Assembly: GCA_040757695.1 (NCBI GenBank)
Contig: JBFLWK010000009.1
Span: forward strand, 1-61,714
Source of the DNA: Elusimicrobiota bacterium
Lineage (GTDB): Bacteria > Elusimicrobiota > UBA8919
Direction of reading: 5' to 3'
Length of the DNA: 61,714 nt
Shown here: one piece after another, positions 1-61,714 of the stretch
How the letters are laid out: each line of letters begins with the position of its first letter
How positions within the stretch are numbered: the stretch's first letter is position 1
Made by a program: the position numbers and the translations under genes
The notes under the pieces: generated by a model
Told to the model about the DNA's origin: nothing
Databases searched by the model: none
The model's input: the letters and a program-made list of their open reading frames with translations, nothing else

Positions 1-35
1 ACTATTCATAGGAATTGTTCAGGTTTCTTGTGCAT

Positions 36-54
36 CCCTGTTTTACAGGGTTAT
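36..54. terminator. weak hairpin upstream of etfB
   Basis: Arms CCCTG and CAGGG around a TTTTA loop, followed by a poor T-rich tail. It could end an upstream transcript that lies outside the window. The rest of positions 1-163 is AT-rich with no gene seen. Confidence 0.25.
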
Positions 55-163
55 TCCATTTTTGTCAATGAACAATATGTTTCAACATTTATTAGCAAAA
101 ATTTGCCAAACTACAGTAATTAATTAAAATGTTAACATCTATTCTCGGTGGTATTACAGAAAA

Positions 164-976
164 ATGAACATTATAGTTTTAATTAAACAAGTGCCTGCGA
201 CAACAGATGTCAAAATTGATGAAAAAACCGGCACACTAAAAAGGGAAGGTGTTGAGGCACAGGTGAATCCGTTTGATTTATATGCTGTTGAAGAAGCGGT
301 GCGATTGAAAGAAAAATTCGGCGGAAAAATCACCGTCATCACAATGGGGCCGCCTCAGGCAGAAAAAGCACTCCGTGAATGTTTGGCGATGGGTTGTGAT
401 GAAGCAGTTCTTGTTTCCGATAGAGAATTTGCAGGTGCTGATACGCTCGCGACTTCTTATACACTTGCACAAGCAATAAAAAAAATTGGCAATTTTGATA
501 TAGTTATTTGTGGAAAACAGGCAATTGATGGTGATACTGCACAAGTAGGACCCGGTGTGGCTGAAATGCTTGATATTTCTCATATTGCATATGTAAAAAA
601 AATAGAAGATTTTGTATGCGACGCTTCAGCCCCAACGGGGCTTCAGCGTCGTATCCGTGTGCAACGAATGATGGAAGATGGCTACGATGTAATTGAATCA
701 CCGCTACCTTGTCTTTTAACAGTTGTGAAAGAAATAAACACACCACGATTTCCATCCTTGCGGGGTATGATGTTTTCTAAAAAAGCGGAAATAAAACATT
801 TCACTTCAAAAATAATTGAAGCGGATAAAACAAAACTCGGCATTGCGGGTTCACCAACAAATGTGATGAAAGTTTTTTGTCCACCACCACGAAGCGGTGG
901 CGAAAGAATCGCAGGCGAACCAATAGAACAGGCACAAAAATTAGTTGCAAAATTAAAAGAAACAAAAATTATATGA
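164..976 (+). CDS. etfB: electron transfer flavoprotein, beta subunit
   Basis: 270 residues, the usual EtfB length. The N-terminus MNIIVLIKQVP, the CGKQAIDGDTAQVGP segment (about 116-130) and the LPCLLTV block (about 181-187) are typical of the AMP/FAD-binding beta subunit that pairs with EtfA to move electrons from dehydrogenases. The next gene is etfA, so this is an Etf operon; the dehydrogenase partner is not in the window. Residues about 152-163 are encoded by a near-perfect hairpin (618-652) where family members have a short linker, so they look like a translated repeat insertion. There is no Shine-Dalgarno. A TATTAC box sits six bases before the ATG, which would fit a leaderless start, but no good -35 is visible. 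Confidence 0.95.
   Translation: MNIIVLIKQVPATTDVKIDEKTGTLKREGVEAQVNPFDLYAVEEAVRLKEKFGGKITVITMGPPQAEKALRECLAMGCDEAVLVSDREFAGADTLATSYTLAQAIKKIGNFDIVICGKQAIDGDTAQVGPGVAEMLDISHIAYVKKIEDFVCDASAPTGLQRRIRVQRMMEDGYDVIESPLPCLLTVVKEINTPRFPSLRGMMFSKKAEIKHFTSKIIEADKTKLGIAGSPTNVMKVFCPPPRSGGERIAGEPIEQAQKLVAKLKETKII
618..652. repeat. hairpin repeat inside etfB
   Basis: Left arm GCGACGCTTCAGCCCC, loop AAC, right arm GGGGCTTCAGCGTCGT. The two 16-base arms pair with three mismatches. It is translated in frame as part of EtfB residues 152-163. Confidence 0.75.
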
Positions 977-1050
977 ACCAAATACCTTGTTTCGCTCGTC
1001 GGTATCGTTAACTTATTAATTAATTAATTAATTCGTTAATTTATTAATTT

Positions 1051-2271
1051 ATGTCCAAAATTTTTGTAATCTCTGAAAAATGTGTTGGTTGTGGGCTTTG
1101 TATAAAAGCATGCCCTTTTGGTGCTATAACTTTAACTGAAAGACCTGACCATACCAAAAAAATAAAACTCGCAGTGATAGAACTAACAAAATGTAATTTT
1201 TGTTCTGCCTGTCTTGAGGCATGCAAAAAATATGAAGCAATAGTTATAGAGAAAGACGACTTCCGACTTCCGACTTCCGACTTCCTGTCTTTCAAGAATG
1301 TCTGGGTTTATGCCGAACAACGGCATGGTGAAATTTCGCCGGTTGTTTTTGAACTTTTGTGGAAAGGCAGAGAGCTTTCCGATAAACTCAATGTAAAACT
1401 TTGTGCAATTTTGATGGGTCATAATATTGAACCCAAAGCAAAAGAACTTATAGAATACGGTGCTGACATAGTTTATGTTTATGACGATGAAATTGTAAGC
1501 GAGTTTCAAGATGACCCATATTCAGAACTTCTAGCTCAACTTGTAAAAGAAGAGAAACCTGAAATAATTCTGATGGGTGCAACAAATATAGGCAGAAGTT
1601 TTGCATCACGTGTAGCTGCAAAAATAGAAACCGGTCTTACTGCAGATTGTACAGGACTGGATATTGAGCTGGAAACACGAAACCTTTTACAGACAAGACC
1701 TGCATTTGGTGGGAATATTATGGCAACAATTAAAACAGCCAATCATAGACCGCAGATGGCAACTGTCCGTCATAAGGTATTTAAGAAGGCAGCAAGAAGA
1801 GAGAAGAGAGAAGGAGAGATAGTAGAAAAGACATTTGACAAAACGAAAATAAGAAATAGAACAAAATTTTTACAATTTGTTGCCGATATCTCGCAGAAAG
1901 TCAATCTTGCAGAAGCGGATATAATAGTTTCTGGTGGACGCGGACTTGGAAAACCCGAGGGTTTTCAGTTAATAGAAGAATTTGCAAAAGCAATCGGCGG
2001 TGCGGTTGGTGCTTCACGTGCAACTGTTGACGCTGGCTGGATTCCTTATTCACATCAGGTTGGACAGACAGGCAGAACTGTTGCTCCGAAACTCTATATC
2101 GCCTGCGGTATTTCCGGACAAATCCAGCATCTTGTAGGAATGCAATCGTCAGAACGAATTGTTGCTATAAACAAAGACCTGGAATGTCCGATGATGAAAC
2201 TCGCCACCTACGCCATAGAAGGCGACCTCTACCAAATAATTCCAGAAATAATCAAGGAATTAAAAAAGTAA
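1051..2271 (+). CDS. etfA: electron transfer flavoprotein, alpha subunit with ferredoxin domain
   Basis: 406 residues. The first 60 hold two [4Fe-4S] motifs, C11-C14-C17-C21 and C48-C51-C54-C58, followed by the EtfA nucleotide fold. The C-terminal FAD domain carries SRATVDAGW, YSHQVGQTGRTV and IACGISGQIQHLVGM. Ferredoxin-headed EtfA is known from electron-bifurcating or ferredoxin-linked Etf complexes of anaerobes, so a low-potential role is likely. It follows etfB by 74 bp of TTAA-rich sequence and has no clear ribosome site. Residues about 70-79 are encoded by four copies of GACTTCC at the junction between the ferredoxin and Etf domains. Confidence 0.95.
   Translation: MSKIFVISEKCVGCGLCIKACPFGAITLTERPDHTKKIKLAVIELTKCNFCSACLEACKKYEAIVIEKDDFRLPTSDFLSFKNVWVYAEQRHGEISPVVFELLWKGRELSDKLNVKLCAILMGHNIEPKAKELIEYGADIVYVYDDEIVSEFQDDPYSELLAQLVKEEKPEIILMGATNIGRSFASRVAAKIETGLTADCTGLDIELETRNLLQTRPAFGGNIMATIKTANHRPQMATVRHKVFKKAARREKREGEIVEKTFDKTKIRNRTKFLQFVADISQKVNLAEADIIVSGGRGLGKPEGFQLIEEFAKAIGGAVGASRATVDAGWIPYSHQVGQTGRTVAPKLYIACGISGQIQHLVGMQSSERIVAINKDLECPMMKLATYAIEGDLYQIIPEIIKELKK
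1258..1285. repeat. (GACTTCC)4 heptamer tract inside etfA
   Basis: Four perfect head-to-tail copies of a 7-bp unit in the coding strand. The period is not a multiple of three, so the reading frame cycles through the unit. Confidence 0.9.
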
Positions 2272-2325
2272 TAGCTTGAAGGTTTCAAAAATTTTCCGCG
2301 ATCGTAATTGTTAAATTGTTTTTGT

Positions 2326-2589
2326 CTACTTTATTTTTCTGAATGTACCTCTTAATCCTTTTTCTTTGTAAACATCTCTCCTTGATTTCAAATAACTCCA
2401 TATTCTACTATCTAATCTTGAACAGTTAATTACTTCTTCTCTCAATGCTTCAAACCAATTTATTAATTTCTTTGTTTCTATTGTTTCATTAATTGGTATT
2501 GAATTAATAAGCAAGTCAAATATTTTTTTCATTTTATCTCCAGGCATTTCATCTAAAGAACGGTATGTTTTTAATTTTAATGAATCCAT
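2326..2589 (-). CDS. small hypothetical protein downstream of DNA methyltransferase
   Basis: 87 residues from the ATG at 2589, a soluble charged protein with no signal peptide or membrane segment (LTYRSLDEMPGD early, RSRRDVYKEKGLR-like basic end). I do not recognise a family. The start is set by a strong ribosome site, AGGGGAGGTG, six A residues before the ATG; an in-frame GTG nine bases further up is part of that site. It lies 85 bp after the methyltransferase on the same strand and is probably co-transcribed. It is too short and motif-poor to be called a restriction enzyme. Confidence 0.65.
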   Translation of the reverse strand: MDSLKLKTYRSLDEMPGDKMKKIFDLLINSIPINETIETKKLINWFEALREEVINCSRLDSRIWSYLKSRRDVYKEKGLRGTFRKIK

Positions 2590-2674
2590 TTTTTTCACCT
2601 CCCCTGATAAATATTGTAAAGTTGAAAGTAGCAGAAACTTTTATCAAATTCAAACGTTTGCCCAAATATCATCA

Positions 2675-3478
2675 TCAACATACTAGTAGACCCATTTCAG
2701 TTTCAACCCGTTTATTTGCAAGATTACAATATTCTTTGGATATTTCAAAACCGATGAATTTCCTATTTAATTTAATCGCTGAAATTGCTGTCGTTCCGCT
2801 TCCAATGAACGGGTCTAAAACAATTCCACCTTCGGGACAAAAACACTGAATTATATCGTAAGGTAACTTATCCGGAAAAGTCGCTGGATGTTGATGTTTG
2901 AGACGGTCACCATCACCACAGGTTAGATATTCCCAAACAGTTCCCCTACATTTCATCGGATTGATTGTAATCGGTCGTGAATTTAATGTTTTTCCATTGG
3001 TGCATCGAGTGGCACCACCAGTCATTGTAACACCTGCCCATTTGGAAGGAATTTTCAGTGGTTCTTTATTAAAATATTGCGGCTTTGCACCTTTAAGAAA
3101 AATAGGAATATACTCGTGGTCTACCCTGAACCTTTTTGAATACCAAGCACCATCAGTTCCGTGTTTTCTGTAAAGACAACATTCAAAAAGACGAAAACCT
3201 GCATTATCACACCAGTCAATAATTGTCCTGAAAGATGTAAGTGTTTTAGCATAATTTACTGTCTGATCCTGAATAACCATAACTGCAACTCCACCATCTT
3301 TTAAGATGCGAAACGACTCTTTTCCAACATCAGACAAATTTAGTGTAAAACCATTATATTTTCTAATACTGTCATATGGTGGTGATGTAACAATTAAATC
3401 AATTGATTCGTTTGGTAACTGTTGCATCCCTTTTATACAGTCAAGATTTTGAATTGTGTTAAGCCATTTTTTAATCAT
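2675..3478 (-). CDS. beta-class DNA methyltransferase (N4-cytosine or N6-adenine)
   Basis: 267 residues. The catalytic TSPPY motif is at residues 31-35 and the SAM-binding DPFIGSGTT at about 222-230. This order (motif IV, target-recognition region, motif I) is that of beta-class amino-methyltransferases. Serine in the motif favours N4-cytosine but does not exclude N6-adenine. The start is the ATG at 3478. A TTG six codons upstream falls on the -10 box of a sigma70-like promoter, so the mRNA should begin only about three bases before the ATG. The gene and its small neighbour are the only minus-strand genes seen, which suggests an acquired cassette. No cognate nuclease is visible. Confidence 0.92.
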   Translation of the reverse strand: MIKKWLNTIQNLDCIKGMQQLPNESIDLIVTSPPYDSIRKYNGFTLNLSDVGKESFRILKDGGVAVMVIQDQTVNYAKTLTSFRTIIDWCDNAGFRLFECCLYRKHGTDGAWYSKRFRVDHEYIPIFLKGAKPQYFNKEPLKIPSKWAGVTMTGGATRCTNGKTLNSRPITINPMKCRGTVWEYLTCGDGDRLKHQHPATFPDKLPYDIIQCFCPEGGIVLDPFIGSGTTAISAIKLNRKFIGFEISKEYCNLANKRVETEMGLLVC

Positions 3479-3487
3479 TACAATTTT

Positions 3488-3516
3488 ATTATACAAAATC
3501 TAAATATTTTTTTCAA
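3488..3516 (-). promoter_or_regulatory. promoter of the DNA methyltransferase (near-leaderless)
   Basis: On the minus strand, TTGAAA (3516-3511), a 17-bp spacer and TATAAT (3493-3488). Position +1 would be about 3481, three bases before the ATG at 3478. Confidence 0.75.
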
Positions 3517-3556
3517 CATTATTATTATTATACAAATTTTTTGTCTAATTGTCTAC

Positions 3557-3584
3557 TTGATTTTTTTTGTTTTTTGTGTATAAT
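3557..3584 (+). promoter_or_regulatory. promoter of the phosphoesterase (leaderless)
   Basis: TTGATT (3557-3562), a 16-bp spacer and TATAAT (3579-3584). Position +1 would be about 3591, one base before the ATG at 3592. It is divergent to the methyltransferase promoter. Confidence 0.7.
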
Positions 3585-3591
3585 TGTTTTT

Positions 3592-4323
3592 ATGCGATAC
3601 GCAATTTTTTCTGATATTCATTCAAGCATTGAAGCGCTGGAAGCAGTCCTATTAGAAATTTCTAAACAAAATGTAGACGAATATATCTGTTGTGGCGATA
3701 TTGTCGGCTACGGTCCGAATCCAAACGAATGTGTTGAAAAAATAAAAACTATAAAAAAGGGGGGGGAGAGGGTGGATTTAAAAATTGTTGCCGGGAATCA
3801 CGATAGAGCATCAATCGGTCTGTTTGATATAGAATGGTTTAATGATAATGCTAAAGCAGCGGTTCGGTGGACTGTTTCAGTATTAACTGATGAAAACAAA
3901 AAGTTTTTATTAGAACTGCCAGAAAAAATTGTTATTGCCGATTTTACAATTGTTCACGGCAGCCCCCGAGAGCCAATCAACGAGTATCTTTTGAAATCAA
4001 CTGATATGGCTGAGAATCTCAACTTTTTTTCAACCCAATTCTGTTTCATCGGACATAGCCATAGACCGTTTATTTATAGTGCCGAAACCGGGATAACCAT
4101 TCCAGGCGAAAATGAAACAATAGAAATAGCATCAAAATCAATAATAAATGTCGGCTCTGTCGGACAACCCCGAGATGGCGATAATCGTGCAGGTTTTTTG
4201 ATATTTGAAAATAACAGCGTTACATTTTATCGGGTTGAATACGACATAAAAGCGGTTCAAGAAAAAATGAGAACAGCAACTTTACCGGAATATCTTATAG
4301 AACGATTAAAATATGGCAGATAA
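3592..4323 (+). CDS. calcineurin-like metallophosphoesterase (YfcE/MJ0936 type)
   Basis: 243 residues beginning MRYAIFSDIHS, which supplies the D-x-H metal ligands. Then come CGDIVGYGP, GNHD, HGSP and GHSHRPF, the full two-metal phosphoesterase set in order. The substrate is unknown; relatives include phosphodiesterases and diadenosine polyphosphatase-like enzymes. A TTG 17 codons upstream lies before the -10 box, so the ATG at 3592 is chosen and the transcript is probably leaderless. The last 11 bases overlap trxB, implying translational coupling. A G-rich run (3759-3772) encodes KGGER before GNHD and looks like low-complexity expansion. Confidence 0.9.
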   Translation: MRYAIFSDIHSSIEALEAVLLEISKQNVDEYICCGDIVGYGPNPNECVEKIKTIKKGGERVDLKIVAGNHDRASIGLFDIEWFNDNAKAAVRWTVSVLTDENKKFLLELPEKIVIADFTIVHGSPREPINEYLLKSTDMAENLNFFSTQFCFIGHSHRPFIYSAETGITIPGENETIEIASKSIINVGSVGQPRDGDNRAGFLIFENNSVTFYRVEYDIKAVQEKMRTATLPEYLIERLKYGR

Positions 4324-5302
4324 ACTTTATGATGTGATTATTATTGGTGGCGGACCTGCGGGACTGACTGCCGGGCTTTATGCTGCAAGGGCACGATTAA
4401 ACACACTTCTGATAGATAATTACGGGATAGATAGTCAGGTAGTTTCCGCTGATATTATTGAAAATTATCCTGGATTTGTTGATGGTATAAAAGGTGTTGA
4501 ACTTTTGCAAAAATTGAAATTACAGTCAGTAAAATTCGGGCTTCAGATGCTTTCTGATGAAGTTGAGTCAGTAACAGAAACGAATCAACATTTTGAAATC
4601 AAAACTACAACTAAATCTTATTCAACTTGTGCTCTAATTATTGCAACAGGCGGGAAACCTAAACAACTCGGTATCTCTGGCGAGAATGAACTTAAAGGCA
4701 GAGGTGTGTCTTATTGTGCAACTTGTGATGGTGCACTTTTTAGAAATAAAACTGTCGCAGTAGTCGGCGGTGGCGATACTGCAATAGAAGAGGCGCTTTT
4801 TTTGACAAAGTTTGCTGATAAGGTTTTTGTTATTCATCGTAGAGATAAACTGCGTGCAACAAAAATACTGCAGGAACGTGCTCTATCAAATATCAAAATA
4901 GCGTTTGTGTTGAACTCTAAAGTTGTTGAAATCAAAGGCAGCGGGGTGGGTGGCATTCAAAAAGTAGAAAGTGTAGTAATTGAAAATGTTCAATCAGCAC
5001 AAAAAAGTTCTATAAATTGTGCTGGTGTTTTCATATTTGCCGGATTTACACCAAATACTGAGTTCCTGAAAAAAAGGGAGAGGGAGGGTGGGGAGGGTGG
5101 TGATATTGCTGTCCAAATGGACGACTTTGGCTACATAATTACTGACGCGGAAATGAAAACAAGCAATCCAGCAATTTTTGCCTGTGGCGATTGCCGTGCA
5201 AAACCGTTAAGACAGGTTGTTACCGCTTGTAGTGATGGTGCGATTGCAGCAATATCTTGTGAAAAATACATAGAAAGTATCAGATTGAAAGAAAAAGGTT
5301 AA
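4313..5302 (+). CDS. trxB: thioredoxin reductase
   Basis: 329 residues. FAD motif IIGGGPAGLTAGLYAARA at 10-28, redox-active CATC at 135-138, NADPH motif GGGDTAIEEA near 151-161, and a C-terminal FACGDCR block that binds FAD. The protein reduces thioredoxin, or a similar partner, with NADPH in the cytoplasm. It overlaps the phosphoesterase gene by 11 bp. A G-rich insertion at 5076-5100 adds the residues REREGGEGG before the conserved GYI-T-D segment, longer than in typical TrxB. Confidence 0.95.
   Translation: MADKLYDVIIIGGGPAGLTAGLYAARARLNTLLIDNYGIDSQVVSADIIENYPGFVDGIKGVELLQKLKLQSVKFGLQMLSDEVESVTETNQHFEIKTTTKSYSTCALIIATGGKPKQLGISGENELKGRGVSYCATCDGALFRNKTVAVVGGGDTAIEEALFLTKFADKVFVIHRRDKLRATKILQERALSNIKIAFVLNSKVVEIKGSGVGGIQKVESVVIENVQSAQKSSINCAGVFIFAGFTPNTEFLKKREREGGEGGDIAVQMDDFGYIITDAEMKTSNPAIFACGDCRAKPLRQVVTACSDGAIAAISCEKYIESIRLKEKG
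5076..5097 (+). repeat. G-quadruplex-like tract inside trxB
   Basis: Five G-runs of three or four on the coding strand, separated by loops of 3, 1, 1 and 1 bases. The pattern meets the usual G3+N1-7 rule for quadruplex formation. Confidence 0.7.
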
Positions 5303-5308
5303 AAGGGC

Positions 5309-5337
5309 TTGACAAAACCAAAATTTATATGTATAAT
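5309..5337 (+). promoter_or_regulatory. consensus sigma70 promoter of the first giant gene
   Basis: TTGACA, exactly 17 bp, TATAAT. Transcription would start near 5344, giving a leader of about 100 nt that contains TAGGTAAGT and a paired-hairpin element before the ATG at 5443. Confidence 0.85.
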
Positions 5338-5370
5338 TAAAATTGTAATTAGGTAAGTTTTGCTAAAATT

Positions 5371-5426
5371 TGTAGTCGTGAACTTTTAGTTCACGGTTTT
5401 ACGGTGATTGAAAATCACCGACTACA
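5371..5426. repeat. BIME-like paired hairpin element (GTAG...CTAC)
   Basis: TGTAG at the left and CTACA at the right enclose two hairpins: GTGAAC/GTTCAC and CGGTGATT/AATCACCG. The layout matches two REP sequences with GTAG feet in inverted orientation. It lies in the leader of the giant gene. Confidence 0.75.
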
Positions 5427-5442
5427 ATTTGTGAGGTGGTTT

Positions 5443-8400
5443 ATGAAAAACGCAGAACAGACACAAAACAAAACACACAGAACAGACACAGAACAAAGAA
5501 TATGGAATAGCGACTACAAAAAACACCAACTGAAGTTGGGTAGAATTACCTTTTACCTTTTACCTTTTACCTTTTACCTTTCTACCTTTCTACCTTTCTA
5601 CCTTTCTACCTGCCTCTATGCGGATGTAATAAATACTGTTGCAGGAACAGGTGTATCAGGTTTTTCAGGTGATGGTGGTGCTGCAACCTCTGCACAGGTA
5701 GCTATGCCACGTGGTATAAATATGGACACCTCCGGAAATATATATATCGCAGATACCGGTAATCATTGTATTCGTAAAGTGAACACATCAGGCATAATTT
5801 CTACTGTTGTTAATACATCTACACAAGCAGGTTTTTCAGGTGATGGTGGTGCTGCAACCTCTGCGCAACTTAATTTTCCATCTGATGTTGCTGTAGATAG
5901 TTCAGGAAATTTATATATCGCAGATAGCAGTAACCACCGTATTCGTAAAGTAAATACATCCGGTATAATTACAACTGTTGCAGGCACAGGTACAGCAGGT
6001 TATTCAGGCGATGGTGGTGCTGCAACTGATGCGAAACTAAACCAGCCGATGGGTGTTACTATCAAGGGAAGCGATTTATACATCGCTGATACAAACAATA
6101 ATCGGATTCGTAAAGTAGATAGTTCAGGAATAATTACAACTGTAGCAGGCACAGGTGTATCAGGTTCTTCAGGTGATGGTGGTGCTGCAACCTCAGCACA
6201 GATTTCAGAAGTGCGTAGTGTAACATTTGATAATGCAGGTAATTATTATATTGTAGAGTTGACAAGCAGTTGTGTTCGTAAAGTGAACACATCAGGTATA
6301 ATTTCTACTGTTGCAGGCACACCAGGTTCGTCAGGTTTTTCAGGTGATAATGGTGCTGCGACCTCTGCACAACTCTGGAATCCACGAGATATAGCAGTAG
6401 ATAGTTCAGGTAATTTATATATCGCAGATGGCAGTAACCACCGTATTCGCAGAGTAAATACATCAGGTATAATTACAACTGTTGCAGGCACAGGTACAGC
6501 AGGTTATTCAGGTGATGGTGGTGACCCCAGAGCTGCCAATCTTAACGCACCGCATGGTATTGCATTTGATAGTTCCTATAATTTATACTATGTAGGTCAC
6601 TGTGAGTATACTGTTCGTAAAATTGTTTATACAGGCACTATTCAAGGTAACCTTGTGTATACTGGCAGTCAAACAGGGACATATATTGTAAATGTCTCAA
6701 CCGATATAAATTTCTCAGTCCAGAATACCACAAAACCAGCCACAACATCATATACTTCATCAGGTTTGCTTGGTGCTAATACACATTATGTACAAGGTTT
6801 CTTAGATACTAATGGAAATAGTAAAGTAGAGAATTTTGAGCCACGCAGAGCATACCCGGCTATTCAGCAACCGGATACAGACCCTGCTACTGCAAGTATG
6901 AAGCAGAATTATGTTGAAATTGGCTCAACAGTATCTAATATCAATCTGAATTTTATTGATTATGGTGCGTTAGCAGGTGAGATTACAAAAACCAGCGCTC
7001 AGACCGGTAATATAGTTGTATATGTGGCTACAAATACATGGCCATCTCCAGGTAACAGGTATTCCCGGACTGGTGCTGGTGAATCAGAATTGGTTCTTGC
7101 AGCACCGGGGAATTATACGCTTTATGTTCCAACAGCACCCGGGAATTATTCTGTAATTGCGTTTATTGATGGTGATAGTGATCTTTACAGGGATACCGGT
7201 GAAGATTATGCTCAATCATTAGCCACTATGACTGTTACTGCATTAACTACTTCTTATATTAACTTAAATATCGCGCCTGAAACACTTGCACAGCCATCTA
7301 ATTTCTACGCTACTTCAGTAGCGGTTTCATCTATTCAATGGCAGTTCACAGATAATGCTGATAATGAAACAGGCATGTATGTTTCATCAGGAATCAATAC
7401 AACAATGCGACTATCCGAGAATTTAGGTCCGTTAGCAGGCACAGGTGGGACAACAAAATGGTGGGAAACCGGGTTATCAATAAACACACAATACACCAGA
7501 TACGCAGAAGCATATAATGCTGGTGGTTCAACCTGGTCTGTCTCAGCATCAACCTACACACTTGCTAACCCACCGTCAGGCAGTAGTATAGTGTCAGTGT
7601 CAAGTTTCAGTATCAGTATTTCGTGGTCAAATAATTCTAATCCTGGTTATACCAGATGGGGTATCTTGCGGTCAAGTGATAATTTTGGAACAAGCACTAC
7701 ATTAAAAGCATTTGTTGATAATTACACGAGTACAAGTTATACCGACTCCGCAGGATTAAATCCTGCGACTACATACTGGTATAAAGTGAATGCATTCAAT
7801 GAGGATGTATACGCAACTACATATGACACGACTGTATCAACAATAACTTTACCACCACCACTACCTGCACAACCATCTAATTTCTACGCTACTTCAGTAG
7901 CGGTTTCATCTATTCAATGGCAGTTCACAGATAATGCTGATAATGAAACAGGCATGTATGTTTCATCAGGAATCAATACAACAATGCGACTATCCGAGAA
8001 TTTAGGTCCGTTAGCAGGCACAGGTGGGACAACAAAATGGTGGGAAACCGGGTTATCAATAAACACACAATACACCAGATACGCAGAAGCATATAATGCT
8101 GGTGGTTCAACCTGGTCTGTCTCAGCATCAACCTACACACTTGCTAACCCACCGTCAGGCAGTAGTATAGTGTCAGTGTCAAGTTTCAGTATCAGTATTT
8201 CGTGGTCAAATAATTCTAATCCTGGTTATACCAGATGGGGTATCTTGCGGTCAAGTGATAATTTTGGAACAAGCACTACATTAAAAGCATTTGTTGATAA
8301 TTACACGAGTACAAGTTATACAGACTCCGCAGGATTAAATCCTGCGACTACATACTGGTATAAAGTGAATGCGTTCAACGAGGATGGGCTTGCTACGGGC

Positions 8401-11400
8401 TATGACACTACAATAACAACTGTGACACTGCCAGCACCACAACCACCACTCGCACCAAGCAATTTACACCCCACTTTAGTGGGTTCTACATCTATTCAAT
8501 GGCAGTTCACAGATAATGCAGATAATGAGACGGGATTGTATGTTTCAAGTGGCACGAATACGGCTATGCGAATTTCACCGAATTTAGCGAATGGCACATA
8601 TACTGGAACAACAAGTTGGGTTGAGACAACACTATCGCCAAATGTTCAATACACCAGATATGCAGAAGCATATAATGCTAGTGGTTCAACATGGTCTGTC
8701 TCAGCATCAACCTACACACTTGCTAACCCACCGTCAGGCAGTAGTATAGTGTCAGTATCAAGTTTCAGCATCAGTATATCGTGGTCAAATAATTCTAATC
8801 CTGGTTATACCAGATGGGGTATCTTGCGGTCAAGTGATAATTTTGGAACAAGCACTACATTAAAAGCATTTGTTGATAATTACACAAGTACAAGTTATAC
8901 GGATTCGTTGGGGATAAACCCCAACGCTACATACTGGTATAAGGTGAATGCGTTTAATGAGAATGGGCTTGCTACGGGCTATGACACTACAATAACAACT
9001 GTGACACTGCCAGCACCACAACCACCACTCGCACCAAGCAATTTACACCCCACTTTAGTGGGTTCTACATCTATTCAATGGCAGTTCACAGATAATGCAG
9101 ATAATGAGACGGGATTGTATGTTTCAAGTGGCACGAATACGGCTATGCGAATTTCACCGAATTTAGCGAATGGCACATATACTGGAACAACAAGTTGGGT
9201 TGAGACAACACTATCGCCAAATGTTCAATACACCAGATATGCAGAAGCATATAATGCTAGTGGTTCAACATGGTCTGTCTCAGCATCAACCTACACACTT
9301 GCTAACCCACCGTCAGGCAGTAGTATAGTGTCAGTATCAAGTTTCAGCATCAGTATATCGTGGTCAAATAATTCTAATCCTAACTATACCAGATGGGGTA
9401 TCTTGCGGTCATCAGACAGTTTTCTATCAAGTATTACCATTAAAGGTTATGCAGATAATTATACAAATACAAATTATACAGATACTGATGGGCTAACTGC
9501 CAGCACCTCGTATTGGTATAAAGTTCAGGGATGGAATCAAAATGGTATAGCAACTGATTTTGATACAACTGTATCAACCCAAACATTATCACCCGAAGCA
9601 GTGCCACCACCTGCACAACCAACATACCCGACCACTGCTTTAATAGGCACTACATCTATCCAATGGCAGTTTACAGATAATGCGAATAATGAGACAGGGC
9701 TGTATGTTTCATCTGGGACGTCTATCGTCTATCGTCTATCGTCTAATCTTGGTCCGTTAGCAGGCACAGGTGGGACAACAAGTTGGTGGGAACTTTCGTT
9801 AGCAGTGAACACACCATACACCAGATACGCAGAAGCCAATAATGCTACAGGCAGTAACTGGTCAGATTCATCAACAAAATATACTGCTGCAAAACCACCG
9901 TCAGGAAGTGGCATAGTGTCAGTGTCAAGTGTCAGTGTCAGTATTTCATGGTCTGCGAACAGCAATCCTAATTATACCAGATGGGGTATCTTGCGATCTG
10001 CGGATAACTTTGCAAGTTCTACAACATTAAAGTCATTTTCTGATAATTACACGAGTACAAGTTATACAGACTCCGCAGGATTAAATCCTGCGACTACATA
10101 TTGGTATAAGGTAAATGCGTTCAATGAGGATGGGATTGCTTCGGTCTACGACCTCGCAATGACTACCATTACATTGTTTGTGCCTGTTGCACCGTCAGGA
10201 ATGAATGGTACTGCATTGTCACCAACATCTATAGAATGGTCTTGGGTTGATAATGCAAGTAATGAAGATGTTTACAGGGTAAAATCAGATACAAACGGGG
10301 TAATGGCTTCACTTTCAGCGAATACAAATTCCTGGCCAGAAACCAATCTTTCAGTAAACACCTTGTATAACAGATATGTTGAAGCGTTCAATACAATTGG
10401 TGCGTCTTCATCAACTACTGTGGGTAAATATACATTAGCCAATTCACCAGTCACACTTATATTCAAGAGTGTTGGGACATCAAGTGTAGAACTTCAATGG
10501 GATGTGAACGATAATCCTATTTGGACAAGGTTTGGAATCGCACAATCTACGACATCAGATTTCACAGGCCCAACAGTCAGCACACCTGTTGTATTTGCTA
10601 ATAATTTGACTTCTAATGTTAAAACAGTTTCAGACCTTGAAGCTGCGACAACATATTATTTCCGTGTCTGGGCATATAATGGCGACCAAATAGAGTCCGC
10701 ACCAATTCAAAGCAGTACAAGAACAGTAGTGCCGCCGCTTGTAAGACCAAGCAATTTATACCCCACTTTAGTGGGTTCTACATCTATTCAATGGCAGTTC
10801 ACAGATAATGCTGATAATGAAACCGGGCTTTATATTTCTACAGGCACTTATACAACAATGCGGATTAGTGAAAATTTAGGTCCTTTAACAGCCACTGGTG
10901 GGACAACAAAATGGTGGGAACAAGGGCTTTCAATAAACACAGCGTATACGCGGTATGCAGAAGCATACAACGCTGATGGTAGTATCTGGTCGGTTTCTAT
11001 ATCATCTTATACTGCTGCTATGCCACCGTCATTAACAGCGGTTTTGAATGTATCACAAAATTCTATTACATTGAACTGGTCAAATAACAGTAATCCAACA
11101 GGAACAGAATATCAAGCGAGCAGGTCAACTGCATCTAATTTTGGAAATGAAGTGTTCAGCAACTGGACTACTAATACCGGGATTCTTATTGGTTCGTTGC
11201 CTTCGGATACTACATATTATTTAAGAGTAAGGGCAAGAAATGGTGATGGTATCATAACTCAATATGATACACCTGTTTCTACAAAGACAGAACCAGGTCC
11301 ACCAAATGGTACTGCTGATAATTTAACAGGAACTGTTATCTCTACAAGTTCAATCCAATGGGCATGGACAGATACTGCTACAAATGAAACTGGCTACAGA

Positions 11401-12993
11401 GTAAAAAGATCGCCGGATGGTACAAATATCTCCGGCGATAAACCAAAAGATACGGTCTCATGGCTACAGACCGGGCTGTCCTGTAATGTAATAGCATATG
11501 TATATGTAGAAGCGTTTAATGCATATGGTACATCCACATCTGTAATTGCATCAAAATACACACTTGCTAACCCACCGTCGGGGAGTGGTATAGTGTCAGT
11601 GTCAAGTTTCAGTATTAGTATTTCCTGGTCAAATAATAGTAATCCTACAGGAACAAAATGGGGTATCTTGCGGTCTGTAGATAATTTTGCAAGTTCTACA
11701 ACATTAAAGGCATTTTCTGATAATTATACAACAACTTCTTATCTTGCTTCTGACCTTTTACCGCTTACTTCTTATTGGTTCAAGGTCTGTGCATATAATG
11801 AAGAAGGTATTGCAACGACTGATATATCAGTAGCTACAATAACACTTTCACCACCTCAACCACCAGCACCTACTACAGGCTGGCTTGCTGGTAAAGTAAC
11901 AAAGTCAGATGGCATCACTGGAATTGGTCAAGCGGTTGTAGAGGCAATACAGTCAGGTATAGTCAAGAGTAGCGCAACAACATCTACTAATGGCACATAT
12001 CAATTTATCAACCTGTCAACTGGAACTTACGATGTTCGTGCTACAGCGACAGGTTATATTTCACAGACAAAAACTGGCTATACCGTTTCTGCAGGTGCAA
12101 CAACTACTGTTAATTTTGTATTACAGGAACAAACTGGAACAATCACAGGCAAAGTGACGAAATCTGACGGAGTTACAGGAATTACTCAAGCAATTGTAGA
12201 AGCACTCCAGTCAGGTATAGTCAAGAGTAGCGCAACAACATCTACTAATGGCACATATCAACTTATCAACCTGTCAACTGGAACTTACGATGTTCGTGCT
12301 ACAGCAACTGGCTATATCTCACAAACAAAAACTGGCTATACTGTTTCTGCTGGTGTTACAACAACTGTTAATTTTGAATTACAAGAAACAGCATCAGTCG
12401 GCATAATTTCAGGTAAAGTCACAAAGACCGACGGTACAACTACACTCCCTAACGCATTAGTTGAAGCATTCCAATCCGGCACTATCACCGGTGTAGCAAA
12501 GTATTCATCCGCATTGGTAAAATCTACCACTACAACAGACACAGCAGGTAATTATTCACTTGTGCTTACTCCGGGTGTCTACGATATCCGTGTATCTTTA
12601 ACAGGGTATCAATCCCAAACAAAGATGGGCTGTGAAGCATCTGCCGGTAAAACAACAACACTGGATTTTGCACTATACGCTACAATAGACGAAAAACCAC
12701 AAAAAGAATATAAAACAACTTTAGGTCAAAATCTTTTTATACCATCAAAAGGCGGTACCTGTAAAGTCGGATTTTCAGTTCCAGTAAGCGGTAAGGTTAC
12801 AATCAAAATTTATGACATACTGGGTCGGTATATAACAACACTTGTAGATGACGAGTTTAATGCCGGGAATTATCAGAAGGATTGGGATGGTACAGATGAA
12901 GGTAAAGAGATTGTCCCACCGGGAGTGTATATTTTGCATTACGAATACCCGGGTGGTAAGAAAGAAACAAGAAAAATAGGAGTGAAACGTTAA
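5443..12993 (+). CDS. giant secreted NHL / fibronectin-III / carboxypeptidase-regulatory-like protein
   Basis: 2516 residues from the ATG at 5443, preceded by GAGGTGG; an upstream in-frame GTG lies inside the hairpin element. Order: signal peptide ending near CLYA|D (about residue 59), encoded by TACCTT repeats; about six NHL-type blade repeats (60-400) with the refrain GDGGAATSAQ and IYIADTGNH-IRKV; a beta-rich region (400-610); eight units of about 193 residues, each with two fibronectin-III-like domains (615-2140); three carboxypeptidase-regulatory-like domains (2146-2417, GKVTKSDG start, GTYDVRATATGY end); and a C-terminal FlgD-like sorting domain (YDILGRYITTL, PPGVYILHY, ending GVKR). 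It is probably exported and surface-bound. It overlaps the next start by one base. Confidence 0.93.
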   Translation: MKNAEQTQNKTHRTDTEQRIWNSDYKKHQLKLGRITFYLLPFTFYLSTFLPFYLSTCLYADVINTVAGTGVSGFSGDGGAATSAQVAMPRGINMDTSGNIYIADTGNHCIRKVNTSGIISTVVNTSTQAGFSGDGGAATSAQLNFPSDVAVDSSGNLYIADSSNHRIRKVNTSGIITTVAGTGTAGYSGDGGAATDAKLNQPMGVTIKGSDLYIADTNNNRIRKVDSSGIITTVAGTGVSGSSGDGGAATSAQISEVRSVTFDNAGNYYIVELTSSCVRKVNTSGIISTVAGTPGSSGFSGDNGAATSAQLWNPRDIAVDSSGNLYIADGSNHRIRRVNTSGIITTVAGTGTAGYSGDGGDPRAANLNAPHGIAFDSSYNLYYVGHCEYTVRKIVYTGTIQGNLVYTGSQTGTYIVNVSTDINFSVQNTTKPATTSYTSSGLLGANTHYVQGFLDTNGNSKVENFEPRRAYPAIQQPDTDPATASMKQNYVEIGSTVSNINLNFIDYGALAGEITKTSAQTGNIVVYVATNTWPSPGNRYSRTGAGESELVLAAPGNYTLYVPTAPGNYSVIAFIDGDSDLYRDTGEDYAQSLATMTVTALTTSYINLNIAPETLAQPSNFYATSVAVSSIQWQFTDNADNETGMYVSSGINTTMRLSENLGPLAGTGGTTKWWETGLSINTQYTRYAEAYNAGGSTWSVSASTYTLANPPSGSSIVSVSSFSISISWSNNSNPGYTRWGILRSSDNFGTSTTLKAFVDNYTSTSYTDSAGLNPATTYWYKVNAFNEDVYATTYDTTVSTITLPPPLPAQPSNFYATSVAVSSIQWQFTDNADNETGMYVSSGINTTMRLSENLGPLAGTGGTTKWWETGLSINTQYTRYAEAYNAGGSTWSVSASTYTLANPPSGSSIVSVSSFSISISWSNNSNPGYTRWGILRSSDNFGTSTTLKAFVDNYTSTSYTDSAGLNPATTYWYKVNAFNEDGLATGYDTTITTVTLPAPQPPLAPSNLHPTLVGSTSIQWQFTDNADNETGLYVSSGTNTAMRISPNLANGTYTGTTSWVETTLSPNVQYTRYAEAYNASGSTWSVSASTYTLANPPSGSSIVSVSSFSISISWSNNSNPGYTRWGILRSSDNFGTSTTLKAFVDNYTSTSYTDSLGINPNATYWYKVNAFNENGLATGYDTTITTVTLPAPQPPLAPSNLHPTLVGSTSIQWQFTDNADNETGLYVSSGTNTAMRISPNLANGTYTGTTSWVETTLSPNVQYTRYAEAYNASGSTWSVSASTYTLANPPSGSSIVSVSSFSISISWSNNSNPNYTRWGILRSSDSFLSSITIKGYADNYTNTNYTDTDGLTASTSYWYKVQGWNQNGIATDFDTTVSTQTLSPEAVPPPAQPTYPTTALIGTTSIQWQFTDNANNETGLYVSSGTSIVYRLSSNLGPLAGTGGTTSWWELSLAVNTPYTRYAEANNATGSNWSDSSTKYTAAKPPSGSGIVSVSSVSVSISWSANSNPNYTRWGILRSADNFASSTTLKSFSDNYTSTSYTDSAGLNPATTYWYKVNAFNEDGIASVYDLAMTTITLFVPVAPSGMNGTALSPTSIEWSWVDNASNEDVYRVKSDTNGVMASLSANTNSWPETNLSVNTLYNRYVEAFNTIGASSSTTVGKYTLANSPVTLIFKSVGTSSVELQWDVNDNPIWTRFGIAQSTTSDFTGPTVSTPVVFANNLTSNVKTVSDLEAATTYYFRVWAYNGDQIESAPIQSSTRTVVPPLVRPSNLYPTLVGSTSIQWQFTDNADNETGLYISTGTYTTMRISENLGPLTATGGTTKWWEQGLSINTAYTRYAEAYNADGSIWSVSISSYTAAMPPSLTAVLNVSQNSITLNWSNNSNPTGTEYQASRSTASNFGNEVFSNWTTNTGILIGSLPSDTTYYLRVRARNGDGIITQYDTPVSTKTEPGPPNGTADNLTGTVISTSSIQWAWTDTATNETGYRVKRSPDGTNISGDKPKDTVSWLQTGLSCNVIAYVYVEAFNAYGTSTSVIASKYTLANPPSGSGIVSVSSFSISISWSNNSNPTGTKWGILRSVDNFASSTTLKAFSDNYTTTSYLASDLLPLTSYWFKVCAYNEEGIATTDISVATITLSPPQPPAPTTGWLAGKVTKSDGITGIGQAVVEAIQSGIVKSSATTSTNGTYQFINLSTGTYDVRATATGYISQTKTGYTVSAGATTTVNFVLQEQTGTITGKVTKSDGVTGITQAIVEALQSGIVKSSATTSTNGTYQLINLSTGTYDVRATATGYISQTKTGYTVSAGVTTTVNFELQETASVGIISGKVTKTDGTTTLPNALVEAFQSGTITGVAKYSSALVKSTTTTDTAGNYSLVLTPGVYDIRVSLTGYQSQTKMGCEASAGKTTTLDFALYATIDEKPQKEYKTTLGQNLFIPSKGGTCKVGFSVPVSGKVTIKIYDILGRYITTLVDDEFNAGNYQKDWDGTDEGKEIVPPGVYILHYEYPGGKKETRKIGVKR
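5546..5612. repeat. tandem tract encoding a signal peptide: (TTACCTT)5 then (TCTACCTT)4
   Basis: Five perfect heptamers run into four octamers, the last ending in G. Together they encode almost the whole hydrophobic core of the giant protein's signal peptide. Confidence 0.9.
7294..11860 (+). repeat. eight tandem ~580-bp fibronectin-III units
   Basis: Units begin near 7294, 7873, 8455, 9034, 9619, 10189, 10746 and 11296. The first four starts are 579, 582 and 579 bp apart. Units 1 and 2 are nearly identical at the DNA level over about 500 bp, as are units 3 and 4, while the later ones have diverged. This indicates recent duplication or gene conversion. Confidence 0.88.
7748..7772 (-). repeat. 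REP-like hairpin with GTAG foot inside a fibronectin unit
   Basis: Arms CGCAGGATT and AATCCTGCG followed by CTAC, that is GTAG plus hairpin on the minus strand. It recurs at 8327-8351 and 10072-10096. A different stem (CGTTGGGG/CCCCAACG then CTAC) occupies the same protein position at 8906-8930. A second site, ACCCCACT/AGTGGGTT then CTAC, is at 8468-8489 and recurs near 9047 and 10760. Confidence 0.7.
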
Positions 12994-13367
12994 TGGAAAT
13001 AATAATAGGAATTGCGCTTGGCAGTTTAAGTATTTTTTTAGGATTGTTAGCGATTTTACTTTCCTGGCGCTGGGCTAAAATGACAGACCAAACAATTAAA
13101 TCAGAGGATGCAAGAGCTAAACAAATCATAGAAGATGGAAACAGACATACACAGCAATTGATAGAAGACGGCAACAGACGAACACACGAGTTGTTGGCAA
13201 AGATAGAGGATGGGAATAGATACGCTAGAGAGATACTGGCAAGAATGGATGACAGAACAGCCAAAATGGATGAACGTGCAGCTCGTCAGACTGAAGTCTT
13301 GATACGGCTGTTAGAGCAATCACAAACTCGCCAGACGGTTACTACAATTAGAGAAGAAGGACCGTAA
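12993..13367 (+). CDS. small membrane-anchored coiled-coil protein
   Basis: 124 residues. One N-terminal membrane helix (about 3-27, IGIALGSLSIFLGLLAILLS) is followed by a long charged helix with the repeats IIEDGNRHTQQ, LIEDGNRRTHE and KIEDGNRYARE, then MDDRTAKMDERAARQTE. The start codon overlaps the stop of the giant gene (TAATG), so it is translationally coupled. It resembles the protein at 14896 in layout. Similar small proteins occur beside secreted giants, but I know of no assigned role. Confidence 0.8.
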   Translation: MEIIIGIALGSLSIFLGLLAILLSWRWAKMTDQTIKSEDARAKQIIEDGNRHTQQLIEDGNRRTHELLAKIEDGNRYAREILARMDDRTAKMDERAARQTEVLIRLLEQSQTRQTVTTIREEGP

Positions 13368-13398
13368 TATAAAACTAAATAAGATGCAAGGAGGAAAT

Positions 13399-14766
13399 AT
13401 GAAAAATAATTACATTAGTATGACATTTTGGAGCATTTTCAATTTTACATTTTTAATTTTTAATTGCCTTTACGCTCAGCAAAGTGGCGGGATATTTTTA
13501 GAGATCCCATCATCAGTTCGAGCAGGTGGTATGGCAGAAAGTTATACCGCACTATCAAACGAGACATTCGGACTGCACTACAACCCTGCGGGAATTTCGT
13601 TTATTGAGAATGCTGCGGTCTCGTTTTTGCATCATATATATCTACAAGATTTTAATGGTGAGTTTTTAGGTTTTGTTAAGCCTGTCGGCAAATTCGCGGT
13701 TGGTTGCGCACCTGCATATATCGGGATGAAACAAGAGCCGATTTATGATACGCTTGGGAATGAGACCGGCGAAAGTTTTCAGTATAATGGGCTTGTAATA
13801 CCAGCTGCGGTCTCGTATCTGTTATCCAAAAATGTTGCTATTGGTACAAACCTCAAACATTATTCTGAGACTATAGACGATTTTTCACAGAGTGTTTTTA
13901 CGGTTGATGTCGGTAGCATTCTATCTTATCGTAGTTTCCGACTCGGTGTTTCAGGACTGAATTTAATCGGTGAACTTGAAGGATATCAACTACCAAGAAC
14001 ACTAAAAACCGGGTTGGCAGTGGTGGCTAAGAAATTTACTTTATCAACCGAATTTGATAGGCAGTTAGTAAAACAAGAAAACCTTATCAGTGTTGGTGCT
14101 GAAGTGCCTGTTGCAAAAATATTTTATTTAAGAGCTGGATATAAGATAAAAGGAAATGGAGACTTTGGTGGACCAACCGGTGGAGTTGGTATAAATTGGA
14201 AAGGCATCAACCTGGACTATGCATTCTCAGGTTATGGTGATTTAGGCACTACACATAGAGCTGGGATTTCGCTTGCACTGCTGCCTGAAAAAGAAAAAGT
14301 GGTAGAAGAAAAAAGGGAGGTATCTGTTGAAAAACCAGAAATTATCACAAAACCTGTTATAGAAAAGCCAACTGTTCAGATAAATATTGCAGTTGCAGAT
14401 TTTACAGGGAACAATGTATCCCAAGCGGATGCCACTATCGTTGCAGGTTTCTTAAGAACAGAACTGGTAAAAATAGGTTATTATAATGTTATTGAGAAAG
14501 CAAATATGGATAAGATATTAGCAGAAGCAGCATTCCAGCAGACGGGTTGTACAACATCAGAATGCGCTGTCCAAATAGGTAAACTGCTGAATGTTAGAGA
14601 AATGGTTGTTGGCTCGCTATCAAAACTTATGGATACATATTTTATAACAGTGAATCTTGTAGAGGTAGAAACCGGTAAGATATTGAAATCAGAAGATATA
14701 AAAGCACAAACCGCAGCGGACCTTAGAGCTGCCTGTAAAGAACTTGCAGAAAGAATTTGTCAGTAA
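13399..14766 (+). CDS. PorV-like outer-membrane barrel with C-terminal CsgG-like domain
   Basis: 455 residues. The start at 13399 has AAGGAGG at good spacing; an ATG five codons upstream lies before that site. The signal peptide ends near CLYA|QQ. Residues about 25-300 match the UPF0164/PorV-type barrel (SVRAGGMAESYTAL, LHYNPAGISF). A charged linker (EKEKVVEEKREV, then EKP repeats) leads to a CsgG/TolB-like domain from about 330 (VADFTGNNVSQADA, LRTELVK, VIEKANMDKIL). PorV proteins shuttle type-IX cargo in Bacteroidota, and CsgG-like domains bind in the periplasm, so a secretion-accessory role is plausible but inferred. Confidence 0.85.
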   Translation: MKNNYISMTFWSIFNFTFLIFNCLYAQQSGGIFLEIPSSVRAGGMAESYTALSNETFGLHYNPAGISFIENAAVSFLHHIYLQDFNGEFLGFVKPVGKFAVGCAPAYIGMKQEPIYDTLGNETGESFQYNGLVIPAAVSYLLSKNVAIGTNLKHYSETIDDFSQSVFTVDVGSILSYRSFRLGVSGLNLIGELEGYQLPRTLKTGLAVVAKKFTLSTEFDRQLVKQENLISVGAEVPVAKIFYLRAGYKIKGNGDFGGPTGGVGINWKGINLDYAFSGYGDLGTTHRAGISLALLPEKEKVVEEKREVSVEKPEIITKPVIEKPTVQINIAVADFTGNNVSQADATIVAGFLRTELVKIGYYNVIEKANMDKILAEAAFQQTGCTTSECAVQIGKLLNVREMVVGSLSKLMDTYFITVNLVEVETGKILKSEDIKAQTAADLRAACKELAERICQ

Positions 14767-14878
14767 GACTGCATACCACAGAGATACGGAGTCACAGAGA
14801 AAAAATGCAAAGATTAAAAATCAAAAACTCTGTGTAATCTGGTTCTCTCTGTGGCTCTGTGGGATTTGGAATTTGCCG
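14766..14878. repeat. long imperfect inverted repeat of CACAGAG words
   Basis: The left part carries CCACAGAG and CACAGAGA. The right part carries their complement (CTCTCTGTGG, CTCTGTGGG). The two could fold into a long hairpin between the CsgG-barrel gene and the next coiled-coil gene. Confidence 0.65.
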
Positions 14879-14895
14879 TTAACTGGAGGCAAATC

Positions 14896-15186
14896 ATGGA
14901 AACAGGAATGGCAATAGGAATAATAGCATTAATGTTTACAGTTTATGCATGGTATAATGGCAGGGCAATGAGAAACCTATTAAAAGAACTTTTTTCAAAA
15001 ATGGATGAAAGAGCAGAACAGCGGCACAGAGAAGTGATAGAAACATCGGAACAGCGACACAGGGAAGTGATGGAGACTCTAAAGCAGCAACATCAAGACC
15101 ATCTAGATAATGTTGAGCTATTAAAAAAAGGGTTTGGGGATTTAACAAAAGAGGCAAAAGAGATAAAAACAGCTATTGGTCGTTAA
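14896..15186 (+). CDS. small membrane-anchored coiled-coil protein
   Basis: 96 residues from the ATG at 14896, chosen because CTGGAGG lies just upstream and the 15 residues before it come from repeat DNA. One membrane helix (METGMAIGIIALMFTVYAW) is followed by a heptad-rich helix with the duplicated EQRHREV motif. It parallels the protein at 12993 (helix then charged coiled coil), so the two probably do related jobs beside the secreted giants. Function unknown. Confidence 0.75.
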   Translation: METGMAIGIIALMFTVYAWYNGRAMRNLLKELFSKMDERAEQRHREVIETSEQRHREVMETLKQQHQDHLDNVELLKKGFGDLTKEAKEIKTAIGR

Positions 15187-15195
15187 GGAGGTTTT

Positions 15196-17202
15196 ATGTT
15201 AAAACGGTTTTTGGTAATGGGTTTTGTGGGATTGGTTTTATCTGTGTTTATCTGTGGTCTCATCTGTGTTAATCAGTGTTTTGCAGCAAAATGGACATAT
15301 GCTGTTTATTTAGATGCAGATAACAATTTAGAGGATGCCGGTATTGACGATTTCTTAGAGATGGCAAAAGTAGGCAGTAATTCCGATATAAATATCGTTG
15401 TCCAGATGGATAGGGCGTCTGGCTATGATTCAACATACGGCGACTGGAAAACCTGCAAGAGATTCAAAATAACAAAAGATATGAAACCTTATGCATCAAA
15501 CGCACTTGAAGACCTCGGTGAAGCAAATATGGGCTCACCTACTACACTGACAAATTTTATCACCTGGGTATGGACAAATTATCCAGCAGATAGATATGCA
15601 CTCATTTTATGGAATCACGGTGGCGGCTGGCGTGACCGTTCACCATCTCGGTCTCCATTAGAGCGCGCAGTCTGCTGGGACGATGGAAACAATGATGATT
15701 GTCTTTATATGAAAGAAGTAAGAACCGCAATCTCTAATGCATCACATACTTTTGACCTCATTGGATTTGATGCCTGCTTGATGGGACATTTGGAAGTTGC
15801 ATATGAATTAAGAAATGTTTTAGACGATGCTAACGGCGTGATGGTCGGCTCTGAAGAAACGGAACCTGGCGATGGCTGGCCTCACGATACAATCCTGTCA
15901 TATCTAGCAGCAAACCCATCTGCAACACCAAAACAATTAGGAACAGCAATCGTTGATAAATATGGTGCTTTTTATGGTGCATCTGCGGCGTGTACTCAAT
16001 CAGCAATTGATACTACAAAAATAAATGATGCCGTCAGCAAACTAAACATATTTGCGGATTCAATGAATGACAACTCTCAACTTACAGCAATTCAAACGGC
16101 GAGAACCAACTGCAAGGCATATTCGGAATCCGACGGTTATTATGGTGTTGATATTTATCGGTTTGCTAATCAGGTTGGTGGCACTGCGGCAACCAACCTG
16201 AAAACTGCCATAACATCCGCGGTTGTCAAAAATTACAAGGGCTCTGCAAGAAACGATACTGCAAAATACGGCTCTTACGGGCTCTGCGTCTATTTCCCAA
16301 AAACAAAATCATATTATGATTCCGCTTACACCTCTGCGATTTTATACGGCTCTGAAACAACAAACAAATGGGACGATTTCTTGAAACGATATTACGATGG
16401 TAATCTCGGAACTGGTGGCGGGTCAACACAAACAGGCGCTGACGGTAGTGGCACAGCATCGCTTTCTAAAAAAGGTGTCGCACCGAATACATATTATACA
16501 TCAATCACATACACACTAACACCAACAGCAGCAGGTTCACTCGGTGGCGGAAAGGTAGAAGTGACTATTCCATCCGGGTGGACTGCACCACAAAATACTT
16601 CATCAACCGGTAAGGGCTATGTTAAATCATATATCTATAAATATCAGACAACTTCATACAACCTTACAACTGCTATATCAGGTCAGAAAGTTACTATAAC
16701 AGGTATTCCATCAGACCGGCTTGCTTATGGAAGCGGTGATAAATTAAAACTGCAATACAAAAAATTTACAACACAATCAACCGAAGGTACTGCAAAGTTT
16801 TATACCAAAACTGCAGGTAGTGGCGGGACACTTACCGCAATCTCAAAACAGCCAACAATAACGGTTGGTGCGTCATATGCTTCTTCAAAAAGCGATATAG
16901 ATGAAGAGGTTGAGGCAGAAGATGGCAGTGTAAAACAGGCAGCACTTGGACAGAATTATCCGAACCCGTTTAATCCTGCGACAACATTTAATTATTTCAT
17001 ACCTGAAGGCGGGCGGGTAACCATCAAACTTTACAATGTTGCCGGACAGGAAGTGGATACTGTGGTTGATGAAGACCAATTATCAGGCGAGCATTCTATA
17101 AAATATGACTCCGGCGATAAACTCTCACGCGGCGTCTATTACTACCGCCTGACTCTTAACGGCAAAGAAATCGGTACAAAACGTGCAGTAGTTCTGAAAT
17201 GA
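15196..17202 (+). CDS. secreted clostripain-family (C11) cysteine protease with FlgD-like C-terminus
   Basis: 668 residues; start preceded by AAGGAGG. The signal peptide core is VLSVFICGLICVNQCFAA, built on TCTGTG words. The C11 catalytic motifs are ILWNHGGGW (His) and IGFDACLMG (Cys), in the clan CD order. After about residue 395 comes a beta domain, then a C-terminal sorting-type domain with the hallmark NYPNPFNP, VTIKLYNVAGQEV and a basic end. It is probably exported and anchored or processed at the surface. It lies ten bases after the coiled-coil gene and shares ATGA with the retropepsin gene. Confidence 0.92.
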   Translation: MLKRFLVMGFVGLVLSVFICGLICVNQCFAAKWTYAVYLDADNNLEDAGIDDFLEMAKVGSNSDINIVVQMDRASGYDSTYGDWKTCKRFKITKDMKPYASNALEDLGEANMGSPTTLTNFITWVWTNYPADRYALILWNHGGGWRDRSPSRSPLERAVCWDDGNNDDCLYMKEVRTAISNASHTFDLIGFDACLMGHLEVAYELRNVLDDANGVMVGSEETEPGDGWPHDTILSYLAANPSATPKQLGTAIVDKYGAFYGASAACTQSAIDTTKINDAVSKLNIFADSMNDNSQLTAIQTARTNCKAYSESDGYYGVDIYRFANQVGGTAATNLKTAITSAVVKNYKGSARNDTAKYGSYGLCVYFPKTKSYYDSAYTSAILYGSETTNKWDDFLKRYYDGNLGTGGGSTQTGADGSGTASLSKKGVAPNTYYTSITYTLTPTAAGSLGGGKVEVTIPSGWTAPQNTSSTGKGYVKSYIYKYQTTSYNLTTAISGQKVTITGIPSDRLAYGSGDKLKLQYKKFTTQSTEGTAKFYTKTAGSGGTLTAISKQPTITVGASYASSKSDIDEEVEAEDGSVKQAALGQNYPNPFNPATTFNYFIPEGGRVTIKLYNVAGQEVDTVVDEDQLSGEHSIKYDSGDKLSRGVYYYRLTLNGKEIGTKRAVVLK

Positions 17203-17477
17203 GAATCATAAAACAAATTGAGATTGAACAAAAACCTGCAATTGCACTGTTTGATACCGGTGCAACTGCTTCGTATATCCGTGAGGAACTACTTTTTGAT
17301 GTACCAAAAAGAATCATTGGGAACCCATATAAAGTTGGTTTAGGTGGTAAACCGATTGAAGTAAAACAAATCTGTGTAGCTATTGGAAAAATGGAAAAAT
17401 GGGAGATAAAACTTGACCCTAAAACAGGTCAACTTGATTTAGAAGGTCTTAGAAGACGGGAGTTTACAGAGTTTTAG
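17199..17477 (+). CDS. retropepsin-like aspartic protease, short form
   Basis: 92 residues, start overlapping the stop of the C11 protease (ATGA). FDTGATASYI carries the catalytic DTGA of retroviral-type aspartic proteases and GLGGKPIEV looks like the flap. The C-terminal EKWEIKLDPKTGQLD strand resembles the end of the fold, but the segment usually found between (the hydrophobic LIG-x-D block) is missing, so the protein is shorter than the usual 110-130 residues. It may be an internally deleted relic or a compact dimer-forming enzyme. It has no signal peptide. Confidence 0.7.
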   Translation: MRIIKQIEIEQKPAIALFDTGATASYIREELLFDVPKRIIGNPYKVGLGGKPIEVKQICVAIGKMEKWEIKLDPKTGQLDLEGLRRREFTEF

Positions 17478-17489
17478 GAATTTACTCTA

Positions 17490-19091
17490 ATGAAAAAACT
17501 TATTCTATCCGGACAGGTTTTGTGCCTGTTTTTTTTATCTATGAGATTCCTCGTTTCACTCGGAATGACGCTTTGCGTCATCTGCGTTAATCTGTGTTTT
17601 GCAAAATGGACTTTTATCGTCTATATGGCAGGTGATAATTCGTTAGATACTGCGTTAGGTGGCAACCAGTTAAACAAAGATATCAAGAAAATGGAAACTA
17701 CTATAAATACTACTAATACGAATGTTATTGTGCTTGCAGATAGAAATGGTGATGAAAACACATATATCTACAACATACTGAATGATAATAGTTACTGTAT
17801 AACAAGTCCAACAATTTCTGTATCAAATCTGCTGCCTGCTTGTACAACAAACGAATTGAATATGGGCGACCCAGCAACACTGGTTGCGTTTTCTACCTGG
17901 GTAATTACAAACTGGTCGGCTGATAATTATTGTCTTGTATTATGGAATCACGGTGGTGGCTGGTGGCCTAAAGCACCGAAACGAGGGATTGCTTGGGATG
18001 ATAATACATTAGACAACGATTACCTTACTACTGCTGAACTTGGAACTGCACTATCACAAATCAAAACTATTCTTGGAGGGGAGTGGAGTGGAAAAAAAAT
18101 TGATATCGTCGGGTTTGATGCCTGCCTGATGGCACAACTTGAGGTCGCATATCAGATAAAGGACTATGCTGATTATATGGTTGCCTCAGAAGAAAACGAA
18201 TACGGATGGCCTTACGACGGTTTATTGGCTGAACTTGGTACAAACCCCAATTACGAACCTGAAATAGTTTCACAAAAAATTGTAGAGATATGGGATAAGG
18301 CGTATTCAGATGAGACATTTTCCTGGTTTTCTGTAAACTTTGACAGCAGAACTGCTTCAGCAATTGACCTATCAAAAATTGAGACATTGACAACTGCAAT
18401 AGATAATCTGGCAACTGAACTGCTCGTATCAAAAAACACAGTTCCGCTGTATCTTACAAGAGATGTTGTTGATTTTTTTGGTGGGAAGGGTGGCAGCAGA
18501 GATGAGAATGACAAATTTGGTGGTATTGATATTTACGACTTGGCTTATATCATCAAACAGAATCCTGATTTATCTGCCGGTAGTTTGAGAAATGCTGCTG
18601 TATCAGTTATGGATACGGTTAATGATTGCGTTATTGCTAATAAGACAGGTAATTCTCATAAAAACGCACACGGGCTTTCAATAAACTTTCCTAAAACATT
18701 ACTCGCATGGCAAAACGAAAATAATCCTGACAATTATTACGAGACACTACAATTCGCACAGGCAACACATTGGGATGAGTTTTTGACGGATTACTATTCA
18801 AAAGTGCTCTACGGACCTCAATCACTAAACTATGTGGTTTCTGCACCGAATCCTTACAATCCTTTAACCGGTAATCTGACAATAAAGAATTTTCCTGATA
18901 ATTCACAGATAGAAGTAAAAATTTACAATCTTGAAGGAGTACTCGTTAGAAAAATTGAAGGTTCAGGCAACTCAATTGACTGGGATGGCAAAAATGAAGA
19001 AGAAAATACTGTAGCATCGGGAATTTATTTTTATGTTGCAAAAACACAAACCGATTCTTGTAAAGGAAAGATTACAGTCATAAAAAGATGA
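17490..19091 (+). CDS. secreted clostripain-family (C11) cysteine protease
   Basis: 533 residues. Catalytic motifs VLWNHGGGW and VGFDACLMAQ, AWDDN between them, and ASEENEYGWPYDG after. The C-terminal sorting-type domain has APNPYNP, VKIYNLEGVLVRKI, VASGIYFY and the end VIKR. The signal peptide is odd: codons 9-16 lie on a terminator-like hairpin (17513-17536), codons from 18 onward on a dispersed repeat (TTTCACTCGGAATGAC), and the rest on TCTGCGTTAATCTGTG. An alternative start is the ATG at 17541, but the AGGA at 17476 favours 17490. Confidence 0.88.
   Translation: MKKLILSGQVLCLFFLSMRFLVSLGMTLCVICVNLCFAKWTFIVYMAGDNSLDTALGGNQLNKDIKKMETTINTTNTNVIVLADRNGDENTYIYNILNDNSYCITSPTISVSNLLPACTTNELNMGDPATLVAFSTWVITNWSADNYCLVLWNHGGGWWPKAPKRGIAWDDNTLDNDYLTTAELGTALSQIKTILGGEWSGKKIDIVGFDACLMAQLEVAYQIKDYADYMVASEENEYGWPYDGLLAELGTNPNYEPEIVSQKIVEIWDKAYSDETFSWFSVNFDSRTASAIDLSKIETLTTAIDNLATELLVSKNTVPLYLTRDVVDFFGGKGGSRDENDKFGGIDIYDLAYIIKQNPDLSAGSLRNAAVSVMDTVNDCVIANKTGNSHKNAHGLSINFPKTLLAWQNENNPDNYYETLQFAQATHWDEFLTDYYSKVLYGPQSLNYVVSAPNPYNPLTGNLTIKNFPDNSQIEVKIYNLEGVLVRKIEGSGNSIDWDGKNEEENTVASGIYFYVAKTQTDSCKGKITVIKR
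17513..17536 (+). terminator. intrinsic-terminator-like hairpin inside the start of the second C11 gene
   Basis: ACAGG, a seven-base loop and CCTGT, followed by eight T residues. It has the form of a rho-independent terminator for the upstream transcript but sits within the first codons of the annotated gene. Confidence 0.5.
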
Positions 19092-19098
19092 AACTTTA

Positions 19099-19155
19099 TT
19101 ATAGGACAAGTGTTCTAATTACTAACGACAAAATTTATAGGACAAATGTCCTAAT
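19099..19155. promoter_or_regulatory. tandem AGGACA-N2-TGTCCT dyads
   Basis: Two palindromes, AGGACA-AG-TGTTCT (19103-19116) and AGGACA-AA-TGTCCT (19139-19152), each flanked by TTAT and AAT, with centres 36 bp apart. The second lies nine bases before the next ATG. This is the form of a paired operator, but no regulator is identified. Confidence 0.5.
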
Positions 19156-19161
19156 CAAAAA

Positions 19162-20103
19162 ATGAAAAATCAACAGAACAATGGAATTTGGAAACAAGGA
19201 AATATGGAAACAAGAAAATATGGCAAAATACTTGTTTCTATATTTCTATATTTCTATATTTCCTGTCTTTTAGCATCTGATTCTGGCACCTCCGCAGGGT
19301 TGTTGTTTCGTATCAGCCCATCTGCAAAAACAGCCGGTATCGCAGAGGCGGTAACTTCTATTTCTGAAAATCTGGCTGCATCTGATGTAAATCCTGCTTC
19401 TATCTCAACACTGCCTCACTACAATTTTTCGGTTTCACATTCGGAATACTTTGAGGATGTTAATATAGAAGAAATCAAGTTCTCTAAATATCTGCAAATA
19501 ATGGGTGGGCTTAGCGGTAATATCGGGCTATTAACAAAATATCTATCTCTAAAAGATATAGAACGCGACAAACGCGGTGTAAATCAGAATGAGTTCAGAA
19601 ACAGCGCTACTGTAATCGGACTTTTATATGCGACAAAAATCTATCCGGTTGATTTCGGGCTTACTTTCAAATATCTTCATGAACAACTATCTGACGAAAC
19701 CGCTGCTGCGATTGCTTTTGATTGCGGGTTTTTATACTCTACACCACTTTATAAACTGCCAATTGATTTCGGTTTCTCAGTAAGAAACATAGGTCCGAAA
19801 ACCGGCTATGGCGTTACAAAAGATTTTCTGCCGTTTGAAACCCGTTTCGGAATGAGCCATCAGTTTTCTAAAGCGCTGGTTTCTATAGACGGTATCTGGC
19901 AGCGTGAAAATAATCTGCTCGCTAATTTGGGTGCAGAATTGACTGTTACAAAAAATTTTTGTTTCCGCTGTGGATATACAACATTAAATAGATACTCATT
20001 AGGTGCTGGATTTTTAGCCGGAATGTTTTCTGTTGATTATTCAGTCACCACACACACGGAACTAACAGATATCCACAGGTTCACAGTAAGTTGTAAATTC
20101 TAA
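19162..20103 (+). CDS. PorV/UPF0164-like outer-membrane barrel protein
   Basis: 313 residues. The signal peptide LVSIFLYFYISCLLA is encoded by TTTCTATA octamers. The mature part starts with the family pattern LLFRISPSAKTAGIAEAVTS and continues with alternating beta strands to an aromatic end (FTVSCKF), typical of outer-membrane barrels. A second possible start at 19204 has AAGGA close upstream and gives a tidier signal peptide. It overlaps the next gene by one base. Probably an accessory barrel for the secreted proteins nearby. Confidence 0.8.
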   Translation: MKNQQNNGIWKQGNMETRKYGKILVSIFLYFYISCLLASDSGTSAGLLFRISPSAKTAGIAEAVTSISENLAASDVNPASISTLPHYNFSVSHSEYFEDVNIEEIKFSKYLQIMGGLSGNIGLLTKYLSLKDIERDKRGVNQNEFRNSATVIGLLYATKIYPVDFGLTFKYLHEQLSDETAAAIAFDCGFLYSTPLYKLPIDFGFSVRNIGPKTGYGVTKDFLPFETRFGMSHQFSKALVSIDGIWQRENNLLANLGAELTVTKNFCFRCGYTTLNRYSLGAGFLAGMFSVDYSVTTHTELTDIHRFTVSCKF

Positions 20104-21086
20104 TGAATACAAAAAAGTGGTTATGTGGTTATGTGGTTATGTGGTTAGTCTCTACTAATCACTTAATCACTTATTCACTTATTCACTTGCTTTTTACTAC
20201 TTATCCACTTATCCACTGCCTCTCTGCTGCTACCCATACCGGTGCTGATTTCTTGAAACTTGCCGGTGGCGCAAGAATCATCGCACTCGCAGAAACAGCC
20301 GCAGCAGTAAAACTGGATGCCAGTTCGTTTTTTCATAATCCAGCAGGAGTTGTCGGTTCGAAAAACGAAATAACTTTTTCACATTCTTCAGCACCGCAGG
20401 GTGATGCCGTCACTCAATATCTGGGCGGAATTTATTCGCTAAAAAAAGATGGTGTGATGGCTTTTGGCATACTGAGTTACAGGATTACCCCTATACCCGT
20501 TACCGACGAATTCAACTATGATATTGGCGAATTGATTTGGAATGACTGGGCGTTTTCAATCGCATATGGAAGGAACCTTTTTTACAATTTAGCCGCAGGA
20601 ATAAATATAAAATATATCTATAGATACGAAAAGAATCCACTATTTGGCAAAACGATTGGCAGAGCAACCGCAGTAGATTCTGGCGTTTTGTATAAAATTA
20701 TCAAAAATCTTAAACTCGGTTTTGCATGTGAGAATCTCGGTACAAAAGTGGCCTATTCTAACGACCCTGTAAAAGATAACCTGCCAACATCACTAAGAAC
20801 CGGATTCACATACTATCTATTAAATACACGCGAGAATCTGCTTGATGTATCGTTTGATTTATTCAAAGAAAAAGATGATAAGTACAGACCGCGAATCAGC
20901 GCTGAATACACATATCTGGACTGGCTGTTTTTACGGGGCGGTTACATAAATAAAGCAGGCGAGATTTCAGGACTGAATTTCGGGCTCGGCGTCGCCTGGC
21001 AAGGTTTCATATTTGATTTTGCAAGCAGTGTCAACAGCGTGTTTGCTCGGACAATTTATTTTTCGTTTTCTAAAAAATTCTATTGA
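20103..21086 (+). CDS. PorV/UPF0164-like outer-membrane barrel protein
   Basis: 327 residues. Its long N-terminal signal region is encoded by two octamer tracts, GTGGTTAT repeats (20117-20148) and TTATTCAC/TTATCCAC repeats (about 20157-20216). The mature part opens GADFLKLAGGARIIALAETAAAV, with FFHNPAGV, the conserved UPF0164 start, and ends with the aromatic-rich strand IYFSFSKKFY. The start codon overlaps the previous stop (TAATG). A strong promoter for the second giant gene begins at its 3' end. Confidence 0.8.
   Translation: MNTKKWLCGYVVMWLVSTNHLITYSLIHLLFTTYPLIHCLSAATHTGADFLKLAGGARIIALAETAAAVKLDASSFFHNPAGVVGSKNEITFSHSSAPQGDAVTQYLGGIYSLKKDGVMAFGILSYRITPIPVTDEFNYDIGELIWNDWAFSIAYGRNLFYNLAAGINIKYIYRYEKNPLFGKTIGRATAVDSGVLYKIIKNLKLGFACENLGTKVAYSNDPVKDNLPTSLRTGFTYYLLNTRENLLDVSFDLFKEKDDKYRPRISAEYTYLDWLFLRGGYINKAGEISGLNFGLGVAWQGFIFDFASSVNSVFARTIYFSFSKKFY
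20117..20148. repeat. (GTGGTTAT)4 octamer tract in a signal peptide
   Basis: Four head-to-tail 8-bp units, the last with one change, encode the beginning of the signal peptide of the barrel protein at 20103. Confidence 0.85.
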
Positions 21087-21111
21087 CAATTAGAAAGAAA
21101 TTTGGTATAAT
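21083..21111 (+). promoter_or_regulatory. consensus sigma70 promoter of the second giant gene
   Basis: TTGACA, exactly 17 bp, TATAAT. The expected start near 21118 gives a leader of about 120 nt with AATAGGTAAGT and a BIME-like element, the same plan as upstream of the first giant gene. Confidence 0.85.
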
Positions 21112-21148
21112 ATAATTGTTATACGTAATAGGTAAGTAGGCGTGAACG

Positions 21149-21206
21149 TGTAGCCGTGGATTTTCAATCCACGTCCTTTTGCGGTGATTAAAAATCACCG
21201 ACTACA
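21149..21206. repeat. BIME-like paired hairpin element
   Basis: GTAG foot, hairpin CGTGGATT/AATCCACG, linker, hairpin GGTGATT/AATCACC, CTAC foot. The right hairpin nearly matches the one at 5402-5420; the left stem differs. Confidence 0.75.
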
Positions 21207-21237
21207 ATGCCAGCAAAATTGATTGGAGGTTAGCTTT

Positions 21238-24200
21238 ATGAGAAAAATTATTATTACCGGGTTCTTGTTCGTCTTATGTATAGGGAGGCTATCAGCATTT
21301 GATGTATCGGTAACTGATTTGGTTGGTGAAGATATTGGCGCAAACACAAATATCACGCTGCCATCGGTAATTAAAGCATCCAGCGACTGGATACCACTAT
21401 ACAAAATCACTATTACAACCACTACCAGTTATACTTTGAATATCACAACTGTTACACTAGTTCGTAAAACTACATATTTTGATGCCAGTGTTGATTTGCT
21501 CGCGTTATCTAATGGACTGGCTTTTTTCAAAGATGATGGGAATGGTGTCTGGGAAGGTTCTGCTACCGAATACCAATGTAGTGCTTCTGCAACACCATCC
21601 ACCTGGACTGAAAACCCGGCAGATACCTGGCGGGTGATGTTATCACTTACTTCAAACAGAGGTATAACCGCTGGTGATAACTTTTTCTATTTAGCAATTC
21701 GGACTTCTGATAGTATTGAAAATGGTGCTCAATTCCGGGCTGACTATAATGCTAATGGGGAACTGGTGCTTGAATTTTCTGACGGCACAACTGAAACCGG
21801 TAATTATGGTGCAGCAGATACTATGACTGCGGATATAATCGCACCGTCATTCCAGTACTCATATACACCTGATGCTACAGATGGCACAACTGCTAAAGTA
21901 ATCAATTGGGCTTCTGATAATGTATATTCTCAATCTAATGATTCAACTATCAATATCGCAGTAGATTTGGGCGAATTACAAACAAAACTTGACCCGGATA
22001 GTATTTTTGCATTATCTGAACTATTCACGATAGATGAAACTGATTATTTAGGTGCGGGCTCGGTTTCATATCCTTGGTATGCTGATATCGCAGATGGCGA
22101 TGGGAATGCTGATGAGTGTTGGATTCAGTACGATTTAAGCGCATCAACTGTTAATCAAAACACAGATGGTGTTAATCCGCTAAAATTCCAGATACGTGTC
22201 CGCGATGCTGCAGGTAATGTCTCAGCACTGGAAGACTCATTCAATATTTATATTGATTCCAAAGCACCTGAAGCAGTCGCACTCAATACACCAGCTGCTG
22301 ATGCCTGGATAGGTCCTAACAACATGCCAACATTATCCTGGGCAACTTCTACTGAACCACATCTGAACCAATACCGACTTATAGTGACAACAATCACAGA
22401 TGTGAACTATGCGATGACAGCAGGCGGTACTTCCAGATACCGCTACAAGAACTTAGGTGATGTTACATCCGCATACTTCCCAACTTCTTGGGATGCCGGC
22501 TCTTTATCAGTTGCTACTTCGTCTACCACCATATACTACTGGTCAATAGTTGGCATAGATTATGGTAATAATATAACACCATACACATCTCTATCACCAC
22601 GCAGTTTTTATTATGATAATGAAACACCTACAATTTCTAACAATCTACCTACAACTACACAGACAAGCAGTGTGCCAGTAATTACCGCTGTGTTTCTTGA
22701 TAATTATAAATCCGGGATTGATATTTCGTCATTCACAATGCTACTTGATGGTAATGCGGTAACACCATCATACGCACAGATAATACCAAGTTCTTATACG
22801 ATTTCATACACACCAAACCCACCACTTGCAGATGGCTCACATACAGTCCAACTCCAGTGCCAGGATAATGTTGGAAACCAATCATCTGTAACGCAATTTT
22901 CATTTTCAATTGATACGAAACGACCTGTTGTATTGGACAGCGATAATGATGGCTGGGCTGATTACGATGAATTAGCAAACAACTGGAATCCAAACAGTAA
23001 TTCTTCACCGGGTGGTACTGGTAACGATTTCTATCCGCTAAAAAATCAAGTTGTTAATTACGATGATTTTGTAACCAATAATACCAGTAAAATAAAAATT
23101 ACAATAGAAGACCCGTTAAGCGGTAGCGTGGGCGCTACATCAGGCGTTGATATAGATAACTCAAGTATTACTGTCACAGGACCGAAAGGCAGTTTCTCGT
23201 TTGGAAATGATAACATACCAATCACAGACCAAGTTTCAAGCAGCAACAACCAATGCAAAACTTCGTCGTTCACCTGTCAGCTGCCACTTCCACTTTCAAA
23301 CATCGGTGCTGACGATGGTACCTACACAATCACAATTAAACCAAAAGAAAATACTACAGGATTAGATGGCGATACTGTTACCCGGATATTTATTTACGAT
23401 GCTACACTGCCTACAATAACACCCGCCACAAACCCAACTACCGGTAATACATCAAGTTATATAACATTATCACTCACTGCTGCTGATACAAATGGTATCA
23501 GTAGTGCTGCGGATGCTGTTCAGATTGTGTATCGGCTAGGTACAGGTGGCGCGGATACAACCGCAAATATGGTTGCTGGTGCAGGTGGCAGTTATTCGTT
23601 TACTGCCCAACTTACTACTGCGGGAACTTATTACTATTACTTCTCGGCAACTGATACTGCAAAGAATATCGCATATTCGCCCGGCGACGATACACAACCC
23701 GCAGTTGCAGAACGAAATATGCTATATATCGCAGATAAAACCGCACCACAGGCTGTAATCTCAAAATTAGAAACTTTACGCGGATATCTAACTACCGGCT
23801 TGACACCATCCAATCCGCCTGTTTATACAATAACAACTTCGCCATCTATCATACAAACACCAACTGTATACGCTGCCGGTGCATCTACATATACACTGAT
23901 TCAAGCAACTGTTCCGGTAGAGACAACAACGCTGAGTTTCCAATACCGTCAATCACCATCAGGCAGCTGGATAGATCTTACAACTGAAAAAACCGCTTCT
24001 ACTACATATCAAACCTGGTGGCAGACAACTGGATTGACTGTCGGCAGTTACTACGATATTCGGGCAATCGCTACTGATGCTGCCAGTAATACTGATACAC
24101 CAACTTCTAACAGTTCGTTTGGCTTCATTACCGTGTATATCGCTACACCACCAGCACCGAAATCAGATATTATTACCGATAACCGCATTGATGATTCTGC

Positions 24201-27200
24201 ACGGCTGTTTGGCGACAAAGTGCTAATTTCAGCAACACCATCTGCATCAACCAGAAACATTGAATACGCAGCGGTAAAATTTCAATACAAACGAAGTGAT
24301 ACATCTGCATGGACAGATATCGCTACAGATACTACAACAGATACTACACCAACAAATGTTACTATTACATTAAATGAGAATGATATACCTTATATTATGG
24401 ACTCTAAAGGCGTGGATATTACAAAAAGTATCACAGCAGTAAAGTTTGATTGCACTACTGATAATACATATGACCGTTCTATGACAAAATCCGGTAATCT
24501 CTGGTCTGTAACAATACCATTTGCACCCGGCACATACCAGTACAATTTTGACCTTACATTCGCTGATAGTACCGGGTTAGCAAACTTACAAGACCCACAC
24601 GAATACGATGATGCCGGCGGGAATTCACAAATCATTGTCGGTACATTTTCTACTATGTTTAATATCTCAGCACTTACCAGTAATGTTTCATACGATTTTA
24701 GAGCGGTTGCTACTGATTCACGTAATAATACAGATGCTTCACCATCTTATATCACAATGATTTACGATAATAGCGCACCAGCTCAACCAACAGTAACAGA
24801 ACCAGTTGCACCAGCCAACCGCTTAAAAGCAGATGGTGCTACTACAATTGCTGTAAAAGCAGCCGCAAGTGATACTTACGGCCTTGATGTAGTAATATTC
24901 CAGTATTCCGACGACAGCGGAACAACCTGGAAACAGATTGGAAGTGATGCTGACTTATCTGATGGCTGTACAGTGCAATGGCAACTTCCCAATCTGGCAA
25001 GTGATACTACATATTATATCCGTGTATTCGCCTGGGATACAGCAGGGAATATTTCCAGCGCATCGTCAAACTATCCTGTGATACTGGATGTAACAGACCC
25101 AACAATAACAAACTTTTCGGTTGTTAGCCCATCTACATCTACAACATTAACCTCCGGTACCAGATATACACTGATCGCAGAAACACTGGATTCCGATATA
25201 GCTTATATTACATATACACATACTCTTAGTAGCGGGACCTGGATACCATCAGCAATAATAACTTCTAAAACCGGTTCGGGAACAATTTCAGACCCGTATA
25301 AATATACTGTCTATTTTGAGCCAACTAATACTGAGACTGAGACAGAAGAAACACTTACCGCAACTATCACTGACTTTTGTGGCAGAACAGGCACAAAAAC
25401 ACTTACTGTAAATTCGTTGGATATAACACCATCTGTTGCAACACTTTCTCAGGTCAACATTGACGATGATGGCGATGGCAGTTTTAATAAAGATGCTGTT
25501 GATAGCGTGGATAATGATGCTGATGGGCTCATTGATGAAGACCCAACTAACCCAGTAACTGCAGGCAGTAATATCTATATCGGTAGAAACGGCGCCTTTT
25601 TGCAGGCAACTGTGTCAAATCTGGACGGTGGAACTGTAAAATTCCAATACTCAACTTCCGCTACAGGTCCCTGGACAACTATTGAAGAAGTAGCAGCCGC
25701 CACAATCACAACAACAACCAACCAATTTATTCCGCTAGCATTCGGGCTTGCAGAAGGAACATACTATCTGAGAGCATTAGTCACCGACAATGATGGTAAT
25801 GTTGATTCTAATCCAACTGTTATCTCAGCAATTTATGATGGAACAGAGCCAACTATAAATACATTCACAGCACCGACGACAACTATTGATTGCTCAAGAC
25901 CATTCACACTATACGCAAAAACTAATAATACTGATGTATCAAGAATCGTGTTTCAGTACTACGACCCCTCCCCCCCAACACCAGGCTGGGTAGTAATTGA
26001 TACAACAACCGCAAATCGGCTTATTAGATTGGTCAGTTCTAAGATAACACCATCTGCCGTCGGGCTCGCAGAGCAAACAATAACAGTAACAGCACCAAAT
26101 GTTACACAACCAACCTCTTTACAGGTGCGCGCATTCTGTATTGATAAAGCAGGCAACCGAAATACTGATACTTCACACGCACCAGTATCAACTATTTCGT
26201 TAAATGATACCGCAGCACCTGTGGCAACTATTGTTTCTGCTGCCAATGGAACGGTCTCTGCTGAAACATCAGAAGCGAATGTGAAATCAGTGCTGTTCCA
26301 GTACCGTCCATCAGGCAGCAGTATCTGGATGGATTTAGGTACTGATACACCACCCCCTGACGCTACTTTCGGGAATACAGGCACACGCTGGACTTCGCCA
26401 ATTACATTAACAAATTTACCAGCAGATACTTATCAACTCCGCGCAATCGCAACCGATATGTTCAACAACAGCAGTGTCTCAGTAGCACCTGTCTTGACTG
26501 CTTCAGTTAGTGTAAATGATGAAGGTACAAAAACATACTCGTTACCACGCTCAACACAAATAGTAATTGGTATATCTAATGTCAGTTTTACAGGAACAGG
26601 TTCAGTTCAAATGACAGTAAATGTTATTTCAGCAAATCCGCTTACTTCAGCACCAACAGTATCGTTTTTTATCACAGATGGTTCAAGTAATACTGCTACA
26701 AAAACAGTTGCGCTTACCGGTGCTACTACAAGCTGGTCTGGAACGGTTGAATTAACAAATCTGGCTACTACCGCTGGAGCCGGTAATGCAAGCATCACTG
26801 TCTACGGAACTGATGCAGCCGGTAATGTCTGGGGCGATACCGTCGGACTGATTCTATCAGCACCTGCTAATAATCCTACAGGCACTTCAATAGATAACAT
26901 GGCAAGATTAGATAGTTATAGTAATTGGCCAGCACTTGCTAATAATGGCTGCTTGTTTATAGGACCTGCTTACCAACCACAAATTTCAACAGAGCAATCA
27001 GCAGTAATAAAGCCAATTGGTCGTGTGTATGAATTCGCATCATCTGATGGAACAAAACAATTCCTCGCTGGTATAACCGCTTATTGCTGGTTGGATTATG
27101 CAGATGCTGATATACCATCAGGTTATACAGAAGGCAAATTAGGTGTCGCATACTGGGATTCTGTTAATTCAAAATGGTCTTCTGAAGGTATTACTTATGT

Positions 27201-29961
27201 TAGTGCGAACCAAACAGCTAATAGAGTATGGTTCACAACAACACATCTCGGTAGATACGCACTGATGGTAATAAACTCAACAACAACAATCACATTCCGG
27301 TCACCTGTTCAGGGCGGTTATGTCGGCACAACACCATCAATAGATATAGAAGCAGCAGACACATTCTCAGGTATAAGAGAGTTTAAACTTGAACTGGATG
27401 GCTCGGATGTAACGGCTGTATTTGGAGGAACAACTCGTATTCTATCAGATACATCAGCAAGATATACCGCAACACCAACACTTACACCAGTAGAACATAC
27501 ACTGAAAGTAACCGTTACCAATCAGCAAGGTCAGGTAGCAACCTCAACAATAAAGTTTAACTCTGGTACACTTAACTGGACAGGAACACAGCCAACAAAT
27601 GCACAGATACTGGTCTCTACAAAAACATTACCGACAATACCGTCAACACAGAGTTTTCTGAGTAGTGCGTCTCTTTCTGCAGTTGATTTTTCATTTGCTG
27701 ATAAAACTACAACTTTCCCTGCTAATAGCAATGTTCAACTACAAATAAATTACAACGACGCTGAACTAACAGGTGGAACAACTGCAGAAACGAATTTAGG
27801 AATCGCATGGTGGGATTCCACTAATTCTAAATGGTCTGCAGAAGGCATCACCAGCGTAAGCGTTGACCAGGACAAAAATGTGATTACATTCAATACCAAA
27901 CATACTGGAACTTTTGCACCGATGGTAATCAATTCCACAACAACAATCACATTCCACTCACCTGTTCAGGGCGGTTATGTGGGAACTTCACCGTCAATAG
28001 ATATAGAAGCATCTGATACTTTCTCAGCAATAAGGCAGTTTAAACTTGAACTGGATGGCTCGGATGTAACGGCTGCTTTCACCGGAACAACCAGTATTCT
28101 ATCAGATACATCAGCAAGATATACCGCAACACCAACACTTACACCAGTAGAACATACACTGAAAGTAACAGTTACCAATCAGCAAGGTCAGGTAGCAACC
28201 TCAACAATAAAGTTTAACTCTGGTACACTTAACTGGACAGGAACACAGCCAACAAATGCGCAGATATTGGTCTCTACATCTCCACATCCATCAATACCGT
28301 CAACACAGAGTTTCTTGAAAACCGCTTCTTCTGCATCTTTTGATTTTTCATTTGCTGATCAAACTACAACTTTCCCTGCTAATAGCAATGTTCAACTACA
28401 AATAAATTACAACGATTCTGAACTGACAGGTGGAACAACTGCAGAAACGAATTTAGGAATCGCATGGTGGGATTCTACTAATTCTAAATGGTCTGCAGAA
28501 GGTATCACCAGCGTAAGTGTTGACCAGGACAAAAATGTAATCACTTTCAATACCAAGCATACTGGAACTTTTGCACCGATGATAATCAATTCAACAACAA
28601 CAATTACATTTCGGTCACCTGTAAATGGTGGTTATGTAGGCACAACACCATCAATAGATATAGAGGCATTTGATACTTTCTCAGCAATAAGACAGTTTAA
28701 ACTTGAACTGGATGGCTCGGATGTAACGGCTGCTTTCGCCGGAACAACCAGTATTCTGTCAGATACATCAGCAAGATATACCGCAACACCAACACTTACA
28801 CCACAAGAACATACACTGAAAGTAACAGTTACCAATCAGCAAGGTCAGGTAGCAACCTCAACAGTAAAATTCAATTCAGGCACACTTGCATGGACCGGTA
28901 CACAGCCGACAAATGCACAGATACTGGTCTCTACATCTCCCCCACCATCAATACCGTCAACACAGAGTTTCTTGAAAACTGCTTCTTCCAGTAGTTATGA
29001 TTTTTCGTTTATGGATAAAACTACCAACTTCCCAACAGGTAGTAATGTTCAACTCCAAATAAATTATAACGATTCTGAACTAACAGGTGGAACAATTGCA
29101 GAAGCGAATTTAGGTATCGCATGGTGGGATTCAACTAATTCTAAATGGTCTTCCGAAGGTATCACCAGCGTAAGCGTTGACCAGGATAAAAATGTGATTA
29201 CTTTCAGAACTAACCACTTTACCATTTTTGCACCAGTGATAATATATTCTACTACAACTGTTACTATCAACTCACCAGCAGAAAACAAATATGCATCTGC
29301 TAATCCATTGATATCATTATCAGCAGAAGATACATTTTCAGCAATCCGCGAGGTAAAAGTAGAGGTTGATGGTTCTGATATAACAGGGCTTTTGTATCAG
29401 CAGGCAGCAATTGATGGGATTGATAACGACTCAGATGGGCTTGTAGATGAACAAGGTGGTGATGCAACCACATTCCTTGACGATGAATTACCATTTGCAC
29501 TCACAGGCACAAATGCTGCCAAATTTATTGCCCGAGCGCTCTACCTGAACCTCAAAGATGGTGAACATACACTAAAAATTACTGTAACTAATGAGCAAGG
29601 AAAATCAACTATTAAAAGTATCAAATTCAATACTGGAAGTACACTTGAAATGACCGAACCACATAATTATCCAAACCCATTTGACCCAACAAAGATACCA
29701 GCATATATGACCGCGCCAACTTATATCTGCCCGAATATCACAACTGATGCACTTGTAAAAATAAAAATTTATGACTTTGAAGGTCACGAAGTCGCTTCGT
29801 TAGAAGAACGACTCTATAACCAGAACGAATACATCACATGGGATGGTAAAGATAACGAAACACAAAAATATCTGGCTAACGGTGTATATTTCGCTAAAAT
29901 AGAAGCAAATAGCAGCACACAAAAAGTAAAAAAATTTATTAAAATCGCTATAGTCAGGTAA
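21238..29961 (+). CDS. giant secreted Ig-like repeat protein with FlgD-like C-terminus
   Basis: 2907 residues from the ATG at 21238 (GGAGGT upstream; the in-frame TTG at 21223 lies before that site). An ordinary signal peptide (MRKIIITGFLFVLCIGRLSA) is followed by many Ig/cadherin-like beta domains with YDNSAPAQP- and TDPTITNF-type boundaries. Calcium-type acidic loops DSDNDGWADYDE (about 567), DDDGDGSFNKD (about 1409) and DGIDNDSDGLVDE (about 2725) resemble thrombospondin type 3 repeats. Three almost identical 219-residue units lie at about 2012-2668. The C-terminal sorting-type domain has NYPNPFDP, VKIKIYDFEGHEV, NGVYFAKIE and ends KIAIVR. Probably a long surface fibre or adhesin. Confidence 0.9.
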   Translation: MRKIIITGFLFVLCIGRLSAFDVSVTDLVGEDIGANTNITLPSVIKASSDWIPLYKITITTTTSYTLNITTVTLVRKTTYFDASVDLLALSNGLAFFKDDGNGVWEGSATEYQCSASATPSTWTENPADTWRVMLSLTSNRGITAGDNFFYLAIRTSDSIENGAQFRADYNANGELVLEFSDGTTETGNYGAADTMTADIIAPSFQYSYTPDATDGTTAKVINWASDNVYSQSNDSTINIAVDLGELQTKLDPDSIFALSELFTIDETDYLGAGSVSYPWYADIADGDGNADECWIQYDLSASTVNQNTDGVNPLKFQIRVRDAAGNVSALEDSFNIYIDSKAPEAVALNTPAADAWIGPNNMPTLSWATSTEPHLNQYRLIVTTITDVNYAMTAGGTSRYRYKNLGDVTSAYFPTSWDAGSLSVATSSTTIYYWSIVGIDYGNNITPYTSLSPRSFYYDNETPTISNNLPTTTQTSSVPVITAVFLDNYKSGIDISSFTMLLDGNAVTPSYAQIIPSSYTISYTPNPPLADGSHTVQLQCQDNVGNQSSVTQFSFSIDTKRPVVLDSDNDGWADYDELANNWNPNSNSSPGGTGNDFYPLKNQVVNYDDFVTNNTSKIKITIEDPLSGSVGATSGVDIDNSSITVTGPKGSFSFGNDNIPITDQVSSSNNQCKTSSFTCQLPLPLSNIGADDGTYTITIKPKENTTGLDGDTVTRIFIYDATLPTITPATNPTTGNTSSYITLSLTAADTNGISSAADAVQIVYRLGTGGADTTANMVAGAGGSYSFTAQLTTAGTYYYYFSATDTAKNIAYSPGDDTQPAVAERNMLYIADKTAPQAVISKLETLRGYLTTGLTPSNPPVYTITTSPSIIQTPTVYAAGASTYTLIQATVPVETTTLSFQYRQSPSGSWIDLTTEKTASTTYQTWWQTTGLTVGSYYDIRAIATDAASNTDTPTSNSSFGFITVYIATPPAPKSDIITDNRIDDSARLFGDKVLISATPSASTRNIEYAAVKFQYKRSDTSAWTDIATDTTTDTTPTNVTITLNENDIPYIMDSKGVDITKSITAVKFDCTTDNTYDRSMTKSGNLWSVTIPFAPGTYQYNFDLTFADSTGLANLQDPHEYDDAGGNSQIIVGTFSTMFNISALTSNVSYDFRAVATDSRNNTDASPSYITMIYDNSAPAQPTVTEPVAPANRLKADGATTIAVKAAASDTYGLDVVIFQYSDDSGTTWKQIGSDADLSDGCTVQWQLPNLASDTTYYIRVFAWDTAGNISSASSNYPVILDVTDPTITNFSVVSPSTSTTLTSGTRYTLIAETLDSDIAYITYTHTLSSGTWIPSAIITSKTGSGTISDPYKYTVYFEPTNTETETEETLTATITDFCGRTGTKTLTVNSLDITPSVATLSQVNIDDDGDGSFNKDAVDSVDNDADGLIDEDPTNPVTAGSNIYIGRNGAFLQATVSNLDGGTVKFQYSTSATGPWTTIEEVAAATITTTTNQFIPLAFGLAEGTYYLRALVTDNDGNVDSNPTVISAIYDGTEPTINTFTAPTTTIDCSRPFTLYAKTNNTDVSRIVFQYYDPSPPTPGWVVIDTTTANRLIRLVSSKITPSAVGLAEQTITVTAPNVTQPTSLQVRAFCIDKAGNRNTDTSHAPVSTISLNDTAAPVATIVSAANGTVSAETSEANVKSVLFQYRPSGSSIWMDLGTDTPPPDATFGNTGTRWTSPITLTNLPADTYQLRAIATDMFNNSSVSVAPVLTASVSVNDEGTKTYSLPRSTQIVIGISNVSFTGTGSVQMTVNVISANPLTSAPTVSFFITDGSSNTATKTVALTGATTSWSGTVELTNLATTAGAGNASITVYGTDAAGNVWGDTVGLILSAPANNPTGTSIDNMARLDSYSNWPALANNGCLFIGPAYQPQISTEQSAVIKPIGRVYEFASSDGTKQFLAGITAYCWLDYADADIPSGYTEGKLGVAYWDSVNSKWSSEGITYVSANQTANRVWFTTTHLGRYALMVINSTTTITFRSPVQGGYVGTTPSIDIEAADTFSGIREFKLELDGSDVTAVFGGTTRILSDTSARYTATPTLTPVEHTLKVTVTNQQGQVATSTIKFNSGTLNWTGTQPTNAQILVSTKTLPTIPSTQSFLSSASLSAVDFSFADKTTTFPANSNVQLQINYNDAELTGGTTAETNLGIAWWDSTNSKWSAEGITSVSVDQDKNVITFNTKHTGTFAPMVINSTTTITFHSPVQGGYVGTSPSIDIEASDTFSAIRQFKLELDGSDVTAAFTGTTSILSDTSARYTATPTLTPVEHTLKVTVTNQQGQVATSTIKFNSGTLNWTGTQPTNAQILVSTSPHPSIPSTQSFLKTASSASFDFSFADQTTTFPANSNVQLQINYNDSELTGGTTAETNLGIAWWDSTNSKWSAEGITSVSVDQDKNVITFNTKHTGTFAPMIINSTTTITFRSPVNGGYVGTTPSIDIEAFDTFSAIRQFKLELDGSDVTAAFAGTTSILSDTSARYTATPTLTPQEHTLKVTVTNQQGQVATSTVKFNSGTLAWTGTQPTNAQILVSTSPPPSIPSTQSFLKTASSSSYDFSFMDKTTNFPTGSNVQLQINYNDSELTGGTIAEANLGIAWWDSTNSKWSSEGITSVSVDQDKNVITFRTNHFTIFAPVIIYSTTTVTINSPAENKYASANPLISLSAEDTFSAIREVKVEVDGSDITGLLYQQAAIDGIDNDSDGLVDEQGGDATTFLDDELPFALTGTNAAKFIARALYLNLKDGEHTLKITVTNEQGKSTIKSIKFNTGSTLEMTEPHNYPNPFDPTKIPAYMTAPTYICPNITTDALVKIKIYDFEGHEVASLEERLYNQNEYITWDGKDNETQKYLANGVYFAKIEANSSTQKVKKFIKIAIVR
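27271..29241 (+). repeat. three 657-bp tandem repeats within the second giant gene
   Basis: Units at 27271-27927, 27928-28584 and 28585-29241 keep a period of exactly 657 bp (219 codons) and are nearly identical in DNA. This suggests recent duplication or homogenisation. Confidence 0.9.
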
Positions 29962-30022
29962 AAAATGTTTTCGCGTTAGCGACAACATGAAAACTTAAAT
30001 TCTTGAATTTTGGAGGTGTCTG

Positions 30023-31246
30023 ATGAAAACAAGATGCAAGATGCAAGATGCAAGATGCAAGGGTTGGCAGTTATTGGTTTTACTTGTTTCTATATTTCTA
30101 TATTTCCATATTTCCTGCCTCTACACCGATGAATCCACAGATGCACTGCCTTATCTCCGAATGGGTGTCGGTGCAAGAGCATCAGGTTTAGGCGGTGCCT
30201 TTACCTCAATCGCAAATGATGGCTCTGCTGTTTATTGGAATCCAGCAGGACTAACTAAATTAAAAAAAATTGAACTATCATCTATGTATGGATTGCTTTC
30301 GTTAGATAGGAGTTTGAATTTTTTAAGCGCCTCGTATTCTATAAGCGAAAACATAGGCACTATCGGTTTAGGAGTGCTCAATGCCGGCATTAAAGATATA
30401 AAAGGATATGACGAAAATAACCAGCCAACAACTAATTTTAACTACCAATCTTTCGCAGGTATGGTCTCATACAGCAGAACTTTTACAGAAGGTGCATCAG
30501 CCGGCTTAACTATAAAATTTATATCGGATAAACTGAAAGATTCTACCGCTTCAGGAATAGGTGGTGATATCGGGTTCCTGGTTTCACCAACTGAGAAACT
30601 AAATTGTGGGTTGATGCTGCAGGATATCTATACTTCATTATCACTTGCTTCAGGTAAGAAAGATACTGTCCCGATGAGTTCCAAATTTGGTCTCTCGTAT
30701 AAATTGTTGCAAGATAAAATGACTGTCGCTGCTGATATAAATAAAGTAACAGACCAGAATAGTATACGATGGCAACTCGGTAGCGAATATACTTTACAGC
30801 CAATATCTTTACGGCTGGGATTAAACCAAAAATATCCATCAGCGGGATTTTCAATAAATATCTGGAATCTGTATCTGGACTATGGCTACACAGCGGATAA
30901 CCTGAAAGAAGGTGACAGACATTTCGTCTCAATCCGAGCAGCTTTTGGTAGTAGTGCTGGAGAAACATTTACAGAAGAAAAAAAAGTAGAAACTAAAGAA
31001 CCTAAGTTTGAAGAACCTAAACCTGTCAAAGAACTAAAAAAAGAAGAAAAAAAAGAAGAGAAACCAATGAGTGAAGCATCAAAACGGAATCTAATGCGAA
31101 ACCATTATAACCGCGCTGTAGAACTATATTCTAACCAAAAATATGAAGAAGCAATAAAAGAATGGCAGGAAGTACTGAAACTTGACCCGAATCACCAGCC
31201 ATCTCAAGAAAAAATAGAAAAAGCAAAAGAAAAATTAGGCAAATAA
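30023..31246 (+). CDS. PorV/UPF0164-like barrel with TPR tail
   Basis: 407 residues, start after GGAGGTG. The n-region is encoded by four AAGATGC heptamers and the hydrophobic core LVSIFLYFHISC by TTTCTATA octamers, nearly the same as in the barrel at 19162. The mature barrel starts LRMGVGARASGLGGAFTSIANDGSA with YWNPAGL (about 50-70) and runs to about 310. A lysine/glutamate linker (KEPKFEEPKPVKELKKEEKK) leads to a TPR pair (NHYNRAVELYSNQKYEEAI, about 360-400). The tail probably binds a partner in the periplasm. It is the last gene of the export cluster. Confidence 0.85.
   Translation: MKTRCKMQDARCKGWQLLVLLVSIFLYFHISCLYTDESTDALPYLRMGVGARASGLGGAFTSIANDGSAVYWNPAGLTKLKKIELSSMYGLLSLDRSLNFLSASYSISENIGTIGLGVLNAGIKDIKGYDENNQPTTNFNYQSFAGMVSYSRTFTEGASAGLTIKFISDKLKDSTASGIGGDIGFLVSPTEKLNCGLMLQDIYTSLSLASGKKDTVPMSSKFGLSYKLLQDKMTVAADINKVTDQNSIRWQLGSEYTLQPISLRLGLNQKYPSAGFSINIWNLYLDYGYTADNLKEGDRHFVSIRAAFGSSAGETFTEEKKVETKEPKFEEPKPVKELKKEEKKEEKPMSEASKRNLMRNHYNRAVELYSNQKYEEAIKEWQEVLKLDPNHQPSQEKIEKAKEKLGK
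30031..30058. repeat. (AAGATGC)4 heptamer tract in a signal peptide
   Basis: Four perfect heptamers encode RCKMQDARC in the n-region of the barrel protein's signal peptide. Confidence 0.9.
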
Positions 31247-31254
31247 TAGTAAAT

Positions 31255-31405
31255 ACTCTTCGGGGTAAGGTGACCTGACTTCGCTGAAGCTTCGGTGGGG
31301 CAGGAATTCCTAACCGGTGGTGATAGTCCACTAAAGCCGATTTTACATCGGCTCCGAATCTGTGAAACACAGATACCGACGGTAAAGTCCGGATGAGAGA
31401 AGAGT
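31255..31405 (+). promoter_or_regulatory. FMN riboswitch (RFN element) with a 31-nt insertion
   Basis: The closing stem ACTCTTC/GAAGAGT brackets the RFN core: CGGGGTAAGGTGA, AATTCCTAACCGGTGGTGAT, AGTCCACTAAAGCC and CCGACGGTAAAGTCCGGATG. The class binds FMN and controls riboflavin genes. Removing 31274-31304 restores the conserved GTGAAATTCC exactly, so that block is an insertion into the P2 loop. A terminator follows 25 bp later. The rib genes lie 3-11 kb downstream. Confidence 0.93.
31274..31304. repeat. 31-nt hairpin-like insertion in the riboswitch
   Basis: It begins CCTGACTTCG and ends GGGGCAGG. The CCTG/CAGG ends and inner CTTC/GAAG can pair, so it could fold on its own. No target duplication is seen. 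Confidence 0.7.
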
Positions 31406-31430
31406 AGCGTTAAAAAGTTTCTGCTTTTAG

Positions 31431-31459
31431 AATCCCCGAAGATACTTTGGGGATTTTTG
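31431..31459 (+). terminator. intrinsic terminator of the FMN riboswitch
   Basis: AATCCCC and GGGGATT pair around an 11-base loop, followed by TTTGTTT. TAAAAAG and CTTTTA just upstream could form the alternative antiterminator-side hairpin. Confidence 0.8.
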
Positions 31460-31484
31460 TTTGTATGAATAGAACTGATAGAAC

Positions 31485-31825
31485 TGAGCAGGAGACTGTG
31501 AGAACTGTGAGAACTGCAGGTGAGAACTGGAGAACTGTGGAGAACTGAGAACTGTGCCAGACTTGTGAGAACTGTGAGAACTGTGCCAGACTTGAAATTT
31601 TCAATCTTTTTTTAAGTGCTATATGTAGGCGAGCCAAGGGCTCGCAACCACTCCAGAATTGGTGGAATCCTCTGCTTGCAGAGGACAAACATTGAAATTC
31701 CGATACAATCAAATTTCCCTGGTAGCCGCAACCTTTAGGTTGCAGCAACGATGCAGGGTAAACCCTGCAACTACCAAAAATGTGGGTTGTGACACAGTCT
31801 CAATTTCAAGTCTGGCACGGTATTG
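31485..31825. repeat. dense repeat cluster between riboswitch and next gene
   Basis: It holds GAACTGTGA nonamers (31485-31590) and the word GTGCCAGACTTGAAATT at about 31580, whose inverted copy lies at about 31807-31825. Between them are several hairpins: GCGAGCC/GGCTCGC, CTCTGC/GCAGAG, and a GTAG...CTAC pair at 31722-31774 (CGCAACC/GGTTGC and TGCAGGG/CCCTGCA). No gene is seen in 31460-31869. Confidence 0.75.
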
Positions 31826-31869
31826 CGGTGTCTGGCTAAATCTCTAAAATTGTAAAACTTGGAGTAAAG

Positions 31870-32874
31870 ATGAGTAATGAAATGTTAACTATTGAAGAGG
31901 CGGCAGAAGTGTCAGGCATACCTGTAAATCTTATTAAGCGTGTTGTCTTGGAAGGGTTGGTGTTTCCTGTTGCAAAAGAAGAGCCTTATCAATTTACAGA
32001 AGAAGAAGTAAAACTATGGAATAATAGCGATGAAGCGGGAAAACGCATTTATGGGAAAAAAGGGGTTGAATTATATCCTGTTAATGAATACCAAACTAAG
32101 AACAAATACATTCTTCCGTTTACAAATTGCTGGTTAGTTACAGATGGCGGAAAAATTGAATCAGGGCACAGGGACGAGATTGGACACTGTGTTCGTTGGG
32201 CATGGGATTTTTGTATTATTCATCCTGATGATTACAAAAAATGTTATACCGGTATGTCGTGGAAGGATTTATGTAATCTGAGATACAGATATCATCAGCA
32301 AGAAAATATCCCTGACATAAACTGGCAGGAAATAAGTCTTGAGCATAAACCTGAAAAATGGTTTACCAGAAATGAGTTGGTATTGGCGTTTAATAATGGA
32401 ACTTTACATAAAGACCATTATTGTTATGAAAAGGAAATCATTGCACCTGCTGATGGAGTTATTATTTTACCTGCTTTTACTTCAGAAGAACAATTTTTAG
32501 GTAAAGTAGAAAAGAATATTAAAAACAATTCTGATGAAACAATACAAAATATCATAATTGACCACGGGAATAATGAGTATTCACAAATTGGTCATGTGCT
32601 GGCACGTTCTGTTAAGGTGCGTCCTGGACAGAAAGTAAAGCAAGGTGAATTTGTTGGACTTTGCGGACAGTGGCAGATATGGCCTCATATTCATTGGGCA
32701 GTATGGGATTATTGGCATCCACTTTTTGCCAAAGGACTTCCTGTGACAATATCAAAATTATGGGTATATGAAGATGGTAAACACCGCTTCTGCATGCAGG
32801 GGCGGGGTAAATTTGTTTTGAAGCAGAATTTAATGCTTGAAAGAGGAATGATAGTTTCAAATAATAAACAATGA
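31870..32874 (+). CDS. fusion of a MerR/excisionase-like HTH and an M23-type peptidase domain
   Basis: 334 residues, GGAG upstream. Residues about 5-50 (LTIEEAAEVSGIPVNLIKRVV) look like an excisionase or MerR-type DNA-binding head. From about 85 a M23/LytM-like fold follows: GHCVRWAWDF (metal ligands), IIAPADGVII, IIIDHGNNEYSQIGHV, VRPGQKVKQGEFVGLCGQ and PHIHWAV with the HxH pair. No signal peptide is present, so it is probably cytoplasmic, which is unusual for M23. It is translationally coupled to the methyltransferase gene (ATGA) and lies between the FMN riboswitch and ribD. The biological role is unknown. Confidence 0.7.
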   Translation: MSNEMLTIEEAAEVSGIPVNLIKRVVLEGLVFPVAKEEPYQFTEEEVKLWNNSDEAGKRIYGKKGVELYPVNEYQTKNKYILPFTNCWLVTDGGKIESGHRDEIGHCVRWAWDFCIIHPDDYKKCYTGMSWKDLCNLRYRYHQQENIPDINWQEISLEHKPEKWFTRNELVLAFNNGTLHKDHYCYEKEIIAPADGVIILPAFTSEEQFLGKVEKNIKNNSDETIQNIIIDHGNNEYSQIGHVLARSVKVRPGQKVKQGEFVGLCGQWQIWPHIHWAVWDYWHPLFAKGLPVTISKLWVYEDGKHRFCMQGRGKFVLKQNLMLERGMIVSNNKQ

Positions 32875-33629
32875 AATATTACAAATATCACGAACGGAAA
32901 TATCAAAGTCTCAGAAGAGAAGGGAAAAAAAGATGGCAAGTATCACTTATAAAACCATTTACAGAGTTTCTATTGTTTCACAGGCTGCTGCCAAAATCAA
33001 AGGTTCTTGAACTTGGCTGTGGAACAGGTGATATTTCGTTTTCTTTTGCTCGTAGAGGATTTGAAGTGACAGGAGTAGATATTTCACCGACTGCTATTAG
33101 GATGGCTAAAAAAAGAGCAAAAGAAAAAGGACTAAAAGTAAAATTTGTTGTTGGTGATGTTACTAAACTGAAAGGGTTTTGTGATAACTATTATGATTTG
33201 GTTTTGGACGGTCATTGTCTTCATTGTCTTGTTTGGCAAGAAGACCGTCAAGGATTCTTAAAAAATTCTCTAAGAGTGCTAAAACCAGGTGGTTACCTTG
33301 TAGTCAACACAATGGCAATGCCGCCACGGAAATATGTGGACAAATATAGAAATGAATTTATCCTTCAAAAAGGGATCCAACTTGATAAAAATGGTCGTGC
33401 GTGGATAGTAGTCGGGAAAACACAATTTGCTTTACCTATTCGTTATACAGGGTTTAAGACTGCACTGCTCAAAGAAATTAGAAATGCTGGGTTCAGAATT
33501 CGTAAATGGATATACCAAAAAGAACCTGAAGGACCCGAAGTTTGTCGCCTTATAGTATATGGTGAGAACTGTGAGAACTGTGCCAGCTGTGAGAACTGTG
33601 CCAGACTTGAAATTTTCAAATTATTGTAA
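32871..33629 (+). CDS. class I SAM-dependent methyltransferase
   Basis: 252 residues. The SAM site is VLELGCGTGD (45-54) with GVDIS and FVVGDVT after it, then LDGHCLHCLVW and LKPGGYLVVNTMA, a typical class I small-molecule or protein methyltransferase. The substrate is unknown. The last 21 residues (ENCENCASCENCAR...) come from GAACTGTGA repeats and form a cysteine-rich tail that looks like readthrough into inserted repeat DNA. The start overlaps the stop of the HTH-M23 gene. Confidence 0.88.
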   Translation: MKYYKYHERKYQSLRREGKKRWQVSLIKPFTEFLLFHRLLPKSKVLELGCGTGDISFSFARRGFEVTGVDISPTAIRMAKKRAKEKGLKVKFVVGDVTKLKGFCDNYYDLVLDGHCLHCLVWQEDRQGFLKNSLRVLKPGGYLVVNTMAMPPRKYVDKYRNEFILQKGIQLDKNGRAWIVVGKTQFALPIRYTGFKTALLKEIRNAGFRIRKWIYQKEPEGPEVCRLIVYGENCENCASCENCARLEIFKLL

Positions 33630-34260
33630 GCAGAAAGTTTCCAAAATTGCTTATTTTCTCCATCGGTTAATATCAAGATACCCCGAACAAGTTCGGGACT
33701 CCAGTGCATACCGGAATCCTCTGCTTGTAGGGAACAGGCATGCCTGTTTCCTACAGTAAACTTCTGTGCAAGATGAAAAAAACTGATACTATAGATAGTG
33801 ATAAAAAATATATGCAACTGGCTTTACAACTTGCTAAAACAGGCATCGGAAAAGTAAGCCCTAACCCGATGGTCGGCTGTGTAATTGTAAAAAATGGAAA
33901 AATTGTTTCAACCGGTTATCACAAAAGAACTGTGCCAGACTTGAAATTTTCAAATTATTGTAAGCAGAAAGTTTCCAAAATTGCTTATTTTCTCCATCGG
34001 TTAATATCAAGATACCCCGAACAAGTTCGGGACCCCAGTGCATGCTGGAATCCTCTGCTTGTAGGGAAAAGGCATGCCTGTTTCCTACAGTGAACTTCTG
34101 TGCAAGATGAAAAAAACTGATACTATAGATAATGACAAAAAATATATGCAACTGGCTTTACAACTTGCTAAAACAGGCATCGGAAAAGTAAGCCCTAACC
34201 CGATGGTCGGCTGTGTAATTGTAAAAAATGGAAAAATTATTTCAACCGGTTATCACAAAT
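33593..34260. repeat. 334-bp tandem duplication covering the 5' end of ribD
   Basis: Copies are 33593-33926 and 33927-34260, both starting GAACTGTGCCAGACTTG. By eye about eight bases differ. Each contains repeat hairpins (for example AACAGGCATGCCTGTT flanked by GTAG...CTAC) and the first 51 codons of ribD. Confidence 0.93.
33773..34093 (+). pseudogene. truncated duplicate of ribD 5' end
   Basis: The ATG at 33773 begins MKKTDTIDSDKKYMQLALQL and matches RibD through STGYHK (51 codons). The frame then runs into the second copy's intergenic repeats and stops at 34093. The duplication unit (334 bp) is not a multiple of three, so the copy cannot fuse to the intact gene. The deaminase active site (HAE, PC..C) is absent. 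Confidence 0.88.
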
Positions 34261-35180
34261 ACTTGGGAGGTTCGCATGCGGAAGTCAATGCCTTGAAGAA
34301 CTACAAAAACCTAAAAGGTGCAACAATGTATGTTAATCTGGAACCGTGCTGCCATTACAACAAGAAAACACCGCCTTGCGTTCCACTTATAATCGCAGCA
34401 GGCATAAAAAAAGTTATTATTGCCATGAAAGATCCGAATCATGCGGTGGCGGGTAAAGGGATAAAACAACTTATAAAAAACAATATAAAATGTAAAGTCG
34501 GGGTCTTGAAAAACGAAGCGGAGAAATTAAACGAAAAATATATCAAATATACAAAAACGAAAATTCCTTTCGTAATTCTTAAAATGGCGTATTCGCTGGA
34601 CGGTAAAACGAAAACGGAAAACGGCGATTCTAAGTGGATAAGCTGTGAAAAATCAAGAAACCTCGTCCATAAAATAAGAAGCGAGGTTGATGCTGTTCTG
34701 GTCGGTATAAACACGGTATTAAAAGATAATCCGTATCTCACATCGCACGGCAGCGGAAAAAATCCTGTAAGGGTTATACTGGATACAAACTTGAAAATCC
34801 CTTTTAGTTCAAATGTGCTGAACAATGCGGCTGAAACAATAATTGCAACTTCTAAAACATCAAATAAACAAAAAAAAGCAAAACTTAAAAAGGCTGGTAT
34901 AAAAATAATTGAGATGCCTGTAAAAAATAACCTTATTGACCTGAGAAAATTTCTTATTGAACTTGGGAAACGGCAGATTTCGTCGCTGCTAGTTGAAGGC
35001 GGTGAAACTGTTGCCAACTTTTTTCTTAAACAAAAACTGGTTGATAAAATTGTGTTTTTTATCTGCCCCAAAATAATCAACGGTTTTTCAAAAATGAACC
35101 AAGTATTAGAAATTAAAAACATATCTGTAAAAAAAATCAAAAATGATTTACTATATGAGGGCTATTTAACGACAAGTTAA
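34107..35180 (+). CDS. ribD: bifunctional diaminohydroxyphosphoribosylaminopyrimidine deaminase / reductase
   Basis: 357 residues. The N-terminal deaminase has H57-A-E59 and the zinc cysteines in EPCCHYNKKTPPC (about 79-91). The C-terminal reductase has LKMAYSLDGKT, WISCEKSR, VDAVLVGINTVLKDNP and LLVEGGETV. It catalyses the second and third steps of riboflavin synthesis. The start is the ATG at 34107; the 11 codons before it belong to the duplicated repeat region. ribE, ribBA and ribH follow after two inserted genes, and the FMN riboswitch is upstream. Confidence 0.96.
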   Translation: MKKTDTIDNDKKYMQLALQLAKTGIGKVSPNPMVGCVIVKNGKIISTGYHKYLGGSHAEVNALKNYKNLKGATMYVNLEPCCHYNKKTPPCVPLIIAAGIKKVIIAMKDPNHAVAGKGIKQLIKNNIKCKVGVLKNEAEKLNEKYIKYTKTKIPFVILKMAYSLDGKTKTENGDSKWISCEKSRNLVHKIRSEVDAVLVGINTVLKDNPYLTSHGSGKNPVRVILDTNLKIPFSSNVLNNAAETIIATSKTSNKQKKAKLKKAGIKIIEMPVKNNLIDLRKFLIELGKRQISSLLVEGGETVANFFLKQKLVDKIVFFICPKIINGFSKMNQVLEIKNISVKKIKNDLLYEGYLTTS

Positions 35181-35272
35181 AGGTTAAAGGTCAAAGGTTA
35201 AAAATATATGTCCAGCTTTTATTTTAATTTTTAACTTTTTACTTCTAACTTCCCGAGTAAAGTGAGGTCTTA

Positions 35273-36256
35273 ATGTATGACTATGCAGGTGCAATACATA
35301 TCCATTCTTTTTATTCTTACGACGGGAATGTAAAAATTGAAAATATTATAGAATCGGCTAACAGCTGTGGGCTTGATTTTATTGTCATCACCGACCATTT
35401 TTCTATTGAAGCAAAAAAATATGAGGGCTGGCATGGAAATACTCTTGTAATCGTCGGTGAGGAGATTTCGCCGAGATACAACCATTATCTTGCATTTGAT
35501 ATAAAAAAAGCGGTTGTGGTTGATAAACAGGAAAATTTGCCGCAAAAATATATTGATGAAGTGAACTCACAGGGTGGATTCGGTTTTGTTGCGCATCCTG
35601 ACCATCAGGGAAATAAAAAATTTAATGTTAACTCTTACCGATGGAAAGATTGGTCTGTAAACAACTATTCCGGGTTCTGTATCTGGGATTTGCAAACCGA
35701 CTGGCAGGAAACATTAACAACTTATCTTAAAGCACTGCTGAGTTATTGGTTCCAAGCGTATTTTCTGAAAGGACCTAAAAAAGAAACATTAGCCAGATGG
35801 GATGCTGTAAATCAGACTGACAAAAAATACGGTATTGGTGAAATTGATAACCACGAAACTATAAAAAAATACTTTAGTATAAAATTTAAGGTTTTCCCGT
35901 TTGACCTCGTATTCAAAACTATACGAACTCATATAACAATAGATGAACCATTTGTAAAAAATAACTCCGATATTGATAAAATCTATAATGCGCTTAAAAC
36001 AGGAAAATGTTTTGTGTCAAACGATTACTTTTCAAATGCAAAGGGCTTCCAATTTTACAAAGAAAATGATAAAATAATTGTCAGAACGCCAGCAAAGTCA
36101 AAAATAAAAATTATCAAAAATGGGAATTTATTTGTAGAAGATTTTTCTGATACATTATCGGTGAAACCAGACGGGAAAGGTGTCTACAGGTGTGAATGTT
36201 ATCTAAAAAAATGGGGGCTTAAACCCTGGATTTTTTCTAATCCAATTTTTATATAA
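35273..36256 (+). CDS. PHP-domain metal-dependent phosphoesterase
   Basis: 327 residues, GAGGT four bases before the ATG. The PHP metal motifs appear in order: AIHIHSFYS (H-x-H), VITDHFS, VGEEIS and AHPDHQG. Such proteins hydrolyse phosphoesters, but the C-terminal half (from about 230) is not diagnostic and the substrate is unknown. It lies between ribD and the cyclase-like gene and interrupts the riboflavin cluster. Confidence 0.85.
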   Translation: MYDYAGAIHIHSFYSYDGNVKIENIIESANSCGLDFIVITDHFSIEAKKYEGWHGNTLVIVGEEISPRYNHYLAFDIKKAVVVDKQENLPQKYIDEVNSQGGFGFVAHPDHQGNKKFNVNSYRWKDWSVNNYSGFCIWDLQTDWQETLTTYLKALLSYWFQAYFLKGPKKETLARWDAVNQTDKKYGIGEIDNHETIKKYFSIKFKVFPFDLVFKTIRTHITIDEPFVKNNSDIDKIYNALKTGKCFVSNDYFSNAKGFQFYKENDKIIVRTPAKSKIKIIKNGNLFVEDFSDTLSVKPDGKGVYRCECYLKKWGLKPWIFSNPIFI

Positions 36257-36270
36257 AATAATACTGTTAT

Positions 36271-39200
36271 ATGATAGCAAAAAATGTTTATCAAGATATC
36301 GTAACTTTTATTCCGAAACATCTTGTTGAGATTTTTCATTCTAAGAGATATAAATATGAGTTTGCACCAAATTACTTAAACTACACAATGCTATATATTG
36401 ATATCACTGGATTTACTGCTTTATCTGAAAAACTGGCTACTATTGGAAATGAAGGTGCTGAAAAACTTGTCATTATACTTAATTTTTATTTCAGGAATAT
36501 AATAAAAATAATTGATGAGAACAAAGGTTATATTATAAAATTCGGCGGAGATGCTATTCTTTCAATGTTTCCTGTAATCAAAGGAGATATAAGTTCGTCT
36601 GTTAGAGCATGTTTTGTTGCCGCTGGTGAAATCGGTGTTTTTTTCAAGAATAATCCAACTGTTAGAACTCCTCTGGGAACAGTAGAATTCAATGTCACAA
36701 TGTCTATAAATAATGGTCAGGTTTTTAGTTCTGTTATCGGCAGCAAAAACCATCGTTTAGAATACTTCATATCCGGTAAAATGTTAAATGAACTTGCCTT
36801 GGCTGAACTGGTCTGTCCAAAAGGTGAAATAATAGCATGTGAAAGAATGAAAAATTTATTGATAGAAAATAGAGTAAATTATAGAAGAATAAATAGATGT
36901 GAAAGTATTTTCTATATAACAAAACCTGAAAATATTGATTTAAAAAACTCTCCACTGGTAACAAAAATAAAACGGATAAAATTATCCTATAAAAATTTAC
37001 AACTTCAAAGTTTTGTAGAGAAATTCCTTGATCCAGTAATTCTGAAATGGATAAAAAAAGGGTATACTACTGAACTAACGTTTTGTGAACATAAAAGATG
37101 CAGTTCTGTTTTTGTAAATTTTATTGGCCTGGAAGAAATAAAAGATGTAGAAAAGACAAATATTATTATAAATCAGTATTTCAACAAACTGCTCCAGATT
37201 TGCTTAAAATATAATGGAACATTTAATGGCACTTTTATATCCACTGAAGGTATAAGTTTTTTAGTTATTTTTGGTGTGCCTGAATCACAGGAAAAACAGG
37301 AACTTCTGGCAATTGATTTTGCAATTGAATTAAGAGATTATTTTATAAATTTCAATAAAGAGAATAAACTTCGCTTTGCACAAAAAATTGGAATAAATAC
37401 CGGTAATGTCTTCTGCGGAATCATAGGTTCTCATCTCAGAAAGAACTACACTATTATGGGAGATGCTGTAAACTGTGCCTATCGTTTTATGTCAAAGGCA
37501 AAAGATAATTCAATGTTTGTCGGAGAGGAAACTATAAAGTATTTAAGGAACTGTTTTTTATTTACAAGATACAGAATAAATGTTAAAGGTAAAAAGAATT
37601 TACTTAATGTATATGAAATTAAGAAAAAGATAAAAAAACCTGATGAAAAGTTTAAGGGTGTGTTTATTGGTAGAGAAAAAGAAAAAAAACTAATAAAAAA
37701 TATTATAAACGAATTTTTAAAAGGCAAAAGTCGGATAATTAATATTACCGGTGAAGCAGGTATTGGAAAAAGTTATTTAATACAGAAAATGGTTTCTCTT
37801 TTGCCAGAAGAAAAACTCAAGGTTATCCAGACGGAATGTCTGCCATACACAAAATCTATGCCGTTTTCAGTATGGATAAATGTGCTTAAGGGTTTTTTGA
37901 ATTTGACAGATAAAACAACCGTTCGTGAATTTAAAAAATCTATTTCAAAATATTGCGACGATGAATCTTCAGCCCTTATTGGAGAATTGATTGGTTTTGT
38001 TATAAAGACAAAATATAAAAGAGAATTTATTGGTGAAAAAAGAAAAATTAAAATAATACAGGCGATTCTAAATATACTGTTGAATTTTTCCAAAAAAGAA
38101 ATACCTTTGGTGTTAGTTTTAGAAGATTTGCACTGGATTGACGAACTATCTCTTGAAATGCTTGAAGAATTTGCCAGATATTTCCCGGTTAACAACATAC
38201 TTCTCATCTTAACCGCAAGACCAATGGGAATTGTCCTCCCCAAAAACAAAAAAACAATTTACTTAAACCTGAATTCTTTTACCCTAAAAGAAACAGGAAA
38301 ACTACTTGAGATATGGTTGCCTAGAAAAAAGATAGAAACTAAAATTGTAGAGGAAATTTTTAGGAAAACCGGTGGAAATCCATTTTTTCTTTCAGAGTTA
38401 GTCAGCACATTAAAGAATAGTGATCTAAGTTCTGATGATTTCAATGTTCCAGAAAAAGTTGAACAACTCCTGGTTACAAAAATTGACCACCTTCCAATAG
38501 AGACAAAAAATCTTCTTAAAATTGCTTCAGTTATAGGAAGCACATTTGATATTAATTTACTGAAAGAATTACTAATCCATATAAGATTTAAAAAAATAGA
38601 AATTATAACAGAACTTAATAATTTTAAGAGAACCGACCTTATTGAATATCTTTCCAGGGTTGGGTTATCAATCTATGCTTTCAGGCATATTTTAATTCAG
38701 AAAACTGTATATAATACATTGAATTATAAATTAAAGCGACATTTACACAAATTGGTGGCTTGTTGGTATGAAAATAAATTCAGACGAACTCCTGAAAAAT
38801 ATTATGAGATTCTTGCCTTACATTTTGAGAGAGCAAATTTAACAGGTAGAGCCATTAACTACTTGATTTTAGCAGCCGAAAAATCAAAAGCGATTTTTGC
38901 TAATAGAATTGCTCTTGAGTTTTATAACCGCACCGAAAATCTCTGTCTTAAGAATTTTAGACGATTTAATCGCCAGAAAAAGAGGTTCCTTTCTACCCTT
39001 TATGAAAACAGGGGTTTACTTTATAACCTGTTGGGCAAATATGATGCAGCGATTGTAAATTTTAATAAAATGAATGAATGGGCAACAAAAAATAATGACG
39101 AAGTCAAATCTGCTTATGCCTATAATTTAATTGGAAGTTGTTATAGACAGGTAGGTTCTCATAAAAAAGCGATGGAGTATTGTTTGAAGTGTCTTAAAAC

Positions 39201-40233
39201 TGGCAGGGCATTAAACAATAGCAAACTTATTTCATCAGCTTTATTAAGTATCACAGTAATTTATTGGTATACCGGAAATTACGATAAGGCAATTGCATTC
39301 GGTGAGGAATCACTTAAGTTGCGGCGAAAAGAAGGAGATCTTCAAGGTGTCTTGCGGGGACTATTTGGAATCAGCAACTGTTATGTTAAAATTGGTGATA
39401 TTAATAGGGCGTATAAGTATTTTATTGAACTGTATAATTTATCAAAAAAATTGAAAGATAAAACTGGGCTTTCTTACGCTTACGAGGGTTTGGGATACTG
39501 CTGGCATTGGTGGGGTAGTATCGGCAAAGCAATTTCTTGTTTTGAGAAATCGCTTTCTTTAAGAACTCAAATAGAGTTTTATAGAGGTATTGCTTATTCG
39601 TATTCAGATATTGGTGAAGTTTATTTTGAACTTGGATTATTTATTACGGCAGAAAAATATTTCAATAAGGCAAACGAATTCTTGAAAAATATAGAAGATA
39701 ATAATTTAAGAAGTGATATAATAAGAAATCTCGGTTATATAAATCTTGTAAATAATAGGAAAAAAATTGCATTGGAATACTTCAAACAATCATATACGAT
39801 TGCAATAAAAACAAGATTTTATGAATCAATAATCAAATCGGTTTATTCTCTATGTTTTTATTATAGAATAATTAAAAATTTTGACAAAACAGGATACTTC
39901 CTTAAGAAATTGTTGACCAAGTTAGTAAAAAATTGTCTGCAACAATATTTTGTGAGAGGTCTAATCATTAAATCACAAATCTATAAGAGTAGGAAAAGAT
40001 ATAAACAGGCAGAAGAAATTTGCAAGAAAGCATTATCTACAGCATATAATTTAAATAACACTTTTCTTAAAATAGAAACACTGAAAAATTTAATTTTTAT
40101 TACCGGAGAAAAAAGGAAAAAAATTATAAAGAAACTTCATAAAAATTTAAAAATAATATCAAAATCAATTCCTGATAAAAAATTGTCTATGGCTTATCTT
40201 AAAAGACATCATATCAACGAATTCTATGCATGA
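36271..40233 (+). CDS. soluble-adenylyl-cyclase-like protein: two class III cyclase domains, AAA/STAND ATPase, TPRs
   Basis: 1320 residues, no signal peptide. Cyclase domain 1 (about 38-200) keeps both metal aspartates, D44 in YIDITGFTALSEK and D94 in FGGDAILSMF. Domain 2 (about 272-445) lacks the first aspartate (NFIGLEEI) but keeps the MGDAVNCAYR motif with the transition-state Asn and Arg. Then come an NTPase with GEAGIGKS (about 495) and LVLEDLHWID (about 615), and TPR-like repeats from about 900. This matches soluble adenylyl cyclases (ADCY10 type), known in animals and some bacteria. Likely a cAMP-making sensor. No ribosome site is seen; TAATAC lies six bases before the ATG. Confidence 0.88.
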   Translation: MIAKNVYQDIVTFIPKHLVEIFHSKRYKYEFAPNYLNYTMLYIDITGFTALSEKLATIGNEGAEKLVIILNFYFRNIIKIIDENKGYIIKFGGDAILSMFPVIKGDISSSVRACFVAAGEIGVFFKNNPTVRTPLGTVEFNVTMSINNGQVFSSVIGSKNHRLEYFISGKMLNELALAELVCPKGEIIACERMKNLLIENRVNYRRINRCESIFYITKPENIDLKNSPLVTKIKRIKLSYKNLQLQSFVEKFLDPVILKWIKKGYTTELTFCEHKRCSSVFVNFIGLEEIKDVEKTNIIINQYFNKLLQICLKYNGTFNGTFISTEGISFLVIFGVPESQEKQELLAIDFAIELRDYFINFNKENKLRFAQKIGINTGNVFCGIIGSHLRKNYTIMGDAVNCAYRFMSKAKDNSMFVGEETIKYLRNCFLFTRYRINVKGKKNLLNVYEIKKKIKKPDEKFKGVFIGREKEKKLIKNIINEFLKGKSRIINITGEAGIGKSYLIQKMVSLLPEEKLKVIQTECLPYTKSMPFSVWINVLKGFLNLTDKTTVREFKKSISKYCDDESSALIGELIGFVIKTKYKREFIGEKRKIKIIQAILNILLNFSKKEIPLVLVLEDLHWIDELSLEMLEEFARYFPVNNILLILTARPMGIVLPKNKKTIYLNLNSFTLKETGKLLEIWLPRKKIETKIVEEIFRKTGGNPFFLSELVSTLKNSDLSSDDFNVPEKVEQLLVTKIDHLPIETKNLLKIASVIGSTFDINLLKELLIHIRFKKIEIITELNNFKRTDLIEYLSRVGLSIYAFRHILIQKTVYNTLNYKLKRHLHKLVACWYENKFRRTPEKYYEILALHFERANLTGRAINYLILAAEKSKAIFANRIALEFYNRTENLCLKNFRRFNRQKKRFLSTLYENRGLLYNLLGKYDAAIVNFNKMNEWATKNNDEVKSAYAYNLIGSCYRQVGSHKKAMEYCLKCLKTGRALNNSKLISSALLSITVIYWYTGNYDKAIAFGEESLKLRRKEGDLQGVLRGLFGISNCYVKIGDINRAYKYFIELYNLSKKLKDKTGLSYAYEGLGYCWHWWGSIGKAISCFEKSLSLRTQIEFYRGIAYSYSDIGEVYFELGLFITAEKYFNKANEFLKNIEDNNLRSDIIRNLGYINLVNNRKKIALEYFKQSYTIAIKTRFYESIIKSVYSLCFYYRIIKNFDKTGYFLKKLLTKLVKNCLQQYFVRGLIIKSQIYKSRKRYKQAEEICKKALSTAYNLNNTFLKIETLKNLIFITGEKRKKIIKKLHKNLKIISKSIPDKKLSMAYLKRHHINEFYA

Positions 40234-40297
40234 AATTGACCACGGTGCTGAAAAGGTAACGATGTAAAAAAATGGATTGCTATTGTGAGCAAAAATT

Positions 40298-40918
40298 ATG
40301 TTTACAGGAATAACTGAAGATTTGGGCACTGTAAAAAAAACAAACAAAACGCAGATTGTTGTTGAGACAAAACTTGATGATATAAAAATCGGCGATAGTA
40401 TCTGCATCAATGGTGTATGTCTTACTGTTTGTGAGTTCACGAGTTCACGAGTTCACGAGTTCACGAGTCAAATTTCAGAAGAAACATATAAGAGAACAAA
40501 TCTTGGTGGGCTGAAAGTAGAAGATAAAGTAAATCTTGAAAGAGCAATGAAATCGGACGGGCGGTTTGGTGGACATTTTGTTACAGGGCATATTGATGGT
40601 GTCGGACAAGTTTTAGCAATTTCAGAATTCCGGAATTCTAGAATAGTGAAATTCTCAAATCCTGAAAATTTGTCAAAATATATCATTGAAAAAGGTTCAA
40701 TTGCTGTTGATGGTATAAGTTTAACAGTAGCAGAAAAAAAGGGAAACTCGTTTTCAGTTGCAATAATTCCATATACATTAAAAAACACAACATTGGGAAT
40801 AAAAAAAGTTGGGGATAGTGTAAATCTTGAGACAGATATTCTGGCAAAATATGCTTCACAAAAACTGGAAAAACAAGTAATAACTTTTGATACGCTTAAA
40901 AAAGCAGGTTTTCTATGA
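40298..40918 (+). CDS. ribE: riboflavin synthase, alpha chain
   Basis: 206 residues with the internal duplication of the family: MFTGITEDLG start, SICINGVCLTV, VNLERAM, GRFGGHFVTGHIDGVG, then GSIAVDGISLTV and VNLETDILAKY. It dismutates two dimethylribityllumazines to riboflavin. An octamer tract (GAGTTCAC)4 inserts residues about 46-57 in place of the short loop after CLTV, and an AATTCCGGAATT palindrome near 40626 lengthens a second loop. ribBA follows after a BIME element. Confidence 0.96.
   Translation: MFTGITEDLGTVKKTNKTQIVVETKLDDIKIGDSICINGVCLTVCEFTSSRVHEFTSQISEETYKRTNLGGLKVEDKVNLERAMKSDGRFGGHFVTGHIDGVGQVLAISEFRNSRIVKFSNPENLSKYIIEKGSIAVDGISLTVAEKKGNSFSVAIIPYTLKNTTLGIKKVGDSVNLETDILAKYASQKLEKQVITFDTLKKAGFL
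40433..40464. repeat. (GAGTTCAC)4 octamer tract inside ribE
   Basis: Four perfect 8-bp copies on the coding strand, encoding EFTSSRVHEFTS in a surface loop region of riboflavin synthase. Confidence 0.9.
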
Positions 40919-40944
40919 TGCAATGGTTTAGTTTTTCTAAAATT

Positions 40945-41001
40945 TGTAGTCGTGGATTTTCAATCCACGGTTTTTACGGCAATTAAAAATTGCCGACTAC
41001 A
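40945..41001. repeat. BIME-like paired hairpin element between ribE and ribBA
   Basis: TGTAG foot, hairpin CGTGGATT/AATCCACG, linker, hairpin CGGCAATT/AATTGCCG, CTACA foot. Confidence 0.75.
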
Positions 41002-41040
41002 ATTATTTATATTTTTTCATGAAAATTTATCTGTTACTCT

Positions 41041-42240
41041 ATGAAAAATTTTTCAGATATAAAAGAAGCAATTACTGATTACAGAAAAGGCAAAGCGATA
41101 ATTATAGTGGACGACCCGATGCGAGAAAACGAAGGTGATATCGTTTATTCTGCTGAAAAAATTACACCTGCAAAAATCAACTTTATGGCAAAAGAAGGCC
41201 GCGGGCTTATATGCGTCTGCCTTGAAGGGAAACGACTGGATGAACTTGATATACAGCCAATGGTTGCAAATGGTGTAGAAGTCCAAGAGGCGTCATTCAC
41301 GGTTTCGGTTGACGCAAAAAAAGGTATCACAACAGGTATCTCGGCACATGATAGAGCAACAACTGTTAAAGTACTCATAAACTCAAAAACAAAACCGGAT
41401 GATATTATCAAGCCTGGTCATATTTTTCCATTGCGATACAAAGAAGGCGGAGTGCTGGTCAGAGCAGGGCATACAGAAGCCAGTGTTGATATAGCAAAAA
41501 TTTCAGGACTTTATCCTGCAAGTGTGATTTGTGAAATTATGAATGAGGATGGCACAATGGCACGACTCCCACAACTTATAAAATTTGCGCAAAAATATAA
41601 ACTTAAAATTATTACAATCGCACAGATTATTGAATACCGTAGAAAAACAGAAAAACTGATAGAAAAAATAGTAACTACTGATTTCCCGACGAGATATGGG
41701 AATTTTGTGCTGCATTTGTATCAGGATAAAATCAAAAAAGAAAACCATATCGCATTGGTAAAAGGTGAAGTAAGAAATAAAAAAAATGTGTTAACGCGAG
41801 TTCATTCATCCTGCCTTACTGGCGATACTTTTCACTCGTTGCGGTGTGATTGCGGTGACCAATTAGAAAAATCAATTCAGATTATTCAGAAAGAAAAAGT
41901 TGGTGTCTTGCTGTATATGCATCAGGAAGGCCGCGGTATCGGGTTAACAAATAAACTGAAAGCATATCAACTACAGGATAATGGCTATGATACAGTAGAA
42001 GCGAATTTAAAACTTGGTTTTAAACCCGATTTGCGTGATTACGGCATCGGCGCACAAATACTTTCTGATTTGGGTCTTTCAACAATAAAACTTCTGACAA
42101 ATAATCCGAAAAAAATAGTCGGGCTTGAAGGCTATGGCTTAAAAATAGTAGAACGGATTCCTATACAAATTACGCCAAAATCAAAAATCGCTAAAAAATA
42201 TCTCAAAACAAAAGAAAAAAAATTAGGACACCTGTTGTAG
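41041..42240 (+). CDS. ribBA: bifunctional DHBP synthase / GTP cyclohydrolase II
   Basis: 399 residues. The RibB half (1-200) has [10 protein letters not shown] and [11 protein letters not shown]. The RibA half (205-399) has the zinc set [28 protein letters not shown] and [10 protein letters not shown]. It makes the two starting units of riboflavin, 3,4-dihydroxybutanone phosphate and the pyrimidine from GTP. The fused form is standard in bacteria. No ribosome site is evident; a BIME element sits about 40 bp upstream. Confidence 0.97.
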
Positions 42241-42325
42241 CAGCCGTGTATAATTACGGTTTTTCATATAAATTTTTAATTTTACATTTTACATTTTTAA
42301 TTGATTTTACAGGAGGTGGTTGAGT

Positions 42326-42793
42326 ATGGGAAAGATGTTTGAAGGTAAACTGGTGGCACGGGGCTTGAAGTTTGGAATCGTGGTTTCAAGGTTCAATGAG
42401 TTCATCACCGCCAAACTGCTGGAAGGTTGTATGGATGCACTCAAACGGCACGAAGCAGATGAAGAAAATATTGATACTGTTTGGGTGCCAGGTGCGTTTG
42501 AGATACCATTCATTGCAAATAAACTGGCATCATCAAAAAAGTATGATGCGGTGATTTGTCTCGGTGCGGTAATTAAAGGCGATACACCACATTACGATTA
42601 TATCGCAGCAGAAGTAACAAAGGGTATCGCACAAACCGGATTGAAAATTGGTGTGCCAGTTGTTTTCGGAGTTATCACAACTGACAATCTTGAACAGGCA
42701 ATAGAACGAGCAGGCACAAAAGCTGGTAATAAAGGCGCAGAAGCTGCAATGACAGCAATAGAACTGGTAAACCTGAATTCACAATTAAAATAG
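42326..42793 (+). CDS. ribH: 6,7-dimethyl-8-ribityllumazine synthase
   Basis: 155 residues. [32 protein letters not shown] and [12 protein letters not shown] form the lumazine synthase active site. AGGAGGT ends eight bases before the ATG at 42326; the TTG two codons upstream is too close to it. It is the last rib gene and precedes nusB by 41 bp, a common ribH-nusB pairing. Confidence 0.97.
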
Positions 42794-42834
42794 TTTTTGA
42801 ATTCTTAATTCTCAATTCTTAATTCTTTAATTTT

Positions 42835-43251
42835 ATGGGTTCAAGAAGAATTTCACGTGAATGCGCGATGCAAATACTTTATAGTATTGATGTTTGCAAA
42901 CTAACAAAAGAAGATGCAGAAACTTTTTTTTGGAATACACAATATTACGATAACAACATCGTTGCATTTGCAAAAGAACTTATTGACGGCACATTGGCAA
43001 ACCTCAACGAAATTGATAAACACCTAAAACAAACGGCTGAAAACTGGGAACTTGATAGAATGGCATCTGTTGATAGAGCAATCTTGCGACTATCTTCATA
43101 TGAATTACTTTTTACACCTGAAACACCGCCGAATGTCGTGATAAATGAGGCAATAGAATTGGCAAAAGATTTTTCAACTGAAGAATCAGGAAAATTTGTC
43201 AACGGTATCTTGGATAAAATAAAATCAAAAATGCAAAAATACAAAAACTAA
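42835..43251 (+). CDS. nusB: transcription antitermination factor NusB
   Basis: 138 residues. SRRISRECAMQILYSID start, ELIDGTLANLNEIDKHL, and DRAILRLSSYELLF with NEAIELAKDFS are NusB signatures. It binds boxA RNA with S10 during rRNA transcription. Upstream sequence consists of AATTCTTAATTCTC-type repeat words with no ribosome site. Confidence 0.93.
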   Translation: MGSRRISRECAMQILYSIDVCKLTKEDAETFFWNTQYYDNNIVAFAKELIDGTLANLNEIDKHLKQTAENWELDRMASVDRAILRLSSYELLFTPETPPNVVINEAIELAKDFSTEESGKFVNGILDKIKSKMQKYKN

Positions 43252-43254
43252 AAG

Positions 43255-43281
43255 TGAACTTCCCTAGTTAGCGAGAACATG
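43255..43281 (+). repeat. 27-bp direct repeat ending in ATG, copy 1
   Basis: The unit begins TGAACTTCCCTAG and ends GCGAGAACATG. An identical copy lies at 43567-43593. In this copy the ATG is the start codon of the HTH gene. Confidence 0.8.
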
Positions 43282-43569
43282 AGAAACCCCAAAATAAATG
43301 TTATTAAAGTTTTTAAAGCATTATCTTTTCAAAAGAGAGTAAAAATATTTTTGCTTTTATTGAAGAATAGAAATGGTTTGCATTTAAGTTTAATATCTGA
43401 AAAATTAAAAATGCCTATTCAAACAGCAGGTCGTCATATTTTGAAACTTCGCAGTGCAGGGATCGTAACGAGTAAAAGATACAAAAATAAAATGGTATAT
43501 ACAGTAAGACCGTTAGCTGCGGAATTTGATACAGATTTAGTTTTGTTTATCAAAAAGTATTTGAAATGA
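43279..43569 (+). CDS. ArsR-like winged-helix regulator
   Basis: 96 residues. INVIKVFKALSFQKRVKIFLLLL followed by LISEKLKMPIQTAGRHILKLRSAGIVTSKR is a winged-helix arrangement like ArsR proteins. No metal-binding cysteine motif is seen, so the signal is unknown. It resembles the regulator at 49478 in size and plan. The gene is bracketed by two copies of a 27-bp repeat and sits between nusB and ligA. Confidence 0.8.
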   Translation: MRNPKINVIKVFKALSFQKRVKIFLLLLKNRNGLHLSLISEKLKMPIQTAGRHILKLRSAGIVTSKRYKNKMVYTVRPLAAEFDTDLVLFIKKYLK

Positions 43570-43593
43570 ACTTCCCTAGTTAGCGAGAACATG
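43567..43593 (+). repeat. 27-bp direct repeat ending in ATG, copy 2
   Basis: Identical to 43255-43281. Here the ATG opens only a 16-codon frame that overlaps the ligA start out of phase. Confidence 0.8.
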
Positions 43594-43609
43594 GGAAGAC
43601 CAAATTTAA

Positions 43610-45630
<2,021 letters not shown>

Positions 45631-45631
<1 letters not shown>

Positions 45632-46173
45632 TGGGTAAAATTATTTTTGGGGCAGTCATTTTAATACTTTTGTATGAATTCTATCCACAAATGGTAAAAT
45701 TTGTCAAACAATGTTTTCCATCACTGTTTGTTAAAAAATCGTGGAAATTTAACATCTGGTATTATATTGATTTCAGGAAATTAATATTCACAATAATTGG
45801 TATTGTATTGATATGGCGGGTTTTTAAAACAGTTAAAATTCCTGATATATCTTGGTTTCCTACGAAACCTTTTTTGATGAAAATAATGGAATGTGTTATC
45901 TACTTTACACTGCTGAATTTTTTATTCAACTATGAAAGTGGTTTATTCTCAGTTTTCAGACATCCATTCATTACAAAAGTTAAACGACTTGTTAACTGGT
46001 TTATCTTTCTGTATCTGATAATTGGTACTTATCCATATGCTGATATAGTTACAAAAAGAGTTAAAATGTCATTTACGAAATCACAACCGAAAACACAACA
46101 GAAAATAGATACACAGAAACTGTATGAGACAGAATTCCCGATTCTTAAAAAAATAGACGAAACATTAAAATAA
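45631..46173 (+). CDS. integral membrane protein of unknown function
   Basis: 180 residues with about four hydrophobic segments (near 3-16, 48-64, 84-98 and 118-136) and a polar, lysine-rich C-terminal tail from about 140. I do not recognise a family. The start overlaps the ligA stop by one base, so the two are co-translated. The basic segments between helices suggest an inner-membrane location. Confidence 0.7.
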
Positions 46174-46197
46174 AGTGGCTATGTCGCTCTCCATGGT

Positions 46198-46297
46198 GGG
46201 TCATTGCGAGTGAAACGAAGCAATCTTGGTTCGGATTTGCACGACTGATAAGCAAGATTACTACACCACAATTATCGTCGGGGCTCGCAATGACAAA
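46198..46297. repeat. dispersed GTCATTGCGAG repeat pair
   Basis: GTCATTGCGAGTGAAACG at the left is answered by CTCGCAATGAC at the right, so the block can fold as a long hairpin. Related words occur at 17550 and 59022. This repeat type is common across many bacterial genomes. Confidence 0.75.
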
Positions 46298-47239
46298 TTG
46301 AATATTGTGTATTGTAATTTCTTGTTATTGGTTGGAATTTTTCTTAATATGAACAATGTCTATGCAGAAGTTAAACAGGTAGAACAGAATCTTAAAAAAC
46401 ATGTAATACATCTTGCTAAAGATATTGGAGAACGAAATTATGTTCAATATAAAAATCTTGAGACAGCAGCGGACTATATTTTTGCTGAGTTCAAAAAATA
46501 TGGGTATGAACCATATAACCAGTTTTATACTATAGAAAAAGGCGATTTAGTAAAACGGAAAAGATATAGAAATGTTATTGCTGAGAAAAAAGGAAATAGT
46601 GAGATTATCGTTATCGGTGCACATTACGATTCTGTTCTGGGCTCTCCAGGCGCTGATGATAACGCCTCAGCAGTAGCAGGATTGCTTGAGATTGCAAGAT
46701 TGCTAAAAAATATCAATACAAAACGAACAATACAATTTGTTGCATTCACAAATGAAGAGCCACCGTTTTTTTATACAGAGAATATGGGCTCAAGAGTTTT
46801 TGCACGTGAAGCAAGAAAGAATAATGAAAAAATTGTAGCGATGATTACACTTGAGATGATAGGATATTATACAGACAAGAAACAGAAATATCCGTTATTT
46901 TTAGGGCTTTTCTACCCAGATAAAGGGAATTATATCGGCATTGTAAGTGATATATTTTCGTATAGGATTGCAATAAAAATAAAAAGGTATTTCAAACAAC
47001 ATTCTGCTTTCCCTGTTCAGATGCTTATCGCACCACGAACTTTTTCAGCAATAAATTTATCTGATAACTCATCTTTCTGGATATACGGCTATAAAGCAGT
47101 GATGATTACAGATACCGCATATTTCAGAAACCCGAATTATCATAGTGAATATGATTTACCTGAAACACTTAATTACAAAAGTATGGCTGAAGTCGTTGAT
47201 GGTTTATCTAAAGCGGTTCTGGAGTTAGTTAATGAATAG
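46298..47239 (+). CDS. exported M28-family aminopeptidase
   Basis: About 314 residues. Zinc-peptidase motifs: IVIGAHYDSV, GADDNASAVAGLLE, AFTNEEPPFF, and the late HSEYD. The signal peptide is FLLLVGIFLNMNNVYA. The start is uncertain (TTG 46298, GTG 46307, or a TTG at 46226 within the repeat); the 24 residues before 46298 come from the dispersed repeat and are not a normal n-region. The last eight bases overlap pcm. Likely a periplasmic peptidase. Confidence 0.82.
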   Translation: MNIVYCNFLLLVGIFLNMNNVYAEVKQVEQNLKKHVIHLAKDIGERNYVQYKNLETAADYIFAEFKKYGYEPYNQFYTIEKGDLVKRKRYRNVIAEKKGNSEIIVIGAHYDSVLGSPGADDNASAVAGLLEIARLLKNINTKRTIQFVAFTNEEPPFFYTENMGSRVFAREARKNNEKIVAMITLEMIGYYTDKKQKYPLFLGLFYPDKGNYIGIVSDIFSYRIAIKIKRYFKQHSAFPVQMLIAPRTFSAINLSDNSSFWIYGYKAVMITDTAYFRNPNYHSEYDLPETLNYKSMAEVVDGLSKAVLELVNE

Positions 47240-47960
47240 AATAATTTTAAGTGTGTTTTTTATTCTCTGCTTGTTTTCGTGTAAGACAAATTCTATATCA
47301 GATAGAAAAAGTGTAGACGATACAGATAGATACTACAAAGCAAGCGTAGCAATGGTGGAAACACAACTCAAAACACGAGATATTACGGACAAAAAAGTTT
47401 TACAGGCAATGCTAAAAGTGGAACGGTATAAATTTGTTCCAAAACAATATCAAAAAAATGCATATGACGATACTCCTTTACCAATTGGCTATGGTCAGAC
47501 GATTTCACAACCTTATATTGTAGCATTGATGACACAATTATTGAACCTCAAGGGTAATGAAAAAGTTTTAGAAATAGGAACGGGTTCAGGATATCAAGCA
47601 GCGATATTAGCAGAATTGTGCAAAAATGGTGGAGCGGTTTATACGATAGAAATCATTCCTGAACTCGGAAAAGGCGCTGAAAAACTGTTAAATACTATGG
47701 GATATAAAAATATCTCCGTAAAAATAGATGATGGATATCTTGGCTGGCCGGAATATGCACCTTTTGATGGGATAATAGTAACCTGCGCACCTGACGAAAT
47801 TCCACAACCATTAATTGACCAACTCAAAGACAGCGGAAAAATGGTAATACCAGTAGGCGAGTTTTGGCAGGAACTGATACTGGTTAAAAAAATTAAAGGA
47901 AAAATTATCAAAAAAAGTATAATCCCTGTAAGATTCGTTCCGATGATTAGAAAAGAATAA
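47232..47960 (+). CDS. pcm: protein-L-isoaspartate O-methyltransferase, lipoprotein form
   Basis: 242 residues. VERYKFVP, YDDTPLPIGYGQTISQPYIVALM, VLEIGTGSGYQAAILAEL and VTCAPDEIPQPLIDQLK are diagnostic of Pcm, which repairs isoaspartyl damage with SAM. Unusually, it starts with a lipoprotein signal (FILCLFSC, lipid site at the Cys), implying export, although SAM is not expected there. It overlaps the M28 peptidase gene by eight bases. Confidence 0.92.
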   Translation: MNRIILSVFFILCLFSCKTNSISDRKSVDDTDRYYKASVAMVETQLKTRDITDKKVLQAMLKVERYKFVPKQYQKNAYDDTPLPIGYGQTISQPYIVALMTQLLNLKGNEKVLEIGTGSGYQAAILAELCKNGGAVYTIEIIPELGKGAEKLLNTMGYKNISVKIDDGYLGWPEYAPFDGIIVTCAPDEIPQPLIDQLKDSGKMVIPVGEFWQELILVKKIKGKIIKKSIIPVRFVPMIRKE

Positions 47961-47976
47961 CTATGTCTAAAAAATT

Positions 47977-48393
47977 ATGATTAACTTCGGAGTAAGTTTG
48001 CAAAAACAGAAATTATTAGAAGAAAAAATGCAAAAATTAGGTATCTATGAAAAAGATATTATAGAAAGCTTTATTCGGTCAGGTGGTAAAGGTGGACAAT
48101 ATCTCAATAAAGTATCTACCTGCGTTTATCTAAAACATCTACCAACAGGTATTGAGATAAAATGTCAAAAAGAAAGGTCGCAACTTTTGAACCGTTTTAT
48201 CGCAAGACGAATACTTGTAAATAAAATTGAACAAACAATTTTAGGCAAACAAAGTGAAGAACAACAACGGATAGCAAAAATCAGACGACAAAAAAGAAAA
48301 CGTTCTAAACGGGCAAAAGAAAAGATTTTAAGAGATAAACAATTCCAATCGTTAAAAAAAGAAATGAGAAAAAAAATAATAAATTATGAGTAA
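47977..48393 (+). CDS. release-factor-like peptidyl-tRNA hydrolase (GGQ domain only)
   Basis: 138 residues. SGGKGGQYLNKVSTCV carries the catalytic GGQ, with LPTGIEIKCQKERSQ after it and a basic tail (RRQKRKRSKRAKEK). It lacks the codon-recognition domain of RF1/RF2, like the ArfB (YaeJ) and C12orf65 ribosome-rescue proteins, so it probably frees stalled ribosomes. It overlaps the DUF362 gene by eight bases. Confidence 0.88.
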   Translation: MINFGVSLQKQKLLEEKMQKLGIYEKDIIESFIRSGGKGGQYLNKVSTCVYLKHLPTGIEIKCQKERSQLLNRFIARRILVNKIEQTILGKQSEEQQRIAKIRRQKRKRSKRAKEKILRDKQFQSLKKEMRKKIINYE

Positions 48394-49420
48394 TGTGTAT
48401 TTTTCAAAAATTATTTCGCAGGATAAAATAAAGAAACTTTTAGAAAAAGTTGGATTTTCAAGTTTTATTTCTAAAAACGACCTTGTCGCAATAAAAATCC
48501 ATTTCGGTGAAAAAGGGAACCAAGGATATATAAAACCTGAATTTGTAAAACCAATAGTTGAAATGGTAAAACTGCTCGGTGGAAAACCGTTTTTAACAGA
48601 CGCTAATACGATTTACAAGGGAGCAAGAGCAGATGCAGTCAGCCATTTTAATACAGCAATTGAACATGGGTTCGGTAGTTGTGACTGCCCAATAATAATC
48701 GCAGATGGGTTGCGTGGAAATTCTTATGTAGATGTCGCTGTTAATCTTAAACATTTTCAAAAAGTAAAAATTGCAACGGATATTTACTACGCCGATAAAA
48801 TTGTTTTTCTCACGCATTTCAAAGGACACGAAATTTCTGGGTTTGGTGGAGCATTAAAAAATATCGGTATGGGTTGCGGTTCCCGACAAGGCAAATATGA
48901 GATGCATAATTCAATAAAACCAAATATAAAAATTGAAAATTGTATTGGGTGTGGAACTTGTATAAAATGGTGCCCATCAGGTGCATTGAAACTTGTAAAT
49001 AAAAAAATTATAATGAACAAAGAAGTTTGTATTGGTTGTGGAGAGTGCATCTTATCCTGTGAACAGCATACTATAAAAATACCATGGAATGAATCTACAA
49101 AAAATGCACAGGAAAAAATTGTGGAATATGCTTTAGGTGTCTTAAAAAATAAAAAAGCGATTTACATAAATTTCCTGAACTACATTACAAAATTCTGCGA
49201 TTGCTATGAGACAAAAGAAAACCCATTGATTGACGATATAGGAATTTTATCTTCCGACAACCCCGTCGCTATTGATATGGCATCAGTTGAACTGGTTAAT
49301 AAAAAATTTGGGGCTGATTTTTTCAAACATATATTCCCAGATATTGATTGGTCGGTACAATTGGAATATGCCGAAAAACTTGGTCTTGGAATGAGAAAAT
49401 ACGAACTTACACAACTATAA
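48386..49420 (+). CDS. DUF362 protein with two [4Fe-4S] clusters
   Basis: 344 residues. A DUF362 N-terminal region (VAIKIHFGEKGNQGYIKPE, LTDANTIYKG, LTHFKGHEISGFGGALKNIGMGC) is followed by CIGCGTCIKWCP and CIGCGECILSC ferredoxin motifs near 190-225 and a C-terminal SSDNPVAIDMASVEL. Members occur in anaerobes and are thought to be redox or cofactor-related, without a settled role. No signal peptide. Confidence 0.88.
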   Translation: MSNVYFSKIISQDKIKKLLEKVGFSSFISKNDLVAIKIHFGEKGNQGYIKPEFVKPIVEMVKLLGGKPFLTDANTIYKGARADAVSHFNTAIEHGFGSCDCPIIIADGLRGNSYVDVAVNLKHFQKVKIATDIYYADKIVFLTHFKGHEISGFGGALKNIGMGCGSRQGKYEMHNSIKPNIKIENCIGCGTCIKWCPSGALKLVNKKIIMNKEVCIGCGECILSCEQHTIKIPWNESTKNAQEKIVEYALGVLKNKKAIYINFLNYITKFCDCYETKENPLIDDIGILSSDNPVAIDMASVELVNKKFGADFFKHIFPDIDWSVQLEYAEKLGLGMRKYELTQL

Positions 49421-49462
49421 TTAGCTAATTTCGTAATTAGCAAATTAGCTAATTTGCTAATA
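49421..49462. promoter_or_regulatory. TTAGCTAATTT palindromic repeats upstream of an ArsR-like gene
   Basis: Two overlapping dyads of the form TTAGCTAATTT and AATTAGCAAATTAGC lie 16-57 bp before the regulator's start. They could be its operator, or another tandem word tract. Confidence 0.4.
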
Positions 49463-49477
49463 TTAGAAAGGAGGAAT

Positions 49478-49759
49478 ATGCCACTTTTAGTGAAAATTTT
49501 TAAAGCTGTAGCGAACGAAAAAAGGATTAAAATTTTAGAACTTCTACACAAGAAGAAAAAAGTATGTTTGCCTGAAATTAAACGTATGCTTAGGGTTTCA
49601 AAACCAACGGCATGTCGTCATTTAAAAGTATTAGAACATGTAAACATAATTAGTTCCTTACGACAGAAAAGAAAAATTTATTTTATCTTAAATCCTAAAC
49701 GTGTCTTGCGGTTCAATAGAAAAATCTTAAAAATGATTAAGCAGCAGAGAAAAAGATAA
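49478..49759 (+). CDS. ArsR-like winged-helix regulator
   Basis: 93 residues from the ATG at 49478, preceded by AAAGGAGG; the eight upstream codons lie on that site. LVKIFKAVANEKRIKILELL and MLRVSKPTACRHLKVLEHVNII form the winged helix. No metal-site cysteines match known ArsR sensors. It abuts the Mut7-C gene with no gap and may be co-transcribed with it. Confidence 0.82.
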   Translation: MPLLVKIFKAVANEKRIKILELLHKKKKVCLPEIKRMLRVSKPTACRHLKVLEHVNIISSLRQKRKIYFILNPKRVLRFNRKILKMIKQQRKR

Positions 49760-50209
49760 ATGAAATTTATTGTTGATAGAATGCTTGGACGTTTGGCAAA
49801 ATGGCTTCGGCTTTTGGGGTATGATACTGTTTATTATACAGGCAGCTCGGATAAAGAACTTGTTTTTGAAAGTATAAGGCAGCAACGAATTCTTTTAACA
49901 AGAGATACTGGTATTTCAAAAAAAAAACCAATAAAAATTATAGTTATAAAAAGTGGGAATTATTTTGAGCAGATTGAACAACTGAAGTCCGAATTAAATT
50001 TGAAAATTGATAAACCTGAGATTTTTACACGATGTATTGAATGTAATACACCTCTTGATAAAATTGAGAAAGATAAAGTTAAAGATAAGGTTCCGTTATT
50101 TATTTTTCAAACACATAATGATTTTTTTTACTGCCTTAATTGCAAAAAAATTTACTGGCAGGGTTCGCATATAAAACTTGCACAGGAGTTAATCAAAAAA
50201 TGGCAATAA
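49760..50209 (+). CDS. Mut7-C RNase domain protein
   Basis: 149 residues. The N-terminal FIVDRMLGRLAKWLRLLGYDTVY and LLTRDTG are typical of Mut7-C (PIN-like) RNases. The C-terminal zinc ribbon has CIECNTPL and CLNCKKIYW. Such proteins are widespread and of poorly known target. The stop overlaps the start of recX by ten bases. Confidence 0.88.
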   Translation: MKFIVDRMLGRLAKWLRLLGYDTVYYTGSSDKELVFESIRQQRILLTRDTGISKKKPIKIIVIKSGNYFEQIEQLKSELNLKIDKPEIFTRCIECNTPLDKIEKDKVKDKVPLFIFQTHNDFFYCLNCKKIYWQGSHIKLAQELIKKWQ

Positions 50210-50688
50210 AAGAAAAATCAACAAATTATCAAAAAGCACAAAAATATGCTTTCTGGCTGTTAGCCAGACGAAATCATTCTGAAAAGGAAATACGAGAAAA
50301 AATCGGAAGAAATTATGACGAAAACGTTGTTGAAAAAGTAATAGAAAAACTAAAAATTCTGAAACTGATAAATGATGAAAAATTTGCAAAAGAATGGACT
50401 GAATATCGTTTAAGAAATAATAAGAGTAAAAATTTTATACTGCGGGAACTTAACAGAAAAGGTATAACACATGAAATGGCTGCTACTATATTAAACTCGT
50501 TTTCAATAGATGAAACGGAAGTAGCATACAAGATAATAAGAAATAAACTTCCAAGATATAAAAAACTTGAACCGCTGAAAGCAAAAAATAAAATATACCA
50601 ATTTCTTACAAGGAAAGGATTTGATTACGATACCATTGAACAGGTTGTAAATAGATTAGGAAAGGAGAATTCAGATGAGACCGATTAA
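50200..50688 (+). CDS. recX: regulatory protein RecX
   Basis: 162 residues from the ATG at 50200, which overlaps the previous stop. AQKYAFWLLARRNHSEKEIREKI, LKLINDEKFAKEWTEYRL and ILRELNRKGI show the three-helix repeats of RecX, which modulates RecA filaments. No recA is in the window. It overlaps purH by 14 bases. Confidence 0.88.
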   Translation: MAIKEKSTNYQKAQKYAFWLLARRNHSEKEIREKIGRNYDENVVEKVIEKLKILKLINDEKFAKEWTEYRLRNNKSKNFILRELNRKGITHEMAATILNSFSIDETEVAYKIIRNKLPRYKKLEPLKAKNKIYQFLTRKGFDYDTIEQVVNRLGKENSDETD

Positions 50689-52219
50689 AACTACATTAAT
50701 AAGCGTATCCGACAAATCAGGAATTATTGAGTTTGCAAAAGCATTACAAAAACAAAATGTAAAAATCATCTCAACTGGTGGTACTGCAAGAATCCTAAAA
50801 GATGCTATGATTCCAGTCGTGACGGTTGATGAAACAACTGGCTTCCCGGAAATTCTTGATGGTAGGGTAAAAACTTTACATCCTAAAATCCATGCAGGTA
50901 TTCTTGCAAAAAGAACCAAAAAACATCTTACCGAGTTAAAAAAACTTGGTATAGATACGATTGATATGGTTGTTGTCAATCTTTATCCATTTGAACAAAA
51001 ACCTTCTATTGAAAACATAGATATTGGCGGAGTTGCTCTTCTTCGTGCAGCAGCAAAAAATTTTGAGAATGTAGTAGTGGTCTGTGATCCGACAGATTAT
51101 TATCACATTATCGCTAATATGAAAATGGGAAAAATAGATTTTGTATTCAGAAAACAACTTGCAGCAAAAGCGTTTAGGCATATTGCATATTATGACGCTG
51201 TTATTTCCAATTTTTTTACAGATGAACCTTTTCCTGAAAAAATATCAATTGGACTTAAAAAACTTCAAGAACTGCGATACGGCGAAAATCCACATCAGAA
51301 AGCAGTAATATATCAGAAGTCACCCGCCTGCCATCAGTCGGGCAGGGAAGTCAGAAGTCAGAAGTCAGAAATAAAACAATTACAAGGGAAAGAACTTTCG
51401 TATAATAATTATTTAGATTTAGATTCTGCATTTAATCTTGTTTGTGAATTCCAAAAGCCATCATGTGTGATTGTAAAACATAACAACCCTTGCGGGGTTG
51501 CAACCGCTAAAACTATCTTTAATGCATACAAAAATGCACTCGCTTGTGACCCTGTATCTGCATTCGGTGGAATTGTTGCCTTCAATAAAACTGTTGATGT
51601 AGAAACTGCAAAAAAAATAATAAAAATCTTTACAGAATGCGTAATCGCACTGAATTATTCAAAAGATGCGCTAAAAATATTTTCTCAGAAACAGAATTTA
51701 CGTGTTTTATCTTTTCGTGTTTCCGCAAACACGAAAAGTTCAATATGTGGGTTTCGCAGTGTATTCAATGATAAAATACTTGTTCAAGAAAGAGATAATA
51801 AAATTTTTGATAAATTAAAAATTGTGACAAAAAGAAAACCAACAAAACAGGAATTGGAATCATTAAAATTTGCTTTTACCGTCGCAAAACATGTAAAATC
51901 AAATGCTATTGTTCTTGTTAGAGGCACTCAAACGGTAGGTATCGGTGCAGGTCAAATGTCCAGAATAGATGCCCTGCATATAGCAACCATGAAATTGAAT
52001 TCAATCCCCAATCCCCAATCCCCAATCCCCAATCTCTCTTTGGTTCTTGCTTCCGACGCTTTCTTTCCATTTCGTGATGTCGTTGATGCGGCATCAAAAA
52101 TCGGTGTCGGCGCGATAATTCAGCCTGGTGGCTCGCTTAACGATAAAGATTCAATCAAAGCATGTAACGAGCATAAAATTTCAATGGTATTCACAGGAAT
52201 ACGTCATTTCCGACATTAA
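50675..52219 (+). CDS. purH: bifunctional AICAR transformylase / IMP cyclohydrolase
   Basis: 514 residues, AAGGAG upstream. The IMP cyclohydrolase domain (TTLISVSDKSG, ISTGGTARIL, FPEILDGRVKTLHPK) precedes the AICAR transformylase (QLQGKELSYNNYLD, KHNNPCGVATA, DPVSAFGGIVAFN, ASDAFFPFRD, QPGGSLNDK, VFTGIRHFRH). It carries out the last two steps of IMP synthesis. Three repeat-coded insertions interrupt it: residues about 214-232, 346-355 and 443-453. All keep frame and avoid the catalytic blocks. A second copy of its final 19 codons lies at 53551. Confidence 0.97.
   Translation: MRPIKTTLISVSDKSGIIEFAKALQKQNVKIISTGGTARILKDAMIPVVTVDETTGFPEILDGRVKTLHPKIHAGILAKRTKKHLTELKKLGIDTIDMVVVNLYPFEQKPSIENIDIGGVALLRAAAKNFENVVVVCDPTDYYHIIANMKMGKIDFVFRKQLAAKAFRHIAYYDAVISNFFTDEPFPEKISIGLKKLQELRYGENPHQKAVIYQKSPACHQSGREVRSQKSEIKQLQGKELSYNNYLDLDSAFNLVCEFQKPSCVIVKHNNPCGVATAKTIFNAYKNALACDPVSAFGGIVAFNKTVDVETAKKIIKIFTECVIALNYSKDALKIFSQKQNLRVLSFRVSANTKSSICGFRSVFNDKILVQERDNKIFDKLKIVTKRKPTKQELESLKFAFTVAKHVKSNAIVLVRGTQTVGIGAGQMSRIDALHIATMKLNSIPNPQSPIPNLSLVLASDAFFPFRDVVDAASKIGVGAIIQPGGSLNDKDSIKACNEHKISMVFTGIRHFRH
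51313..51369. repeat. GTCAGAA tract with nested hairpin inside purH
   Basis: CAGAAGTCA is followed by a hairpin (GCCTGCC...GGGCAGG) and then GTCAGAAGTCAGAAGTCAGAA. It looks like a hairpin inserted into a heptamer tract. Confidence 0.75.
51711..51738. repeat. perfect 12-bp hairpin inside purH
   Basis: CTTTTCGTGTTT, loop CCGC, AAACACGAAAAG. It is translated as LSFRVSANTKSS in the transformylase domain. Confidence 0.85.
52003..52030. repeat. (AATCCCC)4 heptamer tract inside purH
   Basis: Four perfect copies of the 7-bp unit, encoding IPNPQSPIPN before the conserved ASDAFFPF block. Confidence 0.9.
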
Positions 52220-52231
52220 AGTTAATTCTTT

Positions 52232-52261
52232 ACAGATTACTCAATATTTTGAGTAATCTGT
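52232..52261. promoter_or_regulatory. perfect 13-bp dyad abutting the ATPase promoter
   Basis: ACAGATTACTCAA and TTGAGTAATCTGT pair around a 4-base loop and end on the first T of the -35 box. There is no T-run after the arms, so it is a candidate operator as well as a possible purH transcript end. Confidence 0.55.
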
Positions 52262-52289
52262 TGACATTTAGAAAATAATTTTGTATTAT
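52261..52289 (+). promoter_or_regulatory. leaderless promoter of the AAA ATPase
   Basis: TTGACA, exactly 17 bp, TATTAT, then six bases to the ATG at 52296, so +1 would be the A of the start codon. Confidence 0.75.
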
Positions 52290-52295
52290 TGAACT

Positions 52296-53522
52296 ATGAA
52301 AAAATATATCCGTAAACAGTTATATGACGAATTATGGAAGGCATTAACAGGAAAGATTAATTTGATTCAAGCGGTAATCGGCCCTAGACAGGTTGGTAAA
52401 ACTACGCTGGCTTTACAGATATTTGACAATTGGAAATATCCAAAAATTTACGAAACAGCCGATCAGCCAAATATACCTACAGTTAGCTGGATAACTGATA
52501 AATGGCAGAATGCAAGAAATTTATGTAAAAAAACCAAACAACCCGTGCTATTAATTTTAGATGAAGTTCAAAAAATTCCAAAATGGAGCGAAGTTGTAAA
52601 AAAATTGTATGATGAAGATAAAAGATTACATAATAATAATCATGTTTTATTATTGGGCTCATCGGCACTATTGATGCAGCGCGGATTAACAGAGAGTTTG
52701 GCTGGCCGCTTTGAATTACACAGGCATAATCAATGGTCTTTTTCTGAATGTAAAGAATGTTTTTCATTAAGTTTAGATGAATATATTTATTTCGGTGGAT
52801 ATCCTGGGGCGCTTTTATTAATTGAAGATGAAAACAGATGGGCAAATTATATGCGGGAATCACTTATTGAACCAGTGTTATCAAAAGATATAATTCTATC
52901 TACACCCATTACGAAGCCTGTACTGATGAGACAATCGTTTGGATTAGCTGTAAATCATGCTGCACAGATTGTGAGTTATCAGAAAATGCTTGGCACATTA
53001 CAGGACGCCGGCAACACTACAACCATTGCCTCATACCTCAATTTAATGTCTAAGGCATTTCTTTTAACACCGTTAGAAAGATGGAGCGGTGCAAGAATAA
53101 GGAGAAGAGGGTCTATTCCTAAAATATTAGTATATGATAACGGGTTGAGCACCTCTATGGCTGGAGTGAAATTCAATACAGCCAAAAAAGATAAAATGTT
53201 TTGGGGACGATTGGTTGAAAATTCTATTGGTGCAAGATTGTATTTTATTTTTAACAAGTTGGGAGGCGAGATATATTACTGGCGAGAAAGGAACAACGAA
53301 GTTGATTATGTGACAAGATTAGGAGATAAAATAATAGGATTTGAAATTAAATCAGGTAGACTTGATAAAAATCCTGCTGCGTTATTATTATTTAAAAGAA
53401 AATATAAAAATTCAAAAACTGTAATTATATCCAATTCAAAAGAGCTAACAGTTAATTCTGAAAAAAACATAAATATAAATGAATTTTATAAGAATCCCGA
53501 AAAATATATTATTGAACTTTGA
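52296..53522 (+). CDS. AAA ATPase of the DUF4143 type
   Basis: 408 residues. Walker A is IGPRQVGKTTLA (about 29-40), Walker B is LLILDEVQKIP (about 86-96), and LLLGSSALLMQRGLTESLAGR is a typical sensor region. The C-terminal part (YYWRERNNEVDYVTRLGDKIIGFEIKSG) carries the DUF4143 nuclease-like E-V-D...E-x-K pattern. These ATPases are abundant and patchy in bacteria and archaea; their role is unclear. The ATG sits six bases after the -10 box, so the message should be leaderless. It lies between the two purH 3' ends. Confidence 0.92.
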   Translation: MKKYIRKQLYDELWKALTGKINLIQAVIGPRQVGKTTLALQIFDNWKYPKIYETADQPNIPTVSWITDKWQNARNLCKKTKQPVLLILDEVQKIPKWSEVVKKLYDEDKRLHNNNHVLLLGSSALLMQRGLTESLAGRFELHRHNQWSFSECKECFSLSLDEYIYFGGYPGALLLIEDENRWANYMRESLIEPVLSKDIILSTPITKPVLMRQSFGLAVNHAAQIVSYQKMLGTLQDAGNTTTIASYLNLMSKAFLLTPLERWSGARIRRRGSIPKILVYDNGLSTSMAGVKFNTAKKDKMFWGRLVENSIGARLYFIFNKLGGEIYYWRERNNEVDYVTRLGDKIIGFEIKSGRLDKNPAALLLFKRKYKNSKTVIISNSKELTVNSEKNININEFYKNPEKYIIEL

Positions 53523-53550
53523 ACGCTGACAGAATGACATAATCTCTGCC

Positions 53551-53607
53551 TGCAACGAGCATAAAATCTCAATGGTATTCACAGGTATGCGTCATTTCAG
53601 ACATTGA
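53551..53607 (+). pseudogene. second copy of the purH 3' end
   Basis: 57 nt encoding CNEHKISMVFTGMRHFRH plus stop, matching the end of PurH except one Ile to Met. No homology is visible upstream of 53551, so it is a remnant without a start. It lies just after the ATPase gene and 16 bp before the MFS gene. Confidence 0.88.
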
Positions 53608-53622
53608 AAACGATAAGATGTT

Positions 53623-54948
53623 ATGGACAACTATAAATTAAACCAGCATCCTGTAAAACGAAGTTTAAGATATTCATTCATAGATGGTTGTTTTTTCTCT
53701 GTAATGTTTGGGTTTGGTGATACATATTTGAATCCTTATATCATCGCATTAAAAGCAACACCACAAGAAGTTGGTCTACTCACATCATTACCGGGGTTCG
53801 CTTCAAGCATTCTTCAATACAAGACACCAGATATCACAAAACTTTGGGGTAGAAAAAGAACAATGGTGACATCTGTGTTTCTTCATGCATTGATGTGGCT
53901 ACCGATACTTTTAATACCATTTATATTTCAAACAAAACTTGCATTATGGTTAGTCGGTTTCGTTACGCTTTATACTATGTTTACAGGTTTAGGTGGACCG
54001 GCATGGGCAAGTATAATGACACAATATATTCCTAATCAATCAAGGGGGAAATATTTTAGTTTCAGAAACAAATGGCTTGGTAGTATTACGCTAATTTCAA
54101 GTTTTATTGCTGGTATAATTCTATGGCTGATGAATAAAAAAAGTATTTATGGCTTCACAATAATTTTTTCAATAGCGTTTCTGTGCAGGTTCATAAGTTG
54201 GTATTTTATTACAAAATATTACGAGCCCAAGATACATACTCCAAAAGAGGCAGAATTTGGATTAAAAGATTTTTTGATACGATTCAAAGAAAGCAATTTT
54301 GTTAAGTTTGTGTTATATGTTGCATTCACTTCTTTTGCTGTTTATTTAGCTGCACCGTTTTTTGCTGTATATATGTTGAGAGAACTGAAATTTGATTACT
54401 TATCGTTTGTAGTTATAAATACAACTTTGACAATCACTATGTTACTTACACTATCAACCTGGGGAAATCATGCTGATAAAGTTGGCAATATGTCGGTAAT
54501 ACGACTTGCTGGCTTTATGTTACCATTTTTACCTGTGTTATGGCTTTTTTCTACATCAAAAATATATCTTGTTTGTATAAATGCATTGGCAGGTTTCGCA
54601 TGGGCTGGGTTCAATCTCGCTGTCTCTAATTTCATTTTTGATGCTGTATCTCCAGAAAAACGTGTTCGGTGTATATCGTATTTTAACCTGATAAACGGTA
54701 CAGGAGTATGTCTTGGTGCGTTAATAGGCGGGTTTGTAATACCTCATCTACCTCAAACTTTTGGAAGTAAGATTCTAACAGTATTTGTAATTTCTGGTAT
54801 TTTAAGATTTGTTGCTCAAATAACTTTACTGCCTAAAGTAAAAGAAGTGCGGAAAACAGTATCTGTAAAAAGTAAGGACCTCTTTTTCAGTGTGCTTGGC
54901 ATAAAACCAATTATCGGTATCCCACAAGATACTATAAGAATTGAATAG
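53623..54948 (+). CDS. major facilitator superfamily transporter
   Basis: 441 residues with about 12 hydrophobic segments. YKTPDITKLWGRKRTMV after the second segment is the usual MFS loop 2-3 motif, and a loop near residue 285 (GNHADKVGN) is its counterpart in the second half. The substrate cannot be told from sequence. It has no strong ribosome site. It may have followed purH directly before the ATPase element arrived. Confidence 0.88.
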   Translation: MDNYKLNQHPVKRSLRYSFIDGCFFSVMFGFGDTYLNPYIIALKATPQEVGLLTSLPGFASSILQYKTPDITKLWGRKRTMVTSVFLHALMWLPILLIPFIFQTKLALWLVGFVTLYTMFTGLGGPAWASIMTQYIPNQSRGKYFSFRNKWLGSITLISSFIAGIILWLMNKKSIYGFTIIFSIAFLCRFISWYFITKYYEPKIHTPKEAEFGLKDFLIRFKESNFVKFVLYVAFTSFAVYLAAPFFAVYMLRELKFDYLSFVVINTTLTITMLLTLSTWGNHADKVGNMSVIRLAGFMLPFLPVLWLFSTSKIYLVCINALAGFAWAGFNLAVSNFIFDAVSPEKRVRCISYFNLINGTGVCLGALIGGFVIPHLPQTFGSKILTVFVISGILRFVAQITLLPKVKEVRKTVSVKSKDLFFSVLGIKPIIGIPQDTIRIE

Positions 54949-54976
54949 ATTTTTAGAAGGAATTTTTATAAAATAG

Positions 54977-57610
54977 ATGTACTTTATGACCACGAATGAA
55001 ATCAGGAAGAAATTCCTGAAATTTTTTGAGACTAAAAACCATACAATTTTTAAGAGCGACTCGCTTGTGCCTTCATCAGACCCGACACTACTTTTTACAA
55101 TTGCAGGAATGGTACAATTCAAAAATTATTTTCTCGGGACACAGAAACTAAAATCAAAATACCAGAGAGCATCATCGGTCCAGAAATGTTTCAGAACTTC
55201 AGATATAGAAAAGGTAGGATATACAAAGAGGCATCTAACATTTTTTGAGATGCCTGGTAATTTCTCTTTTGGTGATTATTTCAAAAAAGAAGCGATTGAA
55301 TGGGCTTGGGAATTTTTGACAAAGGAGTGCGGCATTAATGCCGCACTACTGTATGCAACCGTCTATAAAGATGACGATGAAGCATTTACAATCTGGCAAA
55401 AAATTATTTTAAAAGAAAAAATTGTAAAATTAAAAGAAGACACAAATTTCTGGGAAATGGGAGATACAGGTCCTTGTGGACCTTGCTCTGAAATTTTCTA
55501 TGATACCGGTATTGAAAACAGTTGTGGAAAGCCAACCTGTGGTCCTGGTTGTGATTGCGATAGATTTATTGAAGTATGGAATCTTGTTTTTACACAATTT
55601 GATAAACAGCCCGATGGCACACTTAAAAATCTTCCTCAAAAAAATATAGATACTGGTATGGGTCTTGAAAGACTTACAGCTATAATTCAGAATGTTAATA
55701 CATTTTTTGAAACTGATGAGTTTATAAAAATTATAGATTTTATTGAAAACATTTCAAATAATAAAAATGATGTTTCAACAAAAATTATTGCTGATCATTG
55801 CCGTGCAATCACACTTCTTATTTCTGATGGGATTCTGCCTTCCAATGAAGGAAGGGGTTATGTCTTAAGAAGAGTTCTAAGAAGAGCATTAACTCATGGA
55901 AGGAAACTAAATCTTGTAAAACCTTTTCTCTACAAAATCTGTGGAGAAGTTATTGGGATAATGAAACAAGTATATCCCGAATTGATTTCTCATCTGGAAT
56001 ATATAGCACGGGTTGTAAAAATGGAAGAAGAAAAATTTCTACAAACACTTGAACATGGTATAGAGATTCTTGAGGACTTGAAGAAAACGAAACAAAAAAT
56101 TTCCGGAAAAGATGCGTTCGTTTTATACGATACTTACGGCTTTCCACTTGATTTAACAAAAGAACTTCTGGCTGAATCCGAAATTTTTATAGATGAACAA
56201 GGATTTGAAGAAGAAATGGCGAAACAAAAAACTCGTTCTAAAACTGCCTGGAAAGGTTCAGGAGATAAAGATATGGGTAATTATTATGAACTTCAAAAAA
56301 AATTCGGGAACACTGTTTTCAAAGGTTATGATGAAACAAAAATTACAACTGAAATTGTTGCAATTGTAAAATATGGGAAAGTAGTTGATACTGCAAAAGA
56401 AAACGATACTGTTGAAATTATTCTGAAAGAAACACCTTTTTATGGTGAGAGCGGTGGACAAGTGGGAGACACCGGCAAATTAAAAATTAAAAATGAAAAA
56501 TTAAAAATTGAAAACGAAGCGGAAATTGTTGATACGCAGAAACCTGTTGAAAATCTTATAATTCATAAGGCAAAAATAGTGAAGGGTATTTTGAAAACTG
56601 ATGATACTGTTGAAGCAGAAATTGATGAGACCAGACGACAAAATATAATGAGAAATCATACCGCAACACATCTTTTGCATAAGGCATTAAGAAAAATTGT
56701 TGGAACACATATTGTTCAACGGGGTTCACTTGTTGCTGATGATAGGCTCAGATTTGATTTCTCTCATCCGGCACAACTTAAAAAAGAAGAACTGGATTTG
56801 ATAGAAAAATATGTTAATGAAAAAGTTTTAGAAAACTTAAAAATTACAACAAAAATCACAACGGTAGATGATGCCAAAAAAATAGGTGCGATGGCTCTGT
56901 TCGGTGAAAAATACGGCGAGAAAGTTCGCTGTATAACTATCGGCGAGGAATCATCACCTGAAAGTATAGAACTCTGTGCAGGAACCCATTGTAAATCAAC
57001 CGGTGAAATGGGGCAGCTTATAGTTTTATCAGAAAGCAGTATCGGTAGCGGTTTGCGGCGAATAGAAGCAATTACCGGAATCTCGGCATACAACTTTATG
57101 AAAAACCAGCGGGAAACGATTGACGAAATCGCAGAGATATTGAAATCATCCAGAACAGAAATTATTCCGAAACTTCAAAAACTATCAGACGATAAAAAGA
57201 AACTTGAAAAGGACGTTTCCAAAATGCCAAAAATACAAGAAAACGATTTGCTAAAAAATATCAAAGAAATCAGCAATGTAAAACTGCTAGCTGTAAAAAT
57301 AGAAACATCAGCCATAGATGAAATGAGAAGCATTTCAGACAATCTGAAAAACAAAATCAAATCGGGCATTGTGGTATTGGGTTCTGTTATTGACGACAAA
57401 CCGACGATAATTGTATCTGTTACAAAAGACCTCACGGCTAAATTTGATGCACGGAATATAGTGAAAGAATTATCAAAGATTATCGGTGGTGGCGGCGGTG
57501 GCAGGTCTGATATGGCACAGGCAGGTGGAAAAGATGTCTCAAAACTAGACGAAGCAATTGCATCAGTTGAAAAGATAATAAGAACGAAACCACAGATGAA
57601 CCCCCGATAG
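54977..57610 (+). CDS. alaS: alanyl-tRNA synthetase
   Basis: 877 residues, normal for AlaRS. The N-terminal class II catalytic core (PTLLFTIAGMVQFKNYFLG, FEMPGNFSFGDYFK, WEMGDTGPCGPCSEI) is followed by the editing domain (HTATHLLHKAL; CAGTHCKSTGEMG) and the C-terminal GGGGGGRSDMAQAGG block. Two repeats are built in: a 22-bp palindrome with CTAC foot (residues about 117-124) and an AAAAATT tract (residues about 500-513) before the editing domain. The start could also be the ATG at 54986. Confidence 0.97.
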   Translation: MYFMTTNEIRKKFLKFFETKNHTIFKSDSLVPSSDPTLLFTIAGMVQFKNYFLGTQKLKSKYQRASSVQKCFRTSDIEKVGYTKRHLTFFEMPGNFSFGDYFKKEAIEWAWEFLTKECGINAALLYATVYKDDDEAFTIWQKIILKEKIVKLKEDTNFWEMGDTGPCGPCSEIFYDTGIENSCGKPTCGPGCDCDRFIEVWNLVFTQFDKQPDGTLKNLPQKNIDTGMGLERLTAIIQNVNTFFETDEFIKIIDFIENISNNKNDVSTKIIADHCRAITLLISDGILPSNEGRGYVLRRVLRRALTHGRKLNLVKPFLYKICGEVIGIMKQVYPELISHLEYIARVVKMEEEKFLQTLEHGIEILEDLKKTKQKISGKDAFVLYDTYGFPLDLTKELLAESEIFIDEQGFEEEMAKQKTRSKTAWKGSGDKDMGNYYELQKKFGNTVFKGYDETKITTEIVAIVKYGKVVDTAKENDTVEIILKETPFYGESGGQVGDTGKLKIKNEKLKIENEAEIVDTQKPVENLIIHKAKIVKGILKTDDTVEAEIDETRRQNIMRNHTATHLLHKALRKIVGTHIVQRGSLVADDRLRFDFSHPAQLKKEELDLIEKYVNEKVLENLKITTKITTVDDAKKIGAMALFGEKYGEKVRCITIGEESSPESIELCAGTHCKSTGEMGQLIVLSESSIGSGLRRIEAITGISAYNFMKNQRETIDEIAEILKSSRTEIIPKLQKLSDDKKKLEKDVSKMPKIQENDLLKNIKEISNVKLLAVKIETSAIDEMRSISDNLKNKIKSGIVVLGSVIDDKPTIIVSVTKDLTAKFDARNIVKELSKIIGGGGGGRSDMAQAGGKDVSKLDEAIASVEKIIRTKPQMNPR
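55326..55349 (-). repeat. REP-like palindrome inside alaS
   Basis: AGTGCGGCATT/AATGCCGCACT is a perfect 22-bp palindrome, and the CTAC following it gives a GTAG foot on the minus strand. Confidence 0.8.
56477..56510. repeat. AAAAATT tandem tract inside alaS
   Basis: Heptamer-like AAAAATTAAAAATG units encode KLKIKNEKLKIEN. The same word occurs in the intergenic region at 59144-59170. Confidence 0.85.
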
Positions 57611-57623
57611 CACCATTCGGGGG
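57601..57623. other. hairpin spanning the alaS stop codon
   Basis: CCCCCGA and TCGGGGG pair around a nine-base loop that contains the stop codon TAG. There is no T-run, so it is not a standard terminator. Confidence 0.5.
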
Positions 57624-57632
57624 CAGGCTCTG

Positions 57633-58973
57633 ATGAACACAGATAAACATAAAAAAATCATAGTTGTCTTTTTAGCAGGGCTATTGTCAAGCCCTTTTTT
57701 CTTTTATTCAAGATGGCAGGATGTTGATTTCTGGGGACATCTTTTTTTCGGCAAACAAATCGTTGAGACAAAAACTATCCCTAAAACTGATTGCTATTCA
57801 TATACTGCTTTCGGGAACAAATGGATAGACCACGAATGGCTATCAGAAATTGTTTTTTATTTCATCTATAAAAAAGCCAGCGATAAGGGCTTGATATTTC
57901 TGAAAATTACTGTTGGTTTCTTCACAAGTATTTTTTTGTTTTTGACATTGCTTAATTATTCTCAAAATTATAGAATAGTTTTACCGCTTTATCTTTTTTC
58001 TTTATCGCTGATTTATCTAGGAGCGTCTTTTAGGCCACAGATATTCTCATATCTTTATCTTGCAATTACTGGATTTCTAATTCATTCATACATAAAAACT
58101 CAAAATATAAAATCTCTGTATGCTCTGCTAGTAATACTGATTTTATGGGCAAATTCGCATGGTGGTTTTATCGTCGGCGTGATTTTATCAGTATTGATTT
58201 TAACAGATCTATCAATAAAAAAACATCTTCTGTATCTAATAATGATTCCACTGGTAACACTGATAAATCCATATCATATCGGTTTATGGAAAACTGTATT
58301 TGCCGCATTAACAAATCCATTAACTCCAAAATATATCGGTGAATGGAGTGCCTTTAATATCGCGGATTTTTCAATCTTCGGTTATGTATTCGTATTTTTA
58401 TCTGTGATTTCCGTTTCTGTTTTTATTTTGCTTATAGCCCAAAAACGATACCTATCTGCTTTAATAGTTATTCTAACTATTGTCTTATCTTACAGGTCTG
58501 TAAGGCATATTCCTATTGGTGCAATTATTATCGCTCCATTTCTTATACCATTTTTTCAAAGTATCAGAAAAAAATTTACATATCTAATTATTACTGCATT
58601 TTCATTATTACCGTTTCTTTTGATTTTGTTTCTTTCAATACAAAACCCGAGTTTAAAAATTCTTTCAGAAAATAAGTTCCCCGAAGGCACTATGAAATTT
58701 ATCACTGAAAAAAATCTTTCAGGCAATATCTATAATGAATTTAACTGGGGGGAGTATCTGATATGGAATCTTTACCCGCAGTGCAAAGTTGCAATTGATG
58801 GCAGGTATGATACAGTTTATCCGATTGCTTTTCTTAAAAACTTTTTTGAAAAATTTGAGATACCTGAAAACACCGATTTTCTGCTTCTGAAACCATCAAG
58901 AATAGTAGATATAAAAAAATGGCGGGTTATCTATACAGACATGTTCTCAATCTTTTACAAAAAAAGTACTTGA
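57633..58973 (+). CDS. GT-C-like polytopic membrane protein
   Basis: 446 residues with about ten hydrophobic segments. The first loop has WQDVDFWGHLFFGKQIV, KTDCYSYTAFGNKWIDHEWLSE, an acidic-histidine pattern seen in GT-C glycosyltransferase-like membrane proteins of many environmental bacteria. A C-terminal soluble part has EFNWGEYLIW and VAIDGRYDTVYP. The likely role is lipid-linked sugar transfer, but this is inferred from fold. A strong promoter overlaps the stop codon. Confidence 0.75.
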   Translation: MNTDKHKKIIVVFLAGLLSSPFFFYSRWQDVDFWGHLFFGKQIVETKTIPKTDCYSYTAFGNKWIDHEWLSEIVFYFIYKKASDKGLIFLKITVGFFTSIFLFLTLLNYSQNYRIVLPLYLFSLSLIYLGASFRPQIFSYLYLAITGFLIHSYIKTQNIKSLYALLVILILWANSHGGFIVGVILSVLILTDLSIKKHLLYLIMIPLVTLINPYHIGLWKTVFAALTNPLTPKYIGEWSAFNIADFSIFGYVFVFLSVISVSVFILLIAQKRYLSALIVILTIVLSYRSVRHIPIGAIIIAPFLIPFFQSIRKKFTYLIITAFSLLPFLLILFLSIQNPSLKILSENKFPEGTMKFITEKNLSGNIYNEFNWGEYLIWNLYPQCKVAIDGRYDTVYPIAFLKNFFEKFEIPENTDFLLLKPSRIVDIKKWRVIYTDMFSIFYKKST

Positions 58974-58998
58974 CAAATTGCAGGTTTTTTGTTATACT
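58970..58998 (+). promoter_or_regulatory. sigma70 promoter overlapping the GT-C stop codon
   Basis: TTGACA, exactly 17 bp, TATACT. It points at a 42-codon frame with a ribosome site and at the 116-residue gene further on. Confidence 0.75.
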
Positions 58999-59016
58999 TT
59001 CACCAGAGGTAAAAAA

Positions 59017-59145
59017 ATGACTGTCATTGCGAGTGAAACGAAGCAATCTCATACTGTCATTCCCGAGTGCTTTTATCGGGAATCCATAGATGTCGCCTCT
59101 GTTAGTAACTCCAAAATTTTTCGGGGGGGGGTAAAAACAATTTAA
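59017..59145 (+). CDS. 42-residue ORF made largely of repeat DNA
   Basis: ATG at 59017 with AGAGGT seven bases upstream and a near-consensus promoter before it. It starts MTVIASETKQSHTVIPECF. The reading frame consists of the GTCATTGCGAG and GTCATTCCCGAG dispersed repeats plus a nine-G run. Signals for expression look good, but the content argues for chance, so coding status is doubtful. Confidence 0.3.
   Translation: MTVIASETKQSHTVIPECFYRESIDVASVSNSKIFRGGVKTI
59022..59092. repeat. dispersed GTCATTGCGAG / GTCATTCCCGAG repeats
   Basis: GTCATTGCGAGTGAAACG followed by GTCATTCCCGAGTGC and TCGGGAATCC. The latter arms pair with each other. The same family occurs at 46198 and, inverted, at 61120. 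Confidence 0.75.
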
Positions 59146-59170
59146 AATTAAAAATTAAAAATGAAAAATT

Positions 59171-59234
59171 ATTTGTAGCGGCGGATGTAAATCCGCTATT
59201 TTTATTTGTAGTCGCAGGTTTTCAACCTGCGTTT
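59171..59234. repeat. two GTAG-footed hairpins in direct orientation
   Basis: GTAG plus GCGGAT/ATCCGC (59175) and GTAG plus CGCAGGTT/AACCTGCG (59208). REP-like elements with different stems. Confidence 0.75.
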
Positions 59235-59247
59235 TATTTTTTGTATT

Positions 59248-59270
59248 GCACGCTCTTGGCGTGCTTTTTT
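59248..59270 (+). terminator. intrinsic terminator
   Basis: GCACGC, loop TCTTG, GCGTGC, then six T residues. It lies between the 58970 promoter and the gene at 59309, so that gene may depend on readthrough or on a promoter not recognised here. Confidence 0.75.
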
Positions 59271-59308
59271 ATTTCATCCTGCAATAGCGGGACAAGGAGG
59301 TAATTTCT

Positions 59309-59659
59309 ATGGGTAAGGCACGGTTAGGGAAATCGTTTGCGGATGTAACTGATGCACTGGAAGGACTTTCTGCTGGTTTGACAGAAGGTGCAAAAACGGA
59401 TAGCAAAGAAAAAGAGTTCCTGAAAGAATGCACTGAACGGCTTACAAAGCGGAAAGCACTTGATGCGAAACAGGAAGCGGCGAAAGCAACCCAGCAGGCA
59501 CTCACAGAAGAGTTGGAGAAACAAGACCACGAAGACAAATTGTTCCACGGCCGTGTGGTGAGTTATCTGGAATCCAAACTTGGCAAGTTCTCGGAAGAAA
59601 TGCAGAAATATGGTTTCCCACCGCGCAAGAAAGGCGGCCGAAAAGGTTCCCGACAATAA
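59309..59659 (+). CDS. small basic coiled-coil protein of unknown function
   Basis: 116 residues, AAGGAGG upstream. It is predicted helical and rich in Lys and Glu (KEKEFLKECTERLTKRKALDAKQEAAKATQQALTEELEKQ split over two helices), with a basic tail PPRKKGGRKGSRQ. I do not recognise the family. The DNA looks less AT-rich than its neighbours, which may point to separate origin or strong expression. Confidence 0.7.
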   Translation: MGKARLGKSFADVTDALEGLSAGLTEGAKTDSKEKEFLKECTERLTKRKALDAKQEAAKATQQALTEELEKQDHEDKLFHGRVVSYLESKLGKFSEEMQKYGFPPRKKGGRKGSRQ

Positions 59660-59710
59660 TTTGTATAGAAGTGAGTCATTTGCTCGCAGTATCGGAATTT
59701 CAATAAATTG

Positions 59711-59795
59711 GGACGCAGATGGACGCAGATAAACGCAGATGAAAGAACTCTTGAACTTATCTGTGAAAATCTGTGTGTATCTGCGGTTACTAAAA
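59711..59795. repeat. long imperfect inverted repeat of CGCAGAT words
   Basis: GGACGCAGATGGACGCAGAT and AAACGCAGATG on the left face TTATCTGTG, AATCTGTGTG and TATCTGCGG on the right. The remaining gap 59796-59998 holds hairpins (TCAGGGC/GCCCTGA; GGAAT-AGCGT/ACGCT-ATTCC) and no gene. Confidence 0.7.
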
Positions 59796-59998
59796 TGGGG
59801 GTTCAGGGCGAAGCCCTGACTATCTGGCTGTAATTGCCAATTTTTAGTGTTGGAATCAGCGTTTCCTTGAAGCAGACGCTAATTCCGAACAAGCAGAGAG
59901 GGGATTCCCTGCAGTATATCGCAGATTTTCAGTAAAGGAACAAAAATAATGAAGAAAACTAATTTCCTCCGTCCCTATTATTTATAGGAGAAACTTTG

Positions 59999-61033
59999 AT
60001 GAAAAAGATAATGGTGGTTTTGTTATTGTGTAGTTGGTTAAATATTTTTGTATATTCTCAAGAAAAAAAAGAAGAGCAGAGGTCAGAACAAGCGATAAAC
60101 CATGATACAAACCAGGAATCTGTACAAAAAACTGCATTATTAAGTGGTCAGATACTTGAGCAAAAAATTCAGCAATTGGTGTCCGCTAAAACACCGGGGC
60201 AGCGAGCAACAGCAGCAATGGCTTTAGGTAATTACAGAGATAAAAAAGCTGTTATAGCACTTATTGAAGCATTAAATACTGAAAAAATAGTGGTACAAAA
60301 ACATGCGGTAAAATCGTTGGGTAAAATATGCAATAGGCATGAAATAAATTTGTTGATACAAAACTGTAAGAATGATAATAAATTATCTGATGCAGAGAAA
60401 AACGAAAAAATACACGGTTATAAAGAAATCACAGAAATATGCGAAAAATCAGTAATTCCTGCTTTAGTTGCAAAAGCAAAAGATACCGATGCTGATTTAA
60501 GAAAAAATGTTGTGGTGGCTCTTGGGAAAACAGGCAGCATCTCTGTTGAAAAAACATTGCTTGAATCTCTTGATGATATTTCGGAAGCAATCAGGGAAGA
60601 AGCGGTCAGTGGCTTGGGAAACATTGGTTCTCAAAAATCTATTCAAAAAATTGCCAAGATGTTATCATTTGACCCCAAAAGGTCTGTCAGAAGAACCTGT
60701 GCAGAAGTGCTAGGAAAAATAGGCGATAATTCAACAATTCCACTACTCAAGAAAGCATTGGAAGAAACAAAAAAAGAGCCAAAAGATACATTTATACATT
60801 TGACAATTTGTGCGTCACTTAAGCAATTAGGTGATGATACAGGGATACCAATTCTTATAAATGCACTTGAAGATGAAAGCGATAGTGTGAAGACAACTGC
60901 TATTGGTTTGCTGGGTATGTTGAAAGAGAAACGGGCAATTGATGCTTTAACAAAATTATCAAAGAATGACAAATCATCAACAGTCAAAGATTCTGCAACA
61001 AGAGCACTGAAGGAAATCAAAGGCGAAAAATGA
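59999..61033 (+). CDS. exported HEAT-repeat protein
   Basis: 344 residues from the ATG at 59999 (ATAGGAG eight bases upstream; the TTG three bases before it is not used). The signal peptide is MKKIMVVLLLCSWLNIFVYS. From about residue 45, PBS-lyase-type HEAT repeats follow (RATAAMALGNYRDKKAVIALIEAL, LRKNVVVALGKTGS, IREEAVSGLGNIGS, VRRTCAEVLGKIGD, VKTTAIGLLGML, VKDSATRALKEI). These form a protein-binding solenoid, probably in the periplasm. Confidence 0.88.
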   Translation: MKKIMVVLLLCSWLNIFVYSQEKKEEQRSEQAINHDTNQESVQKTALLSGQILEQKIQQLVSAKTPGQRATAAMALGNYRDKKAVIALIEALNTEKIVVQKHAVKSLGKICNRHEINLLIQNCKNDNKLSDAEKNEKIHGYKEITEICEKSVIPALVAKAKDTDADLRKNVVVALGKTGSISVEKTLLESLDDISEAIREEAVSGLGNIGSQKSIQKIAKMLSFDPKRSVRRTCAEVLGKIGDNSTIPLLKKALEETKKEPKDTFIHLTICASLKQLGDDTGIPILINALEDESDSVKTTAIGLLGMLKEKRAIDALTKLSKNDKSSTVKDSATRALKEIKGEK

Positions 61034-61317
61034 AAAAGGTAATAATTGCGGGAATTGGGAATTGGGGACGGTCCTCAATTAATAACGGCGAATTCCTAAC
61101 TGAGGATTTCGGGTTAAATGGATTCCCGATTGGGGCATTCGGGAATGACAAATACGAGGTTTCCTCGCCTAACTTGATGTACAGGAATTTCAATAATTGT
61201 CCTCAACAAGTTGAAGATTCCAGCGTTTTAATAGATTGGGAGTCCTTGCGAAAGCAAGGTTTTTTTGATGGAGGTCGCAAGATATGGACAAAAAACTTTT
61301 TATTGCGGGATTGTTGA
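61030..61317 (+). CDS. doubtful 95-residue ORF coupled to the HEAT gene
   Basis: The start shares ATGA with the HEAT gene. The translation runs through GGGGACG and GTCATTCCCGA-type repeats and through an intrinsic terminator at 61244, and no domain is visible. It is listed because of the overlapped start only. Confidence 0.2.
   Translation: MKKVIIAGIGNWGRSSINNGEFLTEDFGLNGFPIGAFGNDKYEVSSPNLMYRNFNNCPQQVEDSSVLIDWESLRKQGFFDGGRKIWTKNFLLRDC
61060..61150. repeat. GGGGACGGTCC and GGATTCCCGAT...TCGGGAATGAC repeats
   Basis: AATTGGGGACGGTCCTCAATT is followed by an inverted copy of the CATTCCCGA family. Further GGGGACG words occur at 61592 and 61674. Confidence 0.6.
61244..61266 (+). terminator. intrinsic terminator after the HEAT-repeat gene
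   Basis: CCTTGC, GAAA tetraloop, GCAAGG, then seven T residues: a textbook rho-independent terminator. Confidence 0.9.
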
Positions 61318-61589
61318 AAGTCGGGCTTATTTTGGGAATGGTAGCATCTGGACTAGCAGAGGTAGCAGAGTTAAAACTTAACTCTAACGACGGTTCCACC
61401 GGTTTTGTAATTCAAGATAAAGATTCGGTAACAGTTTACCGGACTGACTCTGATGGCAATACTGTTATCAAAGGGACAATGAGCGTTGAAGGGAATGCAT
61501 TTTCTGTTGGCGGTTCAACACTCGTAGTAAAAGCAGGCAACGTCGGGATTGGGACAACAAATCCACTATCATTATTGCATTTGAAATGA
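61284..61589 (+). CDS. short exported protein with tail-fibre-like repeat start
   Basis: 101 residues, GGAGGT upstream. The signal peptide ends near GLAE. Then beta-rich sequence ends with VKAGNVGIGTTNPLSLLHLK. NVGIGTT-P-LHL is the refrain found at the head of S74-type intramolecular-chaperone and tail-fibre-like surface proteins, which normally continue for hundreds of residues, so this one looks truncated. The remaining 125 bp hold TTAAAGG words and no gene. Confidence 0.65.
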   Translation: MDKKLFIAGLLKVGLILGMVASGLAEVAELKLNSNDGSTGFVIQDKDSVTVYRTDSDGNTVIKGTMSVEGNAFSVGGSTLVVKAGNVGIGTTNPLSLLHLK

Positions 61590-61714
61590 TTTAGGGGACG
61601 AGGTTGAAATGGTTCACTTACGAGTAACAAAAAGGCAAGTTAAAGGTTAAAGGTTAAAAGTTAAAATGGAAAATGGGGACGCTTCTAATATTTGAGTGGA
61701 TACAAATGGATTCC

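Follow-up and report, generated by a model that had tools for sequence, protein, structure and literature searches.

Cyanobacterial STRR are a known class of short tandem repeats. Tandem 7 bp words dispersed in the genome have been described as heptameric repeats in cyanobacteria and Xanthomonas, with many located between co-directional genes and near the end of the preceding gene; in the passages of that report that describe them they are mainly intergenic, and signal peptides made of them are not mentioned (PMC4692102). Marine Beggiatoaceae carry abundant 7 bp direct repeats of one word, TAACTGA, which the part of the report that describes it places in intergenic sequence (PMC4679880).

Other repeats contribute to proteins. 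According to the relevant passages of the respective reports, Rickettsia palindromic elements (RPE) are palindromic repeats of fixed sequence found in frame inside conserved protein genes (PMC2229807), and Yersinia YPAL/RU-2 and enterobacterial RU-1f occur in signal sequences unrelated to those of the homologues in other genera (Delihas; PMC2229807, PMC2759123). Tandem repeats in Borg elements add new protein segments, and the repeat proteins are enriched in signal peptides, though as described there the units are all divisible by three and mostly encode disordered segments (PMC9879509).

Single precedents for a repeat-derived signal peptide exist, e.g. Yersinia RU-2. However, YPAL/RU-2 and RU-1f, as far as the sections cited describe them, affect at most a few predicted proteins through an element of a single fixed sequence, whereas the genome analysed here has dozens of such leaders, variable tandem words and replacement between orthologues. 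Its 7 bp repeats are abundant, as in the Beggiatoaceae, but unlike RPE they have arms of tandem 7/8-mers whose sequence differs between sites, with the highest density in leaders, and unlike the Borg repeats the units are 7 or 8 bp and form the signal peptide itself. None of the titles and abstracts returned by a literature search, which covered few subscription journals, dealt with signal peptides made of tandem heptamers.

Leaders of exported proteins in the window

The window is a 61,714 nt stretch (forward strand) of contig JBFLWK010000009.1 from the Elusimicrobiota metagenome-assembled genome (MAG) GCA_040757695.1, a draft of an uncultured bacterium in 264 contigs. Signal peptides (SPs) were called using a home-made crude rule, and all SP labels are predictions. 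In an initial annotation of this DNA, seven of eight leaders were considered to be built from 7–8 bp tandem repeats, and this holds for five, all on the forward strand. In the leader of a large NHL/Fn3 protein (5443–5622), the array detected by TRF (5546–5611) corresponds to the h-region and consists of TTTTACC words, then TTTCTACC words; downstream of the array is TGCCTCTATGCG, which encodes C-L-Y-A. The leader of a UPF0164/CsgG-domain protein (13399–13476) includes ATTTTTA words (13435–13465) and TTTTTAATTTTTAATTGCC (13450–13468). The PorA leader (19162–19278) carries purine-rich repeats (19177–19223) and a 3.5-copy TTTCTATA array (19235–19262), with an inverted pair spanning 19185–19266. 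In the PorB leader (20103–20228), 3.9 copies of GTGGTTAT (20117–20147) form the n-region and 4.1 copies of TAATCACT (20156–20188) the h-region. The leader of a UPF0164-like/TPR protein (30023–30127) has 4.6 copies of CAAGATG (30030–30061) in the n-region, and its h-region again includes a TTTCTATA array (30087–30114), followed by CTGCCTCTAC.

The two clostripain-family leaders, also on the forward strand, are made up of degenerate dispersed words rather than 7/8 bp arrays. The C11a leader (15196–15285) contains words of the TCTGTGTTAATCTG type with no 7–8 bp tandem (TRF periods 10 and 22), and these words are common to the relative G004 and absent in G006 and G008. The C11b leader (17490–17603), in which TRF found no tandem, carries TTTCACTCGGAATGAC (17554–17569) and TCTGCGTTAATCTGTG (17581–17596), and is longer than its counterparts in G004, G006 and G008. 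Allowing up to 2 mismatches, TCTGTGTTTATCTGTG and TCTGCGTTAATCTGTG, words of these two leaders, were found at 39 and 35 places in 861,714 bp, and letter-shuffled controls at 0–3. TTTCACTCGGAATGAC is hardly repeated: it has 1 exact match, in the C11b leader itself, and 3 matches when up to 2 mismatches are allowed, against 0–1 for its shuffled controls. The leader of a large Ig-like protein (21238–21297, forward strand) is array-free and ordinary, as originally annotated, and serves as an internal control.

Repeats in the window also lie outside leaders. An inverted word pair with the purine-rich arm first is intergenic (35172–35251, no strand assigned), a TTTTTAA-type array (42269–42302, forward strand) is located just 5′ of the ATG of a non-exported gene (42326), and a CAATCCC array (52002–52034, forward strand) is inside the gene at 50675–52219.

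Distribution and reading frame of the arrays

In 461,714 bp, TRF reported 106 rows with period 7 and 43 with period 8, and 232 lag-7/8 segments were found in 861,714 bp. These 7 (or 8) bp tandems are dispersed, as in STRR, but are not mainly intergenic as in Xanthomonas and Nostoc, with 73 of the 232 segments in intergenic sequence, 81 at gene 5′ ends and 78 in gene interiors. A 20-of-24 self-match rule was applied to SP windows, with the counts converted from fractions. At lag 7/lag 8, 22/13 of 120 SP windows passed in sample 1 and 10/4 of 105 in sample 2, a second 400-kb sample used as a replicate, whereas control lags 4, 5, 10 and 11 gave none in either sample and lag 13 gave 0 and 1. Gene interior windows passing were 0/1 of 220 and 3/1 of 242, respectively. 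Codon-driven convergence as the source of the arrays was ruled out by the near-zero control lags. In-frame slippage as their origin was also ruled out, as unmerged TRF rows in the 5′ zone numbered 42 and 29 for periods 7 and 8 and only 1 and 0 for periods 6 and 9.

Array segments per 10 kb (sample 1/sample 2) amounted to 25.8/10.8 at SP 5′ ends, 7.8/11.6 in intergenic sequence, 2.6/2.9 at other 5′ ends and 1.0/1.3 in gene interiors; over both samples the values were 18.8 for SP 5′ ends, 2.8 for other 5′ ends and 1.13 for gene interiors. An array near the start was present in 16 of 105 crude SP genes and 9 of 253 other genes in sample 2. Among the PorV/UPF0164-like paralogues 18 of 26 (17 of 25 excluding PorA) have a leader array, in many different words. 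No array was found in 85 of 120 (sample 1) and 89 of 105 (sample 2) crude SP genes.

The words might simply invade any unconstrained DNA, SP codons being as permissive as spacers, with no recruitment involved. This is a possible explanation, though not the favoured one. In sample 2, SP 5′ ends were no denser in arrays than spacers (p=0.89), and the original observation that the words also occur between genes and in housekeeping genes is correct for several of them, which were found in spacers as well as in the interior of housekeeping and membrane proteins. However, the excess over spacers in sample 1 is pronounced (p=2e-7), and the case for recruitment beyond tolerance rests on that sample, given the lack of an excess in sample 2. 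Some words are nearly leader-specific: for TTTTACC, 42 of 44 overlapping matches to TTTTACCTTTTACC lie in sense within the leaders of 11 genes, and TTTCTA (15 of 16) is likewise almost confined to leaders in sense, a confinement that could be explained in part by the requirement for stop-free sequence in genes only.

It had also been suggested that slippage in these tracts could switch the exported proteins on and off, as in contingency loci. Gain or loss of a 7 or 8 bp unit would shift the frame, and in a TolC-like gene (G000:C10:6306-7517) the upstream start and the body, with a CTTCTAC array between them, are in different frames. Under equal start criteria, however, 30 arrays were in frame and only 2 out of frame, and one of these two is not a genuine case: the gene starts with GTG and its frame stays open along the array. 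Looser start criteria gave 53 in frame, 3 out-of-frame-like and 23 with no start before the array. Most arrays have few perfect copies (~3.5–5 in the window), and the PorB array is equally long in G004 and G006. The common out-of-frame states of phase-variable genes are not seen in this one consensus genome, and switching is not supported and appears very unlikely, though rare length variants may occur.

Even less probable is that the arrays are untranslated leaders followed by the true start codons, with no repeat-built signal peptide. Start codons are predicted, arrays directly precede the ATG of many non-exported genes, and 18 of the 23 arrays classed as neither in nor out of frame end within 23 nt of such an ATG. 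In exported genes, however, the arrays have an open frame that matches the gene, and where they end a motif resembling a cleavage site or a lipobox borders the conserved body.

Orthologous loci in related genomes

Four genes of the window lie in synteny in relatives, and there the corresponding mature proteins follow SPs made of other words or of none. In this operon, the PorB leader consists of octamer words in G000, of ATTTTTA words in G004 and G006, where word and length are the same, and of non-repetitive sequence in G008. PorA shares 60% identity with its counterpart in G004, 59% in G006 and 39% in G008. Among 68 reciprocal-best orthologue pairs between the home genome and G004, 12 carry a 5′ array in at least one member, 5 with different words on both sides (59–90% identity) and 7 with an array on one side only; the remaining 56 have none. 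None of the leaders compared encodes the same SP peptide in ordinary codons, an outcome that would have indicated convergence. That orthologous proteins are preceded by different words supports the original suggestion that repeat DNA is a source of signal peptides. Mean leader identity was 0.44 for the 12 pairs with 5′ arrays and 0.60 for 14 array-free crude SP pairs, values too rough for use because mature residues and false SPs are included.

As the home genome is a draft MAG, the arrays could be an assembly artefact, but this is extremely improbable, as array-type leaders are present at homologous places in G004 and G006 and in the separately named MAGs UBA4817, ADurb.Bin231 and RIFOXYD2_FULL_34_15. 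Leaders of this kind also occur at a locus in G008 and at all 4 Elusimicrobia records retrieved using a word plus TGCC. In samples of G001, G002, G003, G036 and G040, none of 74 SP windows passed the self-match rule.

Paired arrays and the recruitment of signal peptides

The arrays often occur as inverted pairs, which score higher with their own partner than in partner-swapped controls. When arrays over 80 or 90 bp were omitted from scoring, 49 pairs scored at least 14, only part of the arrays having a partner, and the purine-rich arm is first in 47 of the 49, an order that corresponds to basic residues before hydrophobic ones. In SPs the pyrimidine arm frequently ends in TGCCTTTAY, which encodes C-L-Y or, one frame over, leads toward a lipobox (AFTGC). 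In the 204 of 232 arrays that could be oriented, the remainder being too balanced in composition, 22 of 44 SP leaders and 10 of 57 arrays in intergenic sequence have TGYCWYTA where the arm ends (~0.006 expected per array). The paired arrays share the inverted repeat of MITE-like hairpins, and this recurrent TGCC/TGYCWYTA end may be compared with the fixed terminal inverted repeats of MITEs. A candidate pair of element ends, CCATAATA...TATTATGG, was dropped as in several cases its ATG initiates the gene that follows. Y1 transposase matches were found in 9 of the 13 genomes scanned but not in G008, G009, G010 and G012, and G008 has one locus with an array-type leader. A scan of viral contigs with CCTTTTACCTTTTACCTGCC gave no match.

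For 51 array genes, the folding of the leader mRNA is slightly better than that of shuffled sequence (mean z −0.98); 18 of them are below −2, compared with 5 of 60 SP genes lacking an array and 4 of 60 other genes. For 25 intergenic pairs, of which at least 2 overlap a gene's leader, 20 are below −2, a circular value because the pairs were chosen for pairing.

It is probable that repeat words have been recurrently recruited as leaders of exported proteins and then kept in frame, and that this accounts for the observations as a whole. The 7–8 bp tandem words, often in inverted pairs (purine arm, spacer, pyrimidine arm), are scattered in spacers and some protein-interior sites and densely in leaders. 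As the period is not divisible by three, each reading frame of a tract yields one and the same cyclic peptide, which is delivered wherever the tract falls relative to the frame. Purine arms are predicted to give Lys/Arg/Gln/Asn-rich peptides and pyrimidine arms Phe/Leu/Ile/Tyr-rich peptides, so that the purine-then-pyrimidine order would correspond to the n-region followed by the h-region, and the TGCCTTTAY end could supply C-L-Y-A or, one frame over, the lipobox A-F-T-G-C. Charge, hydrophobicity and a small residue at the cleavage site suffice for an SP, hence a tract can take over an old leader, and once there it is kept in frame. By the home-made rule and inspection, array leaders have a basic n-region, a hydrophobic h-region and a small residue or lipobox, and they probably work in export. 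The words probably derive by copying from a common pool and did not arise locally. The pattern in the home bacterium and in some of its close relatives resembles an exchange of the tag in front of an unchanged mature protein, and not on/off switching.

A more tentative proposal is that the inverted word pair is a portable cassette for export and membrane segments, with a dedicated process copying stop-free words from leader to leader and rewriting both arms together. The purine-arm-first order, kept on both strands, and 7/8-mers that read alike in all frames would allow a pair landing in either orientation near a start codon to provide a basic n-region, a hydrophobic h-region and a TGCCTTTAY end that serves for SPase I cleavage or, in the adjacent frame, as a lipobox. 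If so, this lineage would swap signal peptides and membrane-helix starts like cassettes.

Recurrent recruitment of repeat words would provide a natural, replicated case of signal-peptide birth and replacement, in which donor words, changed leader and unchanged mature protein are all visible. It opens to direct testing the long-standing notion that many different basic-plus-hydrophobic stretches are able to serve as signal peptides, and it presents repeat words that work in any frame as raw material from which parts of proteins are made.

Repeat words in signal-peptide leaders

The gene cluster at 5443–31246 encodes large surface proteins, two clostripain-family peptidases and PorV/UPF0164-like proteins. 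A type IX-like sorting tail above the cut-off was found in only one of the two peptidases (17490; genes are named by start position), and a UPF0164 match above the cut-off in only one of the PorV/UPF0164-like proteins (13399). Repeat words were present in the leaders where the initial annotation had placed them, and the leader of 21238 was indeed ordinary. However, of the seven leaders described as 7–8 bp tandems, only those of 5443, 13399, 19162 (PorA), 20103 (PorB) and 30023 hold arrays, whereas those of 15196 (C11a) and 17490 (C11b) hold TCTGTGTTAATCTG-type words. These are dispersed repeats, found with up to two mismatches at 39 and 35 places in 861,714 bp, against 0–3 for letter-shuffled words. 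TTTCACTCGGAATGAC is barely a repeat, with one exact place and three with up to two mismatches in 861,714 bp (shuffled, 0–1). In 20103 and 30023, the words originally quoted make up the n-region codons, and the h-region codons are further words.

The hypothesis was formed on a first sample of 461,714 bp (20 stretches and the window) and retested on a second of 400,000 bp drawn afterwards, using home-made gene and signal-peptide calls. When a 20-of-24 self-match rule was applied at chosen lags, 22/120 signal-peptide windows in the first sample passed at lag 7 and 13/120 at lag 8, followed by 10/105 and 4/105 in the second; the corresponding interior windows numbered 0/220 and 1/220, then 3/242 and 1/242. 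No signal-peptide window passed at control lags 4, 5, 10 or 11 in either sample, and at lag 13 none passed in the first and one in the second. An array lay within the first 50 codons of 35/120 and 16/105 signal-peptide genes and of 7/181 and 9/253 other genes (first and second samples, respectively), and several of these other genes look like leaders missed by the home-made rule. In the pooled samples, array segments per 10 kb were 18.8 in signal-peptide 5' ends (63 in 33.5 kb), 9.6 in spacers (73 in 75.7 kb), 2.8 in other 5' ends (18 in 65.0 kb) and 1.13 in gene interiors (78 in 687 kb). The excess of signal-peptide 5' ends over spacers was strong in the first sample (p=2e-7), and none was seen in the second (p=0.89).

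A lag-7/8 array was present in the leaders of 18 of the 26 PorV/UPF0164-like paralogues whose N-terminus was aligned within the sampled sequence (17/25 without PorA). Their leader peptides are built on differing words, such as KWLSGYVVKW...TYSLIH, QKSEVRSQKSEVRK, FIFHFSFFIFH and LPTPYTLP, and leaders of like build were found in lipoproteins (LLFAILYSLFAAFTGCA, FYLLPFTFYLLPAFIGCG) and pilin-like proteins (ITRYSLPVTRYGFTLIEV). The PorV/UPF0164-like proteins are highly multiplied, with at least 34 matches to the 30023 protein in the source genome and at least 34 in the relative G001. A 334-bp unit is present twice in tandem (97% match) at 33592–34259.

Leaders of orthologous genes in relatives

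The source MAG is 2.89 Mb in 264 contigs (99% complete; window contig 61.7 kb), and the relatives searched included none of the same genus, seven of the same family (G001–G007) and one of the same order (G008). The C11a-C11b-PorA-PorB operon is syntenic in G004, G006 and G008, with mature parts sharing 82, 86 and 64% identity with the window for C11a, 70, 65 and 52% for C11b, 60, 59 and 39% for PorA, and 76, 77 and 59% for PorB, respectively. The PorB leader consists of octamer words in the source genome and is non-repetitive in G008; in G004 and G006 it is built on ATTTTTA words (MKTIILIFNFPFLIFNCLYA and MKKIFLIFNFQFLIFNCLFA). The longer C11b leader with the TCTGCGTTAATCTGTG word was found only in the source genome, and the TCTGTGTTAATCTG-type words of C11a are shared with G004 but absent from G006, which belongs to the same genus as G004, and from G008. 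A terminator-like hairpin (GGACAGG...CCTGTCC type, then T-rich DNA) lies within the C11b signal-peptide codons at 17508–17540; it is imperfect in the source genome and also occurs in G004, G006 and G008 (C11b starts in loci L193, L194 and L195).

Comparison with 230,801 bp of G004 yielded 68 reciprocal-best pairs (identity ≥45%), of which 12 have a 5' array on at least one side and 56 have none. Five carry arrays on both sides with different words (PorA, 59%; PorB, 73%; C7:54505, 90%; C13:34823, 72%; C18:4758, 68%). The same mature proteins with other signal peptides, which the initial annotation had proposed looking for, were thus found both in the syntenic operon and in these five pairs.

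Distribution of words and inverted pairs

The commonest leader array word, ACCTTTT (11 leader, 2 interior and 0 intergenic arrays), is stop-free in all frames, and spacer arrays are mainly AATTTTT (17) and AACCTTT (12), both containing TAA. By eye, leader words including TTTTACC, TTTTTCA and ACTTATTC differ by one base from spacer words TTTAACC, TTTTTAA and ACTTAATC. Counted over all arrays, the pyrimidine strand lacks stop codons in every frame in 63% of those in leaders (a class that takes in n-region arrays, which are read on the opposite strand), in 38% of interior ones and in 21% of those in spacers. By the genetic code, a tandem whose period is not a multiple of three encodes one cyclic peptide in every frame.

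TTTTTAATTTTTAATTGCC was matched in the source genome (15), G007 (11), G004 (9), G006 (4) and G005 (2), and was absent from the other 193 genomes of a 198-genome phylum sample. Overlapping matches to TTACCTTTTACCTTTTACCTT numbered 32 in the source genome, 18 in G004, 2 in G006 and 1 each in G005 and G008, with none in the other 55 of 60 genomes searched. CCTTTTACCTTTTACCTGCC occurs in nine public records, four labelled Elusimicrobia (two of these UBA4817). It was also seen in Capnocytophaga, of an unrelated phylum (locus L199; signal-peptide-like leader FYLLPASAQ, ~2.5 units), likely through chance or convergence.

A partial reverse complement lies near many arrays, in excess of a swapped-partner control: 13/54 upstream (5.3 expected) and 11/20 downstream (2.3) for leader arrays, 19/73 (5.0) and 12/71 (2.0) for spacer arrays, and 7/45 (2.2) and 4/27 (0.9) for interior arrays. 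The purine-rich arm comes first in 47/49 pairs at score 14 (2 mixed) and in 59/68 at score 12 (3 reversed, 6 mixed). As 23/25 pairs labelled intergenic are also purine-first, selection for signal peptides alone does not account for this order, which is identical on both strands because an inverted repeat mirrors itself. TGYCWYTA stands at the end of the pyrimidine arm in 22/44 signal-peptide leaders and 3/12 other leaders, both in sense, in 10/57 intergenic and 1/43 interior sense arrays, and in 0/42 antisense arrays in genes (15+4+23), where chance predicts ~0.006 per array. TGC CTT TAY GCN encodes C-L-Y-A, and T GCC TTT ACC GGC TGC encodes A-F-T-G-C.

The 69 arrays in co-directional spacers have a median distance of 50 nt to the next start and of 31 nt to the preceding stop, and 29 are within 23 nt of the start. 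Inverted word pairs take up nearly the whole of some such spacers and stop a few bases short of the next ATG (e.g. source genome, C7:55462–55526 and C7:57366–57455). Twelve interior sites were compared with the G004 orthologue, which was truncated at two, and at several of the remaining ten, by inspection, G004 has a different repeat-like word in the corresponding position. The words before FLLGFSVYL in a TMEM260-like membrane family differ among five loci, the two G004 loci being similar, and the site encodes a basic loop and then the start of a hydrophobic helix, as in leaders. Own-arm match scores were 6, 18, 23, 17 and 13 (mean 15.4; swapped arms, 7.6), the locus scoring 6 having no partner arm. 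TMEM260-like genes of G011, from another family, carry TTNHYPLT-type repeat words at the same variable sites (L212, L220, L228).

Reading frame and origin of the words

Switching of these proteins on and off by slippage, as initially suggested, was not borne out: under equal criteria (ATG, some Shine–Dalgarno match and a frame open across the array), 30 arrays were in frame versus 2 out in one consensus genome, rare variants being beyond its reach. One exception is a GTG-start gene that is open through the array. The other, a TolC-like gene (source genome, C10:6306–7609, minus strand), has an upstream start and array out of frame with its body, and represents either an assembly error or the sole plausible off-state encountered.

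Repeat-derived signal peptides have been described as single cases (PMC2229807, PMC2759123). Borg repeats inside genes are described as having units all divisible by three (PMC9879509), the opposite of the leader arrays here, and Xanthomonas and Nostoc heptamer repeats are described as mainly intergenic (PMC4692102). A literature search of partial coverage found no account of 7/8-bp word arrays as signal peptides. The leader arrays are placed as a variant within a known kind, repeat-derived coding sequence.

Because the same words occur in unrelated genes and several genera, they may be copied from a shared pool, and fold-back copying could change both arms together. Y1 transposases, matched in 9/13 genomes searched, are only a lead as a candidate for the enzyme behind the copying. 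The words are most likely a copied repeat, tolerated where the DNA is unconstrained and retained where it is now the signal peptide.

Follow-up and report, generated by a model that had tools for sequence, protein, structure and literature searches.

A 31-nucleotide hairpin in loop L2 of an Elusimicrobiota FMN riboswitch looks like ordinary variation

The window, a stretch of 61,714 nt from an Elusimicrobiota bacterium, contains an FMN riboswitch aptamer (RFN element) at 31252–31408 on the forward strand. The Rfam covariance model RF00050 matches this interval with 87.7 bits, compared with a gathering score of 66.2, and the match covers model positions 1–138 of 138. A search of the 2.89-Mb genome found it to be the sole RF00050 match. 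As in other RFN elements, the whole consensus is present, with its six stems and loops L5 and L6. Downstream on the same strand lie ribD (34074–35180; TIGR00326, 352 bits, cut-off 156), the probable regulated gene, and, further on, ribE, the riboflavin synthase gene (40298–40918; TIGR00187, 218.7 bits, cut-off 156.6). Stem P1 is intact: the RF00050 alignment and the predicted fold of 31252–31462 place its 5′ strand, UACUCUUC, at 31254–31261 and its 3′ strand, GAAGAGUA, at 31399–31406. Loop L6, UAAAGU at 31383–31388, is uninterrupted, and the alignment shows it closed by its stem as CGG-UAAAGU-CCG at 31380–31391.

The layout downstream of the aptamer is unusual for the family. The start of ribD lies 2.67 kb after the aptamer, whereas in all seven of the seven other family members it follows at about 46–124 nt (ribD was found at 27 of the 30 loci searched). 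As a result, control of ribD by the riboswitch across 2.67 kb is uncertain, a matter unrelated to the L2 hairpin described below. The intervening DNA includes about 2.3 kb (31559–33925) with genes for an M23 peptidase-like protein and a methyltransferase, in what looks like an insertion into the riboswitch–ribD unit. A 46-nt repeat, 89% identical, flanks the two extra genes at 31559–31604 and 33574–33619, and short-period arrays of ACTGTGAGA and GTGAGAACT at 31495–31585 and 33562–33604 also flank them; many other arrays with 7–9-nt periods are dispersed through the window. In addition, the start of ribD is copied in a 334-bp tandem duplication (33592–34259) whose units match at 97%, and a truncated deaminase-domain ORF (33740–34093) stands just before the full-length gene.

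Within the aptamer, the feature of interest is loop L2. The 5′ side of P2 (AGG) and the first half of the loop (UGA) occupy 31268–31273 in the RF00050 alignment, the assignment as a T-loop following PMC2258182 and PMC3764141; the second half (AAUU) and the 3′ side of P2 (CCU) occupy 31305–31311, as read from the sequence and the alignment. Between AGGUGA and AAUUCCU lie 31 nt, at 31274–31304, which fall outside the positions of the Rfam model and are handled by it as a local insert: the alignment has 35 nt in L2 where the model has 4, that is, AAUU plus the 31 extra nucleotides. L2 is thus of the T-loop type, UGAAAUU, interrupted by a base-paired helix as UGA^AAUU. An earlier note on this DNA had proposed that removing 31274–31304 restores the conserved loop, and this is indeed the case, the result being GGUGAAAUUCC, as in the relatives L004 and L005.

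The insert folds on its own into a stable structure. Its minimum-energy fold is a single continuous hairpin, CCUG-a-CUUCGCUGA/AGCU/UCGGUGGGG-CAGG, with 13 pairs (CCUG, a bulged A, then nine further pairs) and a 4-base loop, at −15.9 kcal/mol (z −3.49), and none of 200 shuffles was equally stable. The pairing of the ends, CCUG with CAGG, which had been noticed from the sequence, is therefore recovered in the computed fold, while the inner CUUC/GAAG stem proposed alongside it turned out to be a weaker alternative that is absent from the minimum-energy fold. When the insert is folded with its P2 flanks, P2 forms, the T-loop halves are open and the hairpin is unchanged; when the entire leader (31252–31462) is folded, P1, P2 with the hairpin, P3–P6-like stems and a terminator co-occur. 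The structure of the insert exceeds what is expected by chance, and the insertion site itself is common and published.

As to the published precedent, Barrick and Breaker 2007 (PMC2258182) describe that a base-paired helix sometimes interrupts the GNR triloop of the T-loops of FMN and AdoCbl riboswitches, and the passages concerned name P2, P3 and P5, without P6. Judged against that text description, the present element is such a case in P2, its novelty being confined to the particular 31-nt sequence and to the host. The strangeness that the earlier note had seen in the insert accordingly falls away, the paper having already described this kind of loop extension. The docking partner of L2 is L6: according to PMC3764141, the two loops dock, and A90 of L6 is intercalated between two L2 bases, A21 and A22, at positions four and five of UGAAA. 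The present insert lies between the third and fourth T-loop bases, one step before this intercalation site. A literature search, made chiefly at the level of result listings, brought up no structure for an FMN riboswitch with an extended L2.

Because L2 takes part in this docking, the insert might be thought to break the L2–L6 contact and disable FMN sensing, leaving a decayed switch locked in either the on or the off state. The disturbed look of the operon, with two unrelated genes and a tandem duplication ahead of ribD, could be taken to point the same way. We nevertheless consider such decay very unlikely. The covariance score stands well clear of the gathering score, the docking partner L6 is uninterrupted, and the strong fold of the insert is as expected of a maintained helix. 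The expression platform and the recurrence of the extension, both set out below, argue in the same direction.

A hairpin that resembles an intrinsic terminator, with a run of T after it, lies at 31429–31457, as judged from the fold and a terminator scan. The scan gave three terminator-like sites in 3.2 kb, compared with 2.5 expected by chance; by itself the match therefore carries little weight, and complementarity counts for more. Such complementarity exists: the likely antiterminator strand CUUCGGGG at 31258–31265, located where P1 ends and J1-2 begins, is complementary to CCCCGAAG at 31434–31441, and the duplex computed between a stretch that includes it and the terminator's 5′ arm has −16.3 kcal/mol. 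With the insert in place, −81.7 kcal/mol is computed for the fold containing P1 and the terminator and −70.3 kcal/mol for the fold forced into the antiterminator, a gap of 11.4, and without it the values are −63.5 and −52.5 kcal/mol, a gap of 11.0; these energies leave out FMN and tertiary contacts. At the level of fold energy, therefore, the switch is left where it was by the insert. An expression platform in which a terminator and an antiterminator compete is thus predicted to be present, its computed balance being unchanged, which speaks against disabled sensing, and the FMN riboswitch at 31252–31408 is probably transcription-terminating.

We then consider how often L2 is extended within the phylum. 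Among 247 genomes surveyed, 97 had an RF00050 match at E ≤ 0.001, and the best match per genome was used; a second, partial match of 24.8 bits in one genome was left out of the L2 tally. Inserts were counted where at least 8 nt followed GGTG or GGTGA, the loops being classed by reading them by hand. A regular expression had given 26 inserted loops among 93, with four unparsed, and had missed L001, L017 and L200; the hand tally was used. By that tally, 31 of the 97 FMN riboswitches carry an L2 insert of at least 8 nt and 66 carry none such. By family, the inserted loops number 4/8 in the host's own family (f1), 26/45 in f3, 1/1 in f18 and 0/43 in the other 14 families. Both states can occur within a single genus: two of three members are inserted in genus g5 of the host's family and one of two in f3 genus g52. 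The common L2 insert of f3 genus g7 recurs in Candidatus Endomicrobiellum (L055). The ends of the inserts tend to pair, at least four end pairs, with slack, being found in 15 of 20, where shuffles gave 3.6 on average and 9 at most, a weaker result than that for the contig scan below; this comparison covers the 20 inserts that the regular expression could extract, the other 11 of the 31 lying outside it.

The closest comparisons come from the host's family. Two relatives, L012 and L023, carry CCTAAACAGG, 10 nt long, and a third, L017, carries a helix of about 20 nt (20–21), all at the L2 insertion point identical to that of the present element. The inserts of the relatives are shorter than the 31 nt seen here, although the CCU/AGG ends of the 10-nt inserts resemble the CCUG/CAGG ends of ours. 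This suggests that the L2 helix of L012, L023 and the present genome may have a shared origin, with later growth of the hairpin.

L2 is not the only loop to be extended in these genomes. By a regular-expression count, hairpin-like inserts of at least 14 nt are present in L6 in at least 20 of the 97 phylum riboswitches (among them L188, L197, L198, L201, L204, L192, L195, L020, L022, L202, L203 and L212), and some f3 genomes have inserts in L2 and L6 together. In L020 (genome G011, aptamer 1501–1700) a near-identical 34-nt hairpin is found in both P3 and L6; with up to three mismatches allowed, these are the only two copies in that genome. Detection is affected by such extensions. Above the Rfam gathering cut-off, matches were found in 79 of the 247 genomes, compared with 97 of the 247 at E 0.001 or better; some FMN riboswitches fall below the cut-off because extensions of L2, L6 or both lower the score.

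Beyond the phylum, a pattern scan of genome contigs, able to detect inserts of up to 38 nt, matched at least 120 stretches. We filtered these by the presence of the 5′ RFN motif just upstream and of the GTCCGGATG core downstream within 300 nt. Among the 120 matches listed, 80 retained an L2 insert after filtering; 34 were dropped because GGTGA lay outside the loop, upstream of P1, and six because they lacked the core. As the pattern was designed to find inserts, these counts give no frequency. The filter probably loses a few true extensions (L045 and L095 look genuine), and the present element (L151) was excluded from the filtered count. Among these 80 filtered matches listed, the inserts are 8–38 nt long with a median of 16, and three are of 31 nt or more, which places the present insert at the long end. 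At least three end bases pair in 67 of the 80, whereas 1000 shuffles gave 5.5 on average and 13 at most, and the AA directly after the helix is kept in 61 of the 80. Within the first 80 of the 120 stretches, the hosts of those that passed the filters include Alicyclobacillus, Blautia, Lentisphaerae, Thermomicrobiaceae, Chloroflexota, Spirochaetales, Verrucomicrobia, Kiritimatiellia, Armatimonadetes, Bacteroidales and candidate division KSB1, among others. The earlier note had named similar natural helices at exactly this point, in many RFN elements, as what would refute its proposal, and both surveys contain them in number. Of the two outcomes that it had offered, the tolerated extra helix is supported by this recurrence and by the published precedent, while disabled sensing gains no support, and the finding that relatives and hosts from many phyla are extended at this position too speaks against it.

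Another reading takes the insert for a mobile or repeated element, such as a small palindromic repeat, that has landed in the riboswitch. The insert is palindrome-like, and repeated hairpins do occur in other RFN elements of the phylum, as with the 34-nt hairpin of L020. Against this, the inserts found at the L2 point differ in sequence between genera. In the present genome the full 31-mer is single when up to three mismatches are allowed, and its 17-nt core has one further place, with two mismatches, when up to two are allowed. The single genomic copy mostly refutes a mobile origin, which we regard as highly improbable.

A further possibility is that the insert's 3′ half, CUUCGGUGGGGCAGG, arose by partial duplication of the 5′ end of the riboswitch and acts as a second antiterminator, insensitive to FMN. 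Its computed pairing with the terminator's 5′ arm has −12.7 kcal/mol, and that of the true strand −16.3 kcal/mol. However, 62 of 1000 shuffled inserts pair equally well with that arm, and the similarity to the 5′ end is at the level of chance: under two scorings, it was equalled by 310 of 2000 and 476 of 2000 shuffles. The segment is, moreover, buried in the stable hairpin of the insert itself. We give this decoy almost no credence.

We therefore return to the extension as a tolerated helix and have little doubt that the element is a normal, otherwise intact FMN riboswitch whose L2 T-loop bears a natural helical addition. The hairpin leaves the loop between its third and fourth bases (UGA^AA), an insertion-permissive site, so that the closing U–A pair could form beside the helix, as could the step from the fourth base to the fifth. 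Intercalation of the L6 adenine at that step, as in the solved structure, would then still be possible on one side of the helix, and we infer that the insert is compatible with L2–L6 docking. The aptamer would fold and bind FMN as usual. FMN would stabilise P1 and so sequester the 5′ CUUCGGGG strand; with this strand kept from the terminator arm, the terminator would form and the riboflavin genes would be turned down. FMN binding, unimpaired docking and switching are thus what the present element would be expected to retain.

Taken alone, the insert is of little importance, being another example of a published loop extension; it looks like ordinary variation, neither a broken switch nor a new one. 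There is a small practical use in recognising that L2 extensions are common in the phylum and cost Rfam score. In the host's family, it is conceivable, though unlikely, that the extra helix tunes the switch, for example through stiffer or slower L2–L6 docking. If so, extended and plain L2 loops, both of which occur in genus f1g5, would set different thresholds of response to FMN.

Follow-up and report, generated by a model that had tools for sequence, protein, structure and literature searches.

The stretch of DNA analysed here (the window, 61,714 nucleotides) is contig 9 of 264 in the 2.89 Mb genome (G000) of an Elusimicrobiota bacterium. Within it an intact purH is followed on the same strand by a gene for an AAA_14-DUF4143 ATPase, a second copy of the purH 3' end, an MFS transporter gene and alaS (Table 1). 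Besides the ATPase gene, the interval from purH to the MFS gene contains no second sizeable open reading frame, and the insert between the two purH ends holds no integrase gene, as the first-pass annotation had remarked. The arms of a dyad (52232-52244 and 52249-52261) also lie in this interval, and a TTGACA box (52261-52266) is separated by a 17-bp spacer from TATTAT (52284-52289). Because TATTAT ends 6 bp before the ATG of the ATPase gene, the leaderless promoter proposed earlier is plausible.

Table 1. Features of the purH locus in the window. G005 and G008 are related genomes.
Feature	Position	Strand	Basis
purH, AICAR transformylase / IMP cyclohydrolase; intact target gene	50675..52219	+	Pfam AICARFT_IMPCHas and MGS
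Joined purH 3' end (U copy), presumably incoming	52160..52219	+	88-90% to 53548-53607, synonymous differences
Perfect dyad, 13-bp arms ACAGATTACTCAA / TTGAGTAATCTGT, overlaps -35 box; candidate operator or terminator	52232..52261		minus-strand self match
Sigma70-like promoter TTGACA-17-TATTAT, directly 5' of ATPase start codon	52261..52289	+	sequence
Cargo AAA_14-DUF4143 ATPase, 408 aa	52296..53522	+	Pfam
Displaced purH 3' end (D stub), in-frame open to stop; presumably resident	53536..53607	+	
MFS transporter gene; missing from purH-alaS junction of G005 and G008	53623..54948	+	
alaS, ancestral downstream neighbour of purH	54977..57610	+	adjoins purH directly in G005 and G008

The last 19 codons of purH had been reported to occur twice, and comparison of 52163-52219 with 53551-53607 bears this out: there are six nucleotide differences, which affect five synonymous codons (the TAA/TGA stop included) and exchange one Ile for Met. 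Taken over 60 bp the copies differ at seven positions, and the longest identical run is 17 bp. A BLAST search of the whole genome with the purH tail gave one further copy, at 53548-53608 (89% over 61 bp, E 5.9e-16), and at the peptide level the match reaches back to 53536 (DIISACNEHKISMVFTGMRHFRH versus DSIKACNEHKISMVFTGIRHFRH). Other repeats in the window include two in-frame, repeat-like insertions within purH itself, at 51318-51372 and 52000-52035 (TCAGAAG repeats; CCCCAAT repeats), and a tandem duplication of about 330 bp at 33597-34258. The latter takes in the upstream region of a ribD-like gene (34065-35180) with its initial ~62 codons, is 95% identical at the protein level, and constitutes a gene-start stub with no cargo.

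The window ATPase scores 83 bits against AAA_14 (cut-off 27) and 86.3 bits against DUF4143 (cut-off 28.1) in Pfam, with a Walker A motif GPRQVGKT and a Walker B motif LLILDE. Across seven divergent DUF4143 ATPases the residues E308, D337, E350 and K352 are invariant besides those of the AAA+ ATPase, and as a sequence pattern E308, D337 and E350-x-K352 in the C-terminal domain resemble a PD-(D/E)XK nuclease. In a structure model this domain has the order alpha-beta-beta-beta-alpha-beta, which fits the core of that superfamily, at moderate confidence (pLDDT 66.6), and the top Foldseek matches are AAA+ proteins only. Judged from the motif and the model, nuclease activity of the ATPase is plausible; nothing in the data requires it for the insertion. 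A scan of viral contigs gave no relative, and solved structures gave no sequence relative.

The purH neighbourhood was compared in eight related genomes, seven of the same family and one of the same order. In G005 and the outgroup G008 the site is empty, with alaS directly after purH, and alaS was found in all eight family genomes. The first-pass annotation had expected purH to lie directly before the MFS gene in relatives; the insert is indeed absent from G005 and G008, but the gene that follows is alaS, and since neither genome has an MFS gene between purH and alaS, the MFS gene is also an addition. The same-family genome G004 carries purH, a DUF4143 ATPase gene, a second purH end, a different small ORF and alaS. 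Its purH is 74% identical to that of the window and its ATPase 21% identical to the window ATPase, and we regard it as an independent second event; with different ATPases beside a purH-end copy in the two genomes, the purH end has been struck two times or more. Only in G000 and G004, each of which has a DUF4143 ATPase there, was a further purH tail found on the contig that carries purH. The second purH match in G002 is a longer purH fragment on a separate contig. In G007 (L223, G007:C275, 150-836) purH and alaS are separated by a gene with ERCC4-type nuclease and helix-hairpin-helix domains, and a stretch of 41 N at the end of purH precedes this gene. At the native recX locus G006 has a broken purH, of which the initial 121 codons are left (L224, G006:C61, 173-580), its intact purH adjoining purL on another contig. 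Beyond the family, a phylum-wide search for purH tails was uninformative because many genomes have two purH genes. No donor genome with this purH end and the ATPase was found, so that the foreign origin of the joined purH end is something we infer.

DUF4143 genes and their flanks were collected from the window genome, its family and the phylum, giving 133 distinct loci, and a repeat was counted when a match of at least 40 bits linked the 700 bp before the gene with the 700 bp after it. Direct flanking repeats were present at 30 of 133 ATPase loci, compared with 6 of 160 other ORFs from the same loci (Fisher P 1e-6), while inverted flank repeats at this threshold were found at none of the 133 and none of the 160. 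Control genes from the same genomes gave 6/28 for Fic, 5/29 for AlbA_2 and 0/25 for MFS. As the rates for Fic and AlbA_2 equal that for the ATPase, the phenomenon belongs to the acquisition of mobile single genes and not to the ATPase; comparable positions are occupied by Fic, AlbA_2, methyltransferase and AbiE genes, and perhaps by ERCC4 genes. Further DUF4143 genes with duplicated gene ends, which the first-pass annotation had suggested looking for in the same genome, exist in other genomes, but none of the six others in the window genome has such a duplication. Two of its DUF4143 ATPase genes lie in tandem, without end duplications (G000:C60 10003-11790; L035, L036).

About a dozen of the 30 repeats are clear 3' or 5' gene ends, with the full gene on one side of the cargo and a stub on the other. 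They include ends of purH (in two genomes), of phoR, of a 309-aa gene, of an FtsJ-like gene and of a gene with an AcrB-type domain, a beta-barrel-like and a LolA-like end, and 5' ends of a Gfo/Idh-like gene and a glycosyltransferase gene (the names LolA, Gfo/Idh and beta-barrel are our own reading of the sequences). The orientation was direct in 25 of 26 cases. Repeat lengths were about 30-190 bp and stubs about 50-130 bp, and the repeats are gene ends, not attC-like. Four loci with dispersed or non-coding repeats (L060, L159, L097, L046) were left out of the gene-end set, as was L160, where two full pilin-like genes share a common N-terminus. At L310 (G034:C9, 8182-10108) an AbiEi/AbiEii-like pair is preceded by the end copy and followed by the full gene, which is short and perhaps DUF3024, and then by a DUF4143 ATPase, an atypical, reversed order of stub and full gene.

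ATPases that are 85-97% identical between genomes almost always have unrelated neighbours, which indicates that the gene is highly mobile and that each stub derives from the present neighbour. Within the genus g30 the site is empty in G183, holds the ATPase without a stub in G056 and holds the ATPase with a stub in G163; in aligned 60-bp blocks of G056 and G163, the ATPase is mostly ~90-98% identical and the adjacent gene mostly ~70-90%.

Several loci contain more than one cargo. The best case is the pho operon of G338 (L300, G338:C34, 10939-14546), with the order phoR, ATPase, phoR end, methyltransferase, phoR end, Fic, phoR end, porin, pstS, pstC. Three cargos are accompanied by four phoR ends, each cargo being followed by a phoR end of 113-130 bp, and the three stubs have left edges no more than ~20 bp apart. 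In G210 a barrel-like gene end is followed by an ATPase, the end again and Fic, and in G157 several AlbA_2 and ATPase genes stand in a row, again with repeated ends. In a public Omnitrophica MAG (L306, one of three loci given by a single-protein scan) the ATPase is surrounded by three copies of one gene end. The purH insertion is one example of a process that recurs with many targets and many cargos and includes arrays.

The way in which the copies differ bears on their origin. In all cases compared the stubs are open frames and the differences mostly synonymous. Across seven comparisons there were 19 amino-acid differences, compared with 47.5 expected for duplication followed by neutral decay of the stub, and none of 2000 simulations gave so few. 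For the window purH pair alone the synonymous excess gave P = 0.10 in what is a weak test, with the stop codon left out; for the G004 purH pair, in which the stub has the consensus peptide, P was 0.014. This coding-type divergence indicates that, for the most part, the joined and the displaced copy were functional gene ends while they evolved in separate genomes, as the first-pass annotation had proposed for purH, and it supports the related proposal that the incoming piece brought its own purH end, the joined copy being the one that is probably foreign. The copies of the phoR pair match without exception over the inner 77 bp, and their 17 differences are confined to the outer 55 bp (P 3e-7). 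This is the mosaic expected if resident sequence is present twice up to a crossover, beyond which the joined copy is foreign. A clear identity block of this type was seen in one pair only.

The reading that we favour, and consider somewhat probable, is a repeated, homology-anchored capture of a gene end together with a cargo, with a non-homologous joint beyond the cargo and the resident end left as a stub. The donor DNA would have carried the ATPase gene and the end of the donor purH. That end would recombine by homology with the resident purH, which would keep a full working end that is now the donor's, and the far side, just past the ATPase stop, would be joined without homology inside the resident purH end, so that the last ~57-72 bp of the resident would be left beyond the ATPase as a dead stub. 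Homology-facilitated illegitimate recombination (HFIR) could be the route, or a template switch out by homology and back without it; this uptake route, and the role of host recombination rather than the cargo in doing the work, we infer. Repetition at the same gene ends would create hotspots and then arrays in which the gene is followed by a cargo, an old end, a further cargo and a still older end. Each cargo is a single gene of mobile type (DUF4143 ATPase, Fic, AlbA_2, methyltransferase, AbiE), and several come with a promoter of their own. A joint inside the resident end leaves a stub and one beyond it leaves none, which would explain the absence of stubs at most mobile genes.

Against this one-sided model, the stub often begins 4-45 bp after the cargo stop codon, which is tighter than random joining predicts, and the edges of the phoR stubs are closely placed. 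Such compactness speaks for something more active than one-sided joining. Repeated passage with selection for an intact cargo could trim the tails, and so could a dedicated system. Nor does the model account for the recurrence of ends of 50-130 bp. Another misfit is L071 (1-83, 1338-1419), where an identical 36 bp of promoter region stands before and after the ATPase but the ABC-transporter gene starts that follow it are diverged, the reverse of the usual mosaic.

The compactness of the cargos, whose tails measure 4-45 bp in several events, the end copy after every cargo in arrays, the phoR stub edges and the diversity of cargos are what would be expected of a gene-end cassette system, in which an unrecognised recombinase acting in trans inserts and excises compact single-gene cassettes at gene ends. 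We consider this unlikely: no common junction motif is apparent by eye, the targets are unrelated in sequence, no integrase was found in the inserts examined and stub lengths vary from about 50 to 130 bp. Just as unlikely is its alternative form, in which a circular cassette is integrated by RecA with the gene end as homology arm (Campbell-type); it predicts divergence on both sides of the crossover and not a 77-bp identical block. In its broader sense the idea is doubtful: these bacteria, and perhaps other candidate phyla, might have an unrecognised cassette system for which gene ends are docking sites, with stacking as at the G338 phoR, each cassette being a copy of a host gene end plus one compact mobile gene that docks without harm to the host gene.

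A homing mechanism is more doubtful still. Here DUF4143 proteins would be ATP-dependent nucleases that cut purH ends lacking the insert, which would then be copied in with its own purH end, as for the mobile ORFs (mORFs) of fungal mitochondria, whose geometry is the same (PMC3630166). The PD-(D/E)XK-like residues and fold order of the C-terminal domain are consistent with this, as is the fact that the end of purH has received, in different genomes, two DUF4143 genes of divergent sequence and perhaps an ERCC4-family nuclease gene. The site is not fixed, however, the near-identical ATPases L081 and L084 (92%) lying at different genes, and the flanks of Fic and AlbA_2 show the same repeats at the same rate. 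On these controls homing specific to the ATPase was dropped.

Single-gene transposition with a long target-site duplication, the copies having since drifted, is very unlikely as a general explanation. It would account for the near or fully identical flanks at some loci (L097, 62 bp, 100%; L173, 162 bp, 97.5%; G163, 94%) and for the new neighbours each time, but stubs made in this way should decay as pseudogenes, and the amino-acid changes are far too few. The confinement of all phoR differences to the outer 55 bp is also against it, no terminal inverted repeats were noticed (the flanks of the 133 loci contain no inverted repeat of 40 bits or more, a threshold that short repeats would escape), and no constant duplication length was noticed. 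A simple long target-site duplication was rejected for the G004 purH and for phoR because of the coding constraint and the mosaic; at single loci it could still hold. Finally, although most or all of the sequences appear to be MAGs, an assembly artefact or a chimera in the metagenome bin is scarcely credible, since the copies are diverged rather than identical and like structures occur in many genomes, including the public Omnitrophica MAG.

Homology-anchored capture of gene ends thus looks like a general way for these bacteria to gain genes without breaking a neighbour. The stranded, still-coding fragment of a neighbour's end would be a readable scar of gene gain without an integrase or transposase, one that dates and orients transfers, shows which genes were acquired in this way and can be searched for in any genome. 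It would also explain the fast relocation of single defence-like genes in these genomes and show how a housekeeping gene can stay intact when insertions strike its end.

Integrative and SCC elements that enter gene 3' ends also regenerate the target end and can accrete in tandem. They depend on a site-specific recombinase and on a conserved core, neither of which is seen at the purH insert. The likeness to integration at tRNA gene ends drawn by the first-pass annotation accordingly extends to geometry only: there is no integrase or perfectly conserved core, the targets are unrelated in sequence, both 3' and 5' ends are used and the stub edges are variable. Closer in form are the mORFs, in which a foreign carboxy-terminus is found in Allomyces atp6 and in Glomus atp6, atp9, cox2 and nad3 (PMC3630166). 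There, as here, a new end is fused in frame, the native end is displaced beyond the inserted gene and the copies differ mainly synonymously, the foreign copy at purH being presumably the joined one. The mORF insert, however, is a LAGLIDADG or GIY-YIG homing endonuclease that drives insertion (PMC3630166), whereas the cargo here is a DUF4143 ATPase, Fic, AlbA_2 or others, the setting is bacterial chromosomes and 5' ends are used too. HFIR resembles our cases in that incoming linear DNA is homologous at one end and makes an illegitimate joint at the other (PMC3240628), and the 77-bp block of phoR likewise marks a homologous junction on one side only. HFIR has been described in laboratory selections with competent bacteria and in conjugation of E. 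coli (PMC3240628); the literature searched gave no case of single genes stacked recurrently at gene ends in nature, and the one paper in it that mentions DUF4143 is unrelated. The orphan toxin-immunity modules of Rhs loci (PMC3967940) offer a further parallel, in that a conserved gene receives a new 3' part and older 3' parts, singly or in series, are displaced downstream. Rhs tips change the protein (PMC3967940), whereas here the peptide encoded by the new end is almost unchanged and the cargo forms a gene of its own.
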